Shown here: positions 1 through 64,000 of the stretch, piece by piece
Layout: the number at the start of each line of letters is the position of its first letter
Position numbering within the stretch: position 1 is the stretch's first letter
Source of the DNA: Verrucomicrobiota bacterium
GTDB taxonomy: Bacteria; Verrucomicrobiota; Verrucomicrobiia; Opitutales; UBA953
Length of the DNA: 64,000 nt
Direction of reading: 5' to 3'
NCBI GenBank assembly: GCA_015061905.1
Contig: SUVQ01000001.1
Coordinates: forward strand, 124,001 to 188,000
Made by a program: the position numbers and the translations under genes
Notes under the pieces: model-generated
The model's input: the letters and a program-made list of their open reading frames with translations, nothing else
Database searches by the model: none
Told to the model about the DNA's origin: nothing

Positions 1-160
1 AGGATTCGACGAGGCGTTCCTGTTTTTCTTCCGCAGGCGCGGCTTCGGCGGGAGCCGGTGCTTCCGGCGCGATTTCGGGGGAAACCGGCGTTTCCGGCGC
101 CGGAGAAATGACGGCCTTTTCCTCGGAAAGCGGCGCGTCCTGATTTTGTTCTTCAGACAT
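1..160 (-). CDS. Acidic Pro/Ala/Glu-rich protein, N-terminus only
   Basis: The reading frame starts at ATG 160-158 and runs off the left edge of the window. The visible 53 residues begin MSEEQNQ and are a low-complexity run of Pro, Ala and Glu, with no signal peptide or membrane segment. Such acidic leaders occur on GrpE-like co-chaperones, initiation factors and many others, so no function can be assigned. It points away from the SDR/pyrC pair. The upstream spacer contains an A/G-rich stretch but no clear Shine-Dalgarno sequence. Confidence 0.6.
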   Translation of the reverse strand, partial: MSEEQNQDAPLSEEKAVISPAPETPVSPEIAPEAPAPAEAAPAEEKQERLVES

Positions 161-496
161 TGCTGTTATGTTTACTCTTTTTTGTGGGTTTTATACTTGG
201 CTTCGCTTACTTGCGGAGAATCGCAAAACAGTCGGCAATCATTCTCGGCGTTGTTCGCGTTCCCGCATCGGGAACATCAGTCCGACTCAGACGGAAAAAA
301 TAACTTCGTCAAAAGCGCAACATTCGGCGCGGGCGATTCCGGCAAAGCAGTTCGAAGAACCGTGAAAAGGAAAAATCTCGCTGTATTCAAAAGTAATTTA
401 CACAGCCACTCAACGCTAAAAGTAAAGTTGCCTTCACACGAGCGCAGGACAAGCACACGCGCGCGTGCGGGATGCACCGCGTTCCCGCCGCCCGGG
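161..496. other. Intergenic gap with no convincing gene
   Basis: This 336-base stretch separates the partial gene on the left from the 3' end of the SDR gene. Short open frames here have the Arg/Ser-rich composition of shadow frames and no family resemblance. It holds one copy of the iterated word (258-265) followed closely by a partial opposite copy, giving a small imperfect hairpin. No tRNA or promoter was recognised. Confidence 0.5.
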
Positions 497-1252
497 CTAC
501 CGCGCGCCTTTTTTCCGTTGGAGAAAATAAACGATTCTCGCGACAAGCGCCCGCGGCAAAAATCGGGAAAGCACCTCCAGCGCGCGATACCCGAAGAGCG
601 GAGTCACCAAAAGTTTTCCGGCGAACATTCCGTCCACGGCGACGCGCGCCGTTTCCGCGCTGTTCGCACTCCGCAAATTAAATTTAACGCCCGCCCGCGC
701 GTTAAAACCCGTTTTTACCGGTCCCGGACAAAGCACGGAAATTTTTACACCGGAACGTTCCCGGCGAAGCTCCTCCGCGACGGCTTCGCTGAGACGCGTT
801 ACATAATTTTTCGACGCGTAATAACCCGCCATCAGCGGCCCCGGGAAAAATCCGGCAACCGAAGAAACGTTCATTATATAGCCGCTTCCGCGTTCCCGGA
901 AATCTTTGAGAAAAAGATACATCAGAATATGCAAGGAGCGCACATTCAGATCAATCAGGTTGATTTGTTCGTCGAGCGGCGCGTCGTAAAATTTTCCGAA
1001 AACGCCGAAGCCTGCGTTGTTCACGAGAATGTCGATCCCGTCGTTTTTCGTCATCCCGTAAAGCGCTCGGCAATTTTCCTCGCTTGAAAGATCCAACGCA
1101 ATTATCCGCACGGGAACGCGAAGCTCCGCCGCCGTTTCCTTTAACTTTTCTTCATTACGCGCACAAAGCACAAGCTCGCACCCGCGCGCGGCAAGCACCT
1201 TCGCAATATCGCGCCCGATCCCGCCGGACGCGCCGGTTACCAACGCCTTCAT
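497..1252 (-). CDS. Short-chain dehydrogenase/reductase
   Basis: This 251-residue protein is a classical SDR oxidoreductase with a Rossmann fold. Visible are the N-terminal nucleotide-binding motif TGASGGIG (about residues 6-13), the NNAG motif, the catalytic Ser in NVSSVAG, the YYASK active site (Tyr and Lys) and the PGPVKTGF stretch after it. The substrate cannot be read from sequence; the family includes ketoacyl reductases and many short-chain alcohol dehydrogenases. The start at 1252 is chosen because the fold begins at once (MKALVTGAS) and because it overlaps the pyrC stop by four bases (ATGA), so the two are probably translationally coupled. Confidence 0.85.
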   Translation of the reverse strand: MKALVTGASGGIGRDIAKVLAARGCELVLCARNEEKLKETAAELRVPVRIIALDLSSEENCRALYGMTKNDGIDILVNNAGFGVFGKFYDAPLDEQINLIDLNVRSLHILMYLFLKDFRERGSGYIMNVSSVAGFFPGPLMAGYYASKNYVTRLSEAVAEELRRERSGVKISVLCPGPVKTGFNARAGVKFNLRSANSAETARVAVDGMFAGKLLVTPLFGYRALEVLSRFLPRALVARIVYFLQRKKGAR

Positions 1253-2274
1253 CGCTCGCTTACGCTCCACGCGATTTCTTTTCCGGCAAGCATCGGCACG
1301 ACCCGCGTTTCGGTGTCCGCCCCGCAATAAATTTCGGGAACTCGCTGCGTTTTTTTCTCAAGCACGATTTTTTTCGTCGCTTTCGGCAGGTCGTAAATTC
1401 GCCGTGCGTTTCCGCCGAGAAAATCATTCAGCATACCGAGCGCATTATTTTTTTCGAAAAGCTCCGCGAGTGCCGGCAAGAGCACGGGTGCCGAATAAAT
1501 TCCGCCGAACGCTCCCGCGCATTCTTTTTTCGAAACGGGGTGCGGCGCGGAATCGCTTCCGAACATAATTTTCGCGTTCCCGCCGAAAACCGCTTCACGC
1601 AAAGCCGCGCGATCTTCCGGGCGTTTCACGATCGGTTTGCAGAAAAAGTGCGGATTAAGCAACCCGCCCGCCAAATCATCAAGCGTGTAAAGCAAATGGT
1701 GAAGCGTAACCGTGGCAAAAAGGTTTTCAAATTCGCCGAGCAGCGGGAGTGCCGCCGCCGTCGAAATGTGTTCCATGCAAATTTTTAATTTCGGAAAACG
1801 TATCGCAAGATTTCGATACACGGGCAAAAATTCCGTTTCCCTGTCCATGACAAAACCGTTGCTCTCGCCGTGAACGAGTAGCGGAATTCCGAGTTCTTCC
1901 ATTGCGCGCAACGTTTCCTCCGCTTCTCCGAAATCGCGCACACCGCCGTCGGAATTCGTTGTCGCGCCCGCCGGATAGAGCTTCATCGCAAAAAATCCGG
2001 GAGCGGTTTTCAAGTTTTCAAGTTCTTCGTAAGATTGTTTTTGCAAAAAAACCGTCATCAACGGCGAAAAATCTTTTGCGAACGTTCCCGCCGCGTCCGC
2101 AATGCGGGAACGATACGCGGCCATCGTTTCTGCGGAATTTACCGGCGGAACAAGATTCGGCATCACCACCGCCCCGGCGAAATCTGCCGCGCTGTGCGGA
2201 GCCGCAAGCTTCAGCATCTCGCCGTCACGCAAGTGAAGGTGCATATCCAAAGGACGATCAATTTCAATCTTCAT
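1249..2274 (-). CDS. pyrC: Dihydroorotase
   Basis: Cyclises carbamoyl-aspartate to dihydroorotate, the third step of de novo pyrimidine synthesis in the cytosol. The 341-residue protein matches the type II (E. coli PyrC-like) class in length. Metal ligands are visible: the HLHLRDGEM motif near the N-terminus, the carboxylated Lys in MKLYPAGATTNSDGG, and His residues in HGE, EHIST and TLHHL; the catalytic Asp lies in GSDSAPH. The start MKIEIDRPLD at 2274 puts the HxH motif at the usual place. Its stop overlaps the start of the SDR gene. It is divergent from aroE, with an 88-base shared upstream region. Confidence 0.95.
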   Translation of the reverse strand: MKIEIDRPLDMHLHLRDGEMLKLAAPHSAADFAGAVVMPNLVPPVNSAETMAAYRSRIADAAGTFAKDFSPLMTVFLQKQSYEELENLKTAPGFFAMKLYPAGATTNSDGGVRDFGEAEETLRAMEELGIPLLVHGESNGFVMDRETEFLPVYRNLAIRFPKLKICMEHISTAAALPLLGEFENLFATVTLHHLLYTLDDLAGGLLNPHFFCKPIVKRPEDRAALREAVFGGNAKIMFGSDSAPHPVSKKECAGAFGGIYSAPVLLPALAELFEKNNALGMLNDFLGGNARRIYDLPKATKKIVLEKKTQRVPEIYCGADTETRVVPMLAGKEIAWSVSER

Positions 2275-2362
2275 GGCGGAAATTCTACGCAAGCCGCCCC
2301 ACTGTCGGCAAATGTTTAAGCACCTCGTTGCATTCGCGGAATTTCTGCTTAAAATAAACATC

Positions 2363-3274
2363 ATGCTTTGCGCCGAAAAAGTTTATACGCTTGCGGATTT
2401 GAAAAATTGGGAACGCCGGGAACCGAGCTTCGCCGTGCTCGGAAAGCCGATTGCTCATTCGCTCTCGCCGAAAATGCACAACGCCGCGTTTAGCGCGCTG
2501 CGGGAACGCAAGCCGCAACTCGCCGACTGCCGTTATTTCCGCTTCGAAATCGCACCCGAAGAACTCGCCGGCGCGCTCCCGCTCTTTTTTGAAAAAAACT
2601 TTCACGGACTCAATCTGACGATCCCGCACAAAGTCGCCGCGCTCCCGGTATTGAAAAAACTTTCGCCCGAAGCCGAAATCATCGGCGCGGCAAACACGCT
2701 CGTGCGCGACGACGCCCTCGGCGGCTGGCGCGGCGAAAACACCGACGGTCGCGGCTTTGCCCGCGCCGCAGAAATGCAGCTCGGCGCAACGCTCACGGGA
2801 ACGCACATCGTTTTGCTCGGAGCCGGCGGCGCGGCACGCGCAATTGCCGCCACCGCGCTCGCGCAGAATTGCGCCTCGCTCACCGTTGTCAACCGTTCCC
2901 GTGAACGCGCCGAAACGCTCATCGCGGATTTGTGCGCGTTTTTCCCGAAGAAAAAAATTTCCTTTCTCTCGAGTTGCGACATTCAAAATTTAACAACGGA
3001 AGAGCCCGCGCTGATTGTCAATGCGACTTCGCTCGGCTTAAAGCCCGCCGATGCCTCGCCGTTCCCGCCGGAACTTCTGTGCGTCGGCATGGCGGTTTAT
3101 GACACGACTTACGGCTCGCACACAAGCGCACTCGTCGCCGTCGCACGGGAACGCGATCTTCCCGCCGCCGACGGGCGCTCCATGCTCGCATGGCAAGGCG
3201 CCCTCGCCTTCGAACTCTGGACCTGCGTTCCCGCCGCCGACACCTCCCCGCTCATGCTCCGCGAGCTTTTGTAA
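2363..3274 (+). CDS. aroE: Shikimate dehydrogenase
   Basis: Reduces 3-dehydroshikimate to shikimate with NADPH in the aromatic amino acid pathway. The 303-residue protein shows the substrate-binding motif SLSPKMHNAAF, the catalytic Lys in NLTIPHK, the Asp in NTDGRGF, the NADP-binding loop GAGGAARA followed by VNRSRERA, and NATSLGL and YDTTYG near the C-terminus. It has about 25 extra residues before the fold (AEKVYTLADLKNWER) compared with E. coli AroE. It is transcribed away from pyrC. Copies of the iterated CGGGAACG word lie inside the gene and encode Arg-Glu-Arg and Val-Pro-Ala pieces. Confidence 0.95.
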   Translation: MLCAEKVYTLADLKNWERREPSFAVLGKPIAHSLSPKMHNAAFSALRERKPQLADCRYFRFEIAPEELAGALPLFFEKNFHGLNLTIPHKVAALPVLKKLSPEAEIIGAANTLVRDDALGGWRGENTDGRGFARAAEMQLGATLTGTHIVLLGAGGAARAIAATALAQNCASLTVVNRSRERAETLIADLCAFFPKKKISFLSSCDIQNLTTEEPALIVNATSLGLKPADASPFPPELLCVGMAVYDTTYGSHTSALVAVARERDLPAADGRSMLAWQGALAFELWTCVPAADTSPLMLRELL

Positions 3275-3371
3275 AGAAAAACCGGAAACGGCGAAATTTA
3301 ACGTGTAGTGCGGATTTTTCTTTCATCAAGCCGAAGAACGTCGCACACTCTTCGCACCGACTCTCTCATCT

Positions 3372-5802
3372 ATGCCTGCATCAAAGTTTTCATGGATTCC
3401 GTTTTACCGCGAACTCGCCGAGGCGTTGCTCAAATATCGCAACACCCGAGAAGAGCTTCTGACCCTGATTTATAAAAATCCTGCTTTTACCCTGCAAACA
3501 AACTATCTGCACCTGCAAGACGGTTCTCCTGCGGTTGACATCGATCCGTTTTCTTTTTTCGGAATTTTTAATCGAGGAATTAAAGCGGACGCACGTAAAA
3601 CAATTTTGCGGGAACTGAAAATATTTTTCGGATTAACGGCAACGCTTCCGGAAGATTTCACAGGGATACCGCTTCTTAACAATCAAAAATCGTTTTATTT
3701 TTTATGGAATACTCCGGAAATCTCAAAATCCTCCTGTGAGGAACTTTGGGAATTTTTCGAATCCGTTCTGAGCGGAAACGTCAACGCGAAACTTTTCGAC
3801 AAACTCGTTGAGCAGAAAGGCATCGGATTCGCCATGATAACAATTGCAATGTTTTGGATTCGTCCCGACGATTTCCTCCCTTTGGACAAACTCACGAGAA
3901 ATTTTCTGGAAAAAGAATACGCCATTCTCGAGGAAATTAAAAATTTCTCAAATTACATTTCTTTCTCTAAATCGCTAAAAACGAAAATGAGAAATAACGA
4001 AATCCCCCAAAATTCCTTTGCAGAAATTTCCCACGATGCCTTCACAAGCAACTCGCTCCCTACGGTTTATGTTTTAATTTCTCCCGAACGCGTTTATTCA
4101 TGTGATTTAAATATTAGCAAGGACGATTGGATAAAAATTCTTAATCACAAAGAATTGGGCTCCGGGCAACGGGATACCGTCCTTAAGTTTTACTCAGAGC
4201 CAAATCATCAAGGTTCGTGTAAAAAAGTCGGCGAAAAGTATGGTATTCATGCCTCAAGTTTAAACGGATTTATGATCGGATTCGGAAAATTCGCACAGAG
4301 AATCCTAAATAGGTTTCGCCTTCGTGATAGTAGCGGAAACAATTATTTCATGATTCCGGTGAAAGAAGGTAAGTATGTCGGAAAACATTTTCAATGGACG
4401 CTTCGCGATGAGCTTGTTGAGGCGATTGAAGAATTGGGGCTTTCCCAAAAGGAGAATAAAGTTATGGAAAATTATTCACAATATATTGAGCTTTTAAAAC
4501 GAGCAAAAAACCTCATTCTCACGGGTGCGCCGGGAACAGGAAAAACTTACTTGGCGAAACAAATCGCGGCAGAAATGGGCGCGGAAACAGCGTTTGTTCA
4601 ATTTCATCCGTCTTTCGATTACACAGACTTCATTGAAGGCTTACGTCCAACGAAAAAATGGCGACGGAAGCATTTCATTTGAACGACGGGACGGCATTTT
4701 TAAAGAATTTTGCCGCAAAGCCCTTCTTGCCAAAACGGTTAGAACGGCAAATATATTCGCCGGGTTAAACGACAACCCGACAATTTGGAAAGTTTCACTG
4801 GAAGGAACGGGAGAAAATCCGACAAGAGCCGATTGCCTTGAAAACGGATGGATTCGTATCGGGTGGAACAGATACGGCGATGTGGAAAACTTTGACGAAT
4901 TCGAAGGTTTCGACGGGAATCCGACGGGAAAATTGATTCTGCGCTCTTTTCAAAATTCGATGAAAATCGGAGATATCGTTTTGTCCTGCTGGTCTTCAAG
5001 AGAAATCGATGCAATCGGAATCGTTACAGGCGATTACGAGTATCGCGAATCCGGCGGCGAATATTCCCGCTACAGAAACGTAAAATGGATCGTAAAAAAC
5101 ATACGGGAAAACATCGTTGACCTCAACGGAGGCAAGCAAATGACACTTTCAACCGTTTACCGTTTGTCGATGTCTATTCAAGACGTTCAAAAAATTGTAG
5201 AAAAACATCTAAAAACACCTACTCCCGAATGCGATGCCCGACCGTTTGTTTTCATCATTGACGAAATCAATCGCGGAGAAATCTCCAAGATTTTCGGAGA
5301 ACTTTTTTATTCTATTGATTCGGGATATCGCGGCGAAAAAGGGTGCGTGAAAACGCAATATCAAAATCTCGTTCCCGAGGGAGATGTTTTTAAAAACGGA
5401 TTTTACGTTCCCGAAAACGTTTATGTCATCGGAACAATGAACGATATTGACCGCAGCGTCGAATGTATGGATTTTGCAATGCGGCGACGGTTTTGTTGGA
5501 AAGAAATTTCACCCGAAAATCGTATTGAAATGCTGAATGCGGAAATCCCGCAATGGAAGAATGAAGCAATACAACGCATGCACGCACTCAACGAAGCGAT
5601 TAAAGCCACGTCTCCTCTCAACGCAGCATATCAAATCGGTCCGGCATACTTCTTAAACCTAAAAAATTGCGACGGCGATTTTTACGCGCTTTGGGAAAAT
5701 TATCTTTCGGGAACGCTAAAAGAATATTTGCGCGGAATTTCCGAGTCCGAAGAAATTTTAGAAAAGCTCAAAGTCTCTTACGATTTGTCGGATGCGACTT
5801 AA
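3372..5802 (+). pseudogene. mcrB: McrB-like AAA+ restriction subunit, split by a frameshift
   Basis: McrB subunits are GTP-driven AAA+ motors that recognise modified DNA and activate the McrC nuclease. Frame 1 (3372-4682) carries an N-terminal region of the McrB-family type (DIDPFSFFGIFNRG, QKGIGF, FWIRPDDFLPLD), a winged-helix-like middle (about 4081-4420) and the Walker A motif GAPGTGKTY, then stops after GLRPTKK. The continuation NGDGSISFERRDGIFKEF is in the +1 frame from about 4659, so one extra A in the A6 run (4653-4658) breaks the gene. Frame 2 carries an inserted PUA/EVE-like domain (about 4768-5195), Walker B FVFIIDEINRGE, and the family motif MNDIDRS ending in AMRRRF. It is more AT-rich than its neighbours and nearly lacks the iterated word. 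The break may be real, phase-variable or an assembly error. Confidence 0.8.
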
Positions 5803-7105
5803 AGACAACAGTCTCCACACGCTTTCTGCGAACGATAAAAGGTATTGTCTGCCGGATTTGGAAGCCATTTCCGGCAGAACAATCGAGAGTTTGATATCCG
5901 AAAATCCCAAGCTTTTGGTGTTCCCGCAAAGCTTTGAAAAATCACAAGACAAACTGAGCGCCAACATGATTTTGACGTTCGAAAGAGCAACGTCAAAAAT
6001 TCGTACAGGAAACCTCATGGGATTTATCGGAATAAGGAAAACTCAAGTGGAAATTTGTTCACGTTTTGAGTCAGACCTCGGAAACGATTTCTTTTTGCAC
6101 TATCTTTTGCAAAAAGTTTTTTCGTTAAATCTTTTTTCGTGGAAACACGAAAGTAAGCAGGATTCAGTCCTCGACATTCTCGCTTTGATTTTTCCTCATT
6201 TTTTGAAAAAGGCCCTGTTCCAGGGAGTCTACAAAGAATATCGCACACAAAAATATAACGATGCGAACATTCGTGGGGGCATTGATTTTGCACGACACAT
6301 TCGGACAAATATTCCGTTCTGCGGAAGAATCGCCTATCGCACACGGGAATATAGTTCTGAAAATGCCCTTTCGCATTTAATTCGGCACACCATAGAGTAT
6401 TTGCGCGGAGATAAAATATTTGCATCACTCCTGCATTTTGACAAAGAAACGGAAGATGCGGTTTCAAAAATTGTGGCGGCGACACCGAGTTTTAATCCGG
6501 CGGAGCAGGAACGCGTTATTGCGAAAAATCTACGTCCGCGAGTTCATCCGCTCTTTTCTGAATATGGGCCGCTTCAAAAGATTTGTATACAGATTTTACG
6601 GCACGATTCATTAAAATACGGAAACACCAAAGACGAAATTTCCGGAGTCCTCTTCGATGGGGCGTGGCTTTGGGAAGAATATTTGGCAACACTTCCTGCG
6701 CTGAAAGACTTTTCACACCCGAAAAACAAAACGGGGGCCGGACGAAAATATATTTTCTCGGATAAGAGGGGTTATTGCTATCCGGATTTCTACAACCATC
6801 TTTGTGTCTTAGATGCGAAATATAAAGACAAGCCTTCCGTCGATTCGTCTCGTCCGGATACGTTTCAAATCATTTCTTATCTCCACATTTTAAATGTCCG
6901 CAAAGGCGGATTTATTTCGCCCTCAACAAGATGTGCTTTCGATTGGGTAACATCAAAACGGGAGCTCTCCGGCATCGGAGGGGCACTCGCTTCTTTTCAC
7001 TTAGAAATCCCACAACACACCGCAGAATACGCTGAATTTTGCCGAGAAATCAAAAGAAGCGAAAACGAACTCTCCCAAAAAATTCAACAATTTCTCGAAA
7101 CGTAA
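5792..7105 (+). CDS. mcrC: McrC-like nuclease subunit
   Basis: McrC is the PD-(D/E)xK nuclease partner of McrB and cuts modified DNA once the motor is loaded. The 437-residue protein has the usual McrC length; the catalytic core is visible near the C-terminus as GYCYPDF, then LDAKYKDK (D..DxK), followed by a helix containing QIISYLHIL. The N-terminal half has the family pattern MGFIGIRK and GGIDFARHI. Its start overlaps the end of mcrB by 11 bases, so the pair forms one operon. It appears intact, which leaves an undamaged nuclease subunit next to a frameshifted motor. It contains no CGGGAACG copy. Confidence 0.85.
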   Translation: MRLKDNSLHTLSANDKRYCLPDLEAISGRTIESLISENPKLLVFPQSFEKSQDKLSANMILTFERATSKIRTGNLMGFIGIRKTQVEICSRFESDLGNDFFLHYLLQKVFSLNLFSWKHESKQDSVLDILALIFPHFLKKALFQGVYKEYRTQKYNDANIRGGIDFARHIRTNIPFCGRIAYRTREYSSENALSHLIRHTIEYLRGDKIFASLLHFDKETEDAVSKIVAATPSFNPAEQERVIAKNLRPRVHPLFSEYGPLQKICIQILRHDSLKYGNTKDEISGVLFDGAWLWEEYLATLPALKDFSHPKNKTGAGRKYIFSDKRGYCYPDFYNHLCVLDAKYKDKPSVDSSRPDTFQIISYLHILNVRKGGFISPSTRCAFDWVTSKRELSGIGGALASFHLEIPQHTAEYAEFCREIKRSENELSQKIQQFLET

Positions 7106-7160
7106 AATTTCTCCCGATAATTCGTTTGGACAAGTTCAGGATTGCGGGGATAATGAATCC

Positions 7161-7913
7161 ATGAGTGCAGATTGTGTCAAAAACGGGAGCGGGTTCCCGA
7201 AGACGGCGTTTTTGTTGGGCGCGGGACTGGGAACACGACTGCGCCCGCTGACGGAAAATTGCCCGAAGCCGCTCTTGCCGCTCGGCGGAAAGCCGATGAT
7301 TTGCCGCGCGATGGACGCGCTGATTGCGCTCGGCATTAAACGCTTCATCATCAACACACACCACGCGGCGGAAGTTTACGCGGAAAAATTTCCGGGAGGA
7401 AATTATCGCGGCGTTCCCGTCGAACTCGTCCACGAGCCCGTTTTGCTCGAAACCGGCGGCGGGCTGAAAAACATTGAGTCGCGCCTCTCGCCCGACGACA
7501 AAAATCTGCTCGTTTACAACGGCGATATTCTCGCGGATTTGGACTTAAAAAAACTCGTCGCGGAGCATCTGCGTTCCCGCGCGCTCGCGACCTTGCTTCT
7601 GCGCACGGACGAACGCGGGAACGTCAATTTCGAAGAAGAAAAACAAACGCAAGGCGGCAAAGTCGCAGATTTGCGCGACCGCCTCGGAAACGCAGGAACG
7701 CGGCGTTGTAAATTCACGGGAATTTATTGCGTTTCGCGAAAATTTTTTGACGAAATTCCCGCCGGGAAAATCGAAAGCGTCGTTGAGGCTTTTCTGCGCG
7801 TGATCGTGCTCGGGAACGGCGAAATCCGCGGCATCATCGACGATGCGGGAACGTGGCGCGATCTCGGCACGCTCGCCGAATACGAAGCCGCACAGCGCGA
7901 ATTCAAAATTTGA
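7161..7913 (+). CDS. Sugar-1-phosphate nucleotidyltransferase
   Basis: Makes an NDP-sugar from a sugar-1-phosphate and NTP. The 250-residue protein has the signature GLGTRLRPLT..PKPLLPLGGKP at residues about 22-45, the metal-binding YNGDI (Asp) and the closing DAGTWRDLGT motif. The size without a left-handed beta-helix fits the MurNAc-1-phosphate uridylyltransferase (MurU) / mannose-1-phosphate guanylyltransferase group; the exact sugar is not determined. It follows mcrC by 55 bases but has native base composition and many iterated-word copies, so it is probably not part of the restriction island. A strong hairpin terminator follows. Confidence 0.85.
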   Translation: MSADCVKNGSGFPKTAFLLGAGLGTRLRPLTENCPKPLLPLGGKPMICRAMDALIALGIKRFIINTHHAAEVYAEKFPGGNYRGVPVELVHEPVLLETGGGLKNIESRLSPDDKNLLVYNGDILADLDLKKLVAEHLRSRALATLLLRTDERGNVNFEEEKQTQGGKVADLRDRLGNAGTRRCKFTGIYCVSRKFFDEIPAGKIESVVEAFLRVIVLGNGEIRGIIDDAGTWRDLGTLAEYEAAQREFKI

Positions 7914-7918
7914 ATGAA

Positions 7919-7956
7919 AAACAAAAAAACGGCATGTCCCTGCCGTTTTTTGTTTT
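7919..7956. terminator. Bidirectional hairpin terminator
   Basis: An inverted repeat AAAACGGCA / TGCCGTTTT with a short loop is flanked by A-rich sequence on the left and T-rich sequence on the right. It sits between two convergent genes (the nucleotidyltransferase and the small lipoprotein), so it can end transcription in both directions. Confidence 0.85.
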
Positions 7957-7957
7957 T

Positions 7958-8203
7958 TCAAAAATCTTCGCGAAAGCCGTCGTTCCAGCGCGGACCGTCG
8001 CGATTGGCGCGGTTGTTTTCTTTTTCGAGTGCGTCGCCGTAGTCTTCCCAAGTCGTAATCTCGCCTTTGAGCACGCCTGTAACGGCGGGTTTGTTAAATC
8101 CCGGATCCTCGGGATCTTCCGCCGACGTGCAGGAAGCGAGCGTTCCCGCGGCGAAAATCATCGCGGGAACGAGGAGAATTTTTCTGTGTAATGAAAATTT
8201 CAT
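7958..8203 (-). CDS. Small predicted lipoprotein
   Basis: An 81-residue protein with a basic N-terminus, a hydrophobic stretch and a lipobox (LASC), so it should be lipid-anchored in the envelope after cleavage before Cys-25. The mature part is short, polar and rich in Asp, Glu, Asn and Arg; no domain is recognised. The start codon shares one base with the stop of the upstream phosphohexomutase (TAATG), so the two are probably co-translated. Confidence 0.75.
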   Translation of the reverse strand: MKFSLHRKILLVPAMIFAAGTLASCTSAEDPEDPGFNKPAVTGVLKGEITTWEDYGDALEKENNRANRDGPRWNDGFREDF

Positions 8204-10137
8204 TACGCGCCGGCACGTTTCATGGCTTCCTCTTGGAGGAAGGCTTTGGCGGCTTCAATCGCGGCTTCGGCGTCGGCTTTCGCGGCGGCGAGATCCGGAT
8301 TATTGCTCGTGGCGAAGAGGTAGAACTTGATTTTCGGTTCGGTTCCGCTTCCGCGCACAGCGATTTTCATGCCGTCTTCGAGTGTGAAGAAGTAGAAATC
8401 TTCCTTCGGAATGATGTCGCCGTCGCAGTCCTTAATTTCATCGCGTCCGAAATCGAGGAAGGAAACGACCTTTTTGCCGAGCACTTCCGCCGGCGGATTT
8501 TCGCGAAGCGAGGCGAGAATGCGCTTGATTTGCGCCGCGCCTTTCGCGCCTTCGAGCACGATGTTGAGCAAGGACTCACGGAAATAACCGTAATCGCGGT
8601 AAATCGAATCGAGGTATTCCGGAAGCGTCATGCCTTTGGCTTTTACCCAAGCCGCCATTTCGACAACCATGAGCGCGGCGGCGTTCCCGTCCTTGTCGCG
8701 CACGCTGTCGGAATGCAAATAGCCGTAGCTTTCTTCGCCGCCGAAAACGTAGAACGTTCCCGCCGAAAGCTGAGCGGCGGCACGTTCCCGCCACGGGAGC
8801 GACATGTAATTCGGGACGGTTTTTTCGACTTCTTTTTGATATTTCTGAAGCTTCGCGCCGATCCACTTGAAGCCCGTGAGCGCGTTCACGCAACGCAGCC
8901 CGTTTTTCTCGGCGATTACATCCCAAATCGGCGACGTTACAAAGGTTTTAATAATCGTTGCGCGCGGCGAGCCTTCCGGCGGAAGAATGCCGAGCTCCTT
9001 CATGCGGGCGCAACGGAACGCGGTGAGCATCGAGCCGGTTTGGTTGCCGGAGTAAAGCGTGTAGGAGCCGTCGCGGTTGCGGGCGGCGATGCCGACGCGG
9101 TCATCGTCCGGGTCCGTTCCGATAACGACGTCTGCGCCGATTTCTTTCGCCTTCGCGAGCGAAAGCGTGAACGCTTCGGCGTTTTCCGGATTCGGAGATT
9201 TCACGGTCGGGAAGCGACCGTCGTGCGGGAGTTGTTCTTCGACAACGGAAATATCGACGCCGAATTTTTTCATCGCGGGAACGATCATCACGTCGCCCGT
9301 GCCGTGAATATTCGTGTAGCAAAGCTTAATCGGCGATTTTTCGATGATGGATTTGTCCAAAATCGCGCATTCCAAGTCGGAGAGATACTGAGCCTCGACT
9401 TCGGCGGGAACGGTTTTAACGGCGGACAAATCTTTCGTCAGAAACTGCGGAATGTCCGCAAGCGTAACAGCGTTAACTTCGCCGATAATCGATTCCGCGT
9501 GCGGGGAAATTACCTGTGCCCCGTCATTGAAGTAGCATTTGAAGCCGTTGTCGTGCGACGGATTGTGGCTCGCCGTAAGCGCGATGCCGGTATCCGTGCC
9601 GAGAGCACGAATCGTGAAGCTGAGCTGCGGAACGGAGCGCGCGTCGTCGAAAACGTAGGCTTCGCCGCCGAGCTTCGTCCAAATGCTTGCCGCGAGTTGG
9701 GAAAAATGCTTCGAAAAATGGCGGACGTCGTGCGCGATGACAATGCGCGGCGCACGCTGCGTTCCCGTCGACGCAAGGTATTTGGAAATATAGCGGAAAA
9801 GACCGACGGTGGCGCGGACGATATTGAAATCGTTCAAATTTGCGGTGCCGACAGCCGGGTGTTCCGGTGCGCCGAGCGCGTCGCGCGTTCCCGCTTCCGC
9901 CGGCGGCGTGATTTTGCCGATGGTGCGTCCGCGCATTCCGCCCGTGCCGAAGGCGATTTTTTTGAAAAAGCGGTCGTTGATTTCGCTCCACTGTTCTCCG
10001 GCGACAAGTTCTTCAATCGCCGTTACGGCCCAAGCCGGAAGAAAACCGGCGGAAAGCCATTCCGTAAGGTTATTTTTCGTGTCCTCGGTAATATTGCCGG
10101 CTGCGAAAGCCGCATTGACTTGGTCGATAAGCATCAT
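8203..10137 (-). CDS. Phosphoglucomutase / phosphomannomutase family
   Basis: An alpha-D-phosphohexomutase that interconverts hexose-1- and hexose-6-phosphates. The 644-residue form is the long class, related to PgcA-type enzymes. Visible are the early FGTGGMRG motif, the phosphoserine loop TASHNPSHDNGFK, the Mg-binding loop DPDDDR, the sugar-binding GGEESYGY and the C-terminal phosphate-binding RGSGTEPK. The frame stays open upstream to a TTG at 10194; I chose MMLIDQV at 10137 because family members begin near this helix, but a purine-rich stretch at about 10183-10190 leaves the start uncertain. With the nucleotidyltransferase nearby it probably serves sugar-nucleotide supply. Confidence 0.9.
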   Translation of the reverse strand: MMLIDQVNAAFAAGNITEDTKNNLTEWLSAGFLPAWAVTAIEELVAGEQWSEINDRFFKKIAFGTGGMRGRTIGKITPPAEAGTRDALGAPEHPAVGTANLNDFNIVRATVGLFRYISKYLASTGTQRAPRIVIAHDVRHFSKHFSQLAASIWTKLGGEAYVFDDARSVPQLSFTIRALGTDTGIALTASHNPSHDNGFKCYFNDGAQVISPHAESIIGEVNAVTLADIPQFLTKDLSAVKTVPAEVEAQYLSDLECAILDKSIIEKSPIKLCYTNIHGTGDVMIVPAMKKFGVDISVVEEQLPHDGRFPTVKSPNPENAEAFTLSLAKAKEIGADVVIGTDPDDDRVGIAARNRDGSYTLYSGNQTGSMLTAFRCARMKELGILPPEGSPRATIIKTFVTSPIWDVIAEKNGLRCVNALTGFKWIGAKLQKYQKEVEKTVPNYMSLPWRERAAAQLSAGTFYVFGGEESYGYLHSDSVRDKDGNAAALMVVEMAAWVKAKGMTLPEYLDSIYRDYGYFRESLLNIVLEGAKGAAQIKRILASLRENPPAEVLGKKVVSFLDFGRDEIKDCDGDIIPKEDFYFFTLEDGMKIAVRGSGTEPKIKFYLFATSNNPDLAAAKADAEAAIEAAKAFLQEEAMKRAGA

Positions 10138-10218
10138 AACAGCCCAAAAGTAAGGTAATTCCTGCGGGAACGCGATTTTTTTCTCCTTTGCCAAAATAAA
10201 TTTTAGTTCCTATTATTT

Positions 10219-10273
10219 TTGCTCTTGATTTAAAATAATAATCATTACAATATTCAAATTATTACCAAGGAAG
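10219..10273 (+). promoter_or_regulatory. AT-rich promoter and ribosome site of the sulfhydrylase gene
   Basis: The spacer ahead of the sulfhydrylase gene is strikingly AT-rich. A TTGATT box at 10225-10230 and a TACAAT box at 10246-10251 are 15 bases apart, short for sigma-70. AAGGAAG at about 10267-10273 is a good Shine-Dalgarno sequence 8-9 bases before the ATG. No SAM riboswitch fold was recognised. Confidence 0.4.
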
Positions 10274-10281
10274 TATTATTT

Positions 10282-11547
10282 ATGAAACAGGAAACCAAAT
10301 GTCTCCACGCCGGCTACTCTCCCAAAAACGGAGAACCGCGCGCGCTCCCGATCTACCAGAGCACGACGTTTAAATATGACTCCACGAATCACATCGGAAA
10401 ACTCTTTGACCTGACCGCTGCCGGGCACTTCTATTCCCGCCTCTCCAATCCGACGGTCGAAGCCGTCGAAAACAAAATCGCGGCACTCGAAGGCGGAATC
10501 GCCGCAATGTGCACTTCCTCCGGGCAGGCAGCATCGTTCACCTCTCTCGCCACTATTATGAAAGCGGGAGAACACTTCATCTCGACTGCAACCATTTACG
10601 GCGGCACCGTCAATCTCTTCGCCGTTACTATGAAACGCTTCGGCATCGAATGCACTTTTGTCGACGCTGACGCCTCCGAAGAGGAAATCCAAAAAGCATT
10701 TCGCCCGAACACGCGCGCCGTCTTCGGTGAAACTCTCGCCAATCCCGCACTCACCGTTTGCGATATCGAAAAACTCGCGCGCATCGCTCACAAAAACGGC
10801 GTTCCGCTCATTATCGACAATACGTTCCCGACACCGATTCTCTGCCGCCCGATCGAACACGGAGCAGACATCGTCATTCATTCCACGACAAAATACATGG
10901 ACGGGCACGCGCTCTGCGTCGGCGGAGTGATCGTAGACTCCGGAAAATTTGACTGGACCAACGGAAAATTCCCGGAATTTACCGAACCGGACGAATCCTA
11001 CCACGGCACCATTTACTCCAAGGCATTCGGTCCCGCCGCCTACATCGTCAAGGCTCGCGTTCAACTCATGCGCGACCTCGGGATGACACCGTCCGCCAAT
11101 TCCGCCTTCCTCTTGAATCTCGGCTTGGAAACACTCGCCGTCCGCATGCCGCAATACAGCCGTAACGGACAAAAAGTTGCCGAATTTTTGTCAAAACACC
11201 CGAAAATCGAATCCATTTCGTATCCGGGACTTGAAGGCGACAAATACCACGAATTGGCGAAAAAATATCTGCCCGACGGTTGCGCCGGCGTAATGTCCGT
11301 TGTCATTAAAGGCGGACGCGACGGAGCCGCACGCTTCCTCGATGCCTTCCAACTGGCAACGCAATGCGTTCACGTCGCCGACATTCGCACCTGCGCACTT
11401 CATCCGGCGACCTCCACGCACCGCCAACTCACGGACGAACAACTCGCTGCTTGCGGAATCCCGCAAGGTCTCGTCCGCGTTTCGATCGGCCTCGAAAATG
11501 TTGACGACATCATCGCCGATCTGTCGCAAGCATTAGAAAAAGTTTAA
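10282..11547 (+). CDS. metY: O-acetylhomoserine sulfhydrylase (PLP enzyme)
   Basis: Makes homocysteine from O-acetylhomoserine and sulfide in methionine synthesis. The 421-residue protein belongs to the Cys/Met-metabolism PLP family, with the phosphate-binding YSRLSNPT and SSGQAA regions, the PLP Asp in IIDNTF, the Schiff-base Lys in HSTTKYMDGH, and the C-terminal SIGLENVDDI. The extra loop between the PLP Lys and YHGTIYSKAFG fits MetY rather than cystathionine gamma-synthase; a lyase role is possible. The iterated word is scarce here (one copy seen, near 10826) although the gene looks otherwise native. A hairpin terminator follows. Confidence 0.88.
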   Translation: MKQETKCLHAGYSPKNGEPRALPIYQSTTFKYDSTNHIGKLFDLTAAGHFYSRLSNPTVEAVENKIAALEGGIAAMCTSSGQAASFTSLATIMKAGEHFISTATIYGGTVNLFAVTMKRFGIECTFVDADASEEEIQKAFRPNTRAVFGETLANPALTVCDIEKLARIAHKNGVPLIIDNTFPTPILCRPIEHGADIVIHSTTKYMDGHALCVGGVIVDSGKFDWTNGKFPEFTEPDESYHGTIYSKAFGPAAYIVKARVQLMRDLGMTPSANSAFLLNLGLETLAVRMPQYSRNGQKVAEFLSKHPKIESISYPGLEGDKYHELAKKYLPDGCAGVMSVVIKGGRDGAARFLDAFQLATQCVHVADIRTCALHPATSTHRQLTDEQLAACGIPQGLVRVSIGLENVDDIIADLSQALEKV

Positions 11548-11610
11548 TCCTTTTTTGTTAGTTAGAGGTTAATAGAGATAAGTTAGTTAGAAGTTAAAGT
11601 TAGAGAGAAA
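11548..11610 (+). repeat. Low-complexity TTAGTTAGA tract
   Basis: A purine/T tract of repeated TTAGTTAGAGGTTAATAGAG-like units lies between the metY stop and its terminator. A near copy precedes the hairpin behind prfB (about 40758-40805), and pieces such as TTAGAAGTTAAA recur in the terminator after yebC. No coding potential is seen. Confidence 0.55.
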
Positions 11611-11619
11611 TCAGAGTAG

Positions 11620-11656
11620 CCCCGGCGGAAACGTAGTTCCCGCCGGGGTTTTTTAT
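11620..11656 (+). terminator. metY: Hairpin terminator after metY
   Basis: An inverted repeat CCCCGGCGG / CCGCCGGGG is followed by TTTTTTATT. The 3' arm includes GTTCCCG, a partial copy of the iterated word. Confidence 0.85.
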
Positions 11657-11982
11657 TAGAATCAAAAAAAAGAACCACGAATAAACACGAAGTTTCACGA
11701 ATGATTTTTTAACGCAAAAAAAACGGGAGAAGCAACACTCATGTCGCTTGCGAAGTGAAGTTTGTGCGAACAAAAATAAGTCTTCGCCGCAAAACGTTCC
11801 CGCGCAAAGCAAAATCCCTTTCGCGGGCTGTGTAAAAAACTCGCGCAAAGCCGCTAAGACGCGAAGTTTTTTTGGTTTGTGGTTAATTTTTCCCACAGAT
11901 GAAACAGATATTCGCAGATATCCTGATTTCATCTGTGCGTTATTTTTCGTGAAAATTCGTGTCTATTCGTGGTTACTCAGAG
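11657..11982. repeat. Dispersed non-coding repeat cluster 1
   Basis: This spacer carries several short sequences that recur elsewhere in the window: CCACGAATAAACACGAA and its reverse complement CGTGTCTATTCGTGG, GCTAAGACGCGAAGTTTT, and ACAGATGAAACAGAT with CGCAGAT. Related clusters lie at about 20935-21400, 22525-22735, 40605-40700 and 51466-52290. Open frames here are short and not gene-like. Confidence 0.7.
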
Positions 11983-13443
11983 TTAAATGGCGCGAATGGT
12001 GACGAGGGTCAAGTCGTCGGCGGGTTCGTTCCCGCCGGTAAACGCGCTCAATTCCCGCAGCACGGTTTTGTTGATTTCGTCTGCCGACAAGTCGTGACTT
12101 TTTTTGAGAACGGCTTCGAAGCGGGCGGCACCGAATTCCTCTCCGTCGGCGTTTAGGGCTTCGGTCAAACCGTCCGTGTAGAAAACGAGAACGTCCCCGC
12201 GCGAATAGGAGCGGGAAACTTCCGTGATGGCGGCATCGAAAACTTCCGGTTTGGAAATCCCGATTGCCAGTCCTTTGGAATCGAGAAATTCGATTTCACA
12301 TTCACCGTGTTCGATTAGATGATTGGAGATGAGAATCGGGCGTTCGTGCCCGCCGCGTGCGATGGAAAGCGTATTTCGCTGAGTATCGATAAACGCGCAA
12401 GTGATAGTTACAAACATTCCGCGTTTGAAGGAACGCATCATCGCGCGATTGAGCCCGCGCAAAAGGTCTGCGGCGGAAATTGCGCTTCGTGCCACATGCT
12501 GGAAGTTGGTGCGGCAAATTGCCATCAGCAGGGCCGCCGAGATTCCGTGACCGGAAACGTCGGCAACGATTGCGGCGATGCGCCCGCCGCCGAGGTCGAA
12601 AACATCGTAAAGGTCTCCGCCGATTTTTTGGGCGGGGCGGTAAACGGTTGCAATATCCAGCGAATGCGCCTGCGGAATGTATTGCGGCAGGAGCAGTTTT
12701 TGGATGCTTCCGGCAAGCCCGAGTTCGCGGTCCAAGCGCAGTTTTTCCGCCTCGACGGAAAACAGGCGTTGCATTTTCAGCGAAGTTGCGAGTTGCTCAC
12801 CCAAGACACCGACGAGATGCAACTCCGCCGGCGTAAATTGCCCTCCGTGGCGCGGATTGGCAACGGCGATAATTCCGGCGAGGCTTCCTTCGAAAAAAAA
12901 CGGAACCGCGAGCAATGAGCGCGGAACAACCGGCGGAGATTTAATGGGGCTCGACGCCTCGCATACCGGGAACGCATTAATCAAGCCTCCGCTTTTTTTT
13001 AAGACAACGTCTTTAAATACGGAATTTTCGATGGAATATTTTTTCCCTTTGAGAACGGCTCGAAGCACTTCAACGCGCCCGGCATTTTTTAGATTCGAGG
13101 GGAAACCGTCCAAAAACGGGAATAGCCCGGACATGCACGCGGGAACGAGTTCCCCGCGCTCTGCGGTAAAAATACAACCGCTCATGGCGCGCGTGCCGCG
13201 CACGGCTGTCCGCAACACGCTTTCATAAAGCCGTTCCCGTGAAATTTCGTAGCCTTCGATTTCTCCGCTAAACGTATCGGAGAGCGCATGCAAAAAATCT
13301 ACGGCGATTTTTCCTGCGTAACGCTCGTGTTGGAGGCTTGCTTCCAGGCGGGCAAATTCAAATTTCCACCGTTTGCGCAAGTAAGCGACCGAGGCGGCAA
13401 AGCCGGCGGCGATCGCGGCAACAAGAGCGGGAGCACTAATCAT
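11983..13443 (-). CDS. PP2C-type (SpoIIE/RsbU) phosphatase with GAF domain
   Basis: A 486-residue regulatory protein. The N-terminus has one hydrophobic segment (residues about 3-20), then a coiled linker, a GAF-like sensor region (about 65-235, with the typical SLLAVPFFFEGSLAGIIAVAN strand pattern) and a C-terminal PP2C/SpoIIE domain. Metal-binding acidic residues are visible in GGDLYDVFDLG, VADVSGHG, FYTDGLTEA and DDLTLVTIR. Such enzymes dephosphorylate anti-anti-sigma factors in partner-switching pathways; no partner gene is in the window. The start shares a base with the stop of the upstream ABC exporter (TAATG), suggesting co-expression. Confidence 0.87.
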   Translation of the reverse strand: MISAPALVAAIAAGFAASVAYLRKRWKFEFARLEASLQHERYAGKIAVDFLHALSDTFSGEIEGYEISRERLYESVLRTAVRGTRAMSGCIFTAERGELVPACMSGLFPFLDGFPSNLKNAGRVEVLRAVLKGKKYSIENSVFKDVVLKKSGGLINAFPVCEASSPIKSPPVVPRSLLAVPFFFEGSLAGIIAVANPRHGGQFTPAELHLVGVLGEQLATSLKMQRLFSVEAEKLRLDRELGLAGSIQKLLLPQYIPQAHSLDIATVYRPAQKIGGDLYDVFDLGGGRIAAIVADVSGHGISAALLMAICRTNFQHVARSAISAADLLRGLNRAMMRSFKRGMFVTITCAFIDTQRNTLSIARGGHERPILISNHLIEHGECEIEFLDSKGLAIGISKPEVFDAAITEVSRSYSRGDVLVFYTDGLTEALNADGEEFGAARFEAVLKKSHDLSADEINKTVLRELSAFTGGNEPADDLTLVTIRAI

Positions 13444-15275
13444 TACCGGACTTTCTCCATTGCCTGCTGGTCATAAAGTCCGCGATACAGCGGGCAGGTT
13501 TCGTAGATTTCCTCGTGCGGTCCGTCGGCAATAATGCGCCCGGCATCAAAAACGAGAATGCGCTTTGCGGTTCGAATCGACGAGAAGCGGTGCGCGATCA
13601 TAAACGTCGTTCGTCCGTGAAGCAGTTCTTCGAGCGATTCCTGAATCTGCGCTTCGCTTTCGGTGTCCAAAGCGGAGGTGGCTTCGTCCAAAATCAAAAT
13701 CGGAGCGTTGCGCAGGAAGGCGCGGGCAACGGCGATGCGTTGGCGTTGCCCGCCGGAAAGGCGACCGCCGCGTTCGCCGACGACGGTTTCCCATCCGTTG
13801 TCGAGCGATTCGATAAACTCAAGCGCGGAAGCGCGTTTTGCCGCTTCAATGACTTCTTCCCGCGTGGCGTCCAGCCGCCCGATGAGGATATTGTTGTAAA
13901 TCGTGTCGTTAAACAGAATCGGGTCCTGAGAGACGATGGCGATATTTTTCCGCAAATCCGCCAAGCGCACATCGCGAACGTCAATTCCGTCTACGGCGAC
14001 GCTTCCGATGCTCACGTCATAAAAACGGGGAATGAGGTTCACCAAGGAGCTTTTTCCCGCTCCGGAGGGACCGACGAGTGCGATTGTTTCGCCCGGCTTT
14101 GCCGTGAACGAGACCCCGCGAAGCACGGGAACGTCATCGTAGCCGAATGTAACGTCTTTAAAATTCAATTCGCCGCGAACGATGCCCAGCGGATGCGGAG
14201 ACGCGGGATCGGCAACTTCGATCGGAGCCTGCCAAATTTCCTCCAAGCGCGCCAAGCCGGCTGTGCCTTCTTTCACGCGATTGTTAATTTTCCCGAGTTT
14301 TTTAATCGGGTCGTAAGCAAAATAAAGTGCACCGACAAGCGCGATGACCGTATCCTGATCAAGATCCGCCGCCGCCGCCTGATAAACGGCAAAGGAAATG
14401 GACGCGGCGGCGATAATTTCAATCAGCGGCGTCAGCATCTTATCGTATTTCACGCACTTCATTTGAAGCGTGAAAAAGTCCCGCACGCATTTACGGAAAC
14501 GGGAACACTCGCGGTCTTCCAAGTTGTAGGCGCGAATTTCCCGCGGAGCCTGCAGGCTTTCCGCGAGAACGCTGGAAAGCTCCCCGGCGCTCACGAGCAT
14601 TTTCTTTGAACGTTTTACGAGGCGTTTCCCGATCATTTGAACCGGCAAAACGGTTATCGGCACCACGCAAAGGCTGAGCAAAAACTGCTGCGTTGCCGTG
14701 CTCTGAAACGCGGACCAAACGATGAAGCCGACCGCCCCGATGAGCGTAAACGGCTGAATCACGAGATCGTTAGTTACTTCCACGAGAACGGTTTTCACGA
14801 GCATCGTGTCGCCCGTGGTGCGGCTCAGCAAGTCCCCGGATTTATTTTTCCCGAAAAAGCCCAAATGCAAATGCTGCAGATGCGTAAAAAGTTTCATGCG
14901 AATTGCTTCGAGCACGCGGATTCCGCACAAATTGAGCAAATATGTGTTCCCGAACATCGCCGCACCGCGGATGACAAAAACAAGCGGCATCAAAACCAAG
15001 GCGAAAATCAAAAGATAATCGGCGGGAACGACGATGTGTAAATCCGGAAGCCACTCGGCGGAAACGCCACCGAAATTCGCCTGCGAGCTGTCAAAATCAA
15101 GCAACACCAAATCCTGCGGCTCGCCGCCGCCGAAGAGCACGGGAAGCACTTTTTTCAGCATCAGCGGAAGCCCGAAACCGCTGGCGATCCCGGAAATCGC
15201 CCCGCAGAGCAGAGCGATAAAAAACGTGCCGAGCACGGGCTTCAACATCGGATAATAGGGAAGAAATTTTTTCAT
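13443..15275 (-). CDS. MsbA-like ABC exporter (fused TM and ATPase)
   Basis: A 610-residue half-transporter of type IV ABC architecture: about six transmembrane helices in the first 330 residues, then a nucleotide-binding domain with Walker A GPSGAGKSSL, Q-loop VSQDPILF, signature LSGGQRQR, Walker B ILILDEATSALD and the H-loop His in IAHRFSS. Lipid A-core flippase (MsbA) is the nearest role in Gram-negatives, but multidrug exporters share all these motifs. It is the first gene of a pair with the PP2C phosphatase. Confidence 0.85.
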   Translation of the reverse strand: MKKFLPYYPMLKPVLGTFFIALLCGAISGIASGFGLPLMLKKVLPVLFGGGEPQDLVLLDFDSSQANFGGVSAEWLPDLHIVVPADYLLIFALVLMPLVFVIRGAAMFGNTYLLNLCGIRVLEAIRMKLFTHLQHLHLGFFGKNKSGDLLSRTTGDTMLVKTVLVEVTNDLVIQPFTLIGAVGFIVWSAFQSTATQQFLLSLCVVPITVLPVQMIGKRLVKRSKKMLVSAGELSSVLAESLQAPREIRAYNLEDRECSRFRKCVRDFFTLQMKCVKYDKMLTPLIEIIAAASISFAVYQAAAADLDQDTVIALVGALYFAYDPIKKLGKINNRVKEGTAGLARLEEIWQAPIEVADPASPHPLGIVRGELNFKDVTFGYDDVPVLRGVSFTAKPGETIALVGPSGAGKSSLVNLIPRFYDVSIGSVAVDGIDVRDVRLADLRKNIAIVSQDPILFNDTIYNNILIGRLDATREEVIEAAKRASALEFIESLDNGWETVVGERGGRLSGGQRQRIAVARAFLRNAPILILDEATSALDTESEAQIQESLEELLHGRTTFMIAHRFSSIRTAKRILVFDAGRIIADGPHEEIYETCPLYRGLYDQQAMEKVR

Positions 15276-15309
15276 AAAGCTTACAGATTCCGAGACTCAA
15301 CAAAGAAAG

Positions 15310-15345
15310 AAATTCCCGTGTTCTTTTTTTCGAACACGGGAAGCG
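15310..15345 (-). terminator. Hairpin terminator of the LamG-like gene
   Basis: Read on the minus strand, TTCCCGTGTTC pairs with GAACACGGGAA around an A-rich loop and is followed by a T-rich stretch. It lies directly after the stop of the PEP-CTERM/LamG gene. Confidence 0.75.
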
Positions 15346-15352
15346 GAGAAAA

Positions 15353-16186
15353 TTATTTGCGGCGGCGCGCCAGCGCGAAAGTCGCGGCGAGAGCTCCGAG
15401 CCCGAAAATCAGCGGGAACGCCGAAGGCTCGGGAACGCGTGCACCCTGCCCTTCGTCCCACATCGCGACGATTTCCTTTTCCGTCAGCGGGCGCGTCCAA
15501 ATCGCGTAATCATCGATATACGCCCAGTCGTTATTGGAGCCGGGTGCGGAAAATGCGCCGTTCCCGCTACCGCCGACAAGCGTTTCGATTCCGGTGCCGA
15601 TGGTGCCTGCCGGAATTTTTTGGGAGCCGAGTTTTTTCCCGTCGCCGTAAAACGCGACCGTTCCCGTTTTGCGGTCAACAACGAGGGCAACGTGGTGCCA
15701 GTCGCCGTCCGTCATTTTCGGAAATCCGATATTAACGTGTTGCCCGCCGACGGAGAGCGAAAGGTTTTTCCCGTCAATTGCCGTAATTGCCCAGCCGGCG
15801 TCGTTCGGCTTCAGCCAATCCTTGTTTCCGGAAATCATGGCGACGGTAGAGCCCGTTTTTTCCGTTTTGAACCAAAAGGCGACGGAAAAGCTGTCCTGAA
15901 AATATCCGTCGAGCTCGCCGAGATTGACGGCGTAATTGTTCGGTTCCGTGCTACGGCCGTTCCCGTTTTTAAAAGAAGCGGAGTAAACGAATTTTCCTTC
16001 CGTCACGCGCGCAGTCGGGCGCATCCCGAAAATGCTGGCTTCGCGATCCTGTCCGCAAACATTTTTCACCGGATTTTTTGCGTCGTCAAAATCCATGTAA
16101 AACAAAAGTCCTTCGTCGCGGCGGGCAAACAGCGCGCAAGGAATAGCGAGGGAGGCAATGAGGCAAAAGCGAAAGATTTTTTTCAT
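15353..16186 (-). CDS. Secreted LamG-like protein with PEP-CTERM tail
   Basis: A 277-residue exported protein. A signal peptide (MKKIFRFCLIASLAIPCALFA) is followed by a concanavalin A-like/LamG jelly-roll region, recognisable from FSVAFWFKTE, DGDWHHVALVVDRKTG and the final YIDDYAIWTRPLTEKEI. The C-terminus has the PEP-CTERM layout: VPEPSAF, a hydrophobic helix, then RRRK. Such tails direct proteins to an exosortase for surface or matrix sorting; no exosortase gene is in the window. An alternative start lies nine codons upstream. Binding to a polysaccharide is likely but the ligand is unknown. Confidence 0.83.
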   Translation of the reverse strand: MKKIFRFCLIASLAIPCALFARRDEGLLFYMDFDDAKNPVKNVCGQDREASIFGMRPTARVTEGKFVYSASFKNGNGRSTEPNNYAVNLGELDGYFQDSFSVAFWFKTEKTGSTVAMISGNKDWLKPNDAGWAITAIDGKNLSLSVGGQHVNIGFPKMTDGDWHHVALVVDRKTGTVAFYGDGKKLGSQKIPAGTIGTGIETLVGGSGNGAFSAPGSNNDWAYIDDYAIWTRPLTEKEIVAMWDEGQGARVPEPSAFPLIFGLGALAATFALARRRK

Positions 16187-16303
16187 CGCGAAAAATAATG
16201 AAAGGGACGCCATTTTAAGGCAATCATTTAGTTCTTCTTTCACACGGAAAAAAGACGACGCACGGCGCGGCAAAACCGCGAAGACGTCTTCCGAAATCAG
16301 TGC

Positions 16304-16963
16304 TTATTCCGCATTTTCGGCGACAGCCGCGCTTCGCAAAAAATTTTCGTAAAGCTTCAGCCCTTTCGCCTGCGATTTTTCCGGATGAAACTGCACGGCA
16401 AAAACGTTCCCGCGGCGAATCCCGCTGACAAAGCGCGTCGAACCGTATTCGGTTTCGCACCAAACAATATCGCGTTCCCGCGTTTCAACGTAGTAGCTGT
16501 GCACGAAATAAAACGATTCTTCCTTCGCCGCCAAACCTTCGGCAAGCGTTCCCGCGTTTTCTTTGCAGACGGAGACCGTATTCCAGCCCATGTGCGGCAC
16601 TTTGCAGTCCGGAGCTTCGGCAAAACGTTTTACGTTCCCGCGAAAAACGCCCAGCCCCTCCGAATCGCCTTCTTCGGAATGCTCAAAAAGCATTTGCAAG
16701 CCGAGGCAAATTCCCAAAAACGGCTTATTTTCCGCAATCCAATTTTTCAAAAATACATCAAAACCGCTACGGCGAATTTCCCGCATCGCGTCAACAATCG
16801 CGCCCTGCCCGGGAAAAACCAATGCTCTTGCGTTCCCGACTTCTTCCGGGCACCGCACAACTTTAACCTCCGCGCCGCTCGCTTCCAAGGCGCGTTGCAC
16901 GCTTCGCAGATTTCCCATCCCGTAATCAATTAACGCGACGGGAACGCGCGCGGCGCAACTCAC
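16304..16963 (-). CDS. hisH: Imidazole glycerol phosphate synthase, glutaminase subunit
   Basis: Hydrolyses glutamine and channels ammonia to HisF in histidine synthesis. The 219-residue class I amidotransferase has the IDYGMGN start motif, the oxyanion strand FPGQGA, the nucleophile Cys in GICLGLQ and the catalytic His-Pro-Glu in FHPEKS. The GTG at 16963 is taken as the start because it overlaps the hisB stop by four bases (GTGA) and gives the standard length. It lies directly downstream of hisB; hisF is not in the window. Confidence 0.93.
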
Positions 16964-17547
16964 AAAACCTCCTTCGTGCTGGGCAAAATTCCTGCCGCGC
17001 GGGGATTGATTTCGCAGGCGCTCATCAACGCTTTCGCGAAACACTTGAAAATGGATTCCGCAATGTGATGCGGCTCTTCTCCGTATTCAAGTTTTATATG
17101 CAAATTCGCTCCCAGCGTATTTGCAATCGCGAGGAAAAATTCCCGCACGAGGCAAATATTAAAATCCCGAATCATCGGGTTCGCCGCGGGAACGTCGTAA
17201 ACAAAATACGGGCGTCCGCCGATATCGAGCGCGACGCGAGCCAGACACTCGTCCATCGGCGCGATAAAAAATCCGTAGCGGCGAATCCCCAATTTATCTC
17301 CGAGTGCCTGCTTCAGCGCGGTGCCGAGGACAATGCCGACATCTTCCACCGTGTGGTGATAATCGACATCAGTATCGCCCGTCGCGCGCACGGAAAGATT
17401 CATCAGACCGTGGCGCGCCAACAGTGTGAGCATGTGGTCAAAAAACGGGATTCCCGTGGCGATATCCGCCTTCCCCGTGCCGTCAAGATTCAGGCTCAGG
17501 GAAATTTGCGTTTCCGCCGTATTGCGTTCGATTTTTGCGCTACGCAT
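16960..17547 (-). CDS. hisB: Imidazoleglycerol-phosphate dehydratase
   Basis: Dehydrates imidazole glycerol phosphate in histidine synthesis. The 195-residue protein is the monofunctional form without the phosphatase domain of enteric HisB. Both metal-binding signatures are visible: FFDHML..L..H and DYHHTVED in the first half, and their repeat EEPHHIAES in the second half. It starts a two-gene unit with hisH, whose start overlaps its stop. Confidence 0.95.
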
Positions 17548-17588
17548 TTTTTTTGAAAAAAAACGAAAAAAAGGAAACGCGTTCCCGC

Positions 17589-18662
17589 CTATTTTACGCC
17601 GGGACGGTAAATCGTCGTGCTTGTGTAAACGCGCCCGGGAACAAGAATATTTGCGCGGAACTGCCCTTGGTTTATCGCGTCGGGAACGTGTTGCGTTTCG
17701 AGCGCAATGCCGGAGTGATCGCCATAAACCGCTCCGCCTTTACCGACGACTTCGCCGACGGCATCGCCGAGCCAATTTCCGCTGTAAACCTGCATCGCCG
17801 GCTCCGTCGTTTCCACGGTCAAAACGCGCCCGTTCGCTTCATTAAACAAGATCGCCGCCGGGCGCAACGTTCCCGCCAAGCCGTTAATGACGTAGCAATG
17901 GTCGTAGCCTTTTCCGAAAACGAGTTGCTGTGCGTTGCGCGCCGAAATGCGCGAGCCGATTTGATACGGAATGCGAAAATCGAAAGGAAGCAAGCCGCGC
18001 ACGTGCCAAACTTCGCCGTCGGGAATGCTTTTTTCGTTAATCGGCAAAAATTTGTCCGAAGCAAGCTTCAGCCACTGCGTCAGCACCGTTCCCGTGCCGT
18101 GTCCGGCGAGATTGAAATACGCATGATTCGTCAAATTAATCGGCGTTGCCGCGTCGCTCTCCGCCGCGTAGTCGATTTTAACCGCGCCGTCAGCGCAAAG
18201 CGTGTAAGTAACGGAAACTTTAACCGTTCCCGGATAAGCTTCTTCGCCGTCGGGGCTGACGCGGGAAAATTTCACGGCAGGTTCTTCTTCGCTTCCGCAA
18301 ATTTCCGCCGTCCAAAGGTAAGCATTCCAGCCGCGCGTGCCGCCGTGCAGGTGATTTTCGCCGTTGTTGACGGCGAGCTGATACTCTTTTCCGTCGAGCA
18401 GGAATTTGCCGCCTGCAATGCGGTTGGCAACGCGCCCGCAAACAGCTCCGATGTAGGCTTTTTGCTCCGCGTATTTTTCGGCGGAATCAAATCCGAGAAC
18501 GATGTCGGCAAACGCGCCGGCGCGGTCGGGAGTGAGCCACGTTACCCACGTTGCGCCGTAATCCGTAAACGAAGCCGAAAATCCGGCGGCATTCGACAGC
18601 GTATAAAGCGCCGCGTTCCCGCAACCTTCTACAGCACCAAAATCTTTTTTCTCAACAGCCAT
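17589..18662 (-). CDS. galM: Aldose 1-epimerase
   Basis: Interconverts alpha and beta anomers of galactose and glucose. The 357-residue protein has the family pattern: YGATWVTW at the N-terminus, [22 protein letters not shown] (substrate-binding Asn and His), [12 protein letters not shown] (catalytic His) and the C-terminal [15 protein letters not shown] with the catalytic Glu region. It has no signal peptide, so it is cytosolic. It is a single gene between hisB and a small membrane protein. Confidence 0.93.
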
Positions 18663-18698
18663 TTTATTTTTTGGGTTAGGGTTTAAATTCTATTTTTT

Positions 18699-19091
18699 TT
18701 AATTAACGGAGATTGCCGCGGCAAAAAGAAGTGCCGCCAAATAAAATGCGGAAAGCGCGCCGACCGCGCCGAGAGCCAGCACGATGCGTCCGGCTCCGTG
18801 GAGCGTTCCCGCGTCCGAATTTTTCCGCATCAGCAAAAACAGGGAAATCGCGGCGAGAACGCCGACTCCCAACACGCACCACGAAGCGATTTGACACGCG
18901 TCCAAGATAAAAACGGAAACCGCATCCGCCTCCCCGCGAGTATTGCGAATTACGATTTCGCCGAGTGCAGACTGCGTGCGCGCGCCCGCAATGACCGAAA
19001 ACGCAGGAATCGCCAGAGCAAACAGCCCGGCAAAAGCGCACACGACGCGTGAGAGGTTTTCGGATTTAACTGGCTTTTCGGGCTCGCTCAT
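18699..19091 (-). CDS. Small integral membrane protein, unknown
   Basis: A 130-residue protein with a short charged N-terminus and three predicted membrane helices (about residues 15-35, 65-87 and 100-125). No family is recognised. It lies downstream of another unrecognised membrane protein on the same strand (50-base gap), so the two may be expressed together; the Ala-rich hydrophobic composition is typical of bacterial inner-membrane proteins. Confidence 0.65.
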   Translation of the reverse strand: MSEPEKPVKSENLSRVVCAFAGLFALAIPAFSVIAGARTQSALGEIVIRNTRGEADAVSVFILDACQIASWCVLGVGVLAAISLFLLMRKNSDAGTLHGAGRIVLALGAVGALSAFYLAALLFAAAISVN

Positions 19092-19141
19092 TTTTTCAAA
19101 AATTTATGTCGTTTTTCCTGCGGGAACGCAAAAGAAAATCA

Positions 19142-19978
19142 TCACTGATCATTTTTCTCCGCGTAAGCCTGCGCAAAATCCGTATCCGCCGCGAGCACGT
19201 TGAAAACCTGCCCCGTGCGATCCAGCACGAGAAGCGAAGCATCCGCTTTTACGTCCAAAACGACGACAACGCTTTTTGCCGGAATTTCCATTTTCCCCAT
19301 AATCACTTTATGCTCCGAGTCCCAGAGGGAAATCGTCCGGGAACGAATCAGGCGAACGCTTCGCGGCCAAGTCGTGCGGGCTTTCGAGATGCTCGCGAAA
19401 TGCGCGATGGGCAGGCGGGCATGAGTTTTCGCAGACACCGCCGGCGCTCCGGAATCCTCCGCTTCGCTTTCCGCCGGAGCGTCTTCCGCTTCGTCCGAAA
19501 AATCTTCCGCGTCTTCAATTTCCGGCGCGTCGGGAAGGTCCGCCTTCGGTTCGTCTGCGGGAACGTTTTTCTCCGGCTCGCCCGCCGCCGCGTCTTCTTT
19601 TTTCCGATACCCGAACGACGAAAAAATATCCGCGAGTGTTTTCTGCGAATTTGAATTATGCGCGGCGACACCGGCTCCCGTTCCCGCCGCGCGAGTTGCC
19701 GCTTCCGAAGATTTTTCTTCCGACGGAGTCCACGGCATCACCAGAAAAACATAAGTAAACCCGAGGCAAAGCAAAGAAACCGCCACGCCGGAAAAACCGT
19801 AAGCGCGCGCGCCTCGGACAAACAGCGAAACGGCGGAAATCCCCAAGCCCAACGCCCACAACAGCACACCGACAAGCGGCAGCCAAAAAAACGCGAGTCC
19901 GCCAAGAGCCAATATCAAACCCGAACACCCCAAAACTTTGCGGGAACGCGGAATAACTTCACGACGGGGAGAAACCAT
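19142..19978 (-). CDS. Membrane protein with acidic linker, unknown
   Basis: The start MVSPRREVIPRSRK at 19978 gives 278 residues and leaves 83 bases to the divergent hemC; the frame itself stays open further. After a basic N-terminus come two hydrophobic blocks (about residues 18-60 and 68-83), then a long Glu/Asp/Ala-rich linker (about 85-185) and a folded C-terminal part with IMGKMEIPAKSVVVVLDV and LLVLDRTGQVFNVLAADT, which reads like a small beta domain. Function unknown. It probably anchors a periplasmic or cytosolic beta domain through a flexible stalk. Confidence 0.6.
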   Translation of the reverse strand: MVSPRREVIPRSRKVLGCSGLILALGGLAFFWLPLVGVLLWALGLGISAVSLFVRGARAYGFSGVAVSLLCLGFTYVFLVMPWTPSEEKSSEAATRAAGTGAGVAAHNSNSQKTLADIFSSFGYRKKEDAAAGEPEKNVPADEPKADLPDAPEIEDAEDFSDEAEDAPAESEAEDSGAPAVSAKTHARLPIAHFASISKARTTWPRSVRLIRSRTISLWDSEHKVIMGKMEIPAKSVVVVLDVKADASLLVLDRTGQVFNVLAADTDFAQAYAEKNDQ

Positions 19979-20061
19979 GCGGGAACGGTATCTTTTTTCT
20001 CTTTGTCGGGCAATTTTTTTGTTTCGGGCGCGCGCGGGCTCATTTTTAATCTCAAGGCAAA

Positions 20062-20928
20062 ATGTCGAACCCACGCGAATCCATCATCATCGGGACGCGA
20101 GGCAGTCCTCTCGCCCTCGCACAAGCGGAACTTTCCCGCAACGCGCTCGAAAAAGTTTTCCCGAACGTTCCCGTCAGCATCAAAACTTTCGTCACGCAAG
20201 GCGATAAGAAACTCGAATGGTCGCTGGAAAAAACCGGCGGGAAAGGACTCTTCACATCGGAACTCGAAAACGCGCTCGTCGCCGGAGAAATCGACGTCGC
20301 CGTTCACAGCGGGAAAGATTTGCCCACGCAACTCGCCGCCGGAACCGCTCTCGCCGGATGCCTCCCGAGAGCCGACGTGCGCGACGTGCTCGTTTTTCGG
20401 GAAAATCTTCCCGACGGCGTTCCCGCCCGCATCGCGACAGGCTCGCCGCGCCGCCGCGCCCAAGCCCGCCGCCTTTTCCCGAATGCCGAATTTTCCGAAC
20501 TTCGCGGGAACGTCAAAACCCGCCTGCAAAAAATCGCAGACTCCGTTGCCGATGCCACCTTTCTCGCCGCCGCCGGGCTCGACCGCCTCGGCATTTCTGC
20601 GTTCCCGGGCATTCGCTTCCGCCGCCTCGAACTAAGCGAAATGATTCCGGCAGCGTCGCAAGCCGCCATCGCGTTGCAAACGCGCTCCGCAGATGCCGAT
20701 TTTTTTGCGCGCGCCTGCGACAAAAAAACAACGCTCGCCGCAACCGCCGAACGCGCCTTTCTCGCCGCGCTCGGCGAAGGCTGCCACACCGCGTTTGCCG
20801 TGCATTTCACGGGAACGCATATTTTGATTTTCCGGGAGGACATCGGAAGAAAGGAAATCGATTTTCCCCTTCCCTCGCCCGAAGACATTCCCGCCGCCGT
20901 CGATCGCATTATCCGCTCAATCTTCTGA
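20062..20928 (+). CDS. hemC: Porphobilinogen deaminase
   Basis: Joins four porphobilinogen units into hydroxymethylbilane in haem synthesis. The 288-residue protein shows GTRGSPLALAQ at the N-terminus, KGLFTSELE and AVHSGKDLP, the Arg-rich GSPRRRAQ, the GLDRLG motif and the Cys that carries the dipyrromethane cofactor in GEGCHTAFA. The usual HSLKD is HSGKD here. It is somewhat shorter than the E. coli enzyme (313). A small hairpin terminator follows. Confidence 0.94.
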   Translation: MSNPRESIIIGTRGSPLALAQAELSRNALEKVFPNVPVSIKTFVTQGDKKLEWSLEKTGGKGLFTSELENALVAGEIDVAVHSGKDLPTQLAAGTALAGCLPRADVRDVLVFRENLPDGVPARIATGSPRRRAQARRLFPNAEFSELRGNVKTRLQKIADSVADATFLAAAGLDRLGISAFPGIRFRRLELSEMIPAASQAAIALQTRSADADFFARACDKKTTLAATAERAFLAALGEGCHTAFAVHFTGTHILIFREDIGRKEIDFPLPSPEDIPAAVDRIIRSIF

Positions 20929-21436
20929 TTTCAAAAAAAAGAAACCACGGGAAACACCAAACCACACGGAAATTTGTTTTTTACCGCAAAGGAACAAAAA
21001 TAAAAGAAAGTATTTAAAGGAGAACAGGCGTCCCGCCTGTTTTTTACTTCTTCCACACCCCGAAGAGACGCAGGAAATTAGCCCGGGGCAGGCGTGCAAA
21101 GCAAAATCGTCCTCAATACAAGGTTCAAAAACCTCGCGCAAAAACGCTAAGACGCAAAGTTTTTTAAGCAATTCTCACGGAGGCACGGAGACGCGGAGTT
21201 TTTTTTGTGGTTAATTCTTTGCTGCAGCCGAAACAGGCATCCGCAGATTTCCTCTTTAAAAAAACTTCGCGGCTTGGCGGCTTCGCACGAAAAGCATTCG
21301 CGAAAATTCGTGTCTATTCGTGGTTTCTTTTTTTTAACTTTGCGGCTTGGCGGCTTCGCGCGAAAAAAACGTTCCCGCAACCGAAGCCGCGGGAACGCAA
21401 AATAATTCACATTAAGAAAAAATCATTCCGAACATT
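20929..21436. repeat. Dispersed non-coding repeat cluster 2, with hemC terminator
   Basis: This 508-base spacer holds the hemC terminator at 21023-21047 and then a mosaic of repeated units: GCTAAGACGCAAAGTTTTTT, CTCACGGAGGCACGGAGACG, AACTTCGCGGCTTGGCGGCTTC and CGTGTCTATTCGTGGTTTC. It ends with an inverted pair of the iterated word (21369-21398). No gene is seen. Confidence 0.7.
21023..21047 (+). terminator. hemC: Hairpin terminator of hemC
   Basis: ACAGGCG and CGCCTGT form a seven-base stem with a three-base loop, followed by TTTTTT, about 95 bases after the hemC stop. Confidence 0.75.
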
Positions 21437-22387
21437 TTATGAACGGGAACGCCGACGACGCACCGCCACCAACGCAAGCCCGCCAATCCCCGCCAACAGC
21501 CCGAACGCCGACGGCTCAGGAACGGCAGGCTCTGCGGGAACCTCCGGTCCCGGCGCAGGCACAACAGGCGGAGTTTCCGTGCGGGATTTCGTCAAAATCT
21601 GCTGATTCAATCCGGCAACATCCCCCTCGTTTATTAAGACGATATCGCCATACGGTCCGGTATCCGCAAAAAAGACTCCTATGTCTAAATCTTCACCATG
21701 AGTAATCCCGGAAAACGTCTTCTGAATTCCCCAACTCGAAGTCTGTTGAGTCCCGGTCGGATTGGCTCCACTATAGGAAAAGTGAATTAAGTCCTGCTTA
21801 GATACATCGGAAAACGTTTCAATAATAATGGAATATGTATGGTATCCTGTCACCAGCTCTTGATTCATTATCCCTAAAGAACCAAGTCGCGTTGCTGGCA
21901 CTTCGGAAACAACTGCCGCAGAATCATGAATATTCGTGTTGAGAATGCACGTTTTCGCCCCGGGCGCATTATCAAAATTAGAAACATCCGCTCCGCAATG
22001 AAATACTCCGGCATATCCGTCTAAGTATTTTGTTCCGTTGTGAAGAACATCAATGTGATTCCCGAACAAAATTGATGCGTTAGCCCCTGCTAAATAAACA
22101 TTAAATATGGGATCTTCTGTATTATTGACCGTGTTCGCGTAAATTTTGAACGTTAACTCATAACGATTATTCGCATCTAAATCGATGTATTGATTCTTTC
22201 CCGTCCACGTCCAATTTTGGGTATATGAAGCGGTATTAGTCGTTCCGACCTTATTCATATCGTTAAAGTTTAAAAGGCGGCTTTGCGTGTAATCATATCC
22301 TTCAATCCCGTTTCGAATATCGTTTTCTGCCATTGCGCCAAGCGTTCCCGCCGCAAGGAAAGTTGTGATTAATAATGTGTTTTTCAT
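21437..22387 (-). CDS. Secreted PEP-CTERM protein
   Basis: A 316-residue exported protein with a signal peptide (residues about 1-20, ending GAMA), a Thr/Asn/Gly-rich beta-type body, a Pro-rich spacer of repeated PxxP pieces (about 275-288) and a C-terminal PEP-CTERM tail: VPEPSAF, a hydrophobic helix, and RRRRS. The body resembles no catalytic family that I know. The body lacks the iterated word over most of its length, while the Pro-rich linker and tail contain it. A long hairpin lies in the 5' leader. Confidence 0.78.
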   Translation of the reverse strand: MKNTLLITTFLAAGTLGAMAENDIRNGIEGYDYTQSRLLNFNDMNKVGTTNTASYTQNWTWTGKNQYIDLDANNRYELTFKIYANTVNNTEDPIFNVYLAGANASILFGNHIDVLHNGTKYLDGYAGVFHCGADVSNFDNAPGAKTCILNTNIHDSAAVVSEVPATRLGSLGIMNQELVTGYHTYSIIIETFSDVSKQDLIHFSYSGANPTGTQQTSSWGIQKTFSGITHGEDLDIGVFFADTGPYGDIVLINEGDVAGLNQQILTKSRTETPPVVPAPGPEVPAEPAVPEPSAFGLLAGIGGLALVAVRRRRSRS

Positions 22388-22412
22388 GTGTGTATTCTAA
22401 TTTGTGTTTTTA

Positions 22413-22458
22413 AATTTGAGCTTTCCGGGAACCGTTCCCGGATAAATTTGGCTCAAAT
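22413..22458 (-). promoter_or_regulatory. Palindrome in the leader of the PEP-CTERM gene
   Basis: A perfect inverted repeat TCCGGGAAC-C-GTTCCCGGA (22424-22442) is enclosed by a second inverted pair ATTTGAGC / GCTCAAAT (22413-22420 and 22451-22458). It lies about 30-70 bases upstream of the ATG on the minus strand. It could be an operator or an RNA hairpin, and it incorporates two partial iterated words. Confidence 0.45.
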
Positions 22459-22828
22459 ATCAGGCGCATTTTCGCAAAAAAAAAAAGCGAATTGTCAAAT
22501 TATTTTTACCGTGTTGGTAAATTTTATTCTTCGCGCGAAGCCGCCAAAACGCTAAGACGCAAAGTTTTTTTAGAATCTCTCACGGAGACACAGAGACGCG
22601 GAGTTTTTTTGTAGTTAATTTTTCTGCGGCAGATGAAACAGATGCACGCAGATGTCCTCCTTAAAAAAACTTCGCGGCTTAGCGGCTTCGCGCGAAAAGC
22701 ATTCGTGAATATTCGTGCCTATTCGCGGTTCCTTTCTTTTTGCACGGGAACGCGTGGGGATACCGCCGCAGAAATGCTCTGTTTGTTTTGTTGAAATTTT
22801 GCGTTCCCGCGAAGAAAATGGGGGTGTT
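22459..22828. repeat. Dispersed non-coding repeat cluster 3
   Basis: This spacer carries GCTAAGACGCAAAGTTTTTTT (22550-22570), CTCACGGAGACACAGAGACG, CAGATGAAACAGATG, ACTTCGCGGCTTAGCGGC and ATTCGTGCCTATTCGCGG, the same unit types as clusters 1 and 2 and in a similar order. Two iterated words flank the DUF1015 gene start. No gene is seen. Confidence 0.65.
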
Positions 22829-24082
22829 ATGGCAAACATTCGTCCTTTCGCCGCGTTGCGGCCTCCGAAAAACCTCGTCGAAAAAGTTTCGTCGCTCCCG
22901 TATGACGTGATGAACCACGCAGAAGCCGCCGCAATGGCGCGCGGGAACGCAAACTCGTTTCTCCACATTTGCCGCGCGGACATTGATACGTCCGAAGCGC
23001 AAATTCACGACGACATCACTTACGAAAAATCACGCGAGAATCTGGAAAAATTTATCGCCGAAGGCACGCTCGTGCGTGACGAAAAACCCTGCTATTACAT
23101 TTATCGTCAAATGATGTGGGGGCGCGTGCAAACCGGAATCGTCGCCTGCGCAAGCGTCGACGAATATCTCGACAACACGATCAAGAAACACGAACTGACG
23201 CGCAAGGAAAAGGAGCTCGACCGTATCCGTCATTTCGATACATGCTCCACGCAAACAGAGCCCGTATTTCTCGCTTACCGCAAACACGAAGGAATCGCGA
23301 CCGTGATGCGCGAATGGATTAAGTTTCACAAGCCGGATTACGATTTCAAAACCGACGACGGCGTTTCGCACATTCTTTGGAAAGTTGACGACGACGCGGC
23401 GATTGCCGCCATCCGCCAAGGTTTTGCCGACGTTCCCGCGCTTTACATTGCCGACGGACACCATCGCACAGCTTCTTCCGCCGCCGTTTCCGCGCGCCGC
23501 CGCGCCGCGCATCCGGACTTCACGGGCGAAGAGGAATTTAACTTTCTCATGGCGGTGATTTTCTGTGATGAAGATTTGTTCATCATGGATTACAACCGCG
23601 TCGTGCGCGATTTGAACGGATTAAGCGAAACAGATTTTCTCGCGAAAATTTCCGAAAAATTCGATGTCGTTCCCGTGGCATATACAGAAAATGGATACGC
23701 TCCGAAAAAGAAACATGAATTCGGAATGTTCCTTGGCGGAAATTGGTATTCCGTGACGGCGAAGGCGGGAACGTTTGACGAAGCGCATCCGATAGAATCG
23801 CTCGACTGCGCGATTTTGCAGGCAAATTTGCTCGCACCGGTTCTCGGGATTGCGGACCCGCGCACGGATTCGCGCATTGATTTCGTCGGTGGGATTCGCG
23901 GAATCGCGGAATTGGAACGCCGCTGCAAGGAAGACGGGAACGCCGTTGCGTTTGCGCTTTATCCGGTAACGATGGCGGATTTGTTCAGCGTCGCCGACGC
24001 GGGCGAAATCATGCCGCCGAAATCAACGTGGTTTGAACCGAAGCTCCGTAGCGGACTTTTCCTCCACGAAATCGAAAAGTAG
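22829..24082 (+). CDS. DUF1015 family protein
   Basis: A 417-residue cytosolic protein of the DUF1015 family. It shows the family start IRPFAALRPP followed by SLPYDVM, the TGIVACASVDEY region, the IRHFDTCSTQTEPVFLAY block, the ADGHHRTASSA motif and the late GIADPRTDSRIDFVGGIRG. The biochemical function is not established; the strongly conserved His, Asp and Arg motifs suggest an enzyme. The start at 22829 is set by the family N-terminus. It is preceded by repeat cluster 3 and followed by a stretch rich in hairpins. Confidence 0.88.
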   Translation: MANIRPFAALRPPKNLVEKVSSLPYDVMNHAEAAAMARGNANSFLHICRADIDTSEAQIHDDITYEKSRENLEKFIAEGTLVRDEKPCYYIYRQMMWGRVQTGIVACASVDEYLDNTIKKHELTRKEKELDRIRHFDTCSTQTEPVFLAYRKHEGIATVMREWIKFHKPDYDFKTDDGVSHILWKVDDDAAIAAIRQGFADVPALYIADGHHRTASSAAVSARRRAAHPDFTGEEEFNFLMAVIFCDEDLFIMDYNRVVRDLNGLSETDFLAKISEKFDVVPVAYTENGYAPKKKHEFGMFLGGNWYSVTAKAGTFDEAHPIESLDCAILQANLLAPVLGIADPRTDSRIDFVGGIRGIAELERRCKEDGNAVAFALYPVTMADLFSVADAGEIMPPKSTWFEPKLRSGLFLHEIEK

Positions 24083-24281
24083 AACATATTTTTCGAAAAA
24101 AAACCTGCGGATGACTCGAAGCACGGGAACGTCAAAAAAAAACGTTCACGCGCATCCGAAGAAAAAAAGATAAGCAAAAAATTCCCCGCGTTCCCGTTTA
24201 CTCAGCGAGAACGCGGGAGTTTTACTTTTAGCGGAAAACGACTTGACGGTTTTCGGATACCGATTGCTCTTCGGACAACAA

Positions 24282-24328
24282 AAAGCGTTCCCGGGAAAAA
24301 TCCTCGGGAACGCTTTTTGTTTTTTCGG
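24282..24328. terminator. rpoC: Bidirectional terminator built from two iterated words
   Basis: AAAAGCGTTCCCG and CGGGAACGCTTTT form a 13-base stem around a short loop, with T-rich sequence on the plus side and A-rich sequence on the other. It lies just after the rpoC stop and can end both rpoC and the convergent DUF1015 transcript. A second weaker pair (CCCGCGTTC / GAACGCGGG) lies at about 24186-24218. Confidence 0.85.
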
Positions 24329-24340
24329 AACAAATCCGAA

Positions 24341-28546
<4,206 letters not shown>

Positions 28547-28636
28547 TGTTCGGTAAAATTTGATTGATGTTTTCTTTGCTCGCGGGAACGCATTTTCCAG
28601 AAGAAAAACCTAAGAAATACGCGTTCCCGCAACGAT

Positions 28637-31600
28637 TCAGAGCTGCTTCGTGGAGTCGCCGAGCTGAACGTTCAGCGCGAGCGACTGGAGTTCCTTCATC
28701 AAAACATTGAACGATTGCGGCGTTCCCGCAGCAAGCGAGTTGTCGCCCTTGACAATCTGCTCGTAAATCTTCGTGCGCCCGACGGTGTCGTCGGACTTCA
28801 CCGTCAGCATTTCCTGCAGAACGTGAGCCGCGCCGTAAGCTTCAAGAGCCCAAACTTCCATTTCCCCGAGACGCTGTCCGCCGTATTGCGCCTTACCGCC
28901 CAACGGCTGTTGCGTAATCAGAGAGTAGGGACCGACCGCGCGGGCGTGAATCTTGTCCGCGACAAGGTGGTTCAGCTTCATCATGTAAATGACGCCGACG
29001 ACAACGTCCTGGTCGAAAGCTTCGCCCGTGAGACCGTTGTAAAGAAGCGTTTTTCCGCTGTGCGGCAATTCCGCTTTGTCAAGATAGCTACGGATGGTGG
29101 CTTCGGGAACGCCGTCAAAAATCGGAGTTGAAACCTTGATTCCCGCCGGGAGGCCGTGGTCCGCCGCCGGAGCAAGTGCCATTTCATCAAATCCGCCGGT
29201 TTGAATTTGGAGACCGAGCTTTTTGCACGCCCACCCCAAGTGGGTTTCAAGAACCTGCCCGACGTTCATTCGGGAAGGAACGCCCAACGGATTCAAGCAA
29301 ATATCGACCGGAGTTCCGTCCGGAAGATACGGCATATCTTCGACGGGAACGATACGAGCGACAACGCCCTTGTTCCCGTGGCGACCCGCCATTTTGTCTC
29401 CAACCTGAATTTTACGTTTAACGGCAATGTAAACCTTAACGTTCTTAATCGTTCCCGAATCATCTTCGCCTGCGGCGATGGAAGCTGCCTTGCGGTCGCG
29501 TTCCTCTTCAAGATCCGTGAATTTACGGAGAAAATCTTCAACGATGCGCATAATTTTGATACGCACCGGAGATTGCGGCATGTCGATATATTTCGGGACG
29601 GAAGCGAGTTTGCGAAGCAACGTCTTCGTGATTTTACGCCCCGCCGGAATGATGACTTCCTTCGTGTCGCTGTTAATGACATCAAGCGGAATTTTTTCGC
29701 CGAGGAGAATATTGGAAAGCGATTCCGTGAGCTCGTCGCGAAGCTTATCCGTCTGCGTGCGGAAGTTTTCGTTCACGCTCTTCATCATGCGGCGCTGGTC
29801 GGAATGCGAAAGCTTTTCGTTTTCCTTATCCGTGCGGGTGGAAACCTTCACGTCCATGATAATACCATACGTTCCCGAAGGCACCTTAAGCGAAGAATCC
29901 TTAACATCCGCCGCTTTTTCACCGAAGATTGCGCGGAGAAGTTTTTCTTCCGGAGCAAGTTCCGTTTCGGATTTCGGCGTGATTTTGCCGACGAGAATAT
30001 CGCCCGGATGAACTTCGGCACCGATGCGAATAACACCGTCTCGACCAAGGTTTTTCAAGGCTTCTTCCCCGACATTCGGGATATCTCGCGTGATTTCTTC
30101 CGGTCCGAGCTTGGTATCGCGAGCCGTAACTTCAAATTCTTCAATATGAATGGACGTGAACACGTCGTCTTTAATCACCCGCTCACTGAGAAGAATAGCG
30201 TCTTCAAAGTTGTAGCCGTTCCACGGCATGAACGCGACGAGAACGTTGCGCCCGAGCGCGAGTTCTCCGCCTTCCGTGGACGCACCGTCTGCGATACACT
30301 GACCTTTTTTAACCTTGTCGCCCTTTTTGACGGACGGACGTTGATTAAAGCAGGTAGTCGCATTCGAGCGAAGGAATTTACGAAGTTCGTAAACTTGAGC
30401 ATCCGAAGCTCCCGGATTTTTGCCGTCCTTGGTTACGATAATCTTACGCGCATCAACCGAGGCGACGATCCCGTCCTGCTTCGCGAGAATGACGGTTTTG
30501 GAGTCTTCCGCAATACGCTTTTCCAACCCGGTTCCGACAAACGGAGCCTGCGGCTGCAACAGCGGAACACCTTGGCGTTGCATGTTCGAGCCCATGAGCG
30601 CGCGGTTCGCGTCGTCGTGTTCGAGGAACGGAATCAAACCGGCAGCAACGGAAACGACCTGCTTCGGCGAAACGTCCATCAAATCCACTTCTTCGGGTTC
30701 GATGACGAGAACGTCATCGCGGAAACGCACCGTAACTTTGCCGACAAGATTGCCCTTGTCGTCCACTTCGGAGTTTGCCTGAGCAACTTTGTAATTTTCT
30801 TCTTCGTCGGCGGTGAAATATTTGACTTCATCCGTTACCTTGCCCTTTTTGACAATACGATACGGAGCTTCAATAAAGCCGAACTCGTTCACGCGGGCGT
30901 AGGTCGAAAGCGAATTGATAAGACCGATATTCGGTCCTTCCGGTGTTTCAATCGGGCAGATACGACCATAGTGGGACGGATGAACGTCTCGAACTTCGAA
31001 TCCCGCGCGATCGCGGTTCAACCCTCCCGGCCCGAGAGCGGACAAGCGGCGCTTGTGCGTAAGCTCGGAGAGCGGATTGATCTGATCCATAAACTGGGAA
31101 AGCTGGCTTCGCGCAAAGAAGTCGCGAACGACCGTCGAAAGTGCTTTCGGGTTGATAAGTTTACCCGGAGTTACGGAATCGACGCTTTGGTCATACATGG
31201 ACATGCGGTCTCGGACATGGCGTTCCGTGCGCGCAAGCCCGACGCGGCATTGATTCGCGAGGAGTTCGCCGACATTACGGACGCGGCGCGCGCCGAGATG
31301 GTCGATATCGTCAACAACTCCGTCCCCGCGCTTCAGATTGCAAAGATACTTCGTTGCCTGAACGAGGTCTTCCGTCTGAATCGTGCGCGTGGAAATCGGC
31401 GTGTTAAGCTTAAGCTTCTGATTGATTTTGTAACGACCGACCCCGCCGAGATCGTAGCGCTTGGCATCAAGGAAAAGACGTTTGAGCAGGGAACGAGCAT
31501 TCGGGATCGTCGGCGGTTCGCCCGGACGAAGCACTTTATAGATATCCTTAAGCGCTTCCTCTTCGTTACGGGTCGGATCTTTTTTGAGAGCACGGATAAT

Positions 31601-32443
31601 CGCGCCGTCGTCCACGGAAGTGTCAATGACGCGAACGGTGCCGATTCCGATTTTTTCGATTTCGCGGAGAATGGTCTTTGTAATCGGTTCAAATGCGCGA
31701 GCCAAAACCTTACCCTTTTCGGAGTCGATAATGTCCTCAACGAGAACGTATTTGGACACGCCGTCCATTTCGATCGCTTTTTTGATTTTAAGCGTCTCGA
31801 ATTTATAGAACAGCTCCATGATTTGCGCATCCGTGCTGAAGCCCCACGCACGAAGAAGCGTCGTGATGAGAAATTTACGACGACGGCGGCGGCGGTCAAG
31901 GTAGACGTAGAGAAGATCGTTTTGGTCAAACTGAACTTCGAGCCACGTTCCGCGATCCGGAATAATGCGAAACGCATAAAGCGTCTTCCCGCTGGAGTGG
32001 TCGCTTTGTTCAAAGCAAATTCCCGGAGAACGGTGAAGCTGGCTCACGATAACGCGTTCCGCGCCGTTGATGATGAAAGAGCCGCGCTCCGTGATTAAGG
32101 GCATTTCGCCCATGAAAATTTCTTCTTCCTTAACGTTGTCGCCCTCGACAAGACGGAGCTTGAGGAACAACGAAACGGAATATGTAATTCCTTCACGAAT
32201 GCATTCAAGCTCCGTGTATTTCGGTCCCTTCAGGTCATAGCTGACATACTCCAGACGGCAACGGCTGTCATAGCTCTCAATCGGAAAAACTTCCTTAAAT
32301 ACGGCTTCAAGCCCCGCATCCTTGCGCTTGGCGGGATCAAGATCGCGCTGAAGAAATTCCACATAGGAATTAATCTGGTTTTCAATGAGATTGGGCGGGG
32401 GGATAACCTCGCGCAATGTTCCAAAATTCTGACGCTCAGACAT
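28637..32443 (-). CDS. rpoB: RNA polymerase beta subunit
   Basis: The 1268-residue beta subunit. The rifampicin-binding region [20 protein letters not shown] followed by RLSALGPGG retains the Asp, His and Ser associated with sensitivity. Also visible are [31 protein letters not shown] and the C-terminal GRHGNKGV and [20 protein letters not shown] motifs. It follows rplL after a 235-base spacer containing a strong hairpin, and precedes rpoC. Iterated-word copies are less dense here than in neighbouring metabolic genes, as expected if protein constraint limits where the word can sit. Confidence 0.98.
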
Positions 32444-32618
32444 ATCGTTTTTTTGAAAGTGATTGAGTGTGCTGCTGATAAGTTCGGGAAATCAGGGCGT
32501 TCCCGTAGCCCTTGTCGGACAAATTTTCTTACTGAAAGCCGCGCGAGTTTCGCGTGTTTGTCCCGCTTTCTAAAACCGCAAATCGGGTCAAAACCCCGTT
32601 TCGCGTTAAGCCGCGAAT

Positions 32619-32643
32619 GCGGACAGCGTTGTCCGCTGTCCGC
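32619..32643 (-). promoter_or_regulatory. Hairpin in the rplL-rpoB spacer
   Basis: GCGGACAGCG and CGCTGTCCGC form a perfect ten-base stem with a five-base loop, about 35 bases downstream of the rplL stop and without a T tract. In E. coli the equivalent spacer contains an attenuator and an RNase III site, so a similar role in lowering rpoBC expression relative to rplL is plausible. Confidence 0.5.
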
Positions 32644-32678
32644 AAATCGCAAATTGGAAGATAAAGGAGTGAGGCAAA

Positions 32679-33050
32679 TTACTTGACCTCAACGTCCGCA
32701 CCGGCTGCTTTGAGCTTGTCGGCGATTTCCTTCGCTTCTTCCTTGGTGCAACCTTCCTTAACGGGTTTCGGCGCACTTTCAACGAGGTCTTTCGCTTCTT
32801 TGAGACCGAGACCGGTGATTGCACGAACTTCCTTAATAACGTTAATCGGGCTTGCACCCTTCGCTTTCAGGATAACGTCGAACTCAGTCTTTTCTTCAGC
32901 GGCAGGAGCAGCTGCGCCCGGAGCGGCAACAACCGTAGCTGCGGCGGAAACGCCCCAGAGTTCTTCGAGTTCTTTGACCAACGCAACCAATTCTTTAATC
33001 GGCTGAGCGCTGAGCCATTCGATAACTTGTTCTTTTGTGATGTCTGACAT
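32679..33050 (-). CDS. rplL: 50S ribosomal protein L7/L12
   Basis: Forms the ribosomal stalk that recruits translation factors. The 123-residue protein has an N-terminal dimerisation helix region (residues 1-32), an Ala-rich hinge (about 35-52) and the conserved C-terminal domain from [19 protein letters not shown] to [10 protein letters not shown]. The start MSDITKEQ at 33050 is chosen over an in-frame upstream Met because it gives the standard length. It lies downstream of rplJ, as in most bacteria. Confidence 0.97.
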
Positions 33051-33232
33051 TGTATTATTTTTCCTTGAATGATTAGCGTCCGAAAGCTCGGACATTTAAG
33101 GGGAGACCCCTAATCTGGTTCCTTGGATTTTCCCGTTCCCGTCTGAATTTAAACGGTTGCGAAAAATAGATTTCATTTAGGCGGCACGCCGAATCTTTCG
33201 GAAAAATGAAAAATCCGGCGTTCCCGCGAACA

Positions 33233-33730
33233 TTATTCGGCAGCCGGAGCTCCTTCTTCTTTTTCGCTCTTTGCGACGAGCAAACGCACAAACTGCGATG
33301 CCGGAGCCGAGAGGAGCGAGAGGAAAAGAGCGCGCGCTTCCGGAAGCGTCGGGAGCTTGGAAAGCTCTTCGATCGCCGCCTTGTCGAGCAACTGACCTTC
33401 GACGACACCCGTCTTGATTTCAAGACGCGTCGTATCCTTGAAAAACTTAATAAGAGCTTTCGCGACAGCACTCGGATTTTCTCCGCCGACGACAATCGCC
33501 GTGTGTCCCGTGAGATGCTCGGAAACGTCCGGCATACCGGCGTCCTTCATCGCAATATTGAGAATGCTGTTCTTGACGACGTGATATTCACCGCCGAATT
33601 CGCGAATTGCGCTACGGATTTTCGCAGAATCAACCACCGTGACGTGCGTAAAGTCCGTCAGGAAAAGATAGTTAGACTTTGCGAGATGCGCGGCGACTTC
33701 TTCCACCAAAAATTTCTTTTCAGATCTCAT
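33233..33730 (-). CDS. rplJ: 50S ribosomal protein L10
   Basis: Anchors the L7/L12 dimers to the ribosome. The 165-residue protein has the family N-terminus MRSEKKFLVEE, the rRNA-binding half with VVKNSILNIA and GHTAIVVGGENP, and a C-terminal helix for L12 binding. Only 15 bases separate it from rplA, so there is no room for a separate L10-binding leader of the E. coli kind directly upstream. It is followed by a 182-base spacer and rplL. Confidence 0.97.
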   Translation of the reverse strand: MRSEKKFLVEEVAAHLAKSNYLFLTDFTHVTVVDSAKIRSAIREFGGEYHVVKNSILNIAMKDAGMPDVSEHLTGHTAIVVGGENPSAVAKALIKFFKDTTRLEIKTGVVEGQLLDKAAIEELSKLPTLPEARALFLSLLSAPASQFVRLLVAKSEKEEGAPAAE

Positions 33731-33745
33731 TGTGCAGAATCTCCC

Positions 33746-34441
33746 TTATGCAACATAGGGTTTAATGTCAATCTTGACGCCCGGGCTCATCGTAGAGCTA
33801 ATCGTCAAAGACTTGATGAATTTTCCGCCCTTGAGAGCTTCCGGCTGCGCCTTGGCAAGAGCACGGATTGCTTCTTCGGCGTTTTCGGCGAGAGCGTTCG
33901 TTTCAAAAGAGCGCTTGCCGACAACAATAGAAATGTTTGCCGTTTTATCCATCTTGAACTCGACGCGACCGCCCTTAACGGCCTTAATCGTCGCCGGAAT
34001 ATCATCGGAAACCGTTCCCGATTTCGGATTCGGCATAAGTCCGCGGGGACCGAGGACGCGAGCGACTTTACGGACTTCCTTCATCGCGGAAACCGTAGAA
34101 ACGGCAACGTCAAATCCGGTCCACCCGCCGCTCACTTTTGCAATAAGATCGGCAAGACCCGCTTCGTCGGCACCTGCGGCGAGAGCTTCTTCGGGCTTTT
34201 CCGTAAAGACGATCACGGAAACCTTTTTGCCGCTTCCGTTCGGAAGGGAGACCGTTCCGCGCACCATCTGGTCGGACTGCTTGGGATCAACGCCAAGACG
34301 CGCGCTGACTTCCACCGTTTCATCGAATTTGGCGACCGGCATTTTCTTGAGCACTTCGATCGCTTCCGCCACCGTATAGCTCGCCTTCAGATCGCCTGCA
34401 GCCAAAGCTGCTTTGTATCGTTTGGATTGTTTTTTGGACAT
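33746..34441 (-). CDS. rplA: 50S ribosomal protein L1
   Basis: Binds 23S rRNA at the L1 stalk. The 231-residue protein has the standard start MSKKQSKRYKAAL, the EVSARLGVDPKQSDQMVRG block, the GPRGLMPNPKSGTV motif and the C-terminal KGGKFIKSLTISSTMSPGV. The start at 34441 is preferred to an in-frame upstream codon because it matches the family. The spacer to rplK contains an inverted pair of the iterated word. Confidence 0.97.
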   Translation of the reverse strand: MSKKQSKRYKAALAAGDLKASYTVAEAIEVLKKMPVAKFDETVEVSARLGVDPKQSDQMVRGTVSLPNGSGKKVSVIVFTEKPEEALAAGADEAGLADLIAKVSGGWTGFDVAVSTVSAMKEVRKVARVLGPRGLMPNPKSGTVSDDIPATIKAVKGGRVEFKMDKTANISIVVGKRSFETNALAENAEEAIRALAKAQPEALKGGKFIKSLTISSTMSPGVKIDIKPYVA

Positions 34442-34501
34442 ATCGACTTTCTTGTCTCCTGCTTGATTGCAGTAAATAAATGAAATTTTGTAAGAATAAC
34501 A

Positions 34502-34551
34502 CTCACGGGAACGTAACGCAAGGAAATTCCCTGAATCCGTTCCCGTGAGTA
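34502..34551. repeat. Inverted pair of the iterated word between rplK and rplA
   Basis: CTCACGGGAACG and CGTTCCCGTGAG form a twelve-base stem around a 25-base loop, between rplK and rplA. No long T tract follows, so it may be a processing or attenuation hairpin rather than a full terminator. Confidence 0.6.
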
Positions 34552-34560
34552 AATTCAAAA

Positions 34561-34986
34561 TTAACCGACGACTTCAATGCCCATCGAGCGGGCCGTGCCT
34601 TCGATCATCTTGGCTGCCTGTTCCGCATCGACTGCGTTCAGGTCTTTTTTCTTCATCTCGACGATTTCGAGAATCTGTTTCCGGGTTACTTTTCCGACTT
34701 TATCCTTGTTCGGAGCACCCGACCCGCTTTGAATCTTCGCCGCTTTTTTCAAAAGGACAGAAGCCGGCGGCGTCTTGAGAACAAACGTAAAGGATTTGTC
34801 TTGGTAAACCGTGATAACAACCGGGAGAATAAGACCAGCTTGATCCTTGGTGCGAGCATTATACTCTTTGCAGAACGCCATAATATTGACGCCCTTCGCA
34901 CCGAGAGCCGGACCGACCGGAGGTGCCGGATTAGCCGCACCGGCCGGGAGCTGAAGTCTGATTTCGCCTACTACTTTTTTTGCCAT
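34561..34986 (-). CDS. rplK: 50S ribosomal protein L11
   Basis: Part of the GTPase-associated centre of the ribosome. The 141-residue protein has the family start [16 protein letters not shown], the Pro-rich hinge [10 protein letters not shown], the [12 protein letters not shown] helix and a C-terminal rRNA-binding domain with [11 protein letters not shown] and [11 protein letters not shown]. Length and order (nusG-rplK-rplA) are standard. Confidence 0.98.
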
Positions 34987-35023
34987 TGTGTGTGTCTTTA
35001 AATTGTCGTGTTAATGTCGTGTA

Positions 35024-35605
35024 TTAACTTTCCGTGACACGTTCCACCTGCCAGAATTCGAGTTCAACAGGAGTCAGGCGACCAAAAATCGAAACGGAAA
35101 CTTGCATTTTCCCGCGCTCAACGTCGATGGCATCAATCGTTCCCGTGAGATTCATGAAGGGACCGTCATTGATTTTGACTTCTTCGCCGACATTAAACTG
35201 AACCTTGGGAACCGTTTTGCCTTCTGCGGCACGGACCTGCTCAAGAATCAGCTCAATCTCCGAAGGTTTAAGAGCGACAGGACGTTCCCCGCCGATAAAG
35301 TCAATCACACCTTGAACATTGCGAACAAAGAACCACGGTTGGTTTATCAGCTTTCCGTCTTCGTCAAAAAGACGCATCCGGAGAAAAATATATCCCGGAT
35401 AAAGCTTGCGCACCCGAGTGGAACGCTTTCCGCCGCGAACCTCCGACACCGTTTCAGTCGGCATCAGAACTTCTGCGACATAATCCGCCATTCCGGGCTC
35501 AATCTGCACGAATTTATCAAGGTATTTTTTCACCTTCTGCTCCATGTTCGAGAGCGTCTGGATTGCATACCAACGAAAGCCGTCGACTGCCTCACCTGGG
35601 TTCAT
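35024..35605 (-). CDS. nusG: Transcription termination/antitermination factor NusG
   Basis: Binds RNA polymerase and couples it to Rho or the ribosome. The 193-residue protein starts with a short extension before FRWYAIQTLSNMEQKV, the start of the NGN domain, continues through LYPGYIFLRM and ends with a KOW domain (VGEEVKINDGPFMNLTGTID). It follows secE, as in most bacteria, and precedes rplK by 37 bases. Confidence 0.96.
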   Translation of the reverse strand: MNPGEAVDGFRWYAIQTLSNMEQKVKKYLDKFVQIEPGMADYVAEVLMPTETVSEVRGGKRSTRVRKLYPGYIFLRMRLFDEDGKLINQPWFFVRNVQGVIDFIGGERPVALKPSEIELILEQVRAAEGKTVPKVQFNVGEEVKINDGPFMNLTGTIDAIDVERGKMQVSVSIFGRLTPVELEFWQVERVTES

Positions 35606-35649
35606 TGCGTCGTGTCTCTTGAAAGTTTATACGTTAAAGAGCGCTCAAA

Positions 35650-35871
35650 TTAAGCGCCCACAAGTTCGGTTAAAAATTGAATCAGATTCATCAGCGAAAA
35701 ATCAAAAAGAAAGATAATACTTGTCAGAATGATTACCGCCACACAAACGACGAGCGTATACTGAAACAACTCCCGGGGTTTCGGCCAAATCGCCTTTTTT
35801 ACAACCTCGGAATACGTTTCGTTCCAGAATCGACGCAACGTGTCGAAAAACCTGATAATTTTTGAAAACAT
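35650..35871 (-). CDS. secE: Preprotein translocase subunit SecE
   Basis: The small SecYEG subunit in the inner membrane. At 73 residues it is the short, single-helix form: an amphipathic N-terminal helix with the conserved FWNETYSEVVKKAIWPKPRE pattern, then one transmembrane helix (about residues 38-60). It lies between tRNA-Trp and nusG, its usual place. Confidence 0.94.
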   Translation of the reverse strand: MFSKIIRFFDTLRRFWNETYSEVVKKAIWPKPRELFQYTLVVCVAVIILTSIIFLFDFSLMNLIQFLTELVGA

Positions 35872-35880
35872 TTATTTTAG

Positions 35881-35954
35881 TGGCAGGGCAAGAAGGAATC
35901 GAACCCTCATATGCGGTTTTGGAGACCGCTGTTCTACCATTGAACTATTGCCCT
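35881..35954 (-). tRNA. trnW: tRNA-Trp (CCA)
   Basis: A full cloverleaf can be drawn on the minus strand: acceptor AGGGCAA / TTGCCCT, D arm AGTTCAATGGTAGAAC, anticodon stem and loop GCGGTCTCCAAAACCGC with anticodon CCA, and T arm with GGTTCGATTCC. The discriminator is G and the terminal CCA is encoded (35881-35883). It sits between tuf and secE, as in many bacteria. Confidence 0.96.
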
Positions 35955-36017
35955 GTTGTAAAAAATGTTCAGCACATGCCGAATGCACGTTCCCGCGCAT
36001 TCGGCATGAACCCGACA

Positions 36018-37226
36018 TTACTTGATGACTTCAACGATCTTACCGGAACCGATCGTGCGACCGCCTTCGCGGATAGCGAAGCGCTGACCTTTTTCCATAG
36101 CGACCGGCTTGCCAAGTTCGATTTCGATTTCAACGTTGTCGCCCGGCATAACCATTTCCGTTCCCGCGGGGAGACGGACGATACCGGTAACGTCAGCCGT
36201 GCCGAAGAAGAACTGCGGACGATAGTTGGTGAAGAACGGCGTGTGACGACCGCCTTCGTCCTTCGTGAGGACGTAAATTTGAGCCTTAGCCTGCGTGTGC
36301 GGGTGGATGGAACCCGGTTTCGCGAGAACCTGTCCGCGTTGGACTTGGTCTTTTTCGATACCGCGGAGGAGGACGCCGACGTTGTCGCCCGCGAGACCTT
36401 CTTCAAGGTTCTTACGGAACATTTCGACACCCGTAACCGTGGATTTCTGCGTTTCCGCGAGACCGACGATTTCGATTTCTTCGCCGACCTTAACTTTACC
36501 GCGTTCGATACGACCCGTAGCAACCGTTCCGCGACCCGTGATGGAGAACACGTCTTCGACAGACATCATGAACGGAAGGTCAACAGCGCGTTCCGGTTCC
36601 GGAATTTCCGTGTCGAGAACGTCCATGAGTTCGGAAACAGCCTTGTAGCCCGGTCCTTCAGCATTGTTAGCGGCGGCGTCTTCGAGAGCCTGCGTAGCGG
36701 AACCGCGAACGATCTTGGCATTGTCTCCGTCAAATTCATACTTGTTGAGGAGGTCACGGATTTCCATTTCGACGAGTTCGAGCAGATCCGGGTCATCGAG
36801 AAGGTCGCACTTGTTCAACCAAACGACGATTTTCGGAACGCCGACCTGACGAGCGAGAAGGATGTGTTCGCGCGTCTGCGGCATAGGTCCGTCAGCAGCG
36901 GAAACGACGAGGATAGCACCGTCCATCTGGGCGGCACCGGTGATCATGTTCTTAACGAAGTCCGCGTGACCCGGGCAGTCAACGTGAGCGTAGTGGCGCT
37001 TGTCGGATTCATATTCAACGTGCGCAGCAGCAATCGTAACAGTCTTGGTCGCGTCACGAACCGTTCCGCCCTTAGCGATATCTGCATAAGCCTTGACGAC
37101 AGCAAGATTCTTGCAAGCCTGAACAGCGAGGATAGCGGCAGTCGTGGTCGTTTTACCGTGGTCGATGTGACCGATGGTGCCGACATTGACGTGCGGTTTC
37201 GTACGAACGAAGGTTTCTTTAGCCAT
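36018..37226 (-). CDS. tuf: Elongation factor Tu
   Basis: Delivers aminoacyl-tRNA to the ribosome. The 402-residue protein has G1 GHIDHGKT, G3 [12 protein letters not shown]4 NKCD and G5 GSA, followed by normal domains 2 and 3. The switch I region differs from the textbook form: [20 protein letters not shown] replaces the usual APEEKARGITINTSHVEY, keeping the Mg-linked Thr (TVTI) but losing the RGITI consensus. I recall a similar sequence in planctomycete EF-Tu. NKCD has Cys where Val or Met is common. The gene lies between two tRNA genes. Confidence 0.98.
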
Positions 37227-37268
37227 AGTTTATATTGTTTTGTTGTTATTGTTGATTGAAATTGGAAA

Positions 37269-37344
<76 letters not shown>

Positions 37345-37389
37345 ACCAAAATCTCCCTTACCCCGTGAAAACGAAATAAAAGGAACGGA

Positions 37390-37418
37390 CATTTTGCCTT
37401 GTAAAAAATTTTCGTCAA
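37390..37418 (-). promoter_or_regulatory. Putative promoter of the tRNA-Thr/tuf cluster
   Basis: On the minus strand TTGACG (37418-37413) and AAAATG (37395-37390) are separated by 17 bases in an AT-rich context, about 45 bases before the mature tRNA-Thr end. The -35 box is near consensus and the -10 box weak. Confidence 0.45.
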
Positions 37419-37495
37419 CATCTTTTTCTAAAAAGCATCAAAAAATGTTTGATTTTTTGCAAAAATCCTCCACGGAAACGAGCTCGCACGCCCGA

Positions 37496-37553
37496 CAAAA
37501 ACGCGTTCCCGCGAGGAAGCCGGATTCGCTTCGCGGGAACGCGTTTTTGCGGG
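37496..37553 (-). terminator. rho: Rho-gene terminator built from two iterated words
   Basis: ACGCGTTCCCGCG and CGCGGGAACGCGT form a long stem, extended by AAAA / TTTT and enclosing a short GC-rich inner arm. It lies directly after the rho stop on the minus strand and is followed by TTTTTG. Confidence 0.85.
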
Positions 37554-37566
37554 CGGGTACGCCGGG

Positions 37567-39867
37567 CTACCTGCCGGCAAGCGTCATCAAAAACTCCGCA
37601 TTCGTTTTGGTTTTCTTCATGCGGGAAATGAGCATTTCCATCGCCTCGATAGAAGGCACGCCTTTCATGGCGCGGCGCATGGAATAAACGCATTGCATTT
37701 CCTGCGGGTGATAAAGAAGTTCTTCCTTGCGCGTTCCCGAGCGTTCGAAGTTGATTGCCGGGTAAATACGCTTGTTGGCGAGATCCCGGTCGAGGTCGAG
37801 CTCCATATTTCCCGTGCCTTTAAACTCTTCGAAAATCACTTCGTCCATCTTAGAGCCGGTGTCGATAAGAGCCGTTCCGAGAATCGTAAGCGAGCCGCCG
37901 TCTTCAATATTACGTGCGGAACCAAAGAAGCGTTTCGGCTTCGAAAGTGCTCCCGCTTCGACCCCGCCGGAAAGAATCTTCCCGCCGTTCGGCATCAGCG
38001 TGTTGTAGGCGCGGGCAAGGCGCGTAATCGAGTCGAGCAGAATAATCACGTCTTTCCCGAGTTCCACCATGCGGCGCGCGCGCTCAATCACCATTTCCGC
38101 AACGTGAACGTGGTTTTCCGCATTTTCGTCAAAGGTGGAGGAAATCACTTCGCCGTGCTTGGTTTTGCGTTTAAAATCCGTTACTTCTTCCGGGCGTTCG
38201 TCAACAAGCAGAACGATGAGATGCGCGTTCGGTTTGTTTTTCGCAATGGAATTGGCAATTGCCTGCAAAAGCACCGTTTTACCGGTGCGCGGAGGCGCAA
38301 CGATGAGCCCGCGTTGCCCGAGCCCGATCGGGCAGAGCAAATCGACGCAACGCATCGACAAATTGTTCCACTCTACCGTGTTGTCCGTTTCGAGCATGAT
38401 ACGCTCCGTCGGATAATACGGCGTAAGCTCGGTAAACGGAGTCAAATCCTTCACGCTGTCCGGCTCCGCCCCCATAATGGATTCGATGTGAACGACAATC
38501 GGTGCCGTTTCGCCTTTCATCGGCGGGAACGCGATTGCGCTCACGTCGTGCCCGCGCTGCAAGCCGTATTTTTCAATCAGGCTTTTCGGCACAAACGCGC
38601 TCAGTTCCTTCACGCGGTAGCTGTCGCACCCGTAAAGCAAAAGCCCGTTCCCGTCGGCAAGCAATTCCAGCGTTCCGCAAATTTTAACCGGACGGCTTTC
38701 GGCAAACGCCGCACGGAGAATTTTTTTCACGAGCGGACGCCGCACCGGATTGCGGAAAACGGGAATCCCGAAAGATTTTGCCGCCGAAATCAGCAACGAC
38801 ATCGACGATTCGTAAACTTCGTTAAAATCAATCGGCGCCGCCGGCAAATCTTCTTCCAATTCCGCCTTTGCGGGAACGCTCGGAGCCTCGCCCTCCGTCG
38901 CCGCAACGAGCTCCGGAGCGACAAACGGCGAAGCCTTATCCGTGCGCTTGGCAACATGCCGCGCCAATTTCGAAAGTTCCTCCAAATACGCTTCGTTGCT
39001 CAGCAAATTGTAGTCAAAAACAGCGCCGAGCGAGAGCGAAGCTTCTTCCGCAGAATCCGCGTTGGCAAGCTCACCCCAATTGCGCTTCGCCGCGCCCTTG
39101 CCTTCGTTCGGTCGGAATTTTTCAAATTTTCCCTGCGGATTAAACTTCCCGCCGCCGAATTTCGCCGGCTTCGGGGGAAAATTTTTCTTTTCCCACGGTT
39201 TTCCCGCCGGCGCGGGAACGCCCTGCGTATTTCCGCTCGCGCCGGATTCGGCTCCGCCCTGCGGTGCGTTCCCGTTGTTGCGCTCCCACGGCTTTTTCCA
39301 CGGGCGATCTTTCTTCTCCCAGGGCTTTCCTTCGGAGACAGGTTTTGCAGCGGGAACGCCTTCGGCGGACGGATTTTCGGCAGGCGAAATTTGTGCCGCC
39401 GGAGCCGCGTCCGAAGACGTTGCCGATAACGTAGCTTCGGTTTTCGTTTCCGTCGGAGAAACCGCGGGCGCTTCTTCCGGATCAAAGGAAATTACGGATT
39501 TCGGCGGCGACGGCATTTTCGGAAGCGCAGGTTTCGCGACATCGGGAGCTTCCGACGCGACGGGATTCGGAGCAGGTGTTTCCGCCGGTTCCTCCGGGTC
39601 AAAACTGAAAATCTCCGGCGTTTTTTCCGCCTGAACAGGCTCAGATGAAACCGCCGACGTTCCCGCAGATTCATCCGCGACCGCAGAAACTTCCGCCTCC
39701 GCCGCCTTGCGCGGACGTCCGCGACGCTTCGGAGCTGCCGCCGCATCGGGATTTTTCGGCGGACGTCCACGACGCTTCGGAGCCTGCGCCGGGACATTTT
39801 CGGCGGGAACGCCTAAAATCATTTCTGCCGAATTTTCGTTAATGAGCTCGGGAGTTTCGTTTTCCAT
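37567..39867 (-). CDS. rho: Transcription termination factor Rho with long N-terminal extension
   Basis: A hexameric RNA helicase that ends transcription. At 766 residues it is far longer than E. coli Rho (419). The core (about residue 370 on) is standard: RNA-binding cold-shock-like part, Walker [48 protein letters not shown] and FKGTGNMEL. The first ~300 residues are low complexity: two AT-hook-like motifs ([10 protein letters not shown] and [10 protein letters not shown], residues about 30-55), a Pro/Ala/Glu-rich stretch, and a Lys/Trp/Gly/Asn-rich stretch (about 180-265). Such insertions are known in Rho of several phyla and can alter RNA binding or phase behaviour. Some VPA and GN repeats coincide with iterated-word copies. 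Confidence 0.95.
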
Positions 39868-39915
39868 AGCCTGATTCCTTTTCTTTTAATTTTCGTAAAG
39901 TTTTTTGATAAAAAA

Positions 39916-40494
39916 TTAATGTGTAAAAAATTTTACGCATTCCTGCACTTGCGCTTCGAGAAATTCGCGGGAACCGTCGTTAAAGATAACAAAATCCGCC
40001 CGGCGCACTTTGTCGGAAAGCGGAAGTTGCGCCGCCATGCGTTCCCGCGCCTGCTCCGGCGGCAAGCCGCGCTTTTCCAGTCGCGCGAGCTGAATCTGCT
40101 CCGATGCCGCAACGCAAACCGTAGCGTCAAAATCGCCCTCGTAGTTTTTTTCGAACAAAAGCGGGACCTCCACGACGAAATTTTCTCCCCGCGCCGCGTT
40201 TTTTGTCAGATTTTTCCACGTTTCGCGAATTTTCGGATGCATGAACGCTTCCAAATCCGCAAGCGACGCCTTGTCGGAAAAAACAATTTTTGCGAGTTCC
40301 GTCTTGTTTAGCGAACCGTCCGCCGCCAACGCGGATTCGCCGAAGCGTTCCCGCACAAAACGGCGGGTCGCCGGCTCCGCATGAAGAGCAGAAGCGATTT
40401 TATCTGTATCGATAACGGCGAAACCAAGCTTTTCAAAAGCGGGAAGCACCGAAGATTTCCCGCACCCGATTCCGCCCGTAAGGCCAAGGGTCAT
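39916..40494 (-). CDS. coaE: Dephospho-CoA kinase
   Basis: Catalyses the last step of coenzyme A synthesis. The 192-residue P-loop kinase shows MTLGLTGGIGCGKSSV, the Asp in VIDTDKIA, the EVPLLFEKNYE lid region and the VCVAASEQIQLARLEKR motif. The frame stays open upstream, but MTLGLTGG at 40494 is the family start. It is 48 bases from the rho start on the same strand, so the two may be co-transcribed. Confidence 0.95.
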   Translation of the reverse strand: MTLGLTGGIGCGKSSVLPAFEKLGFAVIDTDKIASALHAEPATRRFVRERFGESALAADGSLNKTELAKIVFSDKASLADLEAFMHPKIRETWKNLTKNAARGENFVVEVPLLFEKNYEGDFDATVCVAASEQIQLARLEKRGLPPEQARERMAAQLPLSDKVRRADFVIFNDGSREFLEAQVQECVKFFTH

Positions 40495-40877
40495 TGCGAA
40501 AATCTCCAAGTTAAACGGGAAGAAGAAGCATATTGCTCCGAACGCGCTCATTAGAATCCTTTCGCCGCGCCGCGTCAAGCCGGGACCGCATTTTAACTTT
40601 GCGCAAAAAAAGAAGCGACGCCACGAATAAACACGAATTTCCGCGAAGGTTTCTTACGCCCAAATATCTCGCGCTAAGACGCTACGATGCAAAAAGCTTT
40701 TTTTTTGTTTTTTAACGTAAACAAAAAACGAAATTCGTTCCGCTCTGTTTATGTTTTTGAGGTTAATAGAGAAGTTAGAGAGTCAAGTCAGTTGAGAGAG
40801 AGAAAAAAGGGCGCGCGTGAGACTTAGTTTCACGCGCGTTTCCTGTTTCGAAAAACCAAACCGGCAATCGCGGCGGA
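40495..40877. repeat. Dispersed repeat cluster 4 and prfB terminator
   Basis: This gap holds CCACGAATAAACACGAATTT and CTCGCGCTAAGACGC (about 40605-40690), units shared with the other clusters, then a low-complexity GAGGTTAATAGAGAAGTTAG tract (about 40758-40805) like that behind metY. The prfB terminator hairpin lies at 40810-40842. No gene is seen. Confidence 0.65.
40810..40842 (-). terminator. prfB: Hairpin after prfB
   Basis: GCGCGCGTGA and TCACGCGCG(T) form a stem around a short loop, 36 bases after the prfB stop. On the minus strand it is followed by C and T residues and then an A/C/T-rich tract, so termination strength is uncertain. Confidence 0.6.
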
Positions 40878-42029
40878 TTAATCCTCGACCTTAATATCTT
40901 TGTTGCGGGAACGCGGTCCGCCGGCGCGAAGCCACGCGTTGATAAAACCGTCCAAGTCGCCGTCCATCACTGCTTGAATATTGCCCGTTTCGTAGCCGGT
41001 GCGCAAATCCTTGACCATTTGATACGGCTGAAAAACGTAGGAGCGAATCTGGTTTCCCCAGCCGATTTCGCCCTTTTCGCCATAAAATTTTTCCATCTCG
41101 GCGCGCTTGTCGTCTTCCATCTTTTCGTAAATGCGCGCTTTTAAAATGCGCATCGCGAGTTCTTTGTTCTGGTGCTGCGAGCGTTCCCGCTGGCAGGCAA
41201 CGACAATTCCCGTCGGCAAGTGCGTGAGGCGCACGGCAGATTCCGTGCGGTTGACGTGTTGCCCGCCCGCGCCCGATGCGCGATAGACGTCGATGCGCAA
41301 ATCTTCGTCCTTAATCTCGACGTTGATATCGTCTTTAATATCGGCAACGATGTCGACGCTCGCGAACGACGTGTGGCGACGTTTGTTCGCGTCAAACGGC
41401 GAAATGCGCACGAGGCGGTGGACGCCGCGCTCCGCTTTGACGTAGCCGTAGGCGTTTTCCCCGTCAAAACGCAAAACCGCCGTGGAAATTCCCGCGCCTT
41501 CGCCGTCCTGCAAATCTTCGATGCTGACTTTGAACCCGCGCCGCTCGCCCCAGCGCATATACATACGCATGAGCATTCCCGCCCAGTCGCAGGCTTCGGT
41601 GCCGCCCGCTCCCGCTTTAATCATGACGATGGCGGAAGATTTGTCGTGCGGACCGGAAAGAAAGGAGGAAATTTCGAGCGTGTCGATTTCTTCGAGCATC
41701 GTTCCCGCCTCGGCGTCGAGCGCGGCGAGTTCGTCGCCCGCTCCCGCGTCGGCTTCGTCCATTTCGCCGACAAGTTCGGCGAGCGTCTGCAAATCTTCCA
41801 CGCGACGCAAAAACGCAACGAGCGGCGTAACGGCGGCTTTGAGCGAGGTGTTTTCGGAAATCACGCTCTGCGCCGCCTGCTGGTCATTCCAAAAATCCGC
41901 CTCCGCCATTTTGGCTTCCAGCTCGGCGATGCGATTTTGCTTCGCGGGAACGTCAAGAAACTTGTAAAGATGCCCGCTGCGACGCACGATTTCGTCAATT
42001 TTTGCGCGGGTTTCAGGAGAAATATACAT
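40878..42029 (-). CDS. prfB: Peptide chain release factor 2
   Basis: Releases the peptide at UGA and UAA codons. The 383-residue protein has the RF2 recognition tripeptide SPF ([17 protein letters not shown]) and the catalytic GGQ in [17 protein letters not shown]. The gene is read in one frame: where many prfB genes have the programmed +1 shift CTTTGAC, this one has CTTGAC (codons Leu-Asp in FLDVPAK), so the autoregulatory frameshift is absent. The start [11 protein letters not shown] gives a normal N-terminal helix. Confidence 0.96.
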
Positions 42030-42362
42030 AGCGGAAAAACGTAATCGGCGGGAACGCTCAGGTCAAACGCGAAGGCATTTTACTTTTTCTTCATAATACG
42101 ACTTTTCATGCAAAACTGTGCTATTTACAGTCGTTCACAATTTATTCACGACTTATTCTCGAAAGACATCCCGCCATTTCTTCTCATTTCCCTATGGCAA
42201 AAACGGAATACAACAATAAAAACTGCATAGATTCACTACTTGATTGATAGAAAATATTTGACGCATAGCACGCCGTCGAAGAAAATTCCACTGAAATCGG
42301 GTCTAATTAGGATGAGCCGATTCGTCCGCCCCGATTTTTTACCCCTAAAAAAAGGCACACAC
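42030..42362. other. Divergent intergenic region with leader hairpin
   Basis: This AT-rich gap separates prfB from the PEP-CTERM gene. It contains one iterated word near prfB, a TTGATTG/TTGACG-rich stretch (about 42240-42265) that could hold a promoter without a clear -10 box, and a hairpin AAATCGGG / CCCGATTT (42294-42337) followed by T residues, 26 bases before the ATG. That hairpin resembles an attenuator or a terminator of upstream transcription. Confidence 0.45.
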
Positions 42363-43079
42363 ATGAAAAAACTATTAACGACGGGCGCAATCCTTGCCGC
42401 GGGCGCGTCTCTTGTAAACGCGGCAACGTTGCTTCAATTGCCGGAAAGCAAAGCGACAACCCACGAAGCGTTCTTCTACGGAAATCAGAGCGGAGAGCGC
42501 ATTCTTGAGAAAGTTAAAGATAAAAGTTACGGAGTTTACGCCGGAAACAACGGCGGCTCCGGAGGTTCTTGGGTCGACACGCCGGACACGGAAGGATATT
42601 GGACGCAAGACTCGACAACGACCGGGCACATGACGCTTGCCGGACGCAACGGAACGCAAGGAGAGTCGTTTGCCTTGGTTTTGGGAAGTGAATTGTCGGA
42701 AGACGTAACGTTTAGCTCGGTAAAATTTTCAATCGAAATTCCCCAAAATGCCAATTTAACCGGAAAATCTTTTAACTTAGCACTCGGCTATTGGACTTCC
42801 GAAACTTCTTCTTATGCGAAACAAACATCAACATCGGTGCGCGTTGATGCAAGTAGCGTAACCACGGCAGACTTGGAGCTTGTTTTGGATAGCTTAGTAT
42901 CGTGGAAATCGGGAGACAAAATTGTCGTCGGTGTCGGCGGTCCCGGATTTACCCCTGTCGCTAACACTTACTCCGTAAATGTAAAAAGTGTTTCCGTTGT
43001 TCCGGAGGCATCGGCGTTCGGATTGCTCGGCGGCTTGGGCGTGCTTGCACTTGCGTCGTCCCGCCGCCGCCGAAAATAA
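42363..43079 (+). CDS. Secreted PEP-CTERM-like protein
   Basis: A 238-residue exported protein: signal peptide (about residues 1-21, ending VNA), a Thr/Ser/Gly-rich beta body, and a C-terminal sorting tail VPEASAF + GLLGGLGVLALA + RRRRK. The sorting motif reads PEA rather than PEP, while the flanking SAFGLL pattern is the same as in the other two tail proteins of this window. The ATG context ACACACATGAAAAA is nearly identical to that of the PEP-CTERM gene at 21437-22387. The body is not recognised. Confidence 0.75.
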   Translation: MKKLLTTGAILAAGASLVNAATLLQLPESKATTHEAFFYGNQSGERILEKVKDKSYGVYAGNNGGSGGSWVDTPDTEGYWTQDSTTTGHMTLAGRNGTQGESFALVLGSELSEDVTFSSVKFSIEIPQNANLTGKSFNLALGYWTSETSSYAKQTSTSVRVDASSVTTADLELVLDSLVSWKSGDKIVVGVGGPGFTPVANTYSVNVKSVSVVPEASAFGLLGGLGVLALASSRRRRK

Positions 43080-43101
43080 TCGGCATAGGTTTTTTAATTT
43101 T

Positions 43102-43188
43102 CGCGTTCCCGCGGTATTTTCTGCGGGAACGCGTTATCTTATTACGTTCCCGCTGTAGAAATTTCTCGCGGGCGCGGCGGGAACGCGT
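43102..43188. repeat. Four iterated words in two inverted pairs
   Basis: CGCGTTCCCGC (43102-43112) pairs with GCGGGAACGCG (43123-43133); a second pair ACGTTCCCGC / GCGGGAACGCGT spans about 43144-43188. The first hairpin lies 23 bases after the PEP-CTERM gene stop and probably ends its transcript, although the following T tract is poor. Confidence 0.7.
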
Positions 43189-43231
43189 TATAAATGTGCC
43201 ACTCAATTTTTAACCTGTTAAATAATTACCT

Positions 43232-43972
43232 ATGTCTGGTCACAGTAAATGGGCAACGACAAAGCGCCACAAAGGCGCAATCGACGCTAAACGCGGCAAG
43301 ATTTTCAGCAATCTCGCCAAGGAAATCACCCTCGCCGCACGCGCCGGCGGCGGAGACCCGAACGCGAACGTGCGCCTGCGCTCCGTGCTTTTGCGCGCCC
43401 GCGCCGCGAACATGCCGTCGGACAATATTGACCGCGCCATCAAAAAAGGCACGGGCGAACTTCCGGGGCTCGTTTATGAAGAAATGCTTTACGAAGGCTA
43501 CGCCGTGGGCGGAGTCGGGCTCATCGTTGAAGTAACGACGGACAACAAAAACCGCGCCATCGGCGAAATTCGCAGCACGTTTACGAAAAACGGCGGCAAC
43601 CTCGCCAACTCCGGCGCGCTCACGAGCTTCTTCCAACGCAAAGGGCAAATCATCATTTCCGCAGAAGTAATCGGCGAAGACGAATTGATGGAAATCGCCC
43701 TCGAAGCGGGAGCGGAAGACATTAAAAACAACGGTGATTTTTACGAAGTCATCACCGCCGTCAGCGACTACGATTCCGTCGCCAAGGCACTTGAAGACAA
43801 GCAAATCAAATCCGAATCCTCCGACCTCGTTTACCTGCCGAACGTCGAAGTGCCGATTTCCGATGCCGAAACGGCAAAGAAAATCCAAAAACTCATCGAC
43901 GCGCTTGAAGATCTCGACGACGTGAAAGCCGTTCACTCGAACGACGACATCGCCGACGGGCTTCTCGATTAA
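43232..43972 (+). CDS. yebC: YebC/TACO1-family protein
   Basis: The 246-residue protein has the family start MSGHSKWATTKRHKGAIDAKRGKIF, the basic GGGDPNANVRLR stretch and the acidic YEGYAVGGVGLIVEVTTDN block. The family was long annotated as transcriptional regulators; recent work links some members to translation of Pro-rich stretches on the ribosome, which would suit a proteome rich in Val-Pro-Ala runs, although that is inference. A strong terminator follows. Confidence 0.95.
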   Translation: MSGHSKWATTKRHKGAIDAKRGKIFSNLAKEITLAARAGGGDPNANVRLRSVLLRARAANMPSDNIDRAIKKGTGELPGLVYEEMLYEGYAVGGVGLIVEVTTDNKNRAIGEIRSTFTKNGGNLANSGALTSFFQRKGQIIISAEVIGEDELMEIALEAGAEDIKNNGDFYEVITAVSDYDSVAKALEDKQIKSESSDLVYLPNVEVPISDAETAKKIQKLIDALEDLDDVKAVHSNDDIADGLLD

Positions 43973-43980
43973 AAACGAGA

Positions 43981-44052
43981 TTAGAAGTTAAAAATCGGCA
44001 ATCGGCACGTTTTCTCCCCGATTCCTGATTTTTAACTTCTAATTTTTTTTTG
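43981..44052 (+). terminator. yebC: Terminator after yebC
   Basis: TTAGAAGTTAAAAATC (43981-43996) and GATTTTTAACTTCTAA (44027-44042) form a perfect 16-base stem followed by TTTTTTTT. The stem is AT-rich and unlike the iterated-word terminators; the same TTAGAAGTTAAA text appears behind metY. Confidence 0.9.
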
Positions 44053-44060
44053 CGAAAAAA

Positions 44061-44567
44061 ATGTCCAAGCCGTTTGCCAAAAGAAAATCGACGTTCCCGC
44101 CGTTTAACCCGATTCGGGTCGCGGCGCGCGCGGTCATTGTGCGCGACGGCAAATTGCTGGTCGTCATTCTGAAAGACGATTCCGGTCCGTTTTACATTCT
44201 TCCCGGCGGCGGGCAAAAGCACGGAGAAACGCTTGCGGAAGCGGTGCGCCGGGAATGTTCGGAAGAGCTCGGGATCGCCGTGCGCCCCGGAAAAATGCTC
44301 TACATTCGCGAATACATCGGGCGCAACCATGCGTTCAAAGCCCGCCACCGGGCTTTTCACCAAGTGGAAGTCGTTTTTGAATGCGAAATCGAAAACGAAG
44401 ACAATCTCGGTCACGGCTCCGAGGAAGACAAGCGCCAAGTCGGCTTCACCTGGGTTCCGCTTTCCGAGCTGCGCGACGCTCGCCTGTTCCCGTCCGTTTT
44501 CAAAACCTTTTTGCGGGAAGACAACACGCTCGATATTCCGCCCGGCTATCTCGGCGACATCAATTAA
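44061..44567 (+). CDS. Nudix hydrolase
   Basis: Hydrolyses nucleoside diphosphates linked to another moiety. The 168-residue protein has a complete Nudix box (GGGQKHGETLAEAVRRE followed by CSEELGI), preceded by the FYILPGG strand. The substrate is not evident; the region AFKARHRAFHQVEVVFECEI is typical of ADP-ribose or NUDT-type members. It follows the yebC terminator by a few bases, so it probably has its own promoter in or before that hairpin. Confidence 0.85.
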   Translation: MSKPFAKRKSTFPPFNPIRVAARAVIVRDGKLLVVILKDDSGPFYILPGGGQKHGETLAEAVRRECSEELGIAVRPGKMLYIREYIGRNHAFKARHRAFHQVEVVFECEIENEDNLGHGSEEDKRQVGFTWVPLSELRDARLFPSVFKTFLREDNTLDIPPGYLGDIN

Positions 44568-44653
44568 GCGGAAAAAATTTTTTCGGCGAAAATCCGCGCG
44601 CGTTTTTTTGCCTCTGTTGACCGTTCCCGCGTTTGTGTGCTACGCTTACGCGT

Positions 44654-45067
44654 ATGAATCCGCTGCTTCCGGCTCGCAGAAAGCGCATTACGGGAATTAA
44701 TATCGTGCCGCTCATCGACGTGATGACGGTGCTCATTTTCTTTTTTCTGATGAGCATGAAATTTGACGATTTGCGCCAACTCGGAATCACGCCGCCGCAT
44801 TCGGATTCCGCCACGGAAACGGACGGGCAAGCTCCGCGCCTCGTTATCGCCGTCAACAAAAACGGAGATTTTTTCGTAAATTCCGAACGCGTTCCCGCAG
44901 AAGAGCTTTCCGACAGATTGTCGCGGATTGCCGGCGGGCAAAATATTCCCGACGCCGTCATCATCGCCGACGAAGATGCGGCGATGAAATACGCGATTTT
45001 TGCCGTGGACGAAGCGCGGAAACACCATCTGGAAATCCGCCTCCTGTCGCGTCCGAACGGAGAATAA
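44654..45067 (+). CDS. exbD: ExbD/TolR-type membrane protein
   Basis: The partner of an ExbB/TolQ proton channel that energises outer-membrane events. The 137-residue protein has a basic cytosolic N-terminus, one transmembrane helix with the catalytic Asp in NIVPLIDVMTVLIFFFLMS, and a periplasmic domain with PRLVIAVNKNGDFFVNSERV and DAVIIADEDAAMKYAIFAVDEAR. ATG 44654 was chosen because it leaves the usual short N-terminus. No exbB lies next to it, which is unusual. The next gene encodes a lipoprotein with a similar C-terminal pattern. Confidence 0.85.
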   Translation: MNPLLPARRKRITGINIVPLIDVMTVLIFFFLMSMKFDDLRQLGITPPHSDSATETDGQAPRLVIAVNKNGDFFVNSERVPAEELSDRLSRIAGGQNIPDAVIIADEDAAMKYAIFAVDEARKHHLEIRLLSRPNGE

Positions 45068-45124
45068 AACCGCGAACCGAAGCCGCTTTCTTTTTTTTTA
45101 TTTTCAAATTCACTCATAATCCCG

Positions 45125-45478
45125 ATGAAAAACATGCTGAAAAAAATCTTTCTCCTCACGCTTGTTGCCGTAAGTTGCACGGCGGTTTTTTCCGCCTGCA
45201 CAACGCGGCGGGAACGCATTCGCCAAAATTTGGCGAAGATGGAAGTTGTCGAAGTTGACCACCTCGGCTACGTCCGCTACTGCGGAGTCGTGGTAAAGCC
45301 GGGCGAGTTCGCGCACTTAATCCGCACGCGCGGGGAAAAAGTGGAAGGCAAGCCGGTCTTGCTCTCGGTCAATCCGGAAGTTTACGAAAACCAGCCGGAA
45401 ATCGTCCCGTATATTCGCCGTGTGCTCGAAAGCGTAAAAACCGGAAAAGTCTACACGGAAATTCCGAACGAGCTTTAA
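45125..45478 (+). CDS. Predicted lipoprotein next to exbD
   Basis: A 117-residue protein with a signal peptide and lipobox (VFSAC, Cys about residue 25). The mature part contains a strand-helix stretch PVLLSVNPEVYENQPEIVPYI that resembles the periplasmic ExbD/TolR fold (strand, polar turn, long helix), so it may be a distant relative or partner of the preceding ExbD. This is inference; no named family is recognised. It is 57 bases downstream of exbD on the same strand. Confidence 0.65.
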   Translation: MKNMLKKIFLLTLVAVSCTAVFSACTTRRERIRQNLAKMEVVEVDHLGYVRYCGVVVKPGEFAHLIRTRGEKVEGKPVLLSVNPEVYENQPEIVPYIRRVLESVKTGKVYTEIPNEL

Positions 45479-45506
45479 GCGCAGGCGTCCCCGTTTCGCG
45501 ATTTAA

Positions 45507-47579
45507 ATGAGCGCAAAAAAGACATGGCGGCGGCGAATTTTTCGCGCACTCGCATGGGGCATTCCCGGAGTCTTGGCTCTCTGCGCGGGAACGCTCGTGT
45601 TGCTCAACAATGCAAGCGTGCAAAAATTTTGGGTGGAACGCCTTCTGAAAAAACAAGGCATCGAAGCACATTTTGACGAAATCCATTTCGATTTTTTGAT
45701 TTCCGATAAAATTTCCCTGCGCGGCGGGAACCTCATTTTCCCCGACGGAAAACGCTTCCGCGTAGAAAAATTTTCGGCGCGGCACAGCGGCACGCGCGGG
45801 CTCTTTTCGGGAACGCCGGCGTTTCGTGATTTTTCGTGCGAAGGCTTTTCTGCGGACGATGAGCGCGGGCGGCGCATTTTGAACTTTTCCGCACAGGCAA
45901 AATCCCTGGAAGCGTCATTTTTGCCCTGGGCTCCGATCGAAAAATTTACGCTGGGCTCGCCGCTTTCGTGGACTTTTCAGGCACGCGAATTTCACATTTC
46001 CGCTCAAGGAAAAAAAATTGCGGAAGGTGCCGTTTCCGGAAATTTTGTCGGTGCAGAACCGCTTTCGCTCTTCGGCAATGTTCGCGGAGATTTCGCTGCA
46101 CTTCTCGCCCAACCGTTTTTTTCGAAAATCAACAATATTGCGGCGGGAACGTTTACCCTACACGGGCAAGGAAACAGCGCTCAGCTTTTCTTGGAAAAAT
46201 TAAAATCCCGCCACGGTGAAATCGAAATTCCCGAAATCCGTTTTTCGGCGGCACGAGAACGCAACGCGGCGGGAACGCTCAATATCGAAATTCGCGGAGA
46301 AGAAAAATCCGAAGCCTCCGTGCACTTTTCCCGCTTGGCGTTCGGGAACGGACAGCTGATTTTTTCGGGAAACGCCAACGCCGAAACACTCGTCGTTTCC
46401 GACATTCTTCGCGCCGCGCTCCTTTTTCGCGGCTGGAACAACGCGGCGAACGAGCAGGCAAAAAAAACGCCTCCGCACCAAGAACGCGTTCCCGCCAAAA
46501 CGCCGCTCCCGCCGACAATCGCAAAAAAACCCGCCGACGAGCCGGGGAAAACCGTCGCCGCAAAGCCGGGAACGCCGCCCGCGAAAACAGCTCCGGCGGC
46601 ACCGGAAAATGCGTTCTGGAACGGTGTTTCCGGAACGATGGATTTTCGCGCCAAGCGCGTTGTTTTCCCCGAAAACGAGTTCGGAGAGCACCGCGGACGT
46701 TTTTCCGTTTCCGACAACGCACTGAGCGCAACTTGCTCCGCACCGGATTTTTTCGACGGCACGGTAACGAGCGAAGCAAAATTGACTTTTTCCCGCAACG
46801 CCCCGTTTTACCTTCTTTCGGGAAAAATCTCCGCCGCCGCAGTTGAGCTCCACCGCGCGATTCCCGCCCTGCGTTCCCGCGACCCGGCTCCGCTGGAAGG
46901 CAGCTTCAACGCGTCTGTCCGGGTTTCCGCCGCCGCAGACCTTCCGGAGGAACTCGAACGCAGTTTAGCGGCAAATTTTACGCTGGAAAACGTCGGACCC
47001 GGACGCGTGCGCATTTTTCACGCCGACAGTAAAAAAATGCGCCTCGCCGGAGACATTCTCCAAATCGGCGGAAGCCTCGCGGGAATGCTCGGCGGGCTGA
47101 CGCGCAATATTGAGCCGAAAGCCAACGCCCTGGCGCAAGCCGCTGAATTTGTAAAAAATTTCCTGACCGATTTTTCTTATTCCGAAATGCGTATTTCCGG
47201 GAATTATCGCTCCGGCGAAGATTTGCTTTGCGAGCACTTCGAACTTCGCGGGAACGATCTGAAAATCTTCGGCTCGGCATCGGCGCGCCCGCTCTCGGAG
47301 GAACCGCCCGAACTTTGGCCGCTGAGATTTTCCGCCCGAACGGAAGTTCGCGGCAAGCTCGCGGATTCGCTTCGCACCTTGGGCGTTCTCCCGCTTTCCG
47401 AAACGCCGGATGCCGAAGGCTTTTTCACCGCCCGCGAATTTGAATTTTCGGGAACGCTCAAAAAAAGCTCCGAAGATTTTTTTGAAAATCTTATAGATGC
47501 CGCCGCCGGCAAAAATATTCGCTCGGAAGAAGATTCGCGCGTTCCCGTCGAAAACGTGCTCGATATTTTTACCCGCTGA
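45507..47579 (+). CDS. AsmA-like envelope protein
   Basis: A 690-residue protein with one N-terminal membrane anchor (about residues 13-33) and a long periplasmic beta-rich body, the layout of AsmA/TamB-type proteins that form hydrophobic grooves for lipid transfer. Family-like stretches are the N-terminal VQKFWVERLLKKQGIEAHFDEI and the late FSYSEMRISGNYRSGEDLLC with ELRGNDLKIFGSASA. A Pro/Ala/Lys-rich linker (about 325-370) divides the body. Iterated words are frequent here, many reading as AGT, VPA and SGT. It begins 28 bases after the lipoprotein gene, so they may be co-expressed. Confidence 0.72.
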   Translation: MSAKKTWRRRIFRALAWGIPGVLALCAGTLVLLNNASVQKFWVERLLKKQGIEAHFDEIHFDFLISDKISLRGGNLIFPDGKRFRVEKFSARHSGTRGLFSGTPAFRDFSCEGFSADDERGRRILNFSAQAKSLEASFLPWAPIEKFTLGSPLSWTFQAREFHISAQGKKIAEGAVSGNFVGAEPLSLFGNVRGDFAALLAQPFFSKINNIAAGTFTLHGQGNSAQLFLEKLKSRHGEIEIPEIRFSAARERNAAGTLNIEIRGEEKSEASVHFSRLAFGNGQLIFSGNANAETLVVSDILRAALLFRGWNNAANEQAKKTPPHQERVPAKTPLPPTIAKKPADEPGKTVAAKPGTPPAKTAPAAPENAFWNGVSGTMDFRAKRVVFPENEFGEHRGRFSVSDNALSATCSAPDFFDGTVTSEAKLTFSRNAPFYLLSGKISAAAVELHRAIPALRSRDPAPLEGSFNASVRVSAAADLPEELERSLAANFTLENVGPGRVRIFHADSKKMRLAGDILQIGGSLAGMLGGLTRNIEPKANALAQAAEFVKNFLTDFSYSEMRISGNYRSGEDLLCEHFELRGNDLKIFGSASARPLSEEPPELWPLRFSARTEVRGKLADSLRTLGVLPLSETPDAEGFFTAREFEFSGTLKKSSEDFFENLIDAAAGKNIRSEEDSRVPVENVLDIFTR

Positions 47580-47588
47580 TTTTTCCCG

Positions 47589-48119
47589 ATGAAAATTGAA
47601 AAACTTTTAACCGAAGCGCAAATCCAGGCACGCGTTGAAGAAATGGCGCAGGAAATTTCCCGCGATTTCCCGCAAACAAGCGCAGGGGAAAAGCCGCCCG
47701 TCGCGTTAATTCTCGCCAACGGCGCAATCTTTTTTGCAGCCGACTTGTTGAGAAAACTCCGCTTCGAAACGGAAATCCAAGTCGTGCGGGTCGCTTCCTA
47801 CGCGGGAACGCAATCCAACGGCGCACCGGAAATTGTCGGCGGAATTTCGCCCGAAAAATTTCGCGGGCGGCGCGTGCTCGTCATTGACGATGTGCTGGAC
47901 ACCGGACACACGCTCGCAAAAGTGCGCGAACATCTTTGCACCGCCGGCGCGGAAGACGTGCGCATTTGCGTTTTGCTCGACAAGCCTTCGCGACGCGTCG
48001 TTCCCGGACAGGCGGATTATGTCGGTTTTTCCATCGACGATGTTTTCGTTGTCGGCTACGGCTTGGACTTGGACGATGCGTGGCGCACTTTGCCCTACGT
48101 CGGCATCGTAAAAGAGTGA
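47589..48119 (+). CDS. hpt: Hypoxanthine phosphoribosyltransferase
   Basis: Salvages hypoxanthine or guanine using PRPP. The 176-residue protein has the PRPP-binding loop VLVIDDVLDTGHTL, the early ILANGAIFFAADL strand-helix, the flexible SYAGTQSNG loop and the C-terminal FVVGYGLDLDDAWRTLPYVG motif that binds the base. Only 10 bases separate it from the AsmA-like gene, so they probably form one transcript. Confidence 0.94.
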   Translation: MKIEKLLTEAQIQARVEEMAQEISRDFPQTSAGEKPPVALILANGAIFFAADLLRKLRFETEIQVVRVASYAGTQSNGAPEIVGGISPEKFRGRRVLVIDDVLDTGHTLAKVREHLCTAGAEDVRICVLLDKPSRRVVPGQADYVGFSIDDVFVVGYGLDLDDAWRTLPYVGIVKE

Positions 48120-48151
48120 TTTTTTTGCGTCAATTTCGCTTCGCAGAAGTA

Positions 48152-48721
48152 ATGAAAACGAATCTGGTTCGCTTCGCCCATGATTTCGCGCGGGAACGCC
48201 TGAAAACGCGCAACGGCTTTTTCGCCGTAGATGCCACGGCGGGCAACGGGCACGACACGCTTTTCCTCGCTCAACTCGCCGGGGAAAACGGGCGCGTGGC
48301 GGCATTTGACGTTCAGCCGGAAGCCATCGAAGCCACGCGGGAACGCCTGCAAAAAAACAACGCGCCCGCAAACGTCGATTTGTTTTTGTGCGGGCACGAA
48401 AATATGGCAGAACGCCTGCCGGAAAATTGGCGCGGGAACGTGCACGCCGTTTTTTTTAATCTCGGTTATTTGCCGCGAAGCACCCGGCAAATAAAAACGC
48501 ACGCGGAAACCACTTTGCGCGCGCTGGATTGCGCATGGAATCTGCTCGCGCCGGGCGGCTTTATTTCTTTGGCGGTTTACACGCGCCACGAAGGCGGCTT
48601 TGACGAATCCGCCCGCGTGTCCGAATGGCTCGAACGCTTGCGTTCCCGCGCCGAAATTTTTTCCCTCGGAGAACACAATCCCGTCGAGCCATGGTGGGCG
48701 GGAATCGTGAAAAAAGTTTAA
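48152..48721 (+). CDS. Putative tRNA/rRNA methyltransferase (MnmM/YtqB-like)
   Basis: A 189-residue SAM-dependent methyltransferase. The SAM-binding motif DATAGNGHDTLFLA and the later VFFNLGYLPRSTRQIKT are characteristic of the small rRNA_methylase family to which B. subtilis YtqB/MnmM belongs; that enzyme methylates a wobble-uridine derivative in tRNA. The start MKTNLVRFAHDF at 48152 gives the family length; the frame is open further upstream but overlaps hpt. It lies 32 bases after hpt. Confidence 0.8.
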   Translation: MKTNLVRFAHDFARERLKTRNGFFAVDATAGNGHDTLFLAQLAGENGRVAAFDVQPEAIEATRERLQKNNAPANVDLFLCGHENMAERLPENWRGNVHAVFFNLGYLPRSTRQIKTHAETTLRALDCAWNLLAPGGFISLAVYTRHEGGFDESARVSEWLERLRSRAEIFSLGEHNPVEPWWAGIVKKV

Positions 48722-48863
48722 TTCGGATTCGCGGGAAAAAAGCGTCCGGCTTCACCGCGCCCGTGTTTTTCAAACTTCTTTCTTTTGCCGAAGCTTGATT
48801 CGACAAAGGTTTTTCTCCAAACTTTCGGGAAACCCCGATTTATTTCCGGAAAAGGATTTTCCC

Positions 48864-49709
48864 ATGTCGAATACTCCTCCCTCCCTTTCTCAAGCGCCCG
48901 ACAGCATCAAGGCGGAAAATGTTTCCGCCGCCAAAATCAGCCTGCGCAACGTCAGCAAAACCTTTAAATCGCGCCAAGGAAGCGTGCTCGCGCTCGATAA
49001 TGTTTCGCTCGATATTGCCGAAGGCGAGTTTGTTTGCCTCGTCGGCCCGAGCGGTTGCGGAAAATCCACGATTCTGAACCTGATCGCCGGCTTGGATACG
49101 GCGACGGAGGGCGACGTTCTCATGGAAGGCGAACCGATTACCGGGCCCGGACGGGAACGCATGGTGATGTTTCAGGAAGCGGCACTTTTCCCGTGGCTGG
49201 ACGTTTTGCAAAACGTCATGTTCGGCCTGCGCCTGAAACCGAATTTGAACAATGCCGAGCGCGAGGAAGTCGCCATGTTTTACCTGAATCTCGTCGGCTT
49301 GGAAAAATTTTACCGCGCGCACATTCACGAGCTTTCCGGCGGCATGAAACAGCGCGTCGCCCTCGCCCGCTCGCTCGCTCCGAATCCGCGCATTTTGCTG
49401 ATGGACGAACCCTTTTCCGCGCTCGATGCAATGACGCGCGAGCAACTTTACGGCGACTTACAACGCATCTTTGTCCAACGCCAAAAAACCATCGTCTTCG
49501 TCACGCACAATATTCGCGAAGCCGCCTGCCTCGGCGACCGCATCATTTTGCTTTCTCCGAACCCGGGACGCATTCAGAACGACTTCCGCGTTTCTCTGCC
49601 GCGCCCGCGCGACATCAACGATCCCGCACTTTCGCAAACCTCAATTCCGATTACGGCGGCGTTGAAAAACTATCTCAAAAAGAACGTTCCCGTCGCGGAA
49701 GCGGATTGA
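48864..49709 (+). CDS. ABC importer ATPase (NitT/TauT type)
   Basis: A 281-residue ATPase of the nitrate/sulfonate/taurine importer class. Visible are Walker A GPSGCGKST, Q-loop FQEAALFPWLDV, signature LSGGMKQR, Walker B ILLMDEPFSALDAMTREQL and the H-loop His in VTHNIREAA. The start is set at MSNTPPS, with AAAGGAT upstream as a possible ribosome site. It is followed after 46 bases by a fused binding-protein/permease, so the two genes could make a complete importer. The substrate (sulfonate, taurine, thiamine precursor or similar) is not determined. Confidence 0.9.
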   Translation: MSNTPPSLSQAPDSIKAENVSAAKISLRNVSKTFKSRQGSVLALDNVSLDIAEGEFVCLVGPSGCGKSTILNLIAGLDTATEGDVLMEGEPITGPGRERMVMFQEAALFPWLDVLQNVMFGLRLKPNLNNAEREEVAMFYLNLVGLEKFYRAHIHELSGGMKQRVALARSLAPNPRILLMDEPFSALDAMTREQLYGDLQRIFVQRQKTIVFVTHNIREAACLGDRIILLSPNPGRIQNDFRVSLPRPRDINDPALSQTSIPITAALKNYLKKNVPVAEAD

Positions 49710-49755
49710 AAACCGAATCAGAAACAGGAATCAGAACTCAACGCTTGAAAATCGT

Positions 49756-51465
49756 ATGAAAAAATCCGTTTTCTATATTTTGTTTTTCGTCGTTCTGCTC
49801 GGCGTGCTCGAATTCATCGGGCGTAGCGATTGGCTGACGTCATTTCAACTCCGGAAACGCGCCTCCGCGGATTCCAAGGAACTCCGCATCGGCTACTTTC
49901 CGAATATCACGCACGCGCAGGCTCTTATTGCACAGCAAATGGAATTGGAAGGCCGCTCGTGGTTCGCGCCCCGCCTTCCCGAAGGCACTAAGCTTTTTTG
50001 GCAACCCTACAACGCCGGTCCCGCAGCGATGGAAGGGCTCACGCTCGGCACTATCGACCTGAGCTACGTCGGTCCCTCTCCCGCAATCATGGCTTATATA
50101 CAGCGCGGCGGAAGCGTGCGCGTTGTCAGCGGAAGCGCGGAAGGCGGCGCCGCGCTCGTCGTGCGCCAGGACGTTCCCGCCCGCAACGCCAAAGATTTTG
50201 TCGGAAAAGCCATTGCAACGCCGCAACTGGGCAACACACAAGATGTTGCCTGCCGCGCGTGGCTCATCAAAAACGGCATCCCCGTAACAAGCTCCGGCGG
50301 GCTTGTTCAAATTGTTCCGACAAAAAATCCCGACCAGCTCGCGCTCTTCAAGGCGGGAACGCTTGAAGCCGCATGGACCGTCGAGCCCTGGGTTTCCCGC
50401 CTGGAACTCGAAGCACACGGAAAAATCGTTCGCGAGGATTTTGAAACCGTAACGACCGTGCTCGCCTCTTCAATCGAAACCATCGCCAACCGCAAGGCTC
50501 TGCTTACGGAATTTCTGCACGCCCACGCGGAGTTGACCGCATGGATTAACGCGCACCCGGAAGAAGCAAAAATCCTGCTCCGCCGGGCACTCACACGCGA
50601 AACACATTCCGAGTTCCCGCAACGCATCGTCAACAACGCGTTCCCGCGCATCAAATTTGTCGCAAAACTCAATCAGGAATCTCTGCAATCCTACGTCGAA
50701 GACGGATACACGGCAGCCCTCATTCCCGAAAAAATTTCCGTAAAAGATCTCGTTTCCCTTGAAAACTCGGAAACGGATTCCGGCTCCGGCGTATTTCCCC
50801 TGCCTTCCAAAATTTTGGTATTCCTTTGGGAAGGACTTTTCGACGGCTCTATCCTGAGCGCGCTTTGGGTTACCCTGCGCCGCCTCGTGCTCGGCTACGC
50901 AATCGGCTTCGTCATCGCGATCCCGCTCGGACTTTTGCTCGCCCAAAGCCGCTTCATGCGCGACACTCTCGGCGTGCTCGCCCTCGGCTTCCAATCGTTG
51001 CCGAGCGTATGCTGGGTGCCGATTTCTCTCGTCATTTTCGGACAAGACGAACGGACAATTCTTTCCGTCGTCGTCATGGGCTCGGTTTGGTCGCTGATGC
51101 TGGCAACGGAAAACGGTATCCGTAGCGTGCCGCCGCTTTACATTCGCGCGGCGCGAACAATGGGCTCAAAACATTTCCACCTTTGGACAAAAGTGATGTT
51201 CCCGGCGGCACTTCCGTCGATTTTCAGCGGTATGAAACAAGGCTGGGCATTCGCGTGGCGCTCGCTCATGTCCGCTGAAATTTACGTCTACATTCTGAGC
51301 GGCATCGGCTTGGGTTGGATGCTCAACGCCGGACGCGAAGAAATGAACGTGGAAAAAGTCTACGGTATCATGCTCGTCATCATCGTCGTCGGGCTGGTCA
51401 TGGACAGGCTCTGCTTCGCACCCGTCGAACGCTGGTTGCGGGAACGCTGGGGCTTGGAAAAATAA
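49756..51465 (+). CDS. Fused substrate-binding protein and ABC permease
   Basis: A 569-residue fusion. Residues 1-25 are a hydrophobic anchor, about 40-335 an NMT1/SsuA-type periplasmic binding domain (RIGYFPNITHAQALI, TIDLSYVGPSPAIMAYI, GKAIATPQLGNTQDVA), and about 350-560 a binding-protein-dependent permease domain with the EAA-type loop IRAARTMGSKHFHLWTKVMFPAALPSI. In most relatives these are separate proteins; here the receptor is covalently tethered to the channel. With the preceding ATPase it makes a two-gene importer. No additional permease or receptor gene lies nearby. Confidence 0.88.
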   Translation: MKKSVFYILFFVVLLGVLEFIGRSDWLTSFQLRKRASADSKELRIGYFPNITHAQALIAQQMELEGRSWFAPRLPEGTKLFWQPYNAGPAAMEGLTLGTIDLSYVGPSPAIMAYIQRGGSVRVVSGSAEGGAALVVRQDVPARNAKDFVGKAIATPQLGNTQDVACRAWLIKNGIPVTSSGGLVQIVPTKNPDQLALFKAGTLEAAWTVEPWVSRLELEAHGKIVREDFETVTTVLASSIETIANRKALLTEFLHAHAELTAWINAHPEEAKILLRRALTRETHSEFPQRIVNNAFPRIKFVAKLNQESLQSYVEDGYTAALIPEKISVKDLVSLENSETDSGSGVFPLPSKILVFLWEGLFDGSILSALWVTLRRLVLGYAIGFVIAIPLGLLLAQSRFMRDTLGVLALGFQSLPSVCWVPISLVIFGQDERTILSVVVMGSVWSLMLATENGIRSVPPLYIRAARTMGSKHFHLWTKVMFPAALPSIFSGMKQGWAFAWRSLMSAEIYVYILSGIGLGWMLNAGREEMNVEKVYGIMLVIIVVGLVMDRLCFAPVERWLRERWGLEK

Positions 51466-52337
51466 ATTCTCTCACAAAGCCACAGAGACACAGAGTTTTT
51501 TTCAAAAACTTCGCGGCTTAGCGGCTTAGCGCGAAATAAAAAACGAGAGAACAAGCCGGCTCGATGTTTTTTTATTTTTTTAAAGGGTAAAAACACGCGC
51601 TGAAAGCGCACAAAGAATTTAGCACAGGGCAAAGGCGAAAGCCGTCACCCTGTGTATCCGATTTGTAAATACCGCGCCGCGACGGGAACGCATTCGCTCC
51701 CTGACGTTCCCGCGGTGCAATGGAACACGAATTTTCCCCGCAATTCGTTCCCGCGCGAAACAAAATCGACCTCCATACACGGCGTAGAAATTCTCGCGCC
51801 AAGACGCGAAGACGCAAAGTATTTTTAAGTGGTTCTCACAAAGCCACAAAGACACAGAGTTTTTTTTTCAAAAACTTTGCGGCTTCGCGACTTGGCGCAA
51901 AATAAAAAACGAAAGAACAAGCCGATCCGATGTTTTTTATTTTTTTAAAGGGTAAAAACACGCGCTGAAAGCGCACAAAGAATTTAGCACAGGGCACAGG
52001 CAAAAGCCGTCGCCCTGTGTATCCGATTTGTAAATACCGCGCCGCGACGGGAACGCATTCGCTCCCCGACGTTCCCGCGGCGCAATGGAACACGAATTTT
52101 CCCCGCAATTCGTTCCCGTGCGAAACAAAATCGACCTCCATACACGGCGTAGAAATTCTCGCGCTAAGACGCGAAGACGCAAAGTATTTTTAAGTGGTTC
52201 TCACAAAGCCACAGAGACACAGAGTTTTTTTTTCAAAAACTTTGCGGCTTGGCGGCTTTGCGCGAAAAAGACGAACAGGTAGCCGGGAAAAGAATTTTCG
52301 CCAAGGAGCGTTCCCGCCCCTGCGATAACGGGGAAAT
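51466..52337. repeat. Tandem ~365-bp non-coding repeats (cluster 5)
   Basis: Two nearly identical units start at about 51470 and 51834, and a third partial unit at about 52198, each opening with TCTCACAAAGCCACA. Each unit contains AACTT(C/T)GCGGCTT, a hairpin GCACAGGGC...GCCCTGTG-type palindrome, a GACGGGAACG / CGTTCCCGC inverted pair, an ATGGAACACGAATTTTCCCC piece and CGCGAAGACGCAAAGTATTT. Small open frames repeated in both units are not convincing genes. Units are related to clusters 1-4. Confidence 0.85.
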
Positions 52338-53606
52338 TTACCAAACAATCGCCCAAAGCGCTTTGAGGTAGCGCCCTTCCGGGTAATTGGACATGACCGG
52401 ATGGTCCGCGCCCGGTCCCGTGCGATCAAGAATCTGGAGCCGGCGTCCGAGGCGGTGCGCGACGCGGATGACCGTCGCTTCGAAATCTTCGACTTTGAGC
52501 AAGCCCGAGCAGGAATACGTCACGAAAAGCCCGCCGCGCTTCACAAGCGGGAGCGCGACTTTGTTCATGTCGTGATATTTGGCGATCCCGTCTTCGTAGT
52601 CTTCGCGTCCGTTGATGAGTTTCGGCGGGTCGAGCACGACAACATCGTAAAGATTGCCGTTTGCCTGCATTTGCCGCGCGAACGTGAACGTATCGGCGTG
52701 AACGAAATTGATGCGCGTTTGGTTTAAATTCGCGTTGTGCTTTGCTTGGGCGATTGCTTTTTCGTCGAGGTCTACACCGGTAACTTCCGCCGCGTTCCCG
52801 TTCACTTTTGCAGAAAGAGAAAAGCCGCCCGTGTAGCAGCAGAGGTCGAGCACTTTTTTTCCGGCGCAAAGCGAAGCGAGCTTGGCGCGGTTGTCCCGTT
52901 GGTCGCAGAAAAATCCGGTTTTGTGTCCGTTTTCGAAATCCACGGAGTAGCGGATGCCGTTTTCGCGGATTTTGATTTCGCGCAAGCCCGGCGTGTGAAA
53001 ATCTTCGCAACCGCGCGCGTTTTCCATTGAGCCGAAGCCTTTAACGAGCTGAACGGTTTCGCGCTTGGTTCCCAGCGCGGCGTGAAGGATTTGTATCCAT
53101 TTTTTGATACGGCGATAAACGGCGAGCGAAAAAACCTCTACGCTGAGCACGTCTCCGTATTTGTCCACGACTAAGCCGTTGAGCCCGTCCGCGTCGCCGT
53201 GAACGACGCGAAACGCATCGGTTTTTTCCGGAAGTTTCAAAATTTCCGTCCGCAGGGCGACGGCTTTCAAGAGTAGTTTTTCAAAATAATCTTCGGGAAT
53301 TTCTTCTGCGCCGTGCGCGAAAATGCGTAGCGGAATATTCGCTCCCGCGTTGTAAAATCCGTGTCCGAAAAGCGAGCCGTCTTTTCCGTAAACGCGCACT
53401 TGCGCGCCGGGCTCGATATTTCCCGAAGCGGCGCCGACAAAGCGAGGATACACGTTCGGATTGTAAGTGAAATACTTCAGCTGAACCCACGGCGCGACAA
53501 AGTTTGCCGTGTTCGCGGGAACGCGGAGCTCCGCCTCGCGAGGCGGCATCGGATCACGGGAACGCGAAGCTGCGAAGGGAAAATTTTCACGACGCGGAGT
53601 TTTCAT
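52338..53606 (-). CDS. RlmI-like 23S rRNA cytosine methyltransferase
   Basis: A 422-residue class I methyltransferase of the RlmI/RlmK-like family: N-terminal PUA-type domain (about 35-110), a central part, and a Rossmann domain with KVLDLCCYTGGFSLSA (SAM motif I), VTGVDLDEKAI and the catalytic region VVLDPPKL followed by TYSCSG with the catalytic Cys. RlmI methylates C1962 of 23S rRNA in E. coli; the exact target here is inferred. The start MKTPRRENF at 53606 follows the SUI1 stop by 10 bases. Confidence 0.85.
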   Translation of the reverse strand: MKTPRRENFPFAASRSRDPMPPREAELRVPANTANFVAPWVQLKYFTYNPNVYPRFVGAASGNIEPGAQVRVYGKDGSLFGHGFYNAGANIPLRIFAHGAEEIPEDYFEKLLLKAVALRTEILKLPEKTDAFRVVHGDADGLNGLVVDKYGDVLSVEVFSLAVYRRIKKWIQILHAALGTKRETVQLVKGFGSMENARGCEDFHTPGLREIKIRENGIRYSVDFENGHKTGFFCDQRDNRAKLASLCAGKKVLDLCCYTGGFSLSAKVNGNAAEVTGVDLDEKAIAQAKHNANLNQTRINFVHADTFTFARQMQANGNLYDVVVLDPPKLINGREDYEDGIAKYHDMNKVALPLVKRGGLFVTYSCSGLLKVEDFEATVIRVAHRLGRRLQILDRTGPGADHPVMSNYPEGRYLKALWAIVW

Positions 53607-53616
53607 AAATCTGTCG

Positions 53617-54000
53617 TTACGCAGTGTAGCCGAGGAGCTGAAGGAAGAAGCGGACGCGTTCGCGGTCGTCTCCCTGAAGTTCAAGCTTACCGTCAACTTC
53701 AGCTCCACCGCAGGCGAATTTTTGTTTGAGAGATTTGAGCAAGTCCGAGCGTTGCTCGGCGGGAAGTGCCGCAATTCCCGGACCTTCGAGTATCGTTACG
53801 GTTTTTCCGCTACGCCCGGATTTTTCGATACGCAGATGGACTTTTCCGAGTTTTGCGGGAACGCTCGGCTTGGAGTTTGCGGAGCGGCGTTTTTGCGGCG
53901 GTTCCGCCTGCGGAAGATTTTCGATGTGAAGTGAGCCGAACGCGTCGTTGATGGAAGAGACGCCGGAAGTTTTTCCGTCGGTGGAAATTTTCTTAGCCAT
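53617..54000 (-). CDS. SUI1/eIF1-family translation factor (YciH-like)
   Basis: A 127-residue protein with a disordered N-terminus and a C-terminal SUI1 domain: VHLRIEKSGRSGKTVTILEG, then a short helix and LKQKFACGGAEVDGKLELQGD, the hallmark GG..xDG..ELQGD pattern. Bacterial members resemble eIF1 and may affect start-site selection. The start MAKKISTDGK at 54000 is 14 bases after the obgE stop, so it is in the obgE - SUI1 - RlmI operon. Confidence 0.88.
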   Translation of the reverse strand: MAKKISTDGKTSGVSSINDAFGSLHIENLPQAEPPQKRRSANSKPSVPAKLGKVHLRIEKSGRSGKTVTILEGPGIAALPAEQRSDLLKSLKQKFACGGAEVDGKLELQGDDRERVRFFLQLLGYTA

Positions 54001-54014
54001 AATTTTTTTTCCGA

Positions 54015-55013
<999 letters not shown>

Positions 55014-55026
55014 TTAACGATTAAAT

Positions 55027-55081
55027 TTTAACTTTTAACGATTAAGCCGGATTTTACTTAACCGCTAAAAGTTAAGAGTTA
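55027..55081. other. AT-rich inverted repeat at the yidC/obgE junction
   Basis: TTAACTTTTAACGATTAA and TTAACCGCTAAAAGTTAA pair with a few mismatches across the end of yidC and the spacer to obgE. No T tract follows in either direction. The text resembles the TTAGAAGTTAAA stem behind yebC. Confidence 0.4.
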
Positions 55082-56955
55082 ATACCTGTAACGCGTCCTT
55101 TGCCGCGACCTTTTTTCTTGGTCGGCGGAATGATTTCCACGTTCCCGGATTTTGCGTTCCCGCCCTTTTCGTCGTCGCGGGCGCGGCGCACGAGCCAAGT
55201 TTGGAACATGGTGAAGATGTTCTGAAGTGTCCAGTAAAGCGTGAGAGCGGAAGGCATCGTGTAGCAAATGATGGGGAAAATCGCCATCATTGCGTAGAAC
55301 ATGTTTTTCTGCCCGGGTTGCGCATTCGGCATCGGTGTCATTTTCATGTTCAGGAACATGGTTGCGCCCATGAGAATCGGGAGGATGTGAATCTGTGCGC
55401 CGATGAACGGAATGCGCCAGTCTTCAAGCCCGGGAATGACGTCCGGCATCGAAAGGTCGGGAATCCACAGGAACGGCTGCAGGCGCAGTTCCGCGCAGGT
55501 TTGGAACGTGCAATACATCGCGAAGAAAATCGGGATCTGAATCAGCACCGGGAAGCAGCCCGCGAGCGGGTTGATTTTGTTGTCCCGATACAACTTCATC
55601 ATTTCCTGCTGCATTTTCTGCGGGTTGTCTTTGTAGCGTTCCCGAATGTCCTGCATCGGCTTGGAAAACTTCTGCATTTTTTTCGCAGAACGCTGTTGCG
55701 CCATCGTGAGCGGCCACGTAATGCCTTTGACGATGAGTGTCATCACGACAATTACCCAACCCCAGGACCATGCGTTGGCGGGAATCAGCTCGTGAATCCA
55801 ATTCATCACTGCGACGAGAATTTTGCAGAGCCAATCAATGCTGATGAAGCCGAAAAGGCTCGTAAACTGCACCACGAGATCCGCATCTTCAATCAAATCC
55901 GCGCTCTGCAAATCCGCGAAACGCGTGTATTCCTTCGGTCCGACGTAGTAAAGCGTTTCCAAATTCAGGGAACGAAGCGCGGGAAGCTTCACCCGCGCGA
56001 ATCCGACGACGGACAAGTCCGTTTTGTTGTCCGCATCTTCCGCGGGAACGAGCTTTTCCGGGAAAACGGCGAGCTCGGAAATCAGCGGGCGCACATCCGC
56101 CTGCGGGAACGCGAGAATGTTTGCAAAATACTGATTCGTCGTCGCCACCCATTGGAACGGCTCGCCCGCTTCGGCGGGAGCAACATACGAAGCATACGCC
56201 GGATGCGCACCGAGCCCGAGGAAACCGCCGCTGGCTTTGAAATGCCCGGTGTCGATTTTGTCGTAGCTGTCGCCGTTAAACCACGAAGCATTCAGGAAAA
56301 GATTTGCCGTATCGCCGTTGGTCGGCGGAAGCATTCCCGTGGAAAGGTAAAGATCCGTCGCGGGAACGGAATCCGCACCGGCAACCGGAGCCAGCTTGAT
56401 ATTGTGGCGAACCAAATACGGATCTGCCGCACCGCGCCCTTCGTCATCAAGCGAAACCGTATAAACGCGGCGCACGGTTTTTTGTGAATCAGCGCCGACC
56501 AGCGTTACCGTGCGGGTTTTTGCCGCATCGTCCGTCACATCGCTTTCCACGGAAAAAACGATATTCCACGGTGCAGGAGCCGCACCGAGAGTTGCCGGAG
56601 CCCCGGCAAGCGTCAGCGCGGGAACGCTCGATTTGTCATTAAAAACAACCGGATTGCGATCTTCCTGAGATTGCGGGAAATCCTTGAGCTCAACGCTCTC
56701 GATCGCGCCGCCGAACGAGCTCAGGCGCAATGCGATTTTTCCGTTTTCGAGCGTAAAAATTTTCTTTTCTCCGGAAAAAACCGGAGCCGGTTTTGCGGGA
56801 ACGGCGGCAGGCTGAGCAGGCGCAATCGCCGTCGAAGTAGCGGGCGTAGCTACAGGCGCGGGCGCGGGTTGCGGAGCGTTTTTCGCGTTAAAAAACATCA
56901 GCCCGACCGCCAATCCGATCAGCAAAATTCCGATAAACGTGCTTTTCTTGTCCAT
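55072..56955 (-). CDS. yidC: Membrane protein insertase YidC
   Basis: Inserts proteins in the inner membrane alone or with SecYEG. The 627-residue protein has the Gram-negative layout: an N-terminal helix (about residues 7-22), an Ala/Pro-rich stretch, a periplasmic P1 beta domain (about 60-385) and the conserved five-helix core with WGWVIVVMTLIVKGITWPL, MQDIRERYKDNPQKMQQE and NPLAGCFPVLIQIPIFFAMY. It is somewhat longer than E. coli YidC (548), mainly in P1. It starts the yidC - obgE - SUI1 - rlmI-like run. Confidence 0.96.
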   Translation of the reverse strand: MDKKSTFIGILLIGLAVGLMFFNAKNAPQPAPAPVATPATSTAIAPAQPAAVPAKPAPVFSGEKKIFTLENGKIALRLSSFGGAIESVELKDFPQSQEDRNPVVFNDKSSVPALTLAGAPATLGAAPAPWNIVFSVESDVTDDAAKTRTVTLVGADSQKTVRRVYTVSLDDEGRGAADPYLVRHNIKLAPVAGADSVPATDLYLSTGMLPPTNGDTANLFLNASWFNGDSYDKIDTGHFKASGGFLGLGAHPAYASYVAPAEAGEPFQWVATTNQYFANILAFPQADVRPLISELAVFPEKLVPAEDADNKTDLSVVGFARVKLPALRSLNLETLYYVGPKEYTRFADLQSADLIEDADLVVQFTSLFGFISIDWLCKILVAVMNWIHELIPANAWSWGWVIVVMTLIVKGITWPLTMAQQRSAKKMQKFSKPMQDIRERYKDNPQKMQQEMMKLYRDNKINPLAGCFPVLIQIPIFFAMYCTFQTCAELRLQPFLWIPDLSMPDVIPGLEDWRIPFIGAQIHILPILMGATMFLNMKMTPMPNAQPGQKNMFYAMMAIFPIICYTMPSALTLYWTLQNIFTMFQTWLVRRARDDEKGGNAKSGNVEIIPPTKKKGRGKGRVTGINS

Positions 56956-57135
56956 GAAAATATCCTAAATGGGACAATAAAAGCACAAAATATGCGCGGG
57001 GTAAATTGTATTTTATCTCGCAAAAGTGCGAGTGCGCGCCGTTTCGCGCTCGCGCGGGAACGCGAAGGGGAAAGCCGGAGATCGGGCGTTAAGAGCCGGG
57101 AACGGGAAGCGGCGGCACCGGTTCTCTGAACGCGG

Positions 57136-57885
57136 CTATTCCTTCGACGGCGGCGCGTCCGGTTCAAGGGCGGCAACCGCATCCAGGAACTTCGGCAGAT
57201 TTTTTTCCGCGCCGAAAAGCACAAGCACGTCGTCGGACTTAAATTCGACATCGAGTTTCGGCACGCCGAGCGTCGCGCGGTCGTCGTCGTCAAGTTCCAC
57301 TTCGTCCATCGGCAAAACGCGACTGAGTAGCGGATGAGAAATTTTCCGTTTCACCGTTACGAGCAAAATACTGTATTTGCGGAAAATGAGAGCGACCTGC
57401 TCCAGCGTTTTCCCGGCAAGCCCGGACGGAACTTTCGCCTCGATAATTACGTGACCGCCTCCAAGGTCGTAGCCGTCCACAACGCCGCTGATCATCATCG
57501 AGTGCGCAAGCCCGCGCGCGGCGAACTCCTCGGGAACAACGAGGCGATCCACCTTCAGCAATTTCAGCAACCGCTCGTGCATGGGCGAGAGCACGCGGCA
57601 AATAATTTTCTTTGCGCCAAGTTCCTGCATGCGGAGCGTCAGCATCATCGAGGCTTCAAAATTATCACCGATGGCGATAACGACGGCATCCATTTCCCGA
57701 ATCGGGAACTGGGCAAACGGAACGGGATCGGTAAAATCAAGTTCCACGGAAGCATCGACAATATCTTTGACGGCAGCGACGTTTTCCTCCCGAGGATCAA
57801 CGGCTAAAACTTCCGCCCCCAAGCTCGCCAAGTGCGAACAAAGATGTCGACCGAAAATGCCCAATCCGATTACGCAGTATTTCAT
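57136..57885 (-). CDS. TrkA/KtrA-like K+ transport regulator (RCK protein)
   Basis: A 249-residue cytosolic gating subunit for a Trk/Ktr-type potassium transporter. The first half is an RCK-N Rossmann domain with YCVIGLGIFGRHLCSHL (nucleotide loop), VLAVDPRE (acidic end of strand 2) and AVVIAIGDNFEAS; the second half (about 145-235) is a TrkA-C-like domain (IIEAKVPSGLAGKTLEQV, LVLFGAEKNL). The start MKYCVIGLG is set by the fold. No membrane partner is in the window. Confidence 0.88.
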   Translation of the reverse strand: MKYCVIGLGIFGRHLCSHLASLGAEVLAVDPREENVAAVKDIVDASVELDFTDPVPFAQFPIREMDAVVIAIGDNFEASMMLTLRMQELGAKKIICRVLSPMHERLLKLLKVDRLVVPEEFAARGLAHSMMISGVVDGYDLGGGHVIIEAKVPSGLAGKTLEQVALIFRKYSILLVTVKRKISHPLLSRVLPMDEVELDDDDRATLGVPKLDVEFKSDDVLVLFGAEKNLPKFLDAVAALEPDAPPSKE

Positions 57886-58071
57886 AGCACGGAGGATTAT
57901 ACGCCTGTATTTCCAAAATTCAAAGAAGAGTTCGCAGAGACGAACCCTCCCCAAGAATAAGTATCTTCCGCTTATCCGTCACGGCGTTCCCGCCTTAATG
58001 AGGCTTTACTCAAAGAAACGTTCCCGCGAAAGCCGGACCTCTATTCCTATTTTCCCTTCTCGTCCCGTTTT

Positions 58072-58875
58072 TTAATGCGTTCCCGCGCGCATTTTCTCAT
58101 AAAGCCGGAGATAAATGTAATCTTTCAGAGGAGAATCTATTTTTCGTATACGCTCAACAAAGCCGGGACAAACTTCCCTCAAATATATCCGCGTTTCTTT
58201 GCTCAGAGTTTTTTCTTTATCTCTCAGATCAAGCCAAGGGAGAAAAACCTCGCGAAAGAAAACATCATATATCTTTTTCACCTCCGGATGCTCCCTGTTA
58301 AAAGAAGCCGGCAATATTTTCAAAATCTTTTCAAAATATCGCATTTTTAAGTGCCCTAATTCTTCTTTAGGCGGAGATTTCATAAGTAATCCGGAATAGT
58401 CTCCCTCAAGCTTCTTTATCTCCTTTATATTTCTCAAAAACGCATCAATTTCAGCTTGCGACGGGGCGGAAGTATCCGTTTCCGGCAAGAGCAAGGGCGA
58501 GGTTTCAGGGAGCGTCAGAAGTATTTCCTCCCATGCCTGCTCTTTACTTAACGGTGTCGTTCTCTGCAGGAAGACTTCCTTTCGGTGACTGCTTAATCGA
58601 GAATCGGCAATGCTTTGTTTCAATGACTTCACGAGGGGAGACATTCGGTTTAACTCGATAAAAAAATAAAATTCTCCATCCGAGAACTCGGGGAAAAGAA
58701 ATTCTTCATGCTTCGGAAGCAGCTTTTTCTTTTGTCCAAGTCGTGCCTTTATCTCCTGAGATAATTCCTCCGCCCTACCAATACGGCTTGCCGTGCTGTC
58801 TGCCTCCGCGCACAAAAATAATGCGGAATACATCACAAGCACACCTATCAGTATTTTCTCTTTAATGTTTCTCAC
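58072..58875 (-). CDS. Exported protein, candidate immunity protein (paralogue A)
   Basis: A 267-residue protein with an N-terminal hydrophobic segment (about residues 7-23) suggesting export or membrane anchoring, and a helical, charged body. It is a diverged full-length paralogue of the 276-residue protein at 59001-59831: both share E..LF..., W/FYF..LN, (S/H)RKE(V/M)F and a late S.L.DY..LR pattern. The start is GTG (58875), three bases after the stop of an orphan amidase tail, just as its paralogue starts at the stop of the full amidase. It contains no CGGGAACG word. Function is not known; the layout suggests protection against a periplasmic amidase. Confidence 0.6.
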   Translation of the reverse strand: MRNIKEKILIGVLVMYSALFLCAEADSTASRIGRAEELSQEIKARLGQKKKLLPKHEEFLFPEFSDGEFYFFIELNRMSPLVKSLKQSIADSRLSSHRKEVFLQRTTPLSKEQAWEEILLTLPETSPLLLPETDTSAPSQAEIDAFLRNIKEIKKLEGDYSGLLMKSPPKEELGHLKMRYFEKILKILPASFNREHPEVKKIYDVFFREVFLPWLDLRDKEKTLSKETRIYLREVCPGFVERIRKIDSPLKDYIYLRLYEKMRAGTH

Positions 58876-58878
58876 AAT

Positions 58879-59046
58879 TTATTTCCTTTCTCTCAACATC
58901 TGAACTGGTCTTCCGACAAAACCGAGTTGAATTGTTTTACAAACATAATACGAATTCGCGTGAATCCAAAAACCGTCATAGTCAAGAGTTTCGGTGTGGA
59001 TTACATGGTCTCTTTTATCGAATTTTGTCTGTCTAATATCTCCTTC
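58879..59046 (-). pseudogene. Orphan C-terminal fragment of an amidase-like gene
   Basis: A 55-codon open frame without a start codon that ends in TAA at 58881-58879. Its translation contains LDYDGFWIHANSYYV and ends in MLRERK, matching the end of the full amidase (LDYDGSWISAGPSNV ... ILRERK). It begins after an in-frame stop at 59047-59049 and overlaps the last 15 codons of the upstream gene in another frame. It is therefore a truncated duplicate of the amidase tail, still placed directly before a partner gene. Confidence 0.7.
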
Positions 59047-59831
59047 CTATGCCTCAGCAACACGTAATCAATAAGGTATGAATCAGCGAAAAGAACATCG
59101 CCGATATCTATCCCGCACAGCTCGTATATATCCGCCCCGGAATGAAAATATTCACTTTCAAAACGCATCGCACGGGCAATTAGCGGAAGATTATTTTTTA
59201 AGAACCATTCAGCAAGGGTGTCTGCCTCCTCTTTCTTCGCTGGCGAGGGCAATTTCAACACTGAGATATACGTTCGCGTCGCTTTGTCAAAATACTTTCG
59301 AACATTTTCGAAGTTTGTTCCACCTTCTGACTCCAATGAAAAAAGATATTCCCTGTACACATCCGCAAGTTGACTAAGCATCACCTTTTGTTTTTCAACG
59401 GGAATAGGCTTTTTTACGAAACTGGGTGCCCAATTCTCGCGAGAGAGCATAGCCGGAAACTCCGATCCTTCTCTGCAGATTGCAGAAAAGCAATGACTTC
59501 GAGCTTCACGTGAAACGATAGCACCAAACATTTCTTTTCGGCTTTTTGAGTATTTCGATTTTTCAACAAGTTCTTTCACCCGTTGGACTCGACGATCCTT
59601 ATAGTTCAATGCCCAAAAGTATTCCCATTCCCGAATCAACGGATCCGAAAAAAGTGCGGTCTCCTGCTCTTGAGTCAAAGAATCGCCCGATTCCAAGCAA
59701 AAGATTATTTCCTCTATCATGCGGACTTTCCTCTCCCGCTCTGAATGATCTTCACTCGAAGAAATACCAAAAGCCCAAGGAGCAACAAAGAAGCTTCCCC
59801 AAAGCAATATCTTCCAAAAACTCGATTTCAT
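59001..59831 (-). CDS. Exported protein, candidate immunity protein (paralogue B)
   Basis: A 276-residue protein with a signal peptide-like N-terminus (WKILLWGSFFVAPWAFG) and a charged, helix-rich body. It is paralogous to the protein at 58072-58875. Its ATG overlaps the amidase stop (ATGA), so translation is coupled to the amidase. It has no iterated word and is more AT-rich than the flanks. By position and export it looks like a periplasmic immunity protein for the adjacent amidase-like toxin, in the manner of Tae/Tai pairs; no sequence match to a named immunity family is claimed. Confidence 0.6.
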   Translation of the reverse strand: MKSSFWKILLWGSFFVAPWAFGISSSEDHSERERKVRMIEEIIFCLESGDSLTQEQETALFSDPLIREWEYFWALNYKDRRVQRVKELVEKSKYSKSRKEMFGAIVSREARSHCFSAICREGSEFPAMLSRENWAPSFVKKPIPVEKQKVMLSQLADVYREYLFSLESEGGTNFENVRKYFDKATRTYISVLKLPSPAKKEEADTLAEWFLKNNLPLIARAMRFESEYFHSGADIYELCGIDIGDVLFADSYLIDYVLLRHRKEILDRQNSIKETM

Positions 59832-61225
59832 TTATCAGATTTCCTTTCCCTCAGAATAGAAACGTTATAGGGAGTATAGCCGCAGCCATAAATACACGCC
59901 TTTTTGTTGACGTTTGACGGACCTGCACTAATCCAGCTTCCATCATAGTCAAGAATTCCCATATGGACATCATCCATGACGACATGCCCCGGTTCCGGTT
60001 GCATTGTTGCGTCCACTTTAAGCCATGTCCAATTGGGGGCAGGAGTAGTTTCTATCTTCTCATTCGAATCCCGCCATTCCTTGACAGTCGGGGGTGATTT
60101 ATAAAATTCAAGTCCTGTTGGCATTCCGGCAACAGTAAATTCCCGATCTTTCAAATGAATTAAAATCCGCTCTTCGTGTGCAACGGCAAAAACGAAAATA
60201 TTGCATTTGTTTGCATTTGCTAACCGTTTTTTGAGGAGAAAATTTGAATATCCATACTCCGTAAAATCAAATTCTTTCCCGTACGCAAACTTTGTGCTTG
60301 CCTCCCTGCAGTATGAAAACGCCCTGTCCACCATTTTCCTTTGAGTTTCATAAGTATAAACCCCGACGTAATCAAAATCCCCTGCTCGTAATCCGGTCAT
60401 TCCTTTGTGATGAGGAACATCCTCATGTCGACGATAATAGTATCGCTCTCCATTAATAATTGCACAAATTCTGTATATCCCGGATTCGTTTATTGTGAAA
60501 GAAATATTCGTTCCCGTAGCAGTAATCGGACGCGAGGAAAATTTTCCGGTAGAACTCACACATTCCAACTCCCATTCGATATTGTTGTTCCCGGGAAGGT
60601 CGTGTTCCCAGAATGCGGGATTGATTGCGACATCTATCGTTTCGCCTTTTTTGACAAGGATGCGATCGTTCACGTTCCCGCGAGAATCTTTGACCGAAAT
60701 GTCAATCTCTATCGGTAAAACCACCATGGTCAAGCCGTCCAAATCGTTTTCTAAAACGGCGGGCTCGTAAAACGTCTGTGAATATTCGATGTCAAAACGG
60801 TTTTCATCACCGGGAAGCAACAACTTGCCGTAGCGGCGCAAACCTCTCGAAATATCGTGTCCTTTGCCGCTCTCCTTTAGCCACTGCTCGCCGTTGACAC
60901 GCACATCGCACCCGTCATCGGAAACAAGAGCCACTGCCGCAACGTGCGCGTTCCCGCCTGAATCTTTCGTGAGCGAAACCTGCGTCGAATATTTTTCTTT
61001 TATCGGCGGGCGATTTTTTCTCGGATTGACCAAAGTGCTGTTGGAGCGGGAAAGGTCTCCCTTGCGCGCACGTTCAATTTCATCTTCGAATTGTCCGGCG
61101 CTCTCTGCGACAACGCAAATATCGTCTCCGATTATTTGAAAAGCCGCAAATCCCGGCGGCGCGAGCGCGAGCCACGCGAGAGCGGTGACTGCAATCATTT
61201 GTTTTAGTCGTAGTTTCATTTTCAT
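59828..61225 (-). CDS. Exported protein with NlpC/P60-like amidase C-terminus
   Basis: A 465-residue exported protein with signal peptide (about residues 1-28, ending GFAA). The middle (about 80-290) is a beta-type region containing DVRVNGEQWLKESGKG and VVLPIEIDISVKDSRGN. The C-terminal part (about 300-465) has the layout of a papain-like NlpC/P60 or Tae amidase: ANKCNIFVFAVA with a candidate nucleophile Cys, then PEPGHVVMDDVHMGILDYDG with a candidate His. This suggests cleavage of peptidoglycan stem peptides. The N-terminal half carries three iterated words and the C-terminal part none, hinting at a recently acquired toxin module. It follows the 297-residue gene by seven bases. Confidence 0.6.
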   Translation of the reverse strand: MKMKLRLKQMIAVTALAWLALAPPGFAAFQIIGDDICVVAESAGQFEDEIERARKGDLSRSNSTLVNPRKNRPPIKEKYSTQVSLTKDSGGNAHVAAVALVSDDGCDVRVNGEQWLKESGKGHDISRGLRRYGKLLLPGDENRFDIEYSQTFYEPAVLENDLDGLTMVVLPIEIDISVKDSRGNVNDRILVKKGETIDVAINPAFWEHDLPGNNNIEWELECVSSTGKFSSRPITATGTNISFTINESGIYRICAIINGERYYYRRHEDVPHHKGMTGLRAGDFDYVGVYTYETQRKMVDRAFSYCREASTKFAYGKEFDFTEYGYSNFLLKKRLANANKCNIFVFAVAHEERILIHLKDREFTVAGMPTGLEFYKSPPTVKEWRDSNEKIETTPAPNWTWLKVDATMQPEPGHVVMDDVHMGILDYDGSWISAGPSNVNKKACIYGCGYTPYNVSILRERKSDK

Positions 61226-61232
61226 AAGAGAC

Positions 61233-62126
61233 TTATTTCCTGCGGGAACGCCGTTTTTTCAGTTCCTCGTCCGCGTATTTTATGAAACGATCGCCCGCTT
61301 CCTCCATGCCGCTGATTTTCGGAATTTTCCGCGCCGCGACCTTTGCTTTGTTGTATTCCTCCAAGTGCAGATACATCCACGAAAGCCGGAAATAAAGCCG
61401 CGCCTGCGCGACCGGTCTTTTCGCATAATACTTCGGAATAAATCGCTCCGACTGCCAACACGCATACGGATAAAATTTTTTCCCGCTGAGACGCGCCTCC
61501 CGAATGTGCCATTCAAAACTCCGCGCAAAATATTCCGCCGCCTTTTCATCTTTTTCCACCAGTTCCGTCCCGAAATACGGCGTCAGCCAACCGGCTTCGA
61601 GTAAGAGGCGAAGTGCGTCGCGTTCCTGCAGTTGCCACTCGGGAACTTTTCCGTTCTTCCGCTCAAAGCCCGGTTTTTCGTAAGGCGGCGGGGACGAATA
61701 AGCGACCACGGAAATGATTTCACTCAGCGCAATCAGTGCTCCGCGTTGTCGCTCAATGCGCTTGTGCTTTTGATTGCGCTCAACGAAATCCAACGCTTGT
61801 AAAATCGCATAAAACTGAGCACCGCGCGTCAGTTTAGAATGCTTCTCCATGTAGTAATAAACCTGCCAATACCCGCGCGGGTCGTATTTGAGCGGAACCG
61901 CAGAACCTTGGTTTTGATTTTGCTCCAAAAACGCGCGCACTTTTTCCCGCGCGCGTTGAGGGTTATACGGCGGCTTCGAAACATATTCGTCCAAAAATTC
62001 CTCCAGCTCTCCCCGGAAAAACGTTCCCGCTTCAAGCGGAAGGCAGAAGCCTAAAAAAGCAATGCAACACGCACAAAATAATTTCGAGACACAAAACACA
62101 ACCGCAAAAGTAGTGTTTGAAAACAT
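61233..62126 (-). CDS. Exported helical protein, unknown
   Basis: A 297-residue protein with a hydrophobic N-terminus (about residues 8-33) consistent with a signal peptide, then a largely helical, Arg/Lys/Tyr-rich body. The C-terminal third (ARLYFRLSWMYLHLEEYNKAK) reads like a TPR-type helix pair. It is the first gene of the run leading to the amidase-like protein and its candidate immunity genes. No enzymatic motif is seen. The start is close behind the queA terminator, which leaves little room for a promoter, so the true start may lie further in. Confidence 0.6.
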   Translation of the reverse strand: MFSNTTFAVVFCVSKLFCACCIAFLGFCLPLEAGTFFRGELEEFLDEYVSKPPYNPQRAREKVRAFLEQNQNQGSAVPLKYDPRGYWQVYYYMEKHSKLTRGAQFYAILQALDFVERNQKHKRIERQRGALIALSEIISVVAYSSPPPYEKPGFERKNGKVPEWQLQERDALRLLLEAGWLTPYFGTELVEKDEKAAEYFARSFEWHIREARLSGKKFYPYACWQSERFIPKYYAKRPVAQARLYFRLSWMYLHLEEYNKAKVAARKIPKISGMEEAGDRFIKYADEELKKRRSRRK

Positions 62127-62136
62127 CCCGTCAAAT

Positions 62137-62190
62137 AAAAAAAACGTTCCCGCGCGGCGAAAGCCGTTTTTAGCGGGAACGTTTTTTTTT
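62137..62190 (-). terminator. queA: queA terminator built from two iterated words
   Basis: AACGTTCCCGC (62143-62153) and GCGGGAACGTT (62173-62183) form the stem, extended by an A run on one side and a T run on the other, with a small CGGC/GCCG inner arm. It lies directly after the queA stop. Confidence 0.88.
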
Positions 62191-62198
62191 CAAAAAAT

Positions 62199-63302
62199 TT
62201 ACAGAATCAGCATGGCGTCGCCGTAGCTATAAAAGCGGTAGCGTTCCCGCACGGCTTCAGCGTAAAGTTCTTTGAGCCACGCGATTCCTGCGGTTGAATC
62301 CGGCGTAAGAAACGACGAAACCAGACACATCAGCGTCGATTTCGGCAGGTGGAAATTCGTAATCATCATCTCTGCCGACAAAATTTTCGACGGCGGATAA
62401 ATGTAAATTCCGGCAGTTGCGGCAACACTTCCCGACGGCGGAATCAGCGGGTCGCCCGCCGCCCGGCGACGCGTAAAATCCTCCATCGCGCGCAAGCTGG
62501 TTGTGCCGACGGCGAGCCGCGGCGCGGCAAGATCTTCCCGCTCCAGTTCGCAACGCGTTCCCGCCGGAATCGTGTAAAATTCCTTGTGAATGGAATGCCC
62601 TTCAATCGTCGCTGATTTTATGGGTTGAAATGTGCCGAGCCCGACATGGAGCGTCAGGTCAAACATCCGCATTCCTTTTTCCTGCAATTTTTTCAAAAGC
62701 GCGTCCGAGAAATGTAAGCCGGCGGTCGGCGCGGCGGCGGCTACGGGTTCTTCGCGGCGCGCGTAAACCGTCTGATAACGTTCTTTGTCCAGCGCGGAAA
62801 AATCCTGTCCCTGCGGGCGGGAGCGCTCGATGTAAGGCGGAAGCGGGAGTTTTCCGATTTCGGCGGCAACGTCGAGCACACTTTTCCCGCCGGGCATTTC
62901 AAATTCGACAAGATATTCGCCGCCGCCCTCTTCGCAAATTTCCTTGTCAATAACGCGTGCCCGATAAACGCCGGGAACACCGAAAGTTCCCGATGCGGCT
63001 TTCTTTCCCGGCTTGAGCAGGCACCACCAGCGCGTAGGAATTTCGCCCGGACGCAAAAGCAGGCATTCGACTTTTCCGCCCGTTTCGCGCGTTCCCGCAA
63101 GGCGTGCCTGCAAAACGGCGGCATCGTTTCGGAAAAGCCGCGTTCCCGCAGGAATCAGATTCGGCAAATCCGCAAAAATATGATGAGAAAACGTTCCCGT
63201 GCGGAGATTTACAACGAGGAGTCTTGATTCTTCGCGCCGCGCCGCCGGTGTCTGCGCAATGAGCTCCGGCGGAAGCTCGTAATTGAAAAGTTCAACGTCC
63301 AT
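62199..63302 (-). CDS. queA: S-adenosylmethionine:tRNA ribosyltransferase-isomerase
   Basis: Transfers the ribosyl part of SAM to preQ1-modified tRNA to make epoxyqueuosine. The 367-residue protein has the family start FNYELPPELIAQTPAARREESRLLV, the GKLPLPPYI motif, AAPTAGLHFS and LTLHVGLGTFQPI, the GTTSLRAME stretch and the C-terminal LITNFHLP-type motif (here MITNFHLPKSTLMCLVSSF). It is six bases from the ftsZ stop, so the two are probably co-transcribed. Confidence 0.96.
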   Translation of the reverse strand: MDVELFNYELPPELIAQTPAARREESRLLVVNLRTGTFSHHIFADLPNLIPAGTRLFRNDAAVLQARLAGTRETGGKVECLLLRPGEIPTRWWCLLKPGKKAASGTFGVPGVYRARVIDKEICEEGGGEYLVEFEMPGGKSVLDVAAEIGKLPLPPYIERSRPQGQDFSALDKERYQTVYARREEPVAAAAPTAGLHFSDALLKKLQEKGMRMFDLTLHVGLGTFQPIKSATIEGHSIHKEFYTIPAGTRCELEREDLAAPRLAVGTTSLRAMEDFTRRRAAGDPLIPPSGSVAATAGIYIYPPSKILSAEMMITNFHLPKSTLMCLVSSFLTPDSTAGIAWLKELYAEAVRERYRFYSYGDAMLIL

Positions 63303-63308
63303 GGCGCA

Positions 63309-64000
63309 TTAGTTTTTACGCAAACTCCCGAATTCTTTTTTCTTTTTTGCGAGCGTTTTATCGAGATTGATTTGCTTGCGGATATACGTCGGCGTATCCA
63401 AATCTTTTCCTTCAAAAAGGCGACTGCGCGTGTCCGCAAATCCGCCGCGGCGGTCATCGAGCCCGAGCCCGGGTTCTTCACGATCAAAATCGTTCCCGTC
63501 CGCATCGTCCGAATTTAGCACGAGCACGCCTCCGGGCATGGCGTCCGAAGCCTCTTTTTTCGGTTTTTTGCGGACAACGCGTGAAGCTTCGCGAATCCCC
63601 GCCGCGCCGAAAACGCAAATTTCCAGGCGATCGCCGAGTGCCGGATTCACGGCATAGCTCGGAAGCGTCCGCAAATCGCCGCCGAAGCGGTTTTTCACGC
63701 GTTGCGCCGTTTCGCTGACAAAGGCGAGTTGAGGCTCCATGCCCGTTTCGATGTGAATCGCCAAGGTCTCCGCCGTTCCCGCCACGGAGGTTCGCGTTTT
63801 TAAAAGCGGGCAACGGAAAAGCTCCGTCAACGCGTCTTCCTGCGCGTTCCCGCCGCTTCCGAAGCCTACGGAAAACAGCGTGCGCGTTCCCACCGCCGGA
63901 AAAAGATTGCGAAACGCCGCCAAGTCCACGCGCATGCGCCCGGTCGTATTCAAAAGCATTCGGCAACAGGAAGAAACGCCGCTTTCAATCCAGCGATCCG
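63309..64000 (-). CDS. ftsZ: Cell division protein FtsZ, C-terminal part
   Basis: The gene enters from the right edge; only about the last 230 codons are present and the nucleotide-binding half is outside the window. Recognisable are the strand RMRVDLAAFRNLF (equivalent of INVDFADVKTV), SVGFGSGGNAQEDALTELFRCPLL (equivalent of GxGxASGxNRAxxA..A..SPLL), the GDRLEICVFGA strand and the C-terminal peptide LDTPTYIRKQ, which in FtsZ binds FtsA and other partners. A charged, poorly conserved linker (about 63380-63560) precedes that peptide. Divergence of the middle motif is notable; a distant FtsZ paralogue is possible. Confidence 0.78.
   Translation of the reverse strand, partial: DRWIESGVSSCCRMLLNTTGRMRVDLAAFRNLFPAVGTRTLFSVGFGSGGNAQEDALTELFRCPLLKTRTSVAGTAETLAIHIETGMEPQLAFVSETAQRVKNRFGGDLRTLPSYAVNPALGDRLEICVFGAAGIREASRVVRKKPKKEASDAMPGGVLVLNSDDADGNDFDREEPGLGLDDRRGGFADTRSRLFEGKDLDTPTYIRKQINLDKTLAKKKKEFGSLRKN

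Follow-up and report, generated by a model that had tools for sequence, protein, structure and literature searches.

CGGGAACG, a putative DNA uptake sequence of independent origin in a gut genus of Opitutales

What keeps a short, asymmetric DNA word at a density of about 1 per 318 bases in a bacterial genome? Across the window, by which we mean the whole 64,000-nucleotide stretch analysed (positions 1..64000), the sequence-only reading had noticed the word RCGGGAACGC at high density on both strands, in genes and in spacers, and had likened it to DNA uptake sequences. Exact counting gave 201 copies of CGGGAACG in the window (87 on the plus and 114 on the minus strand; 3.14/kb), with 0-11 copies per 2-kb bin, and the earlier by-eye tallies of the 7-mer GGGAACG/CGTTCCC, 15 in 1-3300 and 15 in 7140-10200, proved exact on recounting. 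Rather than falling to an ordinary frequency elsewhere, the word is as dense in the 2.08-Mb genome as in the window, with 6,550 copies (3,233 on the plus and 3,317 on the minus strand; ~3,150 per Mb), against 85 genome-wide for the same word read backwards, which served as a control. In a 445-kb genome sample, consisting of the window and 20 further stretches, we counted 1,354 copies where an order-3 Markov model of word-masked sequence predicts ~49. CGGGAACG is non-palindromic, its reverse complement being CGTTCCCG; short, asymmetric, present on both strands and over-represented genome-wide, it resembles in these features the uptake sequences of Neisseriaceae (DUS) and Pasteurellaceae (USS).

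Within the 445-kb sample, the base at position -1 is G at a frequency of 0.60 or A at 0.21, and that at +8 is C at 0.52 or T at 0.21; R before and C after the word, as first described, are thus borne out as a preference. Position -2 is C at 0.37 and A at merely 0.12, and alignment of the 1,354 copies showed no preference outside -2..+8. Positions -1 and +8 are non-independent (chi-square 37.9). A GNRA-like hairpin (GCG-GGAA-CGC) was considered and rejected, since A-T pairs at -1/+8 show no excess over expectation (65 versus 61.1). Copies lie in all six frame and strand settings of genes, and density is higher in spacers (4.46/kb) than in coding DNA (2.86/kb).

The first reading had also proposed that conserved genes carry fewer copies, and this held for rpoC, rpoB and tuf, all of which are poorer in words than the window as a whole (Table 1). 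A McrBC-like restriction region is also word-poor, with word-free gaps at 3225-5369 and 5707-7411, and may be acquired DNA. Two of the regions with the longest word-free gaps (L175, L176) contain glycosyltransferase and polysaccharide genes, and scarcity in these individual regions may mark newly acquired DNA; the longest gap, of 4.7 kb (L180), is occupied mainly by genes for proline-biosynthesis-like enzymes, which do not resemble recent imports and so count against the uptake reading. A block shared with the relative G004 (Table 1) likely reflects recombination between species, judging by its sequence identity.

Table 1. Word-poor genes and regions, the block shared with a relative, and inverted word pairs in the window
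Feature	Position	Strand	Remarks
McrBC-like restriction region (AAA_5 and McrBC Pfam matches)	3372..7105	+	word-poor, 0.80/kb
Inverted pair CGTTCCCG..CGGGAACG in spacer	8141..8171	.	T run a few bases off on the plus side
Inverted word pair in spacer	21370..21397	.	T run on the minus side, toward the minus-strand gene direction
Inverted word pair, candidate bidirectional terminator-like hairpin	24286..24312	.	T runs on both sides; 29 b beyond rpoC 3' end
rpoC	24341..28546	-	word-poor, 1.90/kb
rpoB, constrained	28637..32443	-	word-poor, 1.31/kb; the 2.6-kb word-free gap 29869-32497 lies mostly within it
tuf (EF-Tu signature)	36018..37226	-	one word, 0.83/kb
Inverted word pair beyond the 3' end of a rho-like gene (37567-39867, minus)	37504..37541	.	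T runs on both sides
Inverted word pair in spacer	43104..43131	.	T4 run absent on both sides
Second inverted word pair, spacer shared with 43104..43131	43145..43185	.	T4 run absent on both sides
Block compared with relative G004	53617..56985	.	3.4 kb, 97% identity; G004 median over compared bins 86%
Inverted word pair	62145..62181	.	at least 8 T in runs on both sides

Words also occur as close inverted pairs, of which 30 of 56 ('-+' order) are intergenic, 23 of these 30 lying no more than 120 b past the 3' end of a gene. TTTT is found within 12 b of 26 of the 30 intergenic pairs, compared with 41 of 156 single intergenic words, and 22 of the 28 gene ends near intergenic pairs have TTTT in the direction of the gene. 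We conclude from this arrangement that inverted CGGGAACG pairs would form terminator-like hairpins.

Where the encoded peptide permits the word, the word is usually there: 1,142 of 1,539 permitted sites in the 445-kb sample (74%) are filled with CGGGAACG. The word codon beats its single synonymous alternative in 30 of 30 comparisons (median ln odds 3.5), and synonymous departures from the word are disfavoured at 8 of 8 positions. Since the word codon is preferred at all eight, no one-base mutational bias is able to yield CGGGAACG. Tripeptides that permit the word are in 1.6-3.8-fold excess in dense genomes, and the sister genera show neither its density nor the tripeptide excess. Maintenance appears to have been strong enough to change the proteins of the bacterium.

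Among the genomes searched, CGGGAACG marks one Opitutales genus of the Verrucomicrobiota: six of its eight members are dense and two (G001 and G006) sparse, and no genome outside the genus comes near the level of the dense members. Between close relatives, loss of the word is ~3 times rarer than that of composition-matched 8-mers (14 of 162 polarised lineage-sites versus 525 of 1,885; p = 8e-9), and its conservation in G007, G004 and G005 (0.85, 0.71 and 0.68) exceeds that of anagram controls (0.64, 0.38 and 0.31). The corresponding test for gain, with 2 gains per 129 one-mismatch sites versus 2 per 390 in controls, is underpowered.

Perfect words number 2.5-3.5 per kb in the dense genomes, 0.46 in G001 and 0.24 in G006. 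The excess of one-mismatch forms is 1.24 per kb in each of the two sparse genomes, 1.32-2.62 in the dense ones and ~0 in other genera; relative to expectation, such forms reach 1.77-2.49 times in dense genomes and 0.89-1.10 times in sister genera. In every one of the eight genus genomes, 1-5 of 150 anagram controls attain a one-mismatch ratio as high as that of the word (2-5 in the dense ones), compared with 44-86 in sister genera. The few anagram controls that surpass CGGGAACG in one-mismatch excess count against an uptake reading. With one-letter relics and few perfect words, G001 and G006 look as if upkeep of the word had been lost, and they seem to keep relics both in DNA and in peptides. 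Words of G001 fall at sites where G000 has CGGGAACG in 12 of 15 cases, which proves little because G000 fills ~74% of permitted sites, and 0 of 8 G001 words aligned to G006 are common to both, which speaks neither for nor against decay.

Several candidate dialects were considered. Many neighbour words rise jointly with CGGGGACG in G001 and CGAGAACG in G006, for which decay is a better explanation than the less likely shift of dialect. In the sister-genus genome G008, 61 of 62 copies of CGGGTACG lie on one strand in two adjoining 20-kb stretches, each fully open in one frame (6,666 codons); in the sister-genus genome G011, copies of GGCACGCTC are one-stranded, confined to one stretch and nearly all inside a 5,852-codon open frame. 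Both apparent sister-genus dialects are artefacts of giant repetitive genes.

We conclude that CGGGAACG, with the preferred form R-CGGGAACG-C, is probably a DNA uptake sequence, evolved independently by this gut Opitutales genus and kept by biased uptake. A surface receptor, probably a component of the type IV pilus or one of its minor pilins, would bind word-bearing DNA, which would then be pulled in; ComEC would pass one strand into the cell, where it would recombine. Because word-bearing fragments would be taken in at a higher rate, word-bearing alleles would displace those without it, and the word would build up at sites where protein and RNA function tolerate it, eventually occupying most of them. 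We infer the sequence-specific uptake, the receptor and the role of uptake bias as the drive from the pattern in the genomes. The likeness to uptake sequences that was first proposed is partly borne out, as regards asymmetry, occurrence on both strands, poverty of constrained, polysaccharide and restriction regions, terminator-like pairs, one-mismatch excess, maintenance, relics and the presence of ComEC and pilus genes, although these genes are found in the sparse genomes too.

The look-up of competence genes covered ComEC and, for the type IV pilus, the ATPases, PilC/GspF and pseudopilins. All eight genus genomes have a ComEC family match, two PilB-like and one PilT-like ATPase, and a FimT-like pseudopilin; since G001 and G006 are among them, these genes do not discriminate dense from sparse genomes. 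Of 57 relatives searched, 52 have ComEC, including 44 that lie outside the genus and lack CGGGAACG, so that the machinery alone is no predictor of the word. The ComEC-like protein of the source genome passes a domain cut-off but falls well short of the NCBIfam cut-off for the full-length protein (56.6 against 190 bits). In G000, PilC/GspF adjoins the pilus ATPase genes. A pseudopilin operon was seen in two genomes, one member, the FimT-like protein, occurring in all eight; acidic residues outnumber basic ones in 5 of 5 countable sequences of the 8, which speaks against a role for this pseudopilin as the DNA receptor.

By eye, CGGGAACG is neither the same as nor a dialect of the Neisseriaceae and Pasteurellaceae words, GCCGTCTGAA (core CTG) and AAGTGCGGT, in agreement with the first impression that it differs from known ones. 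Like DUS, it is short and asymmetric and numbers thousands of copies; as far as the excerpts of the sources cited in this paragraph go, the densest DUS is the kingDUS of Kingella oralis, whose 5,918 copies in 2.4 Mb (PMC3630211) come close to the genome count reported here. DUS and USS also occur in terminators (PMC13020248), as CGGGAACG does in terminator-like hairpins. Unlike DUS, the word is unrelated to the GCCGTCTGAA type, belongs to another phylum, is known from sequence alone and has no dialects that we found in sister genera, a single genus of those searched carrying it. With USS it shares an asymmetric core. USS are scarce in sequence that is constrained or newly acquired (PMC7811141), and here rpoB, rpoC, tuf and the McrBC-like region, the last of which may be acquired, are word-poor. 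It differs in being without signal past +8, whereas AT-rich blocks extend the Haemophilus consensus over 29 bp (PMC1939737), and in being denser, at ~3,150 words per Mb compared with 1,014 USS10 per Mb in H. influenzae 86-028NP (PMC7811141).

The alternatives named in the sequence-only reading, a recombination or a modification site, are less likely than an uptake sequence. The main rival, though unlikely, is that a methyltransferase modifies CGGGAACG and that methylation-dependent repair creates and keeps it, as in the model proposed by Elhai for HIP1 (GCGATCGC) of cyanobacteria, a very frequent 8-mer of unproven function that some relatives have at low frequency or have replaced (PMC4390886). 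The density is of the same order, the word is limited to one lineage, and N6/N4 methyltransferases (PF01555) occur in all eight genus genomes. However, HIP1 is palindromic and linked to specific methyltransferases, whereas CGGGAACG is no palindrome and a search of two methyltransferase families, PF00145 and PF01555, tied no such enzyme to it. Two dense genomes, G002 and G005, lack a PF00145 (m5C) match, and that in G007 is a fragment of 49 positions; PF01555 is also present in both sparse genomes, and its sole matches in G007 (882 b) and G004 (687 b) probably belong to different families, judging by length. One-base departures from CGGGAACG do not cluster at the outer two bases as those from HIP1 are reported to do, and position 1 is among the least varied.

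We regard as improbable the proposal that CGGGAACG is the target of a sequence-directed conversion that would rewrite near-matches genome-wide, fill ~3/4 of permitted sites and alter proteins, and that would have ceased in two species, where its fossils remain. Somewhat more doubtful still is a genome-wide site for a cellular DNA-binding protein (nucleoid, Chi-like or segregation) selected copy by copy. A short core, weak flanks and eight constrained positions would suit many DNA-reading proteins, and Chi is likewise short, asymmetric and over-represented. Chi sites, however, are skewed by replication strand, whereas the link of CGGGAACG orientation with GC skew is not significant (Spearman 0.27, p = 0.24, 21 stretches, low power); thousands of copies, the degree of filling and the peptide excess would also be hard to square with a site needed merely in sufficient number.

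There is hardly any chance that codon, dicodon or amino-acid use or base composition generates CGGGAACG: the over-common tripeptides would alone lift the count, but synonymous codon shuffles of the 445-kb sample gave 103 (pooled) or 122 (within gene) copies versus 1,142 seen, about a tenth, the Markov model also falls far short, copies use all six settings and are more frequent in spacers than in genes, and sister genera lack both word and peptide excess, so that codon use is excluded. Equally negligible is the spread of copies by a mobile or dispersed repeat (REP, MITE), since, although a repeat at ~51490-52270 carries words and matches other places in the genome, flanks are unconserved beyond the positions given above and 1,137 of the 1,354 copies lie within predicted genes, in every setting.

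In the portions of the cited literature on which we draw (PMC3630211, PMC1939737, PMC13020248, PMC7811141), uptake sequences are described only in Neisseriaceae and Pasteurellaceae. If CGGGAACG is indeed an uptake sequence, an unrelated word in the Verrucomicrobiota would represent an independent origin and would bear on what makes uptake bias evolve. The genus would then offer a natural series, from six dense genomes through two that are seemingly past maintenance and retain relics to word-free sister genera, and the near saturation of permitted sites would provide a direct measure of the strength of the drive and of its cost in protein change.

The window, bases 124001-188000 of contig 10 in an assembly of 2,081,963 bases and 17 contigs, contains 201 copies of the asymmetric 8-mer CGGGAACG. 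Across this genome there are 6,550 copies, or 1 per 318 bases, against 85 of the same word read backwards. A sequence-only reading had made two by-eye counts, of 15 each; both were exact on recount. In a 445-kb sample we observed 1,354 copies, compared with ~49 expected from an order-3 Markov model with the word masked, and base preference in the flanks was confined to positions -2, -1 and +8. The source organism is an Opitutales gut bacterium (Verrucomicrobiota) whose RpoB shares 99% identity with the one from Opitutales bacterium isolate RGIG2967, a MAG obtained from goat rectum.

We searched for the word in 57 genomes (8 from the genus, 29 from the family and 20 from the order). The eight genus members are set apart: six are dense, with 5,192-6,550 copies, and two are sparse, G001 with 1,362 (control 145) and G006 with 546 (control 95). 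In none of the remaining 49 genomes did the word exceed its backward control by more than a factor of about 1.7. In a draw of 387 genomes from the phylum, three genus members carry 1,586-2,235 copies of GCGGGAACGC and the other 384 at most 111 each, some of them several fold above a small backward control. The sparse G006 also has a dispersed repeat of the CCACCAACCC / CCACTAACC type, which is found in either orientation and exceeds 100 copies over 171 kb (e.g. L289).

Codon use, which the earlier reading had raised as a possible explanation, does not account for the excess: coding copies numbered 1,142, as against 103 in pooled and 122 in within-gene synonymous shuffles of 382 greedy longest-frame genes, a set from a crude caller that includes some false frames. 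In each of the six frame/strand settings a single tripeptide class permits the word, and 1,142 of the 1,539 permitted peptide sites are occupied by it. The word's codon was favoured over every single synonymous alternative in 30 comparisons that jointly cover all eight positions (median ln odds 3.5, range 1.3-5.5, relative to background codon use and with zero counts replaced by 0.5). Word density was higher in spacers (4.46 per kb) than in genes (2.86 per kb). The permitting peptides themselves exceed amino-acid expectation in the source genome (RER 3.8, RSR 3.7, xVP 3.3, xGT 3.0, xGN 2.8 and xFP 1.6 times); the range is 1.1-2.6 times in the two sparse genomes and 0.65-1.4 times in three pooled sister genera, g2-g4. 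Occupancy of permitted sites is 0.56-0.76 in the dense six (of which G002 is G+C-rich, with antisense frames possibly among its called frames), 0.22 and 0.15 in the sparse two, and 0.04 in the sister genera. The peptide excess is most naturally read as a consequence of the word, although this reading does not amount to independent proof.

In aligned DNA, conservation of the word was 0.85 for G007, 0.71 for G004, 0.68 for G005 and 0.69 for G002 (n = 166, 220, 140 and 39), compared with 0.64, 0.38, 0.31 and 0.34 for anagram 8-mers. The values were 0.22 versus 0.12 for the dense G003 (27 words), and 0.15 and 0.11 (n = 79 and 46) versus 0.19 and 0.15 for the sparse G001 and G006. Between G000, the source genome, and G007, outgroup polarisation gave loss of 14 of 162 ancestral words, as against 525 of 1,885 composition-matched 8-mers and 5,920 of 29,164 others; gains (2 of 129 sites, versus 2 of 390 in controls) were too few to compare.

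Perfect words showed an excess per kb of 2.5-3.5 across the dense genomes, 0.46 for G001, 0.24 for G006 and -0.02 to 0.06 for the sister genera; the corresponding values for one-mismatch words were 1.32-2.62, 1.24, 1.24 and -0.20 to 0.14. Of 150 anagram controls, 1-5 per genome attained the word's one-mismatch ratio across the eight genus members, and 77, 86 and 44 did so in g2, g3 and g4. Decay leaves just such a pattern, with perfect words scarce and one-letter relics almost as frequent as before, and the simplest account is that maintenance of the word was lost on the branch leading to G001 and G006. These two group together in the tree of a FimT-like pseudopilin (96/93) and, not strongly, in that of rpoB (88/72), where the long-branched G003 joins them (split 96/94). 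G003 may instead have gained the word a second time, separately, or the sparse genomes may reflect a shift of dialect rather than loss.

Where words are paired at a spacing of 16-24 bases, the order is CGTTCCCG..CGGGAACG in 34 of 50 cases. At 12-40 bases there are 56 such pairs; 30 are intergenic, of which 23 follow a gene end by no more than 120 bases. Pairs in the remaining three orientations number 75, with 15 intergenic and 10 of those past a gene end. Of the 30 intergenic pairs, 26 have TTTT no more than 12 bases away, versus 41 of 156 lone intergenic words. At 22 of 28 gene ends near pairs the TTTT is in the gene's direction, and 2 of the 7 listed window pairs are without it. Parts of a repeat in the window match many sites, both in its own genome and among relatives, with identities of roughly 75-92%.

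In the window, words are scarce across the McrBC region; SLFN_AlbA_2 and AAA ATPase genes lie next to the genes of L175. The word-poor gap and McrBC regions may be imports, a reading that L180 fits poorly; a short frame in the L180 gap, lacking a Pfam match, is read as a transposase remnant. A second Rho-like protein, ~48% identical to that of the window, occurs in the same genome and several relatives.

Loci and coordinates of individual features
Locus	Coordinates or size	Feature	Basis
L180	4.7 kb	Longest word-free gap of the sample; proline-biosynthesis-like enzymes	Pfam
L175	4.5 kb	Word-free gap; polysaccharide pyruvyl transferase, Wzy-like polymerase, glycosyltransferases	Pfam
L176		Gap region; glycosyltransferases too	Pfam
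Window	37567-39867	Rho-like protein, 766 aa, long N-terminal extension	
Window	51490-52270	~0.36-kb repeat, two adjacent copies, word pairs within	
Window	54000-57000	Run of six bins at >=94% identity to G004	
L191	G007:C7:19470-20351	PF01555 methyltransferase, flanked by blocks in synteny with window 40500-42100 and with the part from 43100 on	
L242	G003:C12:36840-40553	Strongly diverged RpoB (branch 0.84), though genome assigned to this genus	
L290	G001:C66	Third GspE-like ATPase	
L289	G006:C75	Third GspE-like ATPase	
L102, L122	G008:C2:1-40000	Sister-genus genome; giant repetitive open frames, two adjacent 20-kb stretches each open throughout along a single strand (6,666 codons apiece)	
L107	2444-19999	Sister-genus genome G011; giant repetitive open frame of at least 5,852 codons	

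G004 and G000 have a median identity of 86% over 139 half-kilobase bins. Twelve bins reach >=94%, including the run in the table, across which G005 shows 79-91%; two more fall within tuf, a gene conserved in any case. This pattern suggests that species have recombined, whatever the route.

ComEC (PF03772) was found in all eight genus genomes and in 52 of the 57 searched; that of G000 scores above the N-terminal domain cut-off and below the full-length one. All eight also have a pilus-type ATPase cluster, two PilB-like and one PilT-like, adjoined in G000 by PilC/GspF. An operon with four pseudopilins was read in G003 and G006, and its FimT-like member (our own label, as it had no NCBIfam match) occurs in all eight; the five sequences counted have many acidic residues. 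The third GspE-like ATPase of the sparse pair, which in G006 adjoins this operon, was found in none of the dense six.

The strongest rival to uptake is a process linked to methylation, of the kind put forward for the cyanobacterial word HIP1 (PMC4390886). A PF01555 methyltransferase is present in all eight genus genomes, and a PF00145 methyltransferase in six, with no match in the dense G002 and G005. PF01555 matches of a span similar to that of G007 occur in G005, G002 and G006; a search of the window's contig gave none at the matching position.

Neisseriaceae and Pasteurellaceae are the families for which a terminator survey of 2026 mentions uptake sequences (PMC13020248). None of the papers searched brought uptake sequences, Verrucomicrobia and natural transformation together, and no such report for this phylum stood among the matches listed, by title or opening of abstract and with subscription literature mostly outside their scope, or in the abstract of PMC12616744; CGGGAACG as a word matched a single paper, which concerns a fuel cell. 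Such a report may exist elsewhere in the literature. We infer that DNA carrying the word is taken up. Biased uptake would then generate the word pattern by molecular drive, and a benefit per copy would be unneeded; drive alone has been argued to suffice for the uptake sequences of Pasteurellaceae, in work cited in PMC7811141.
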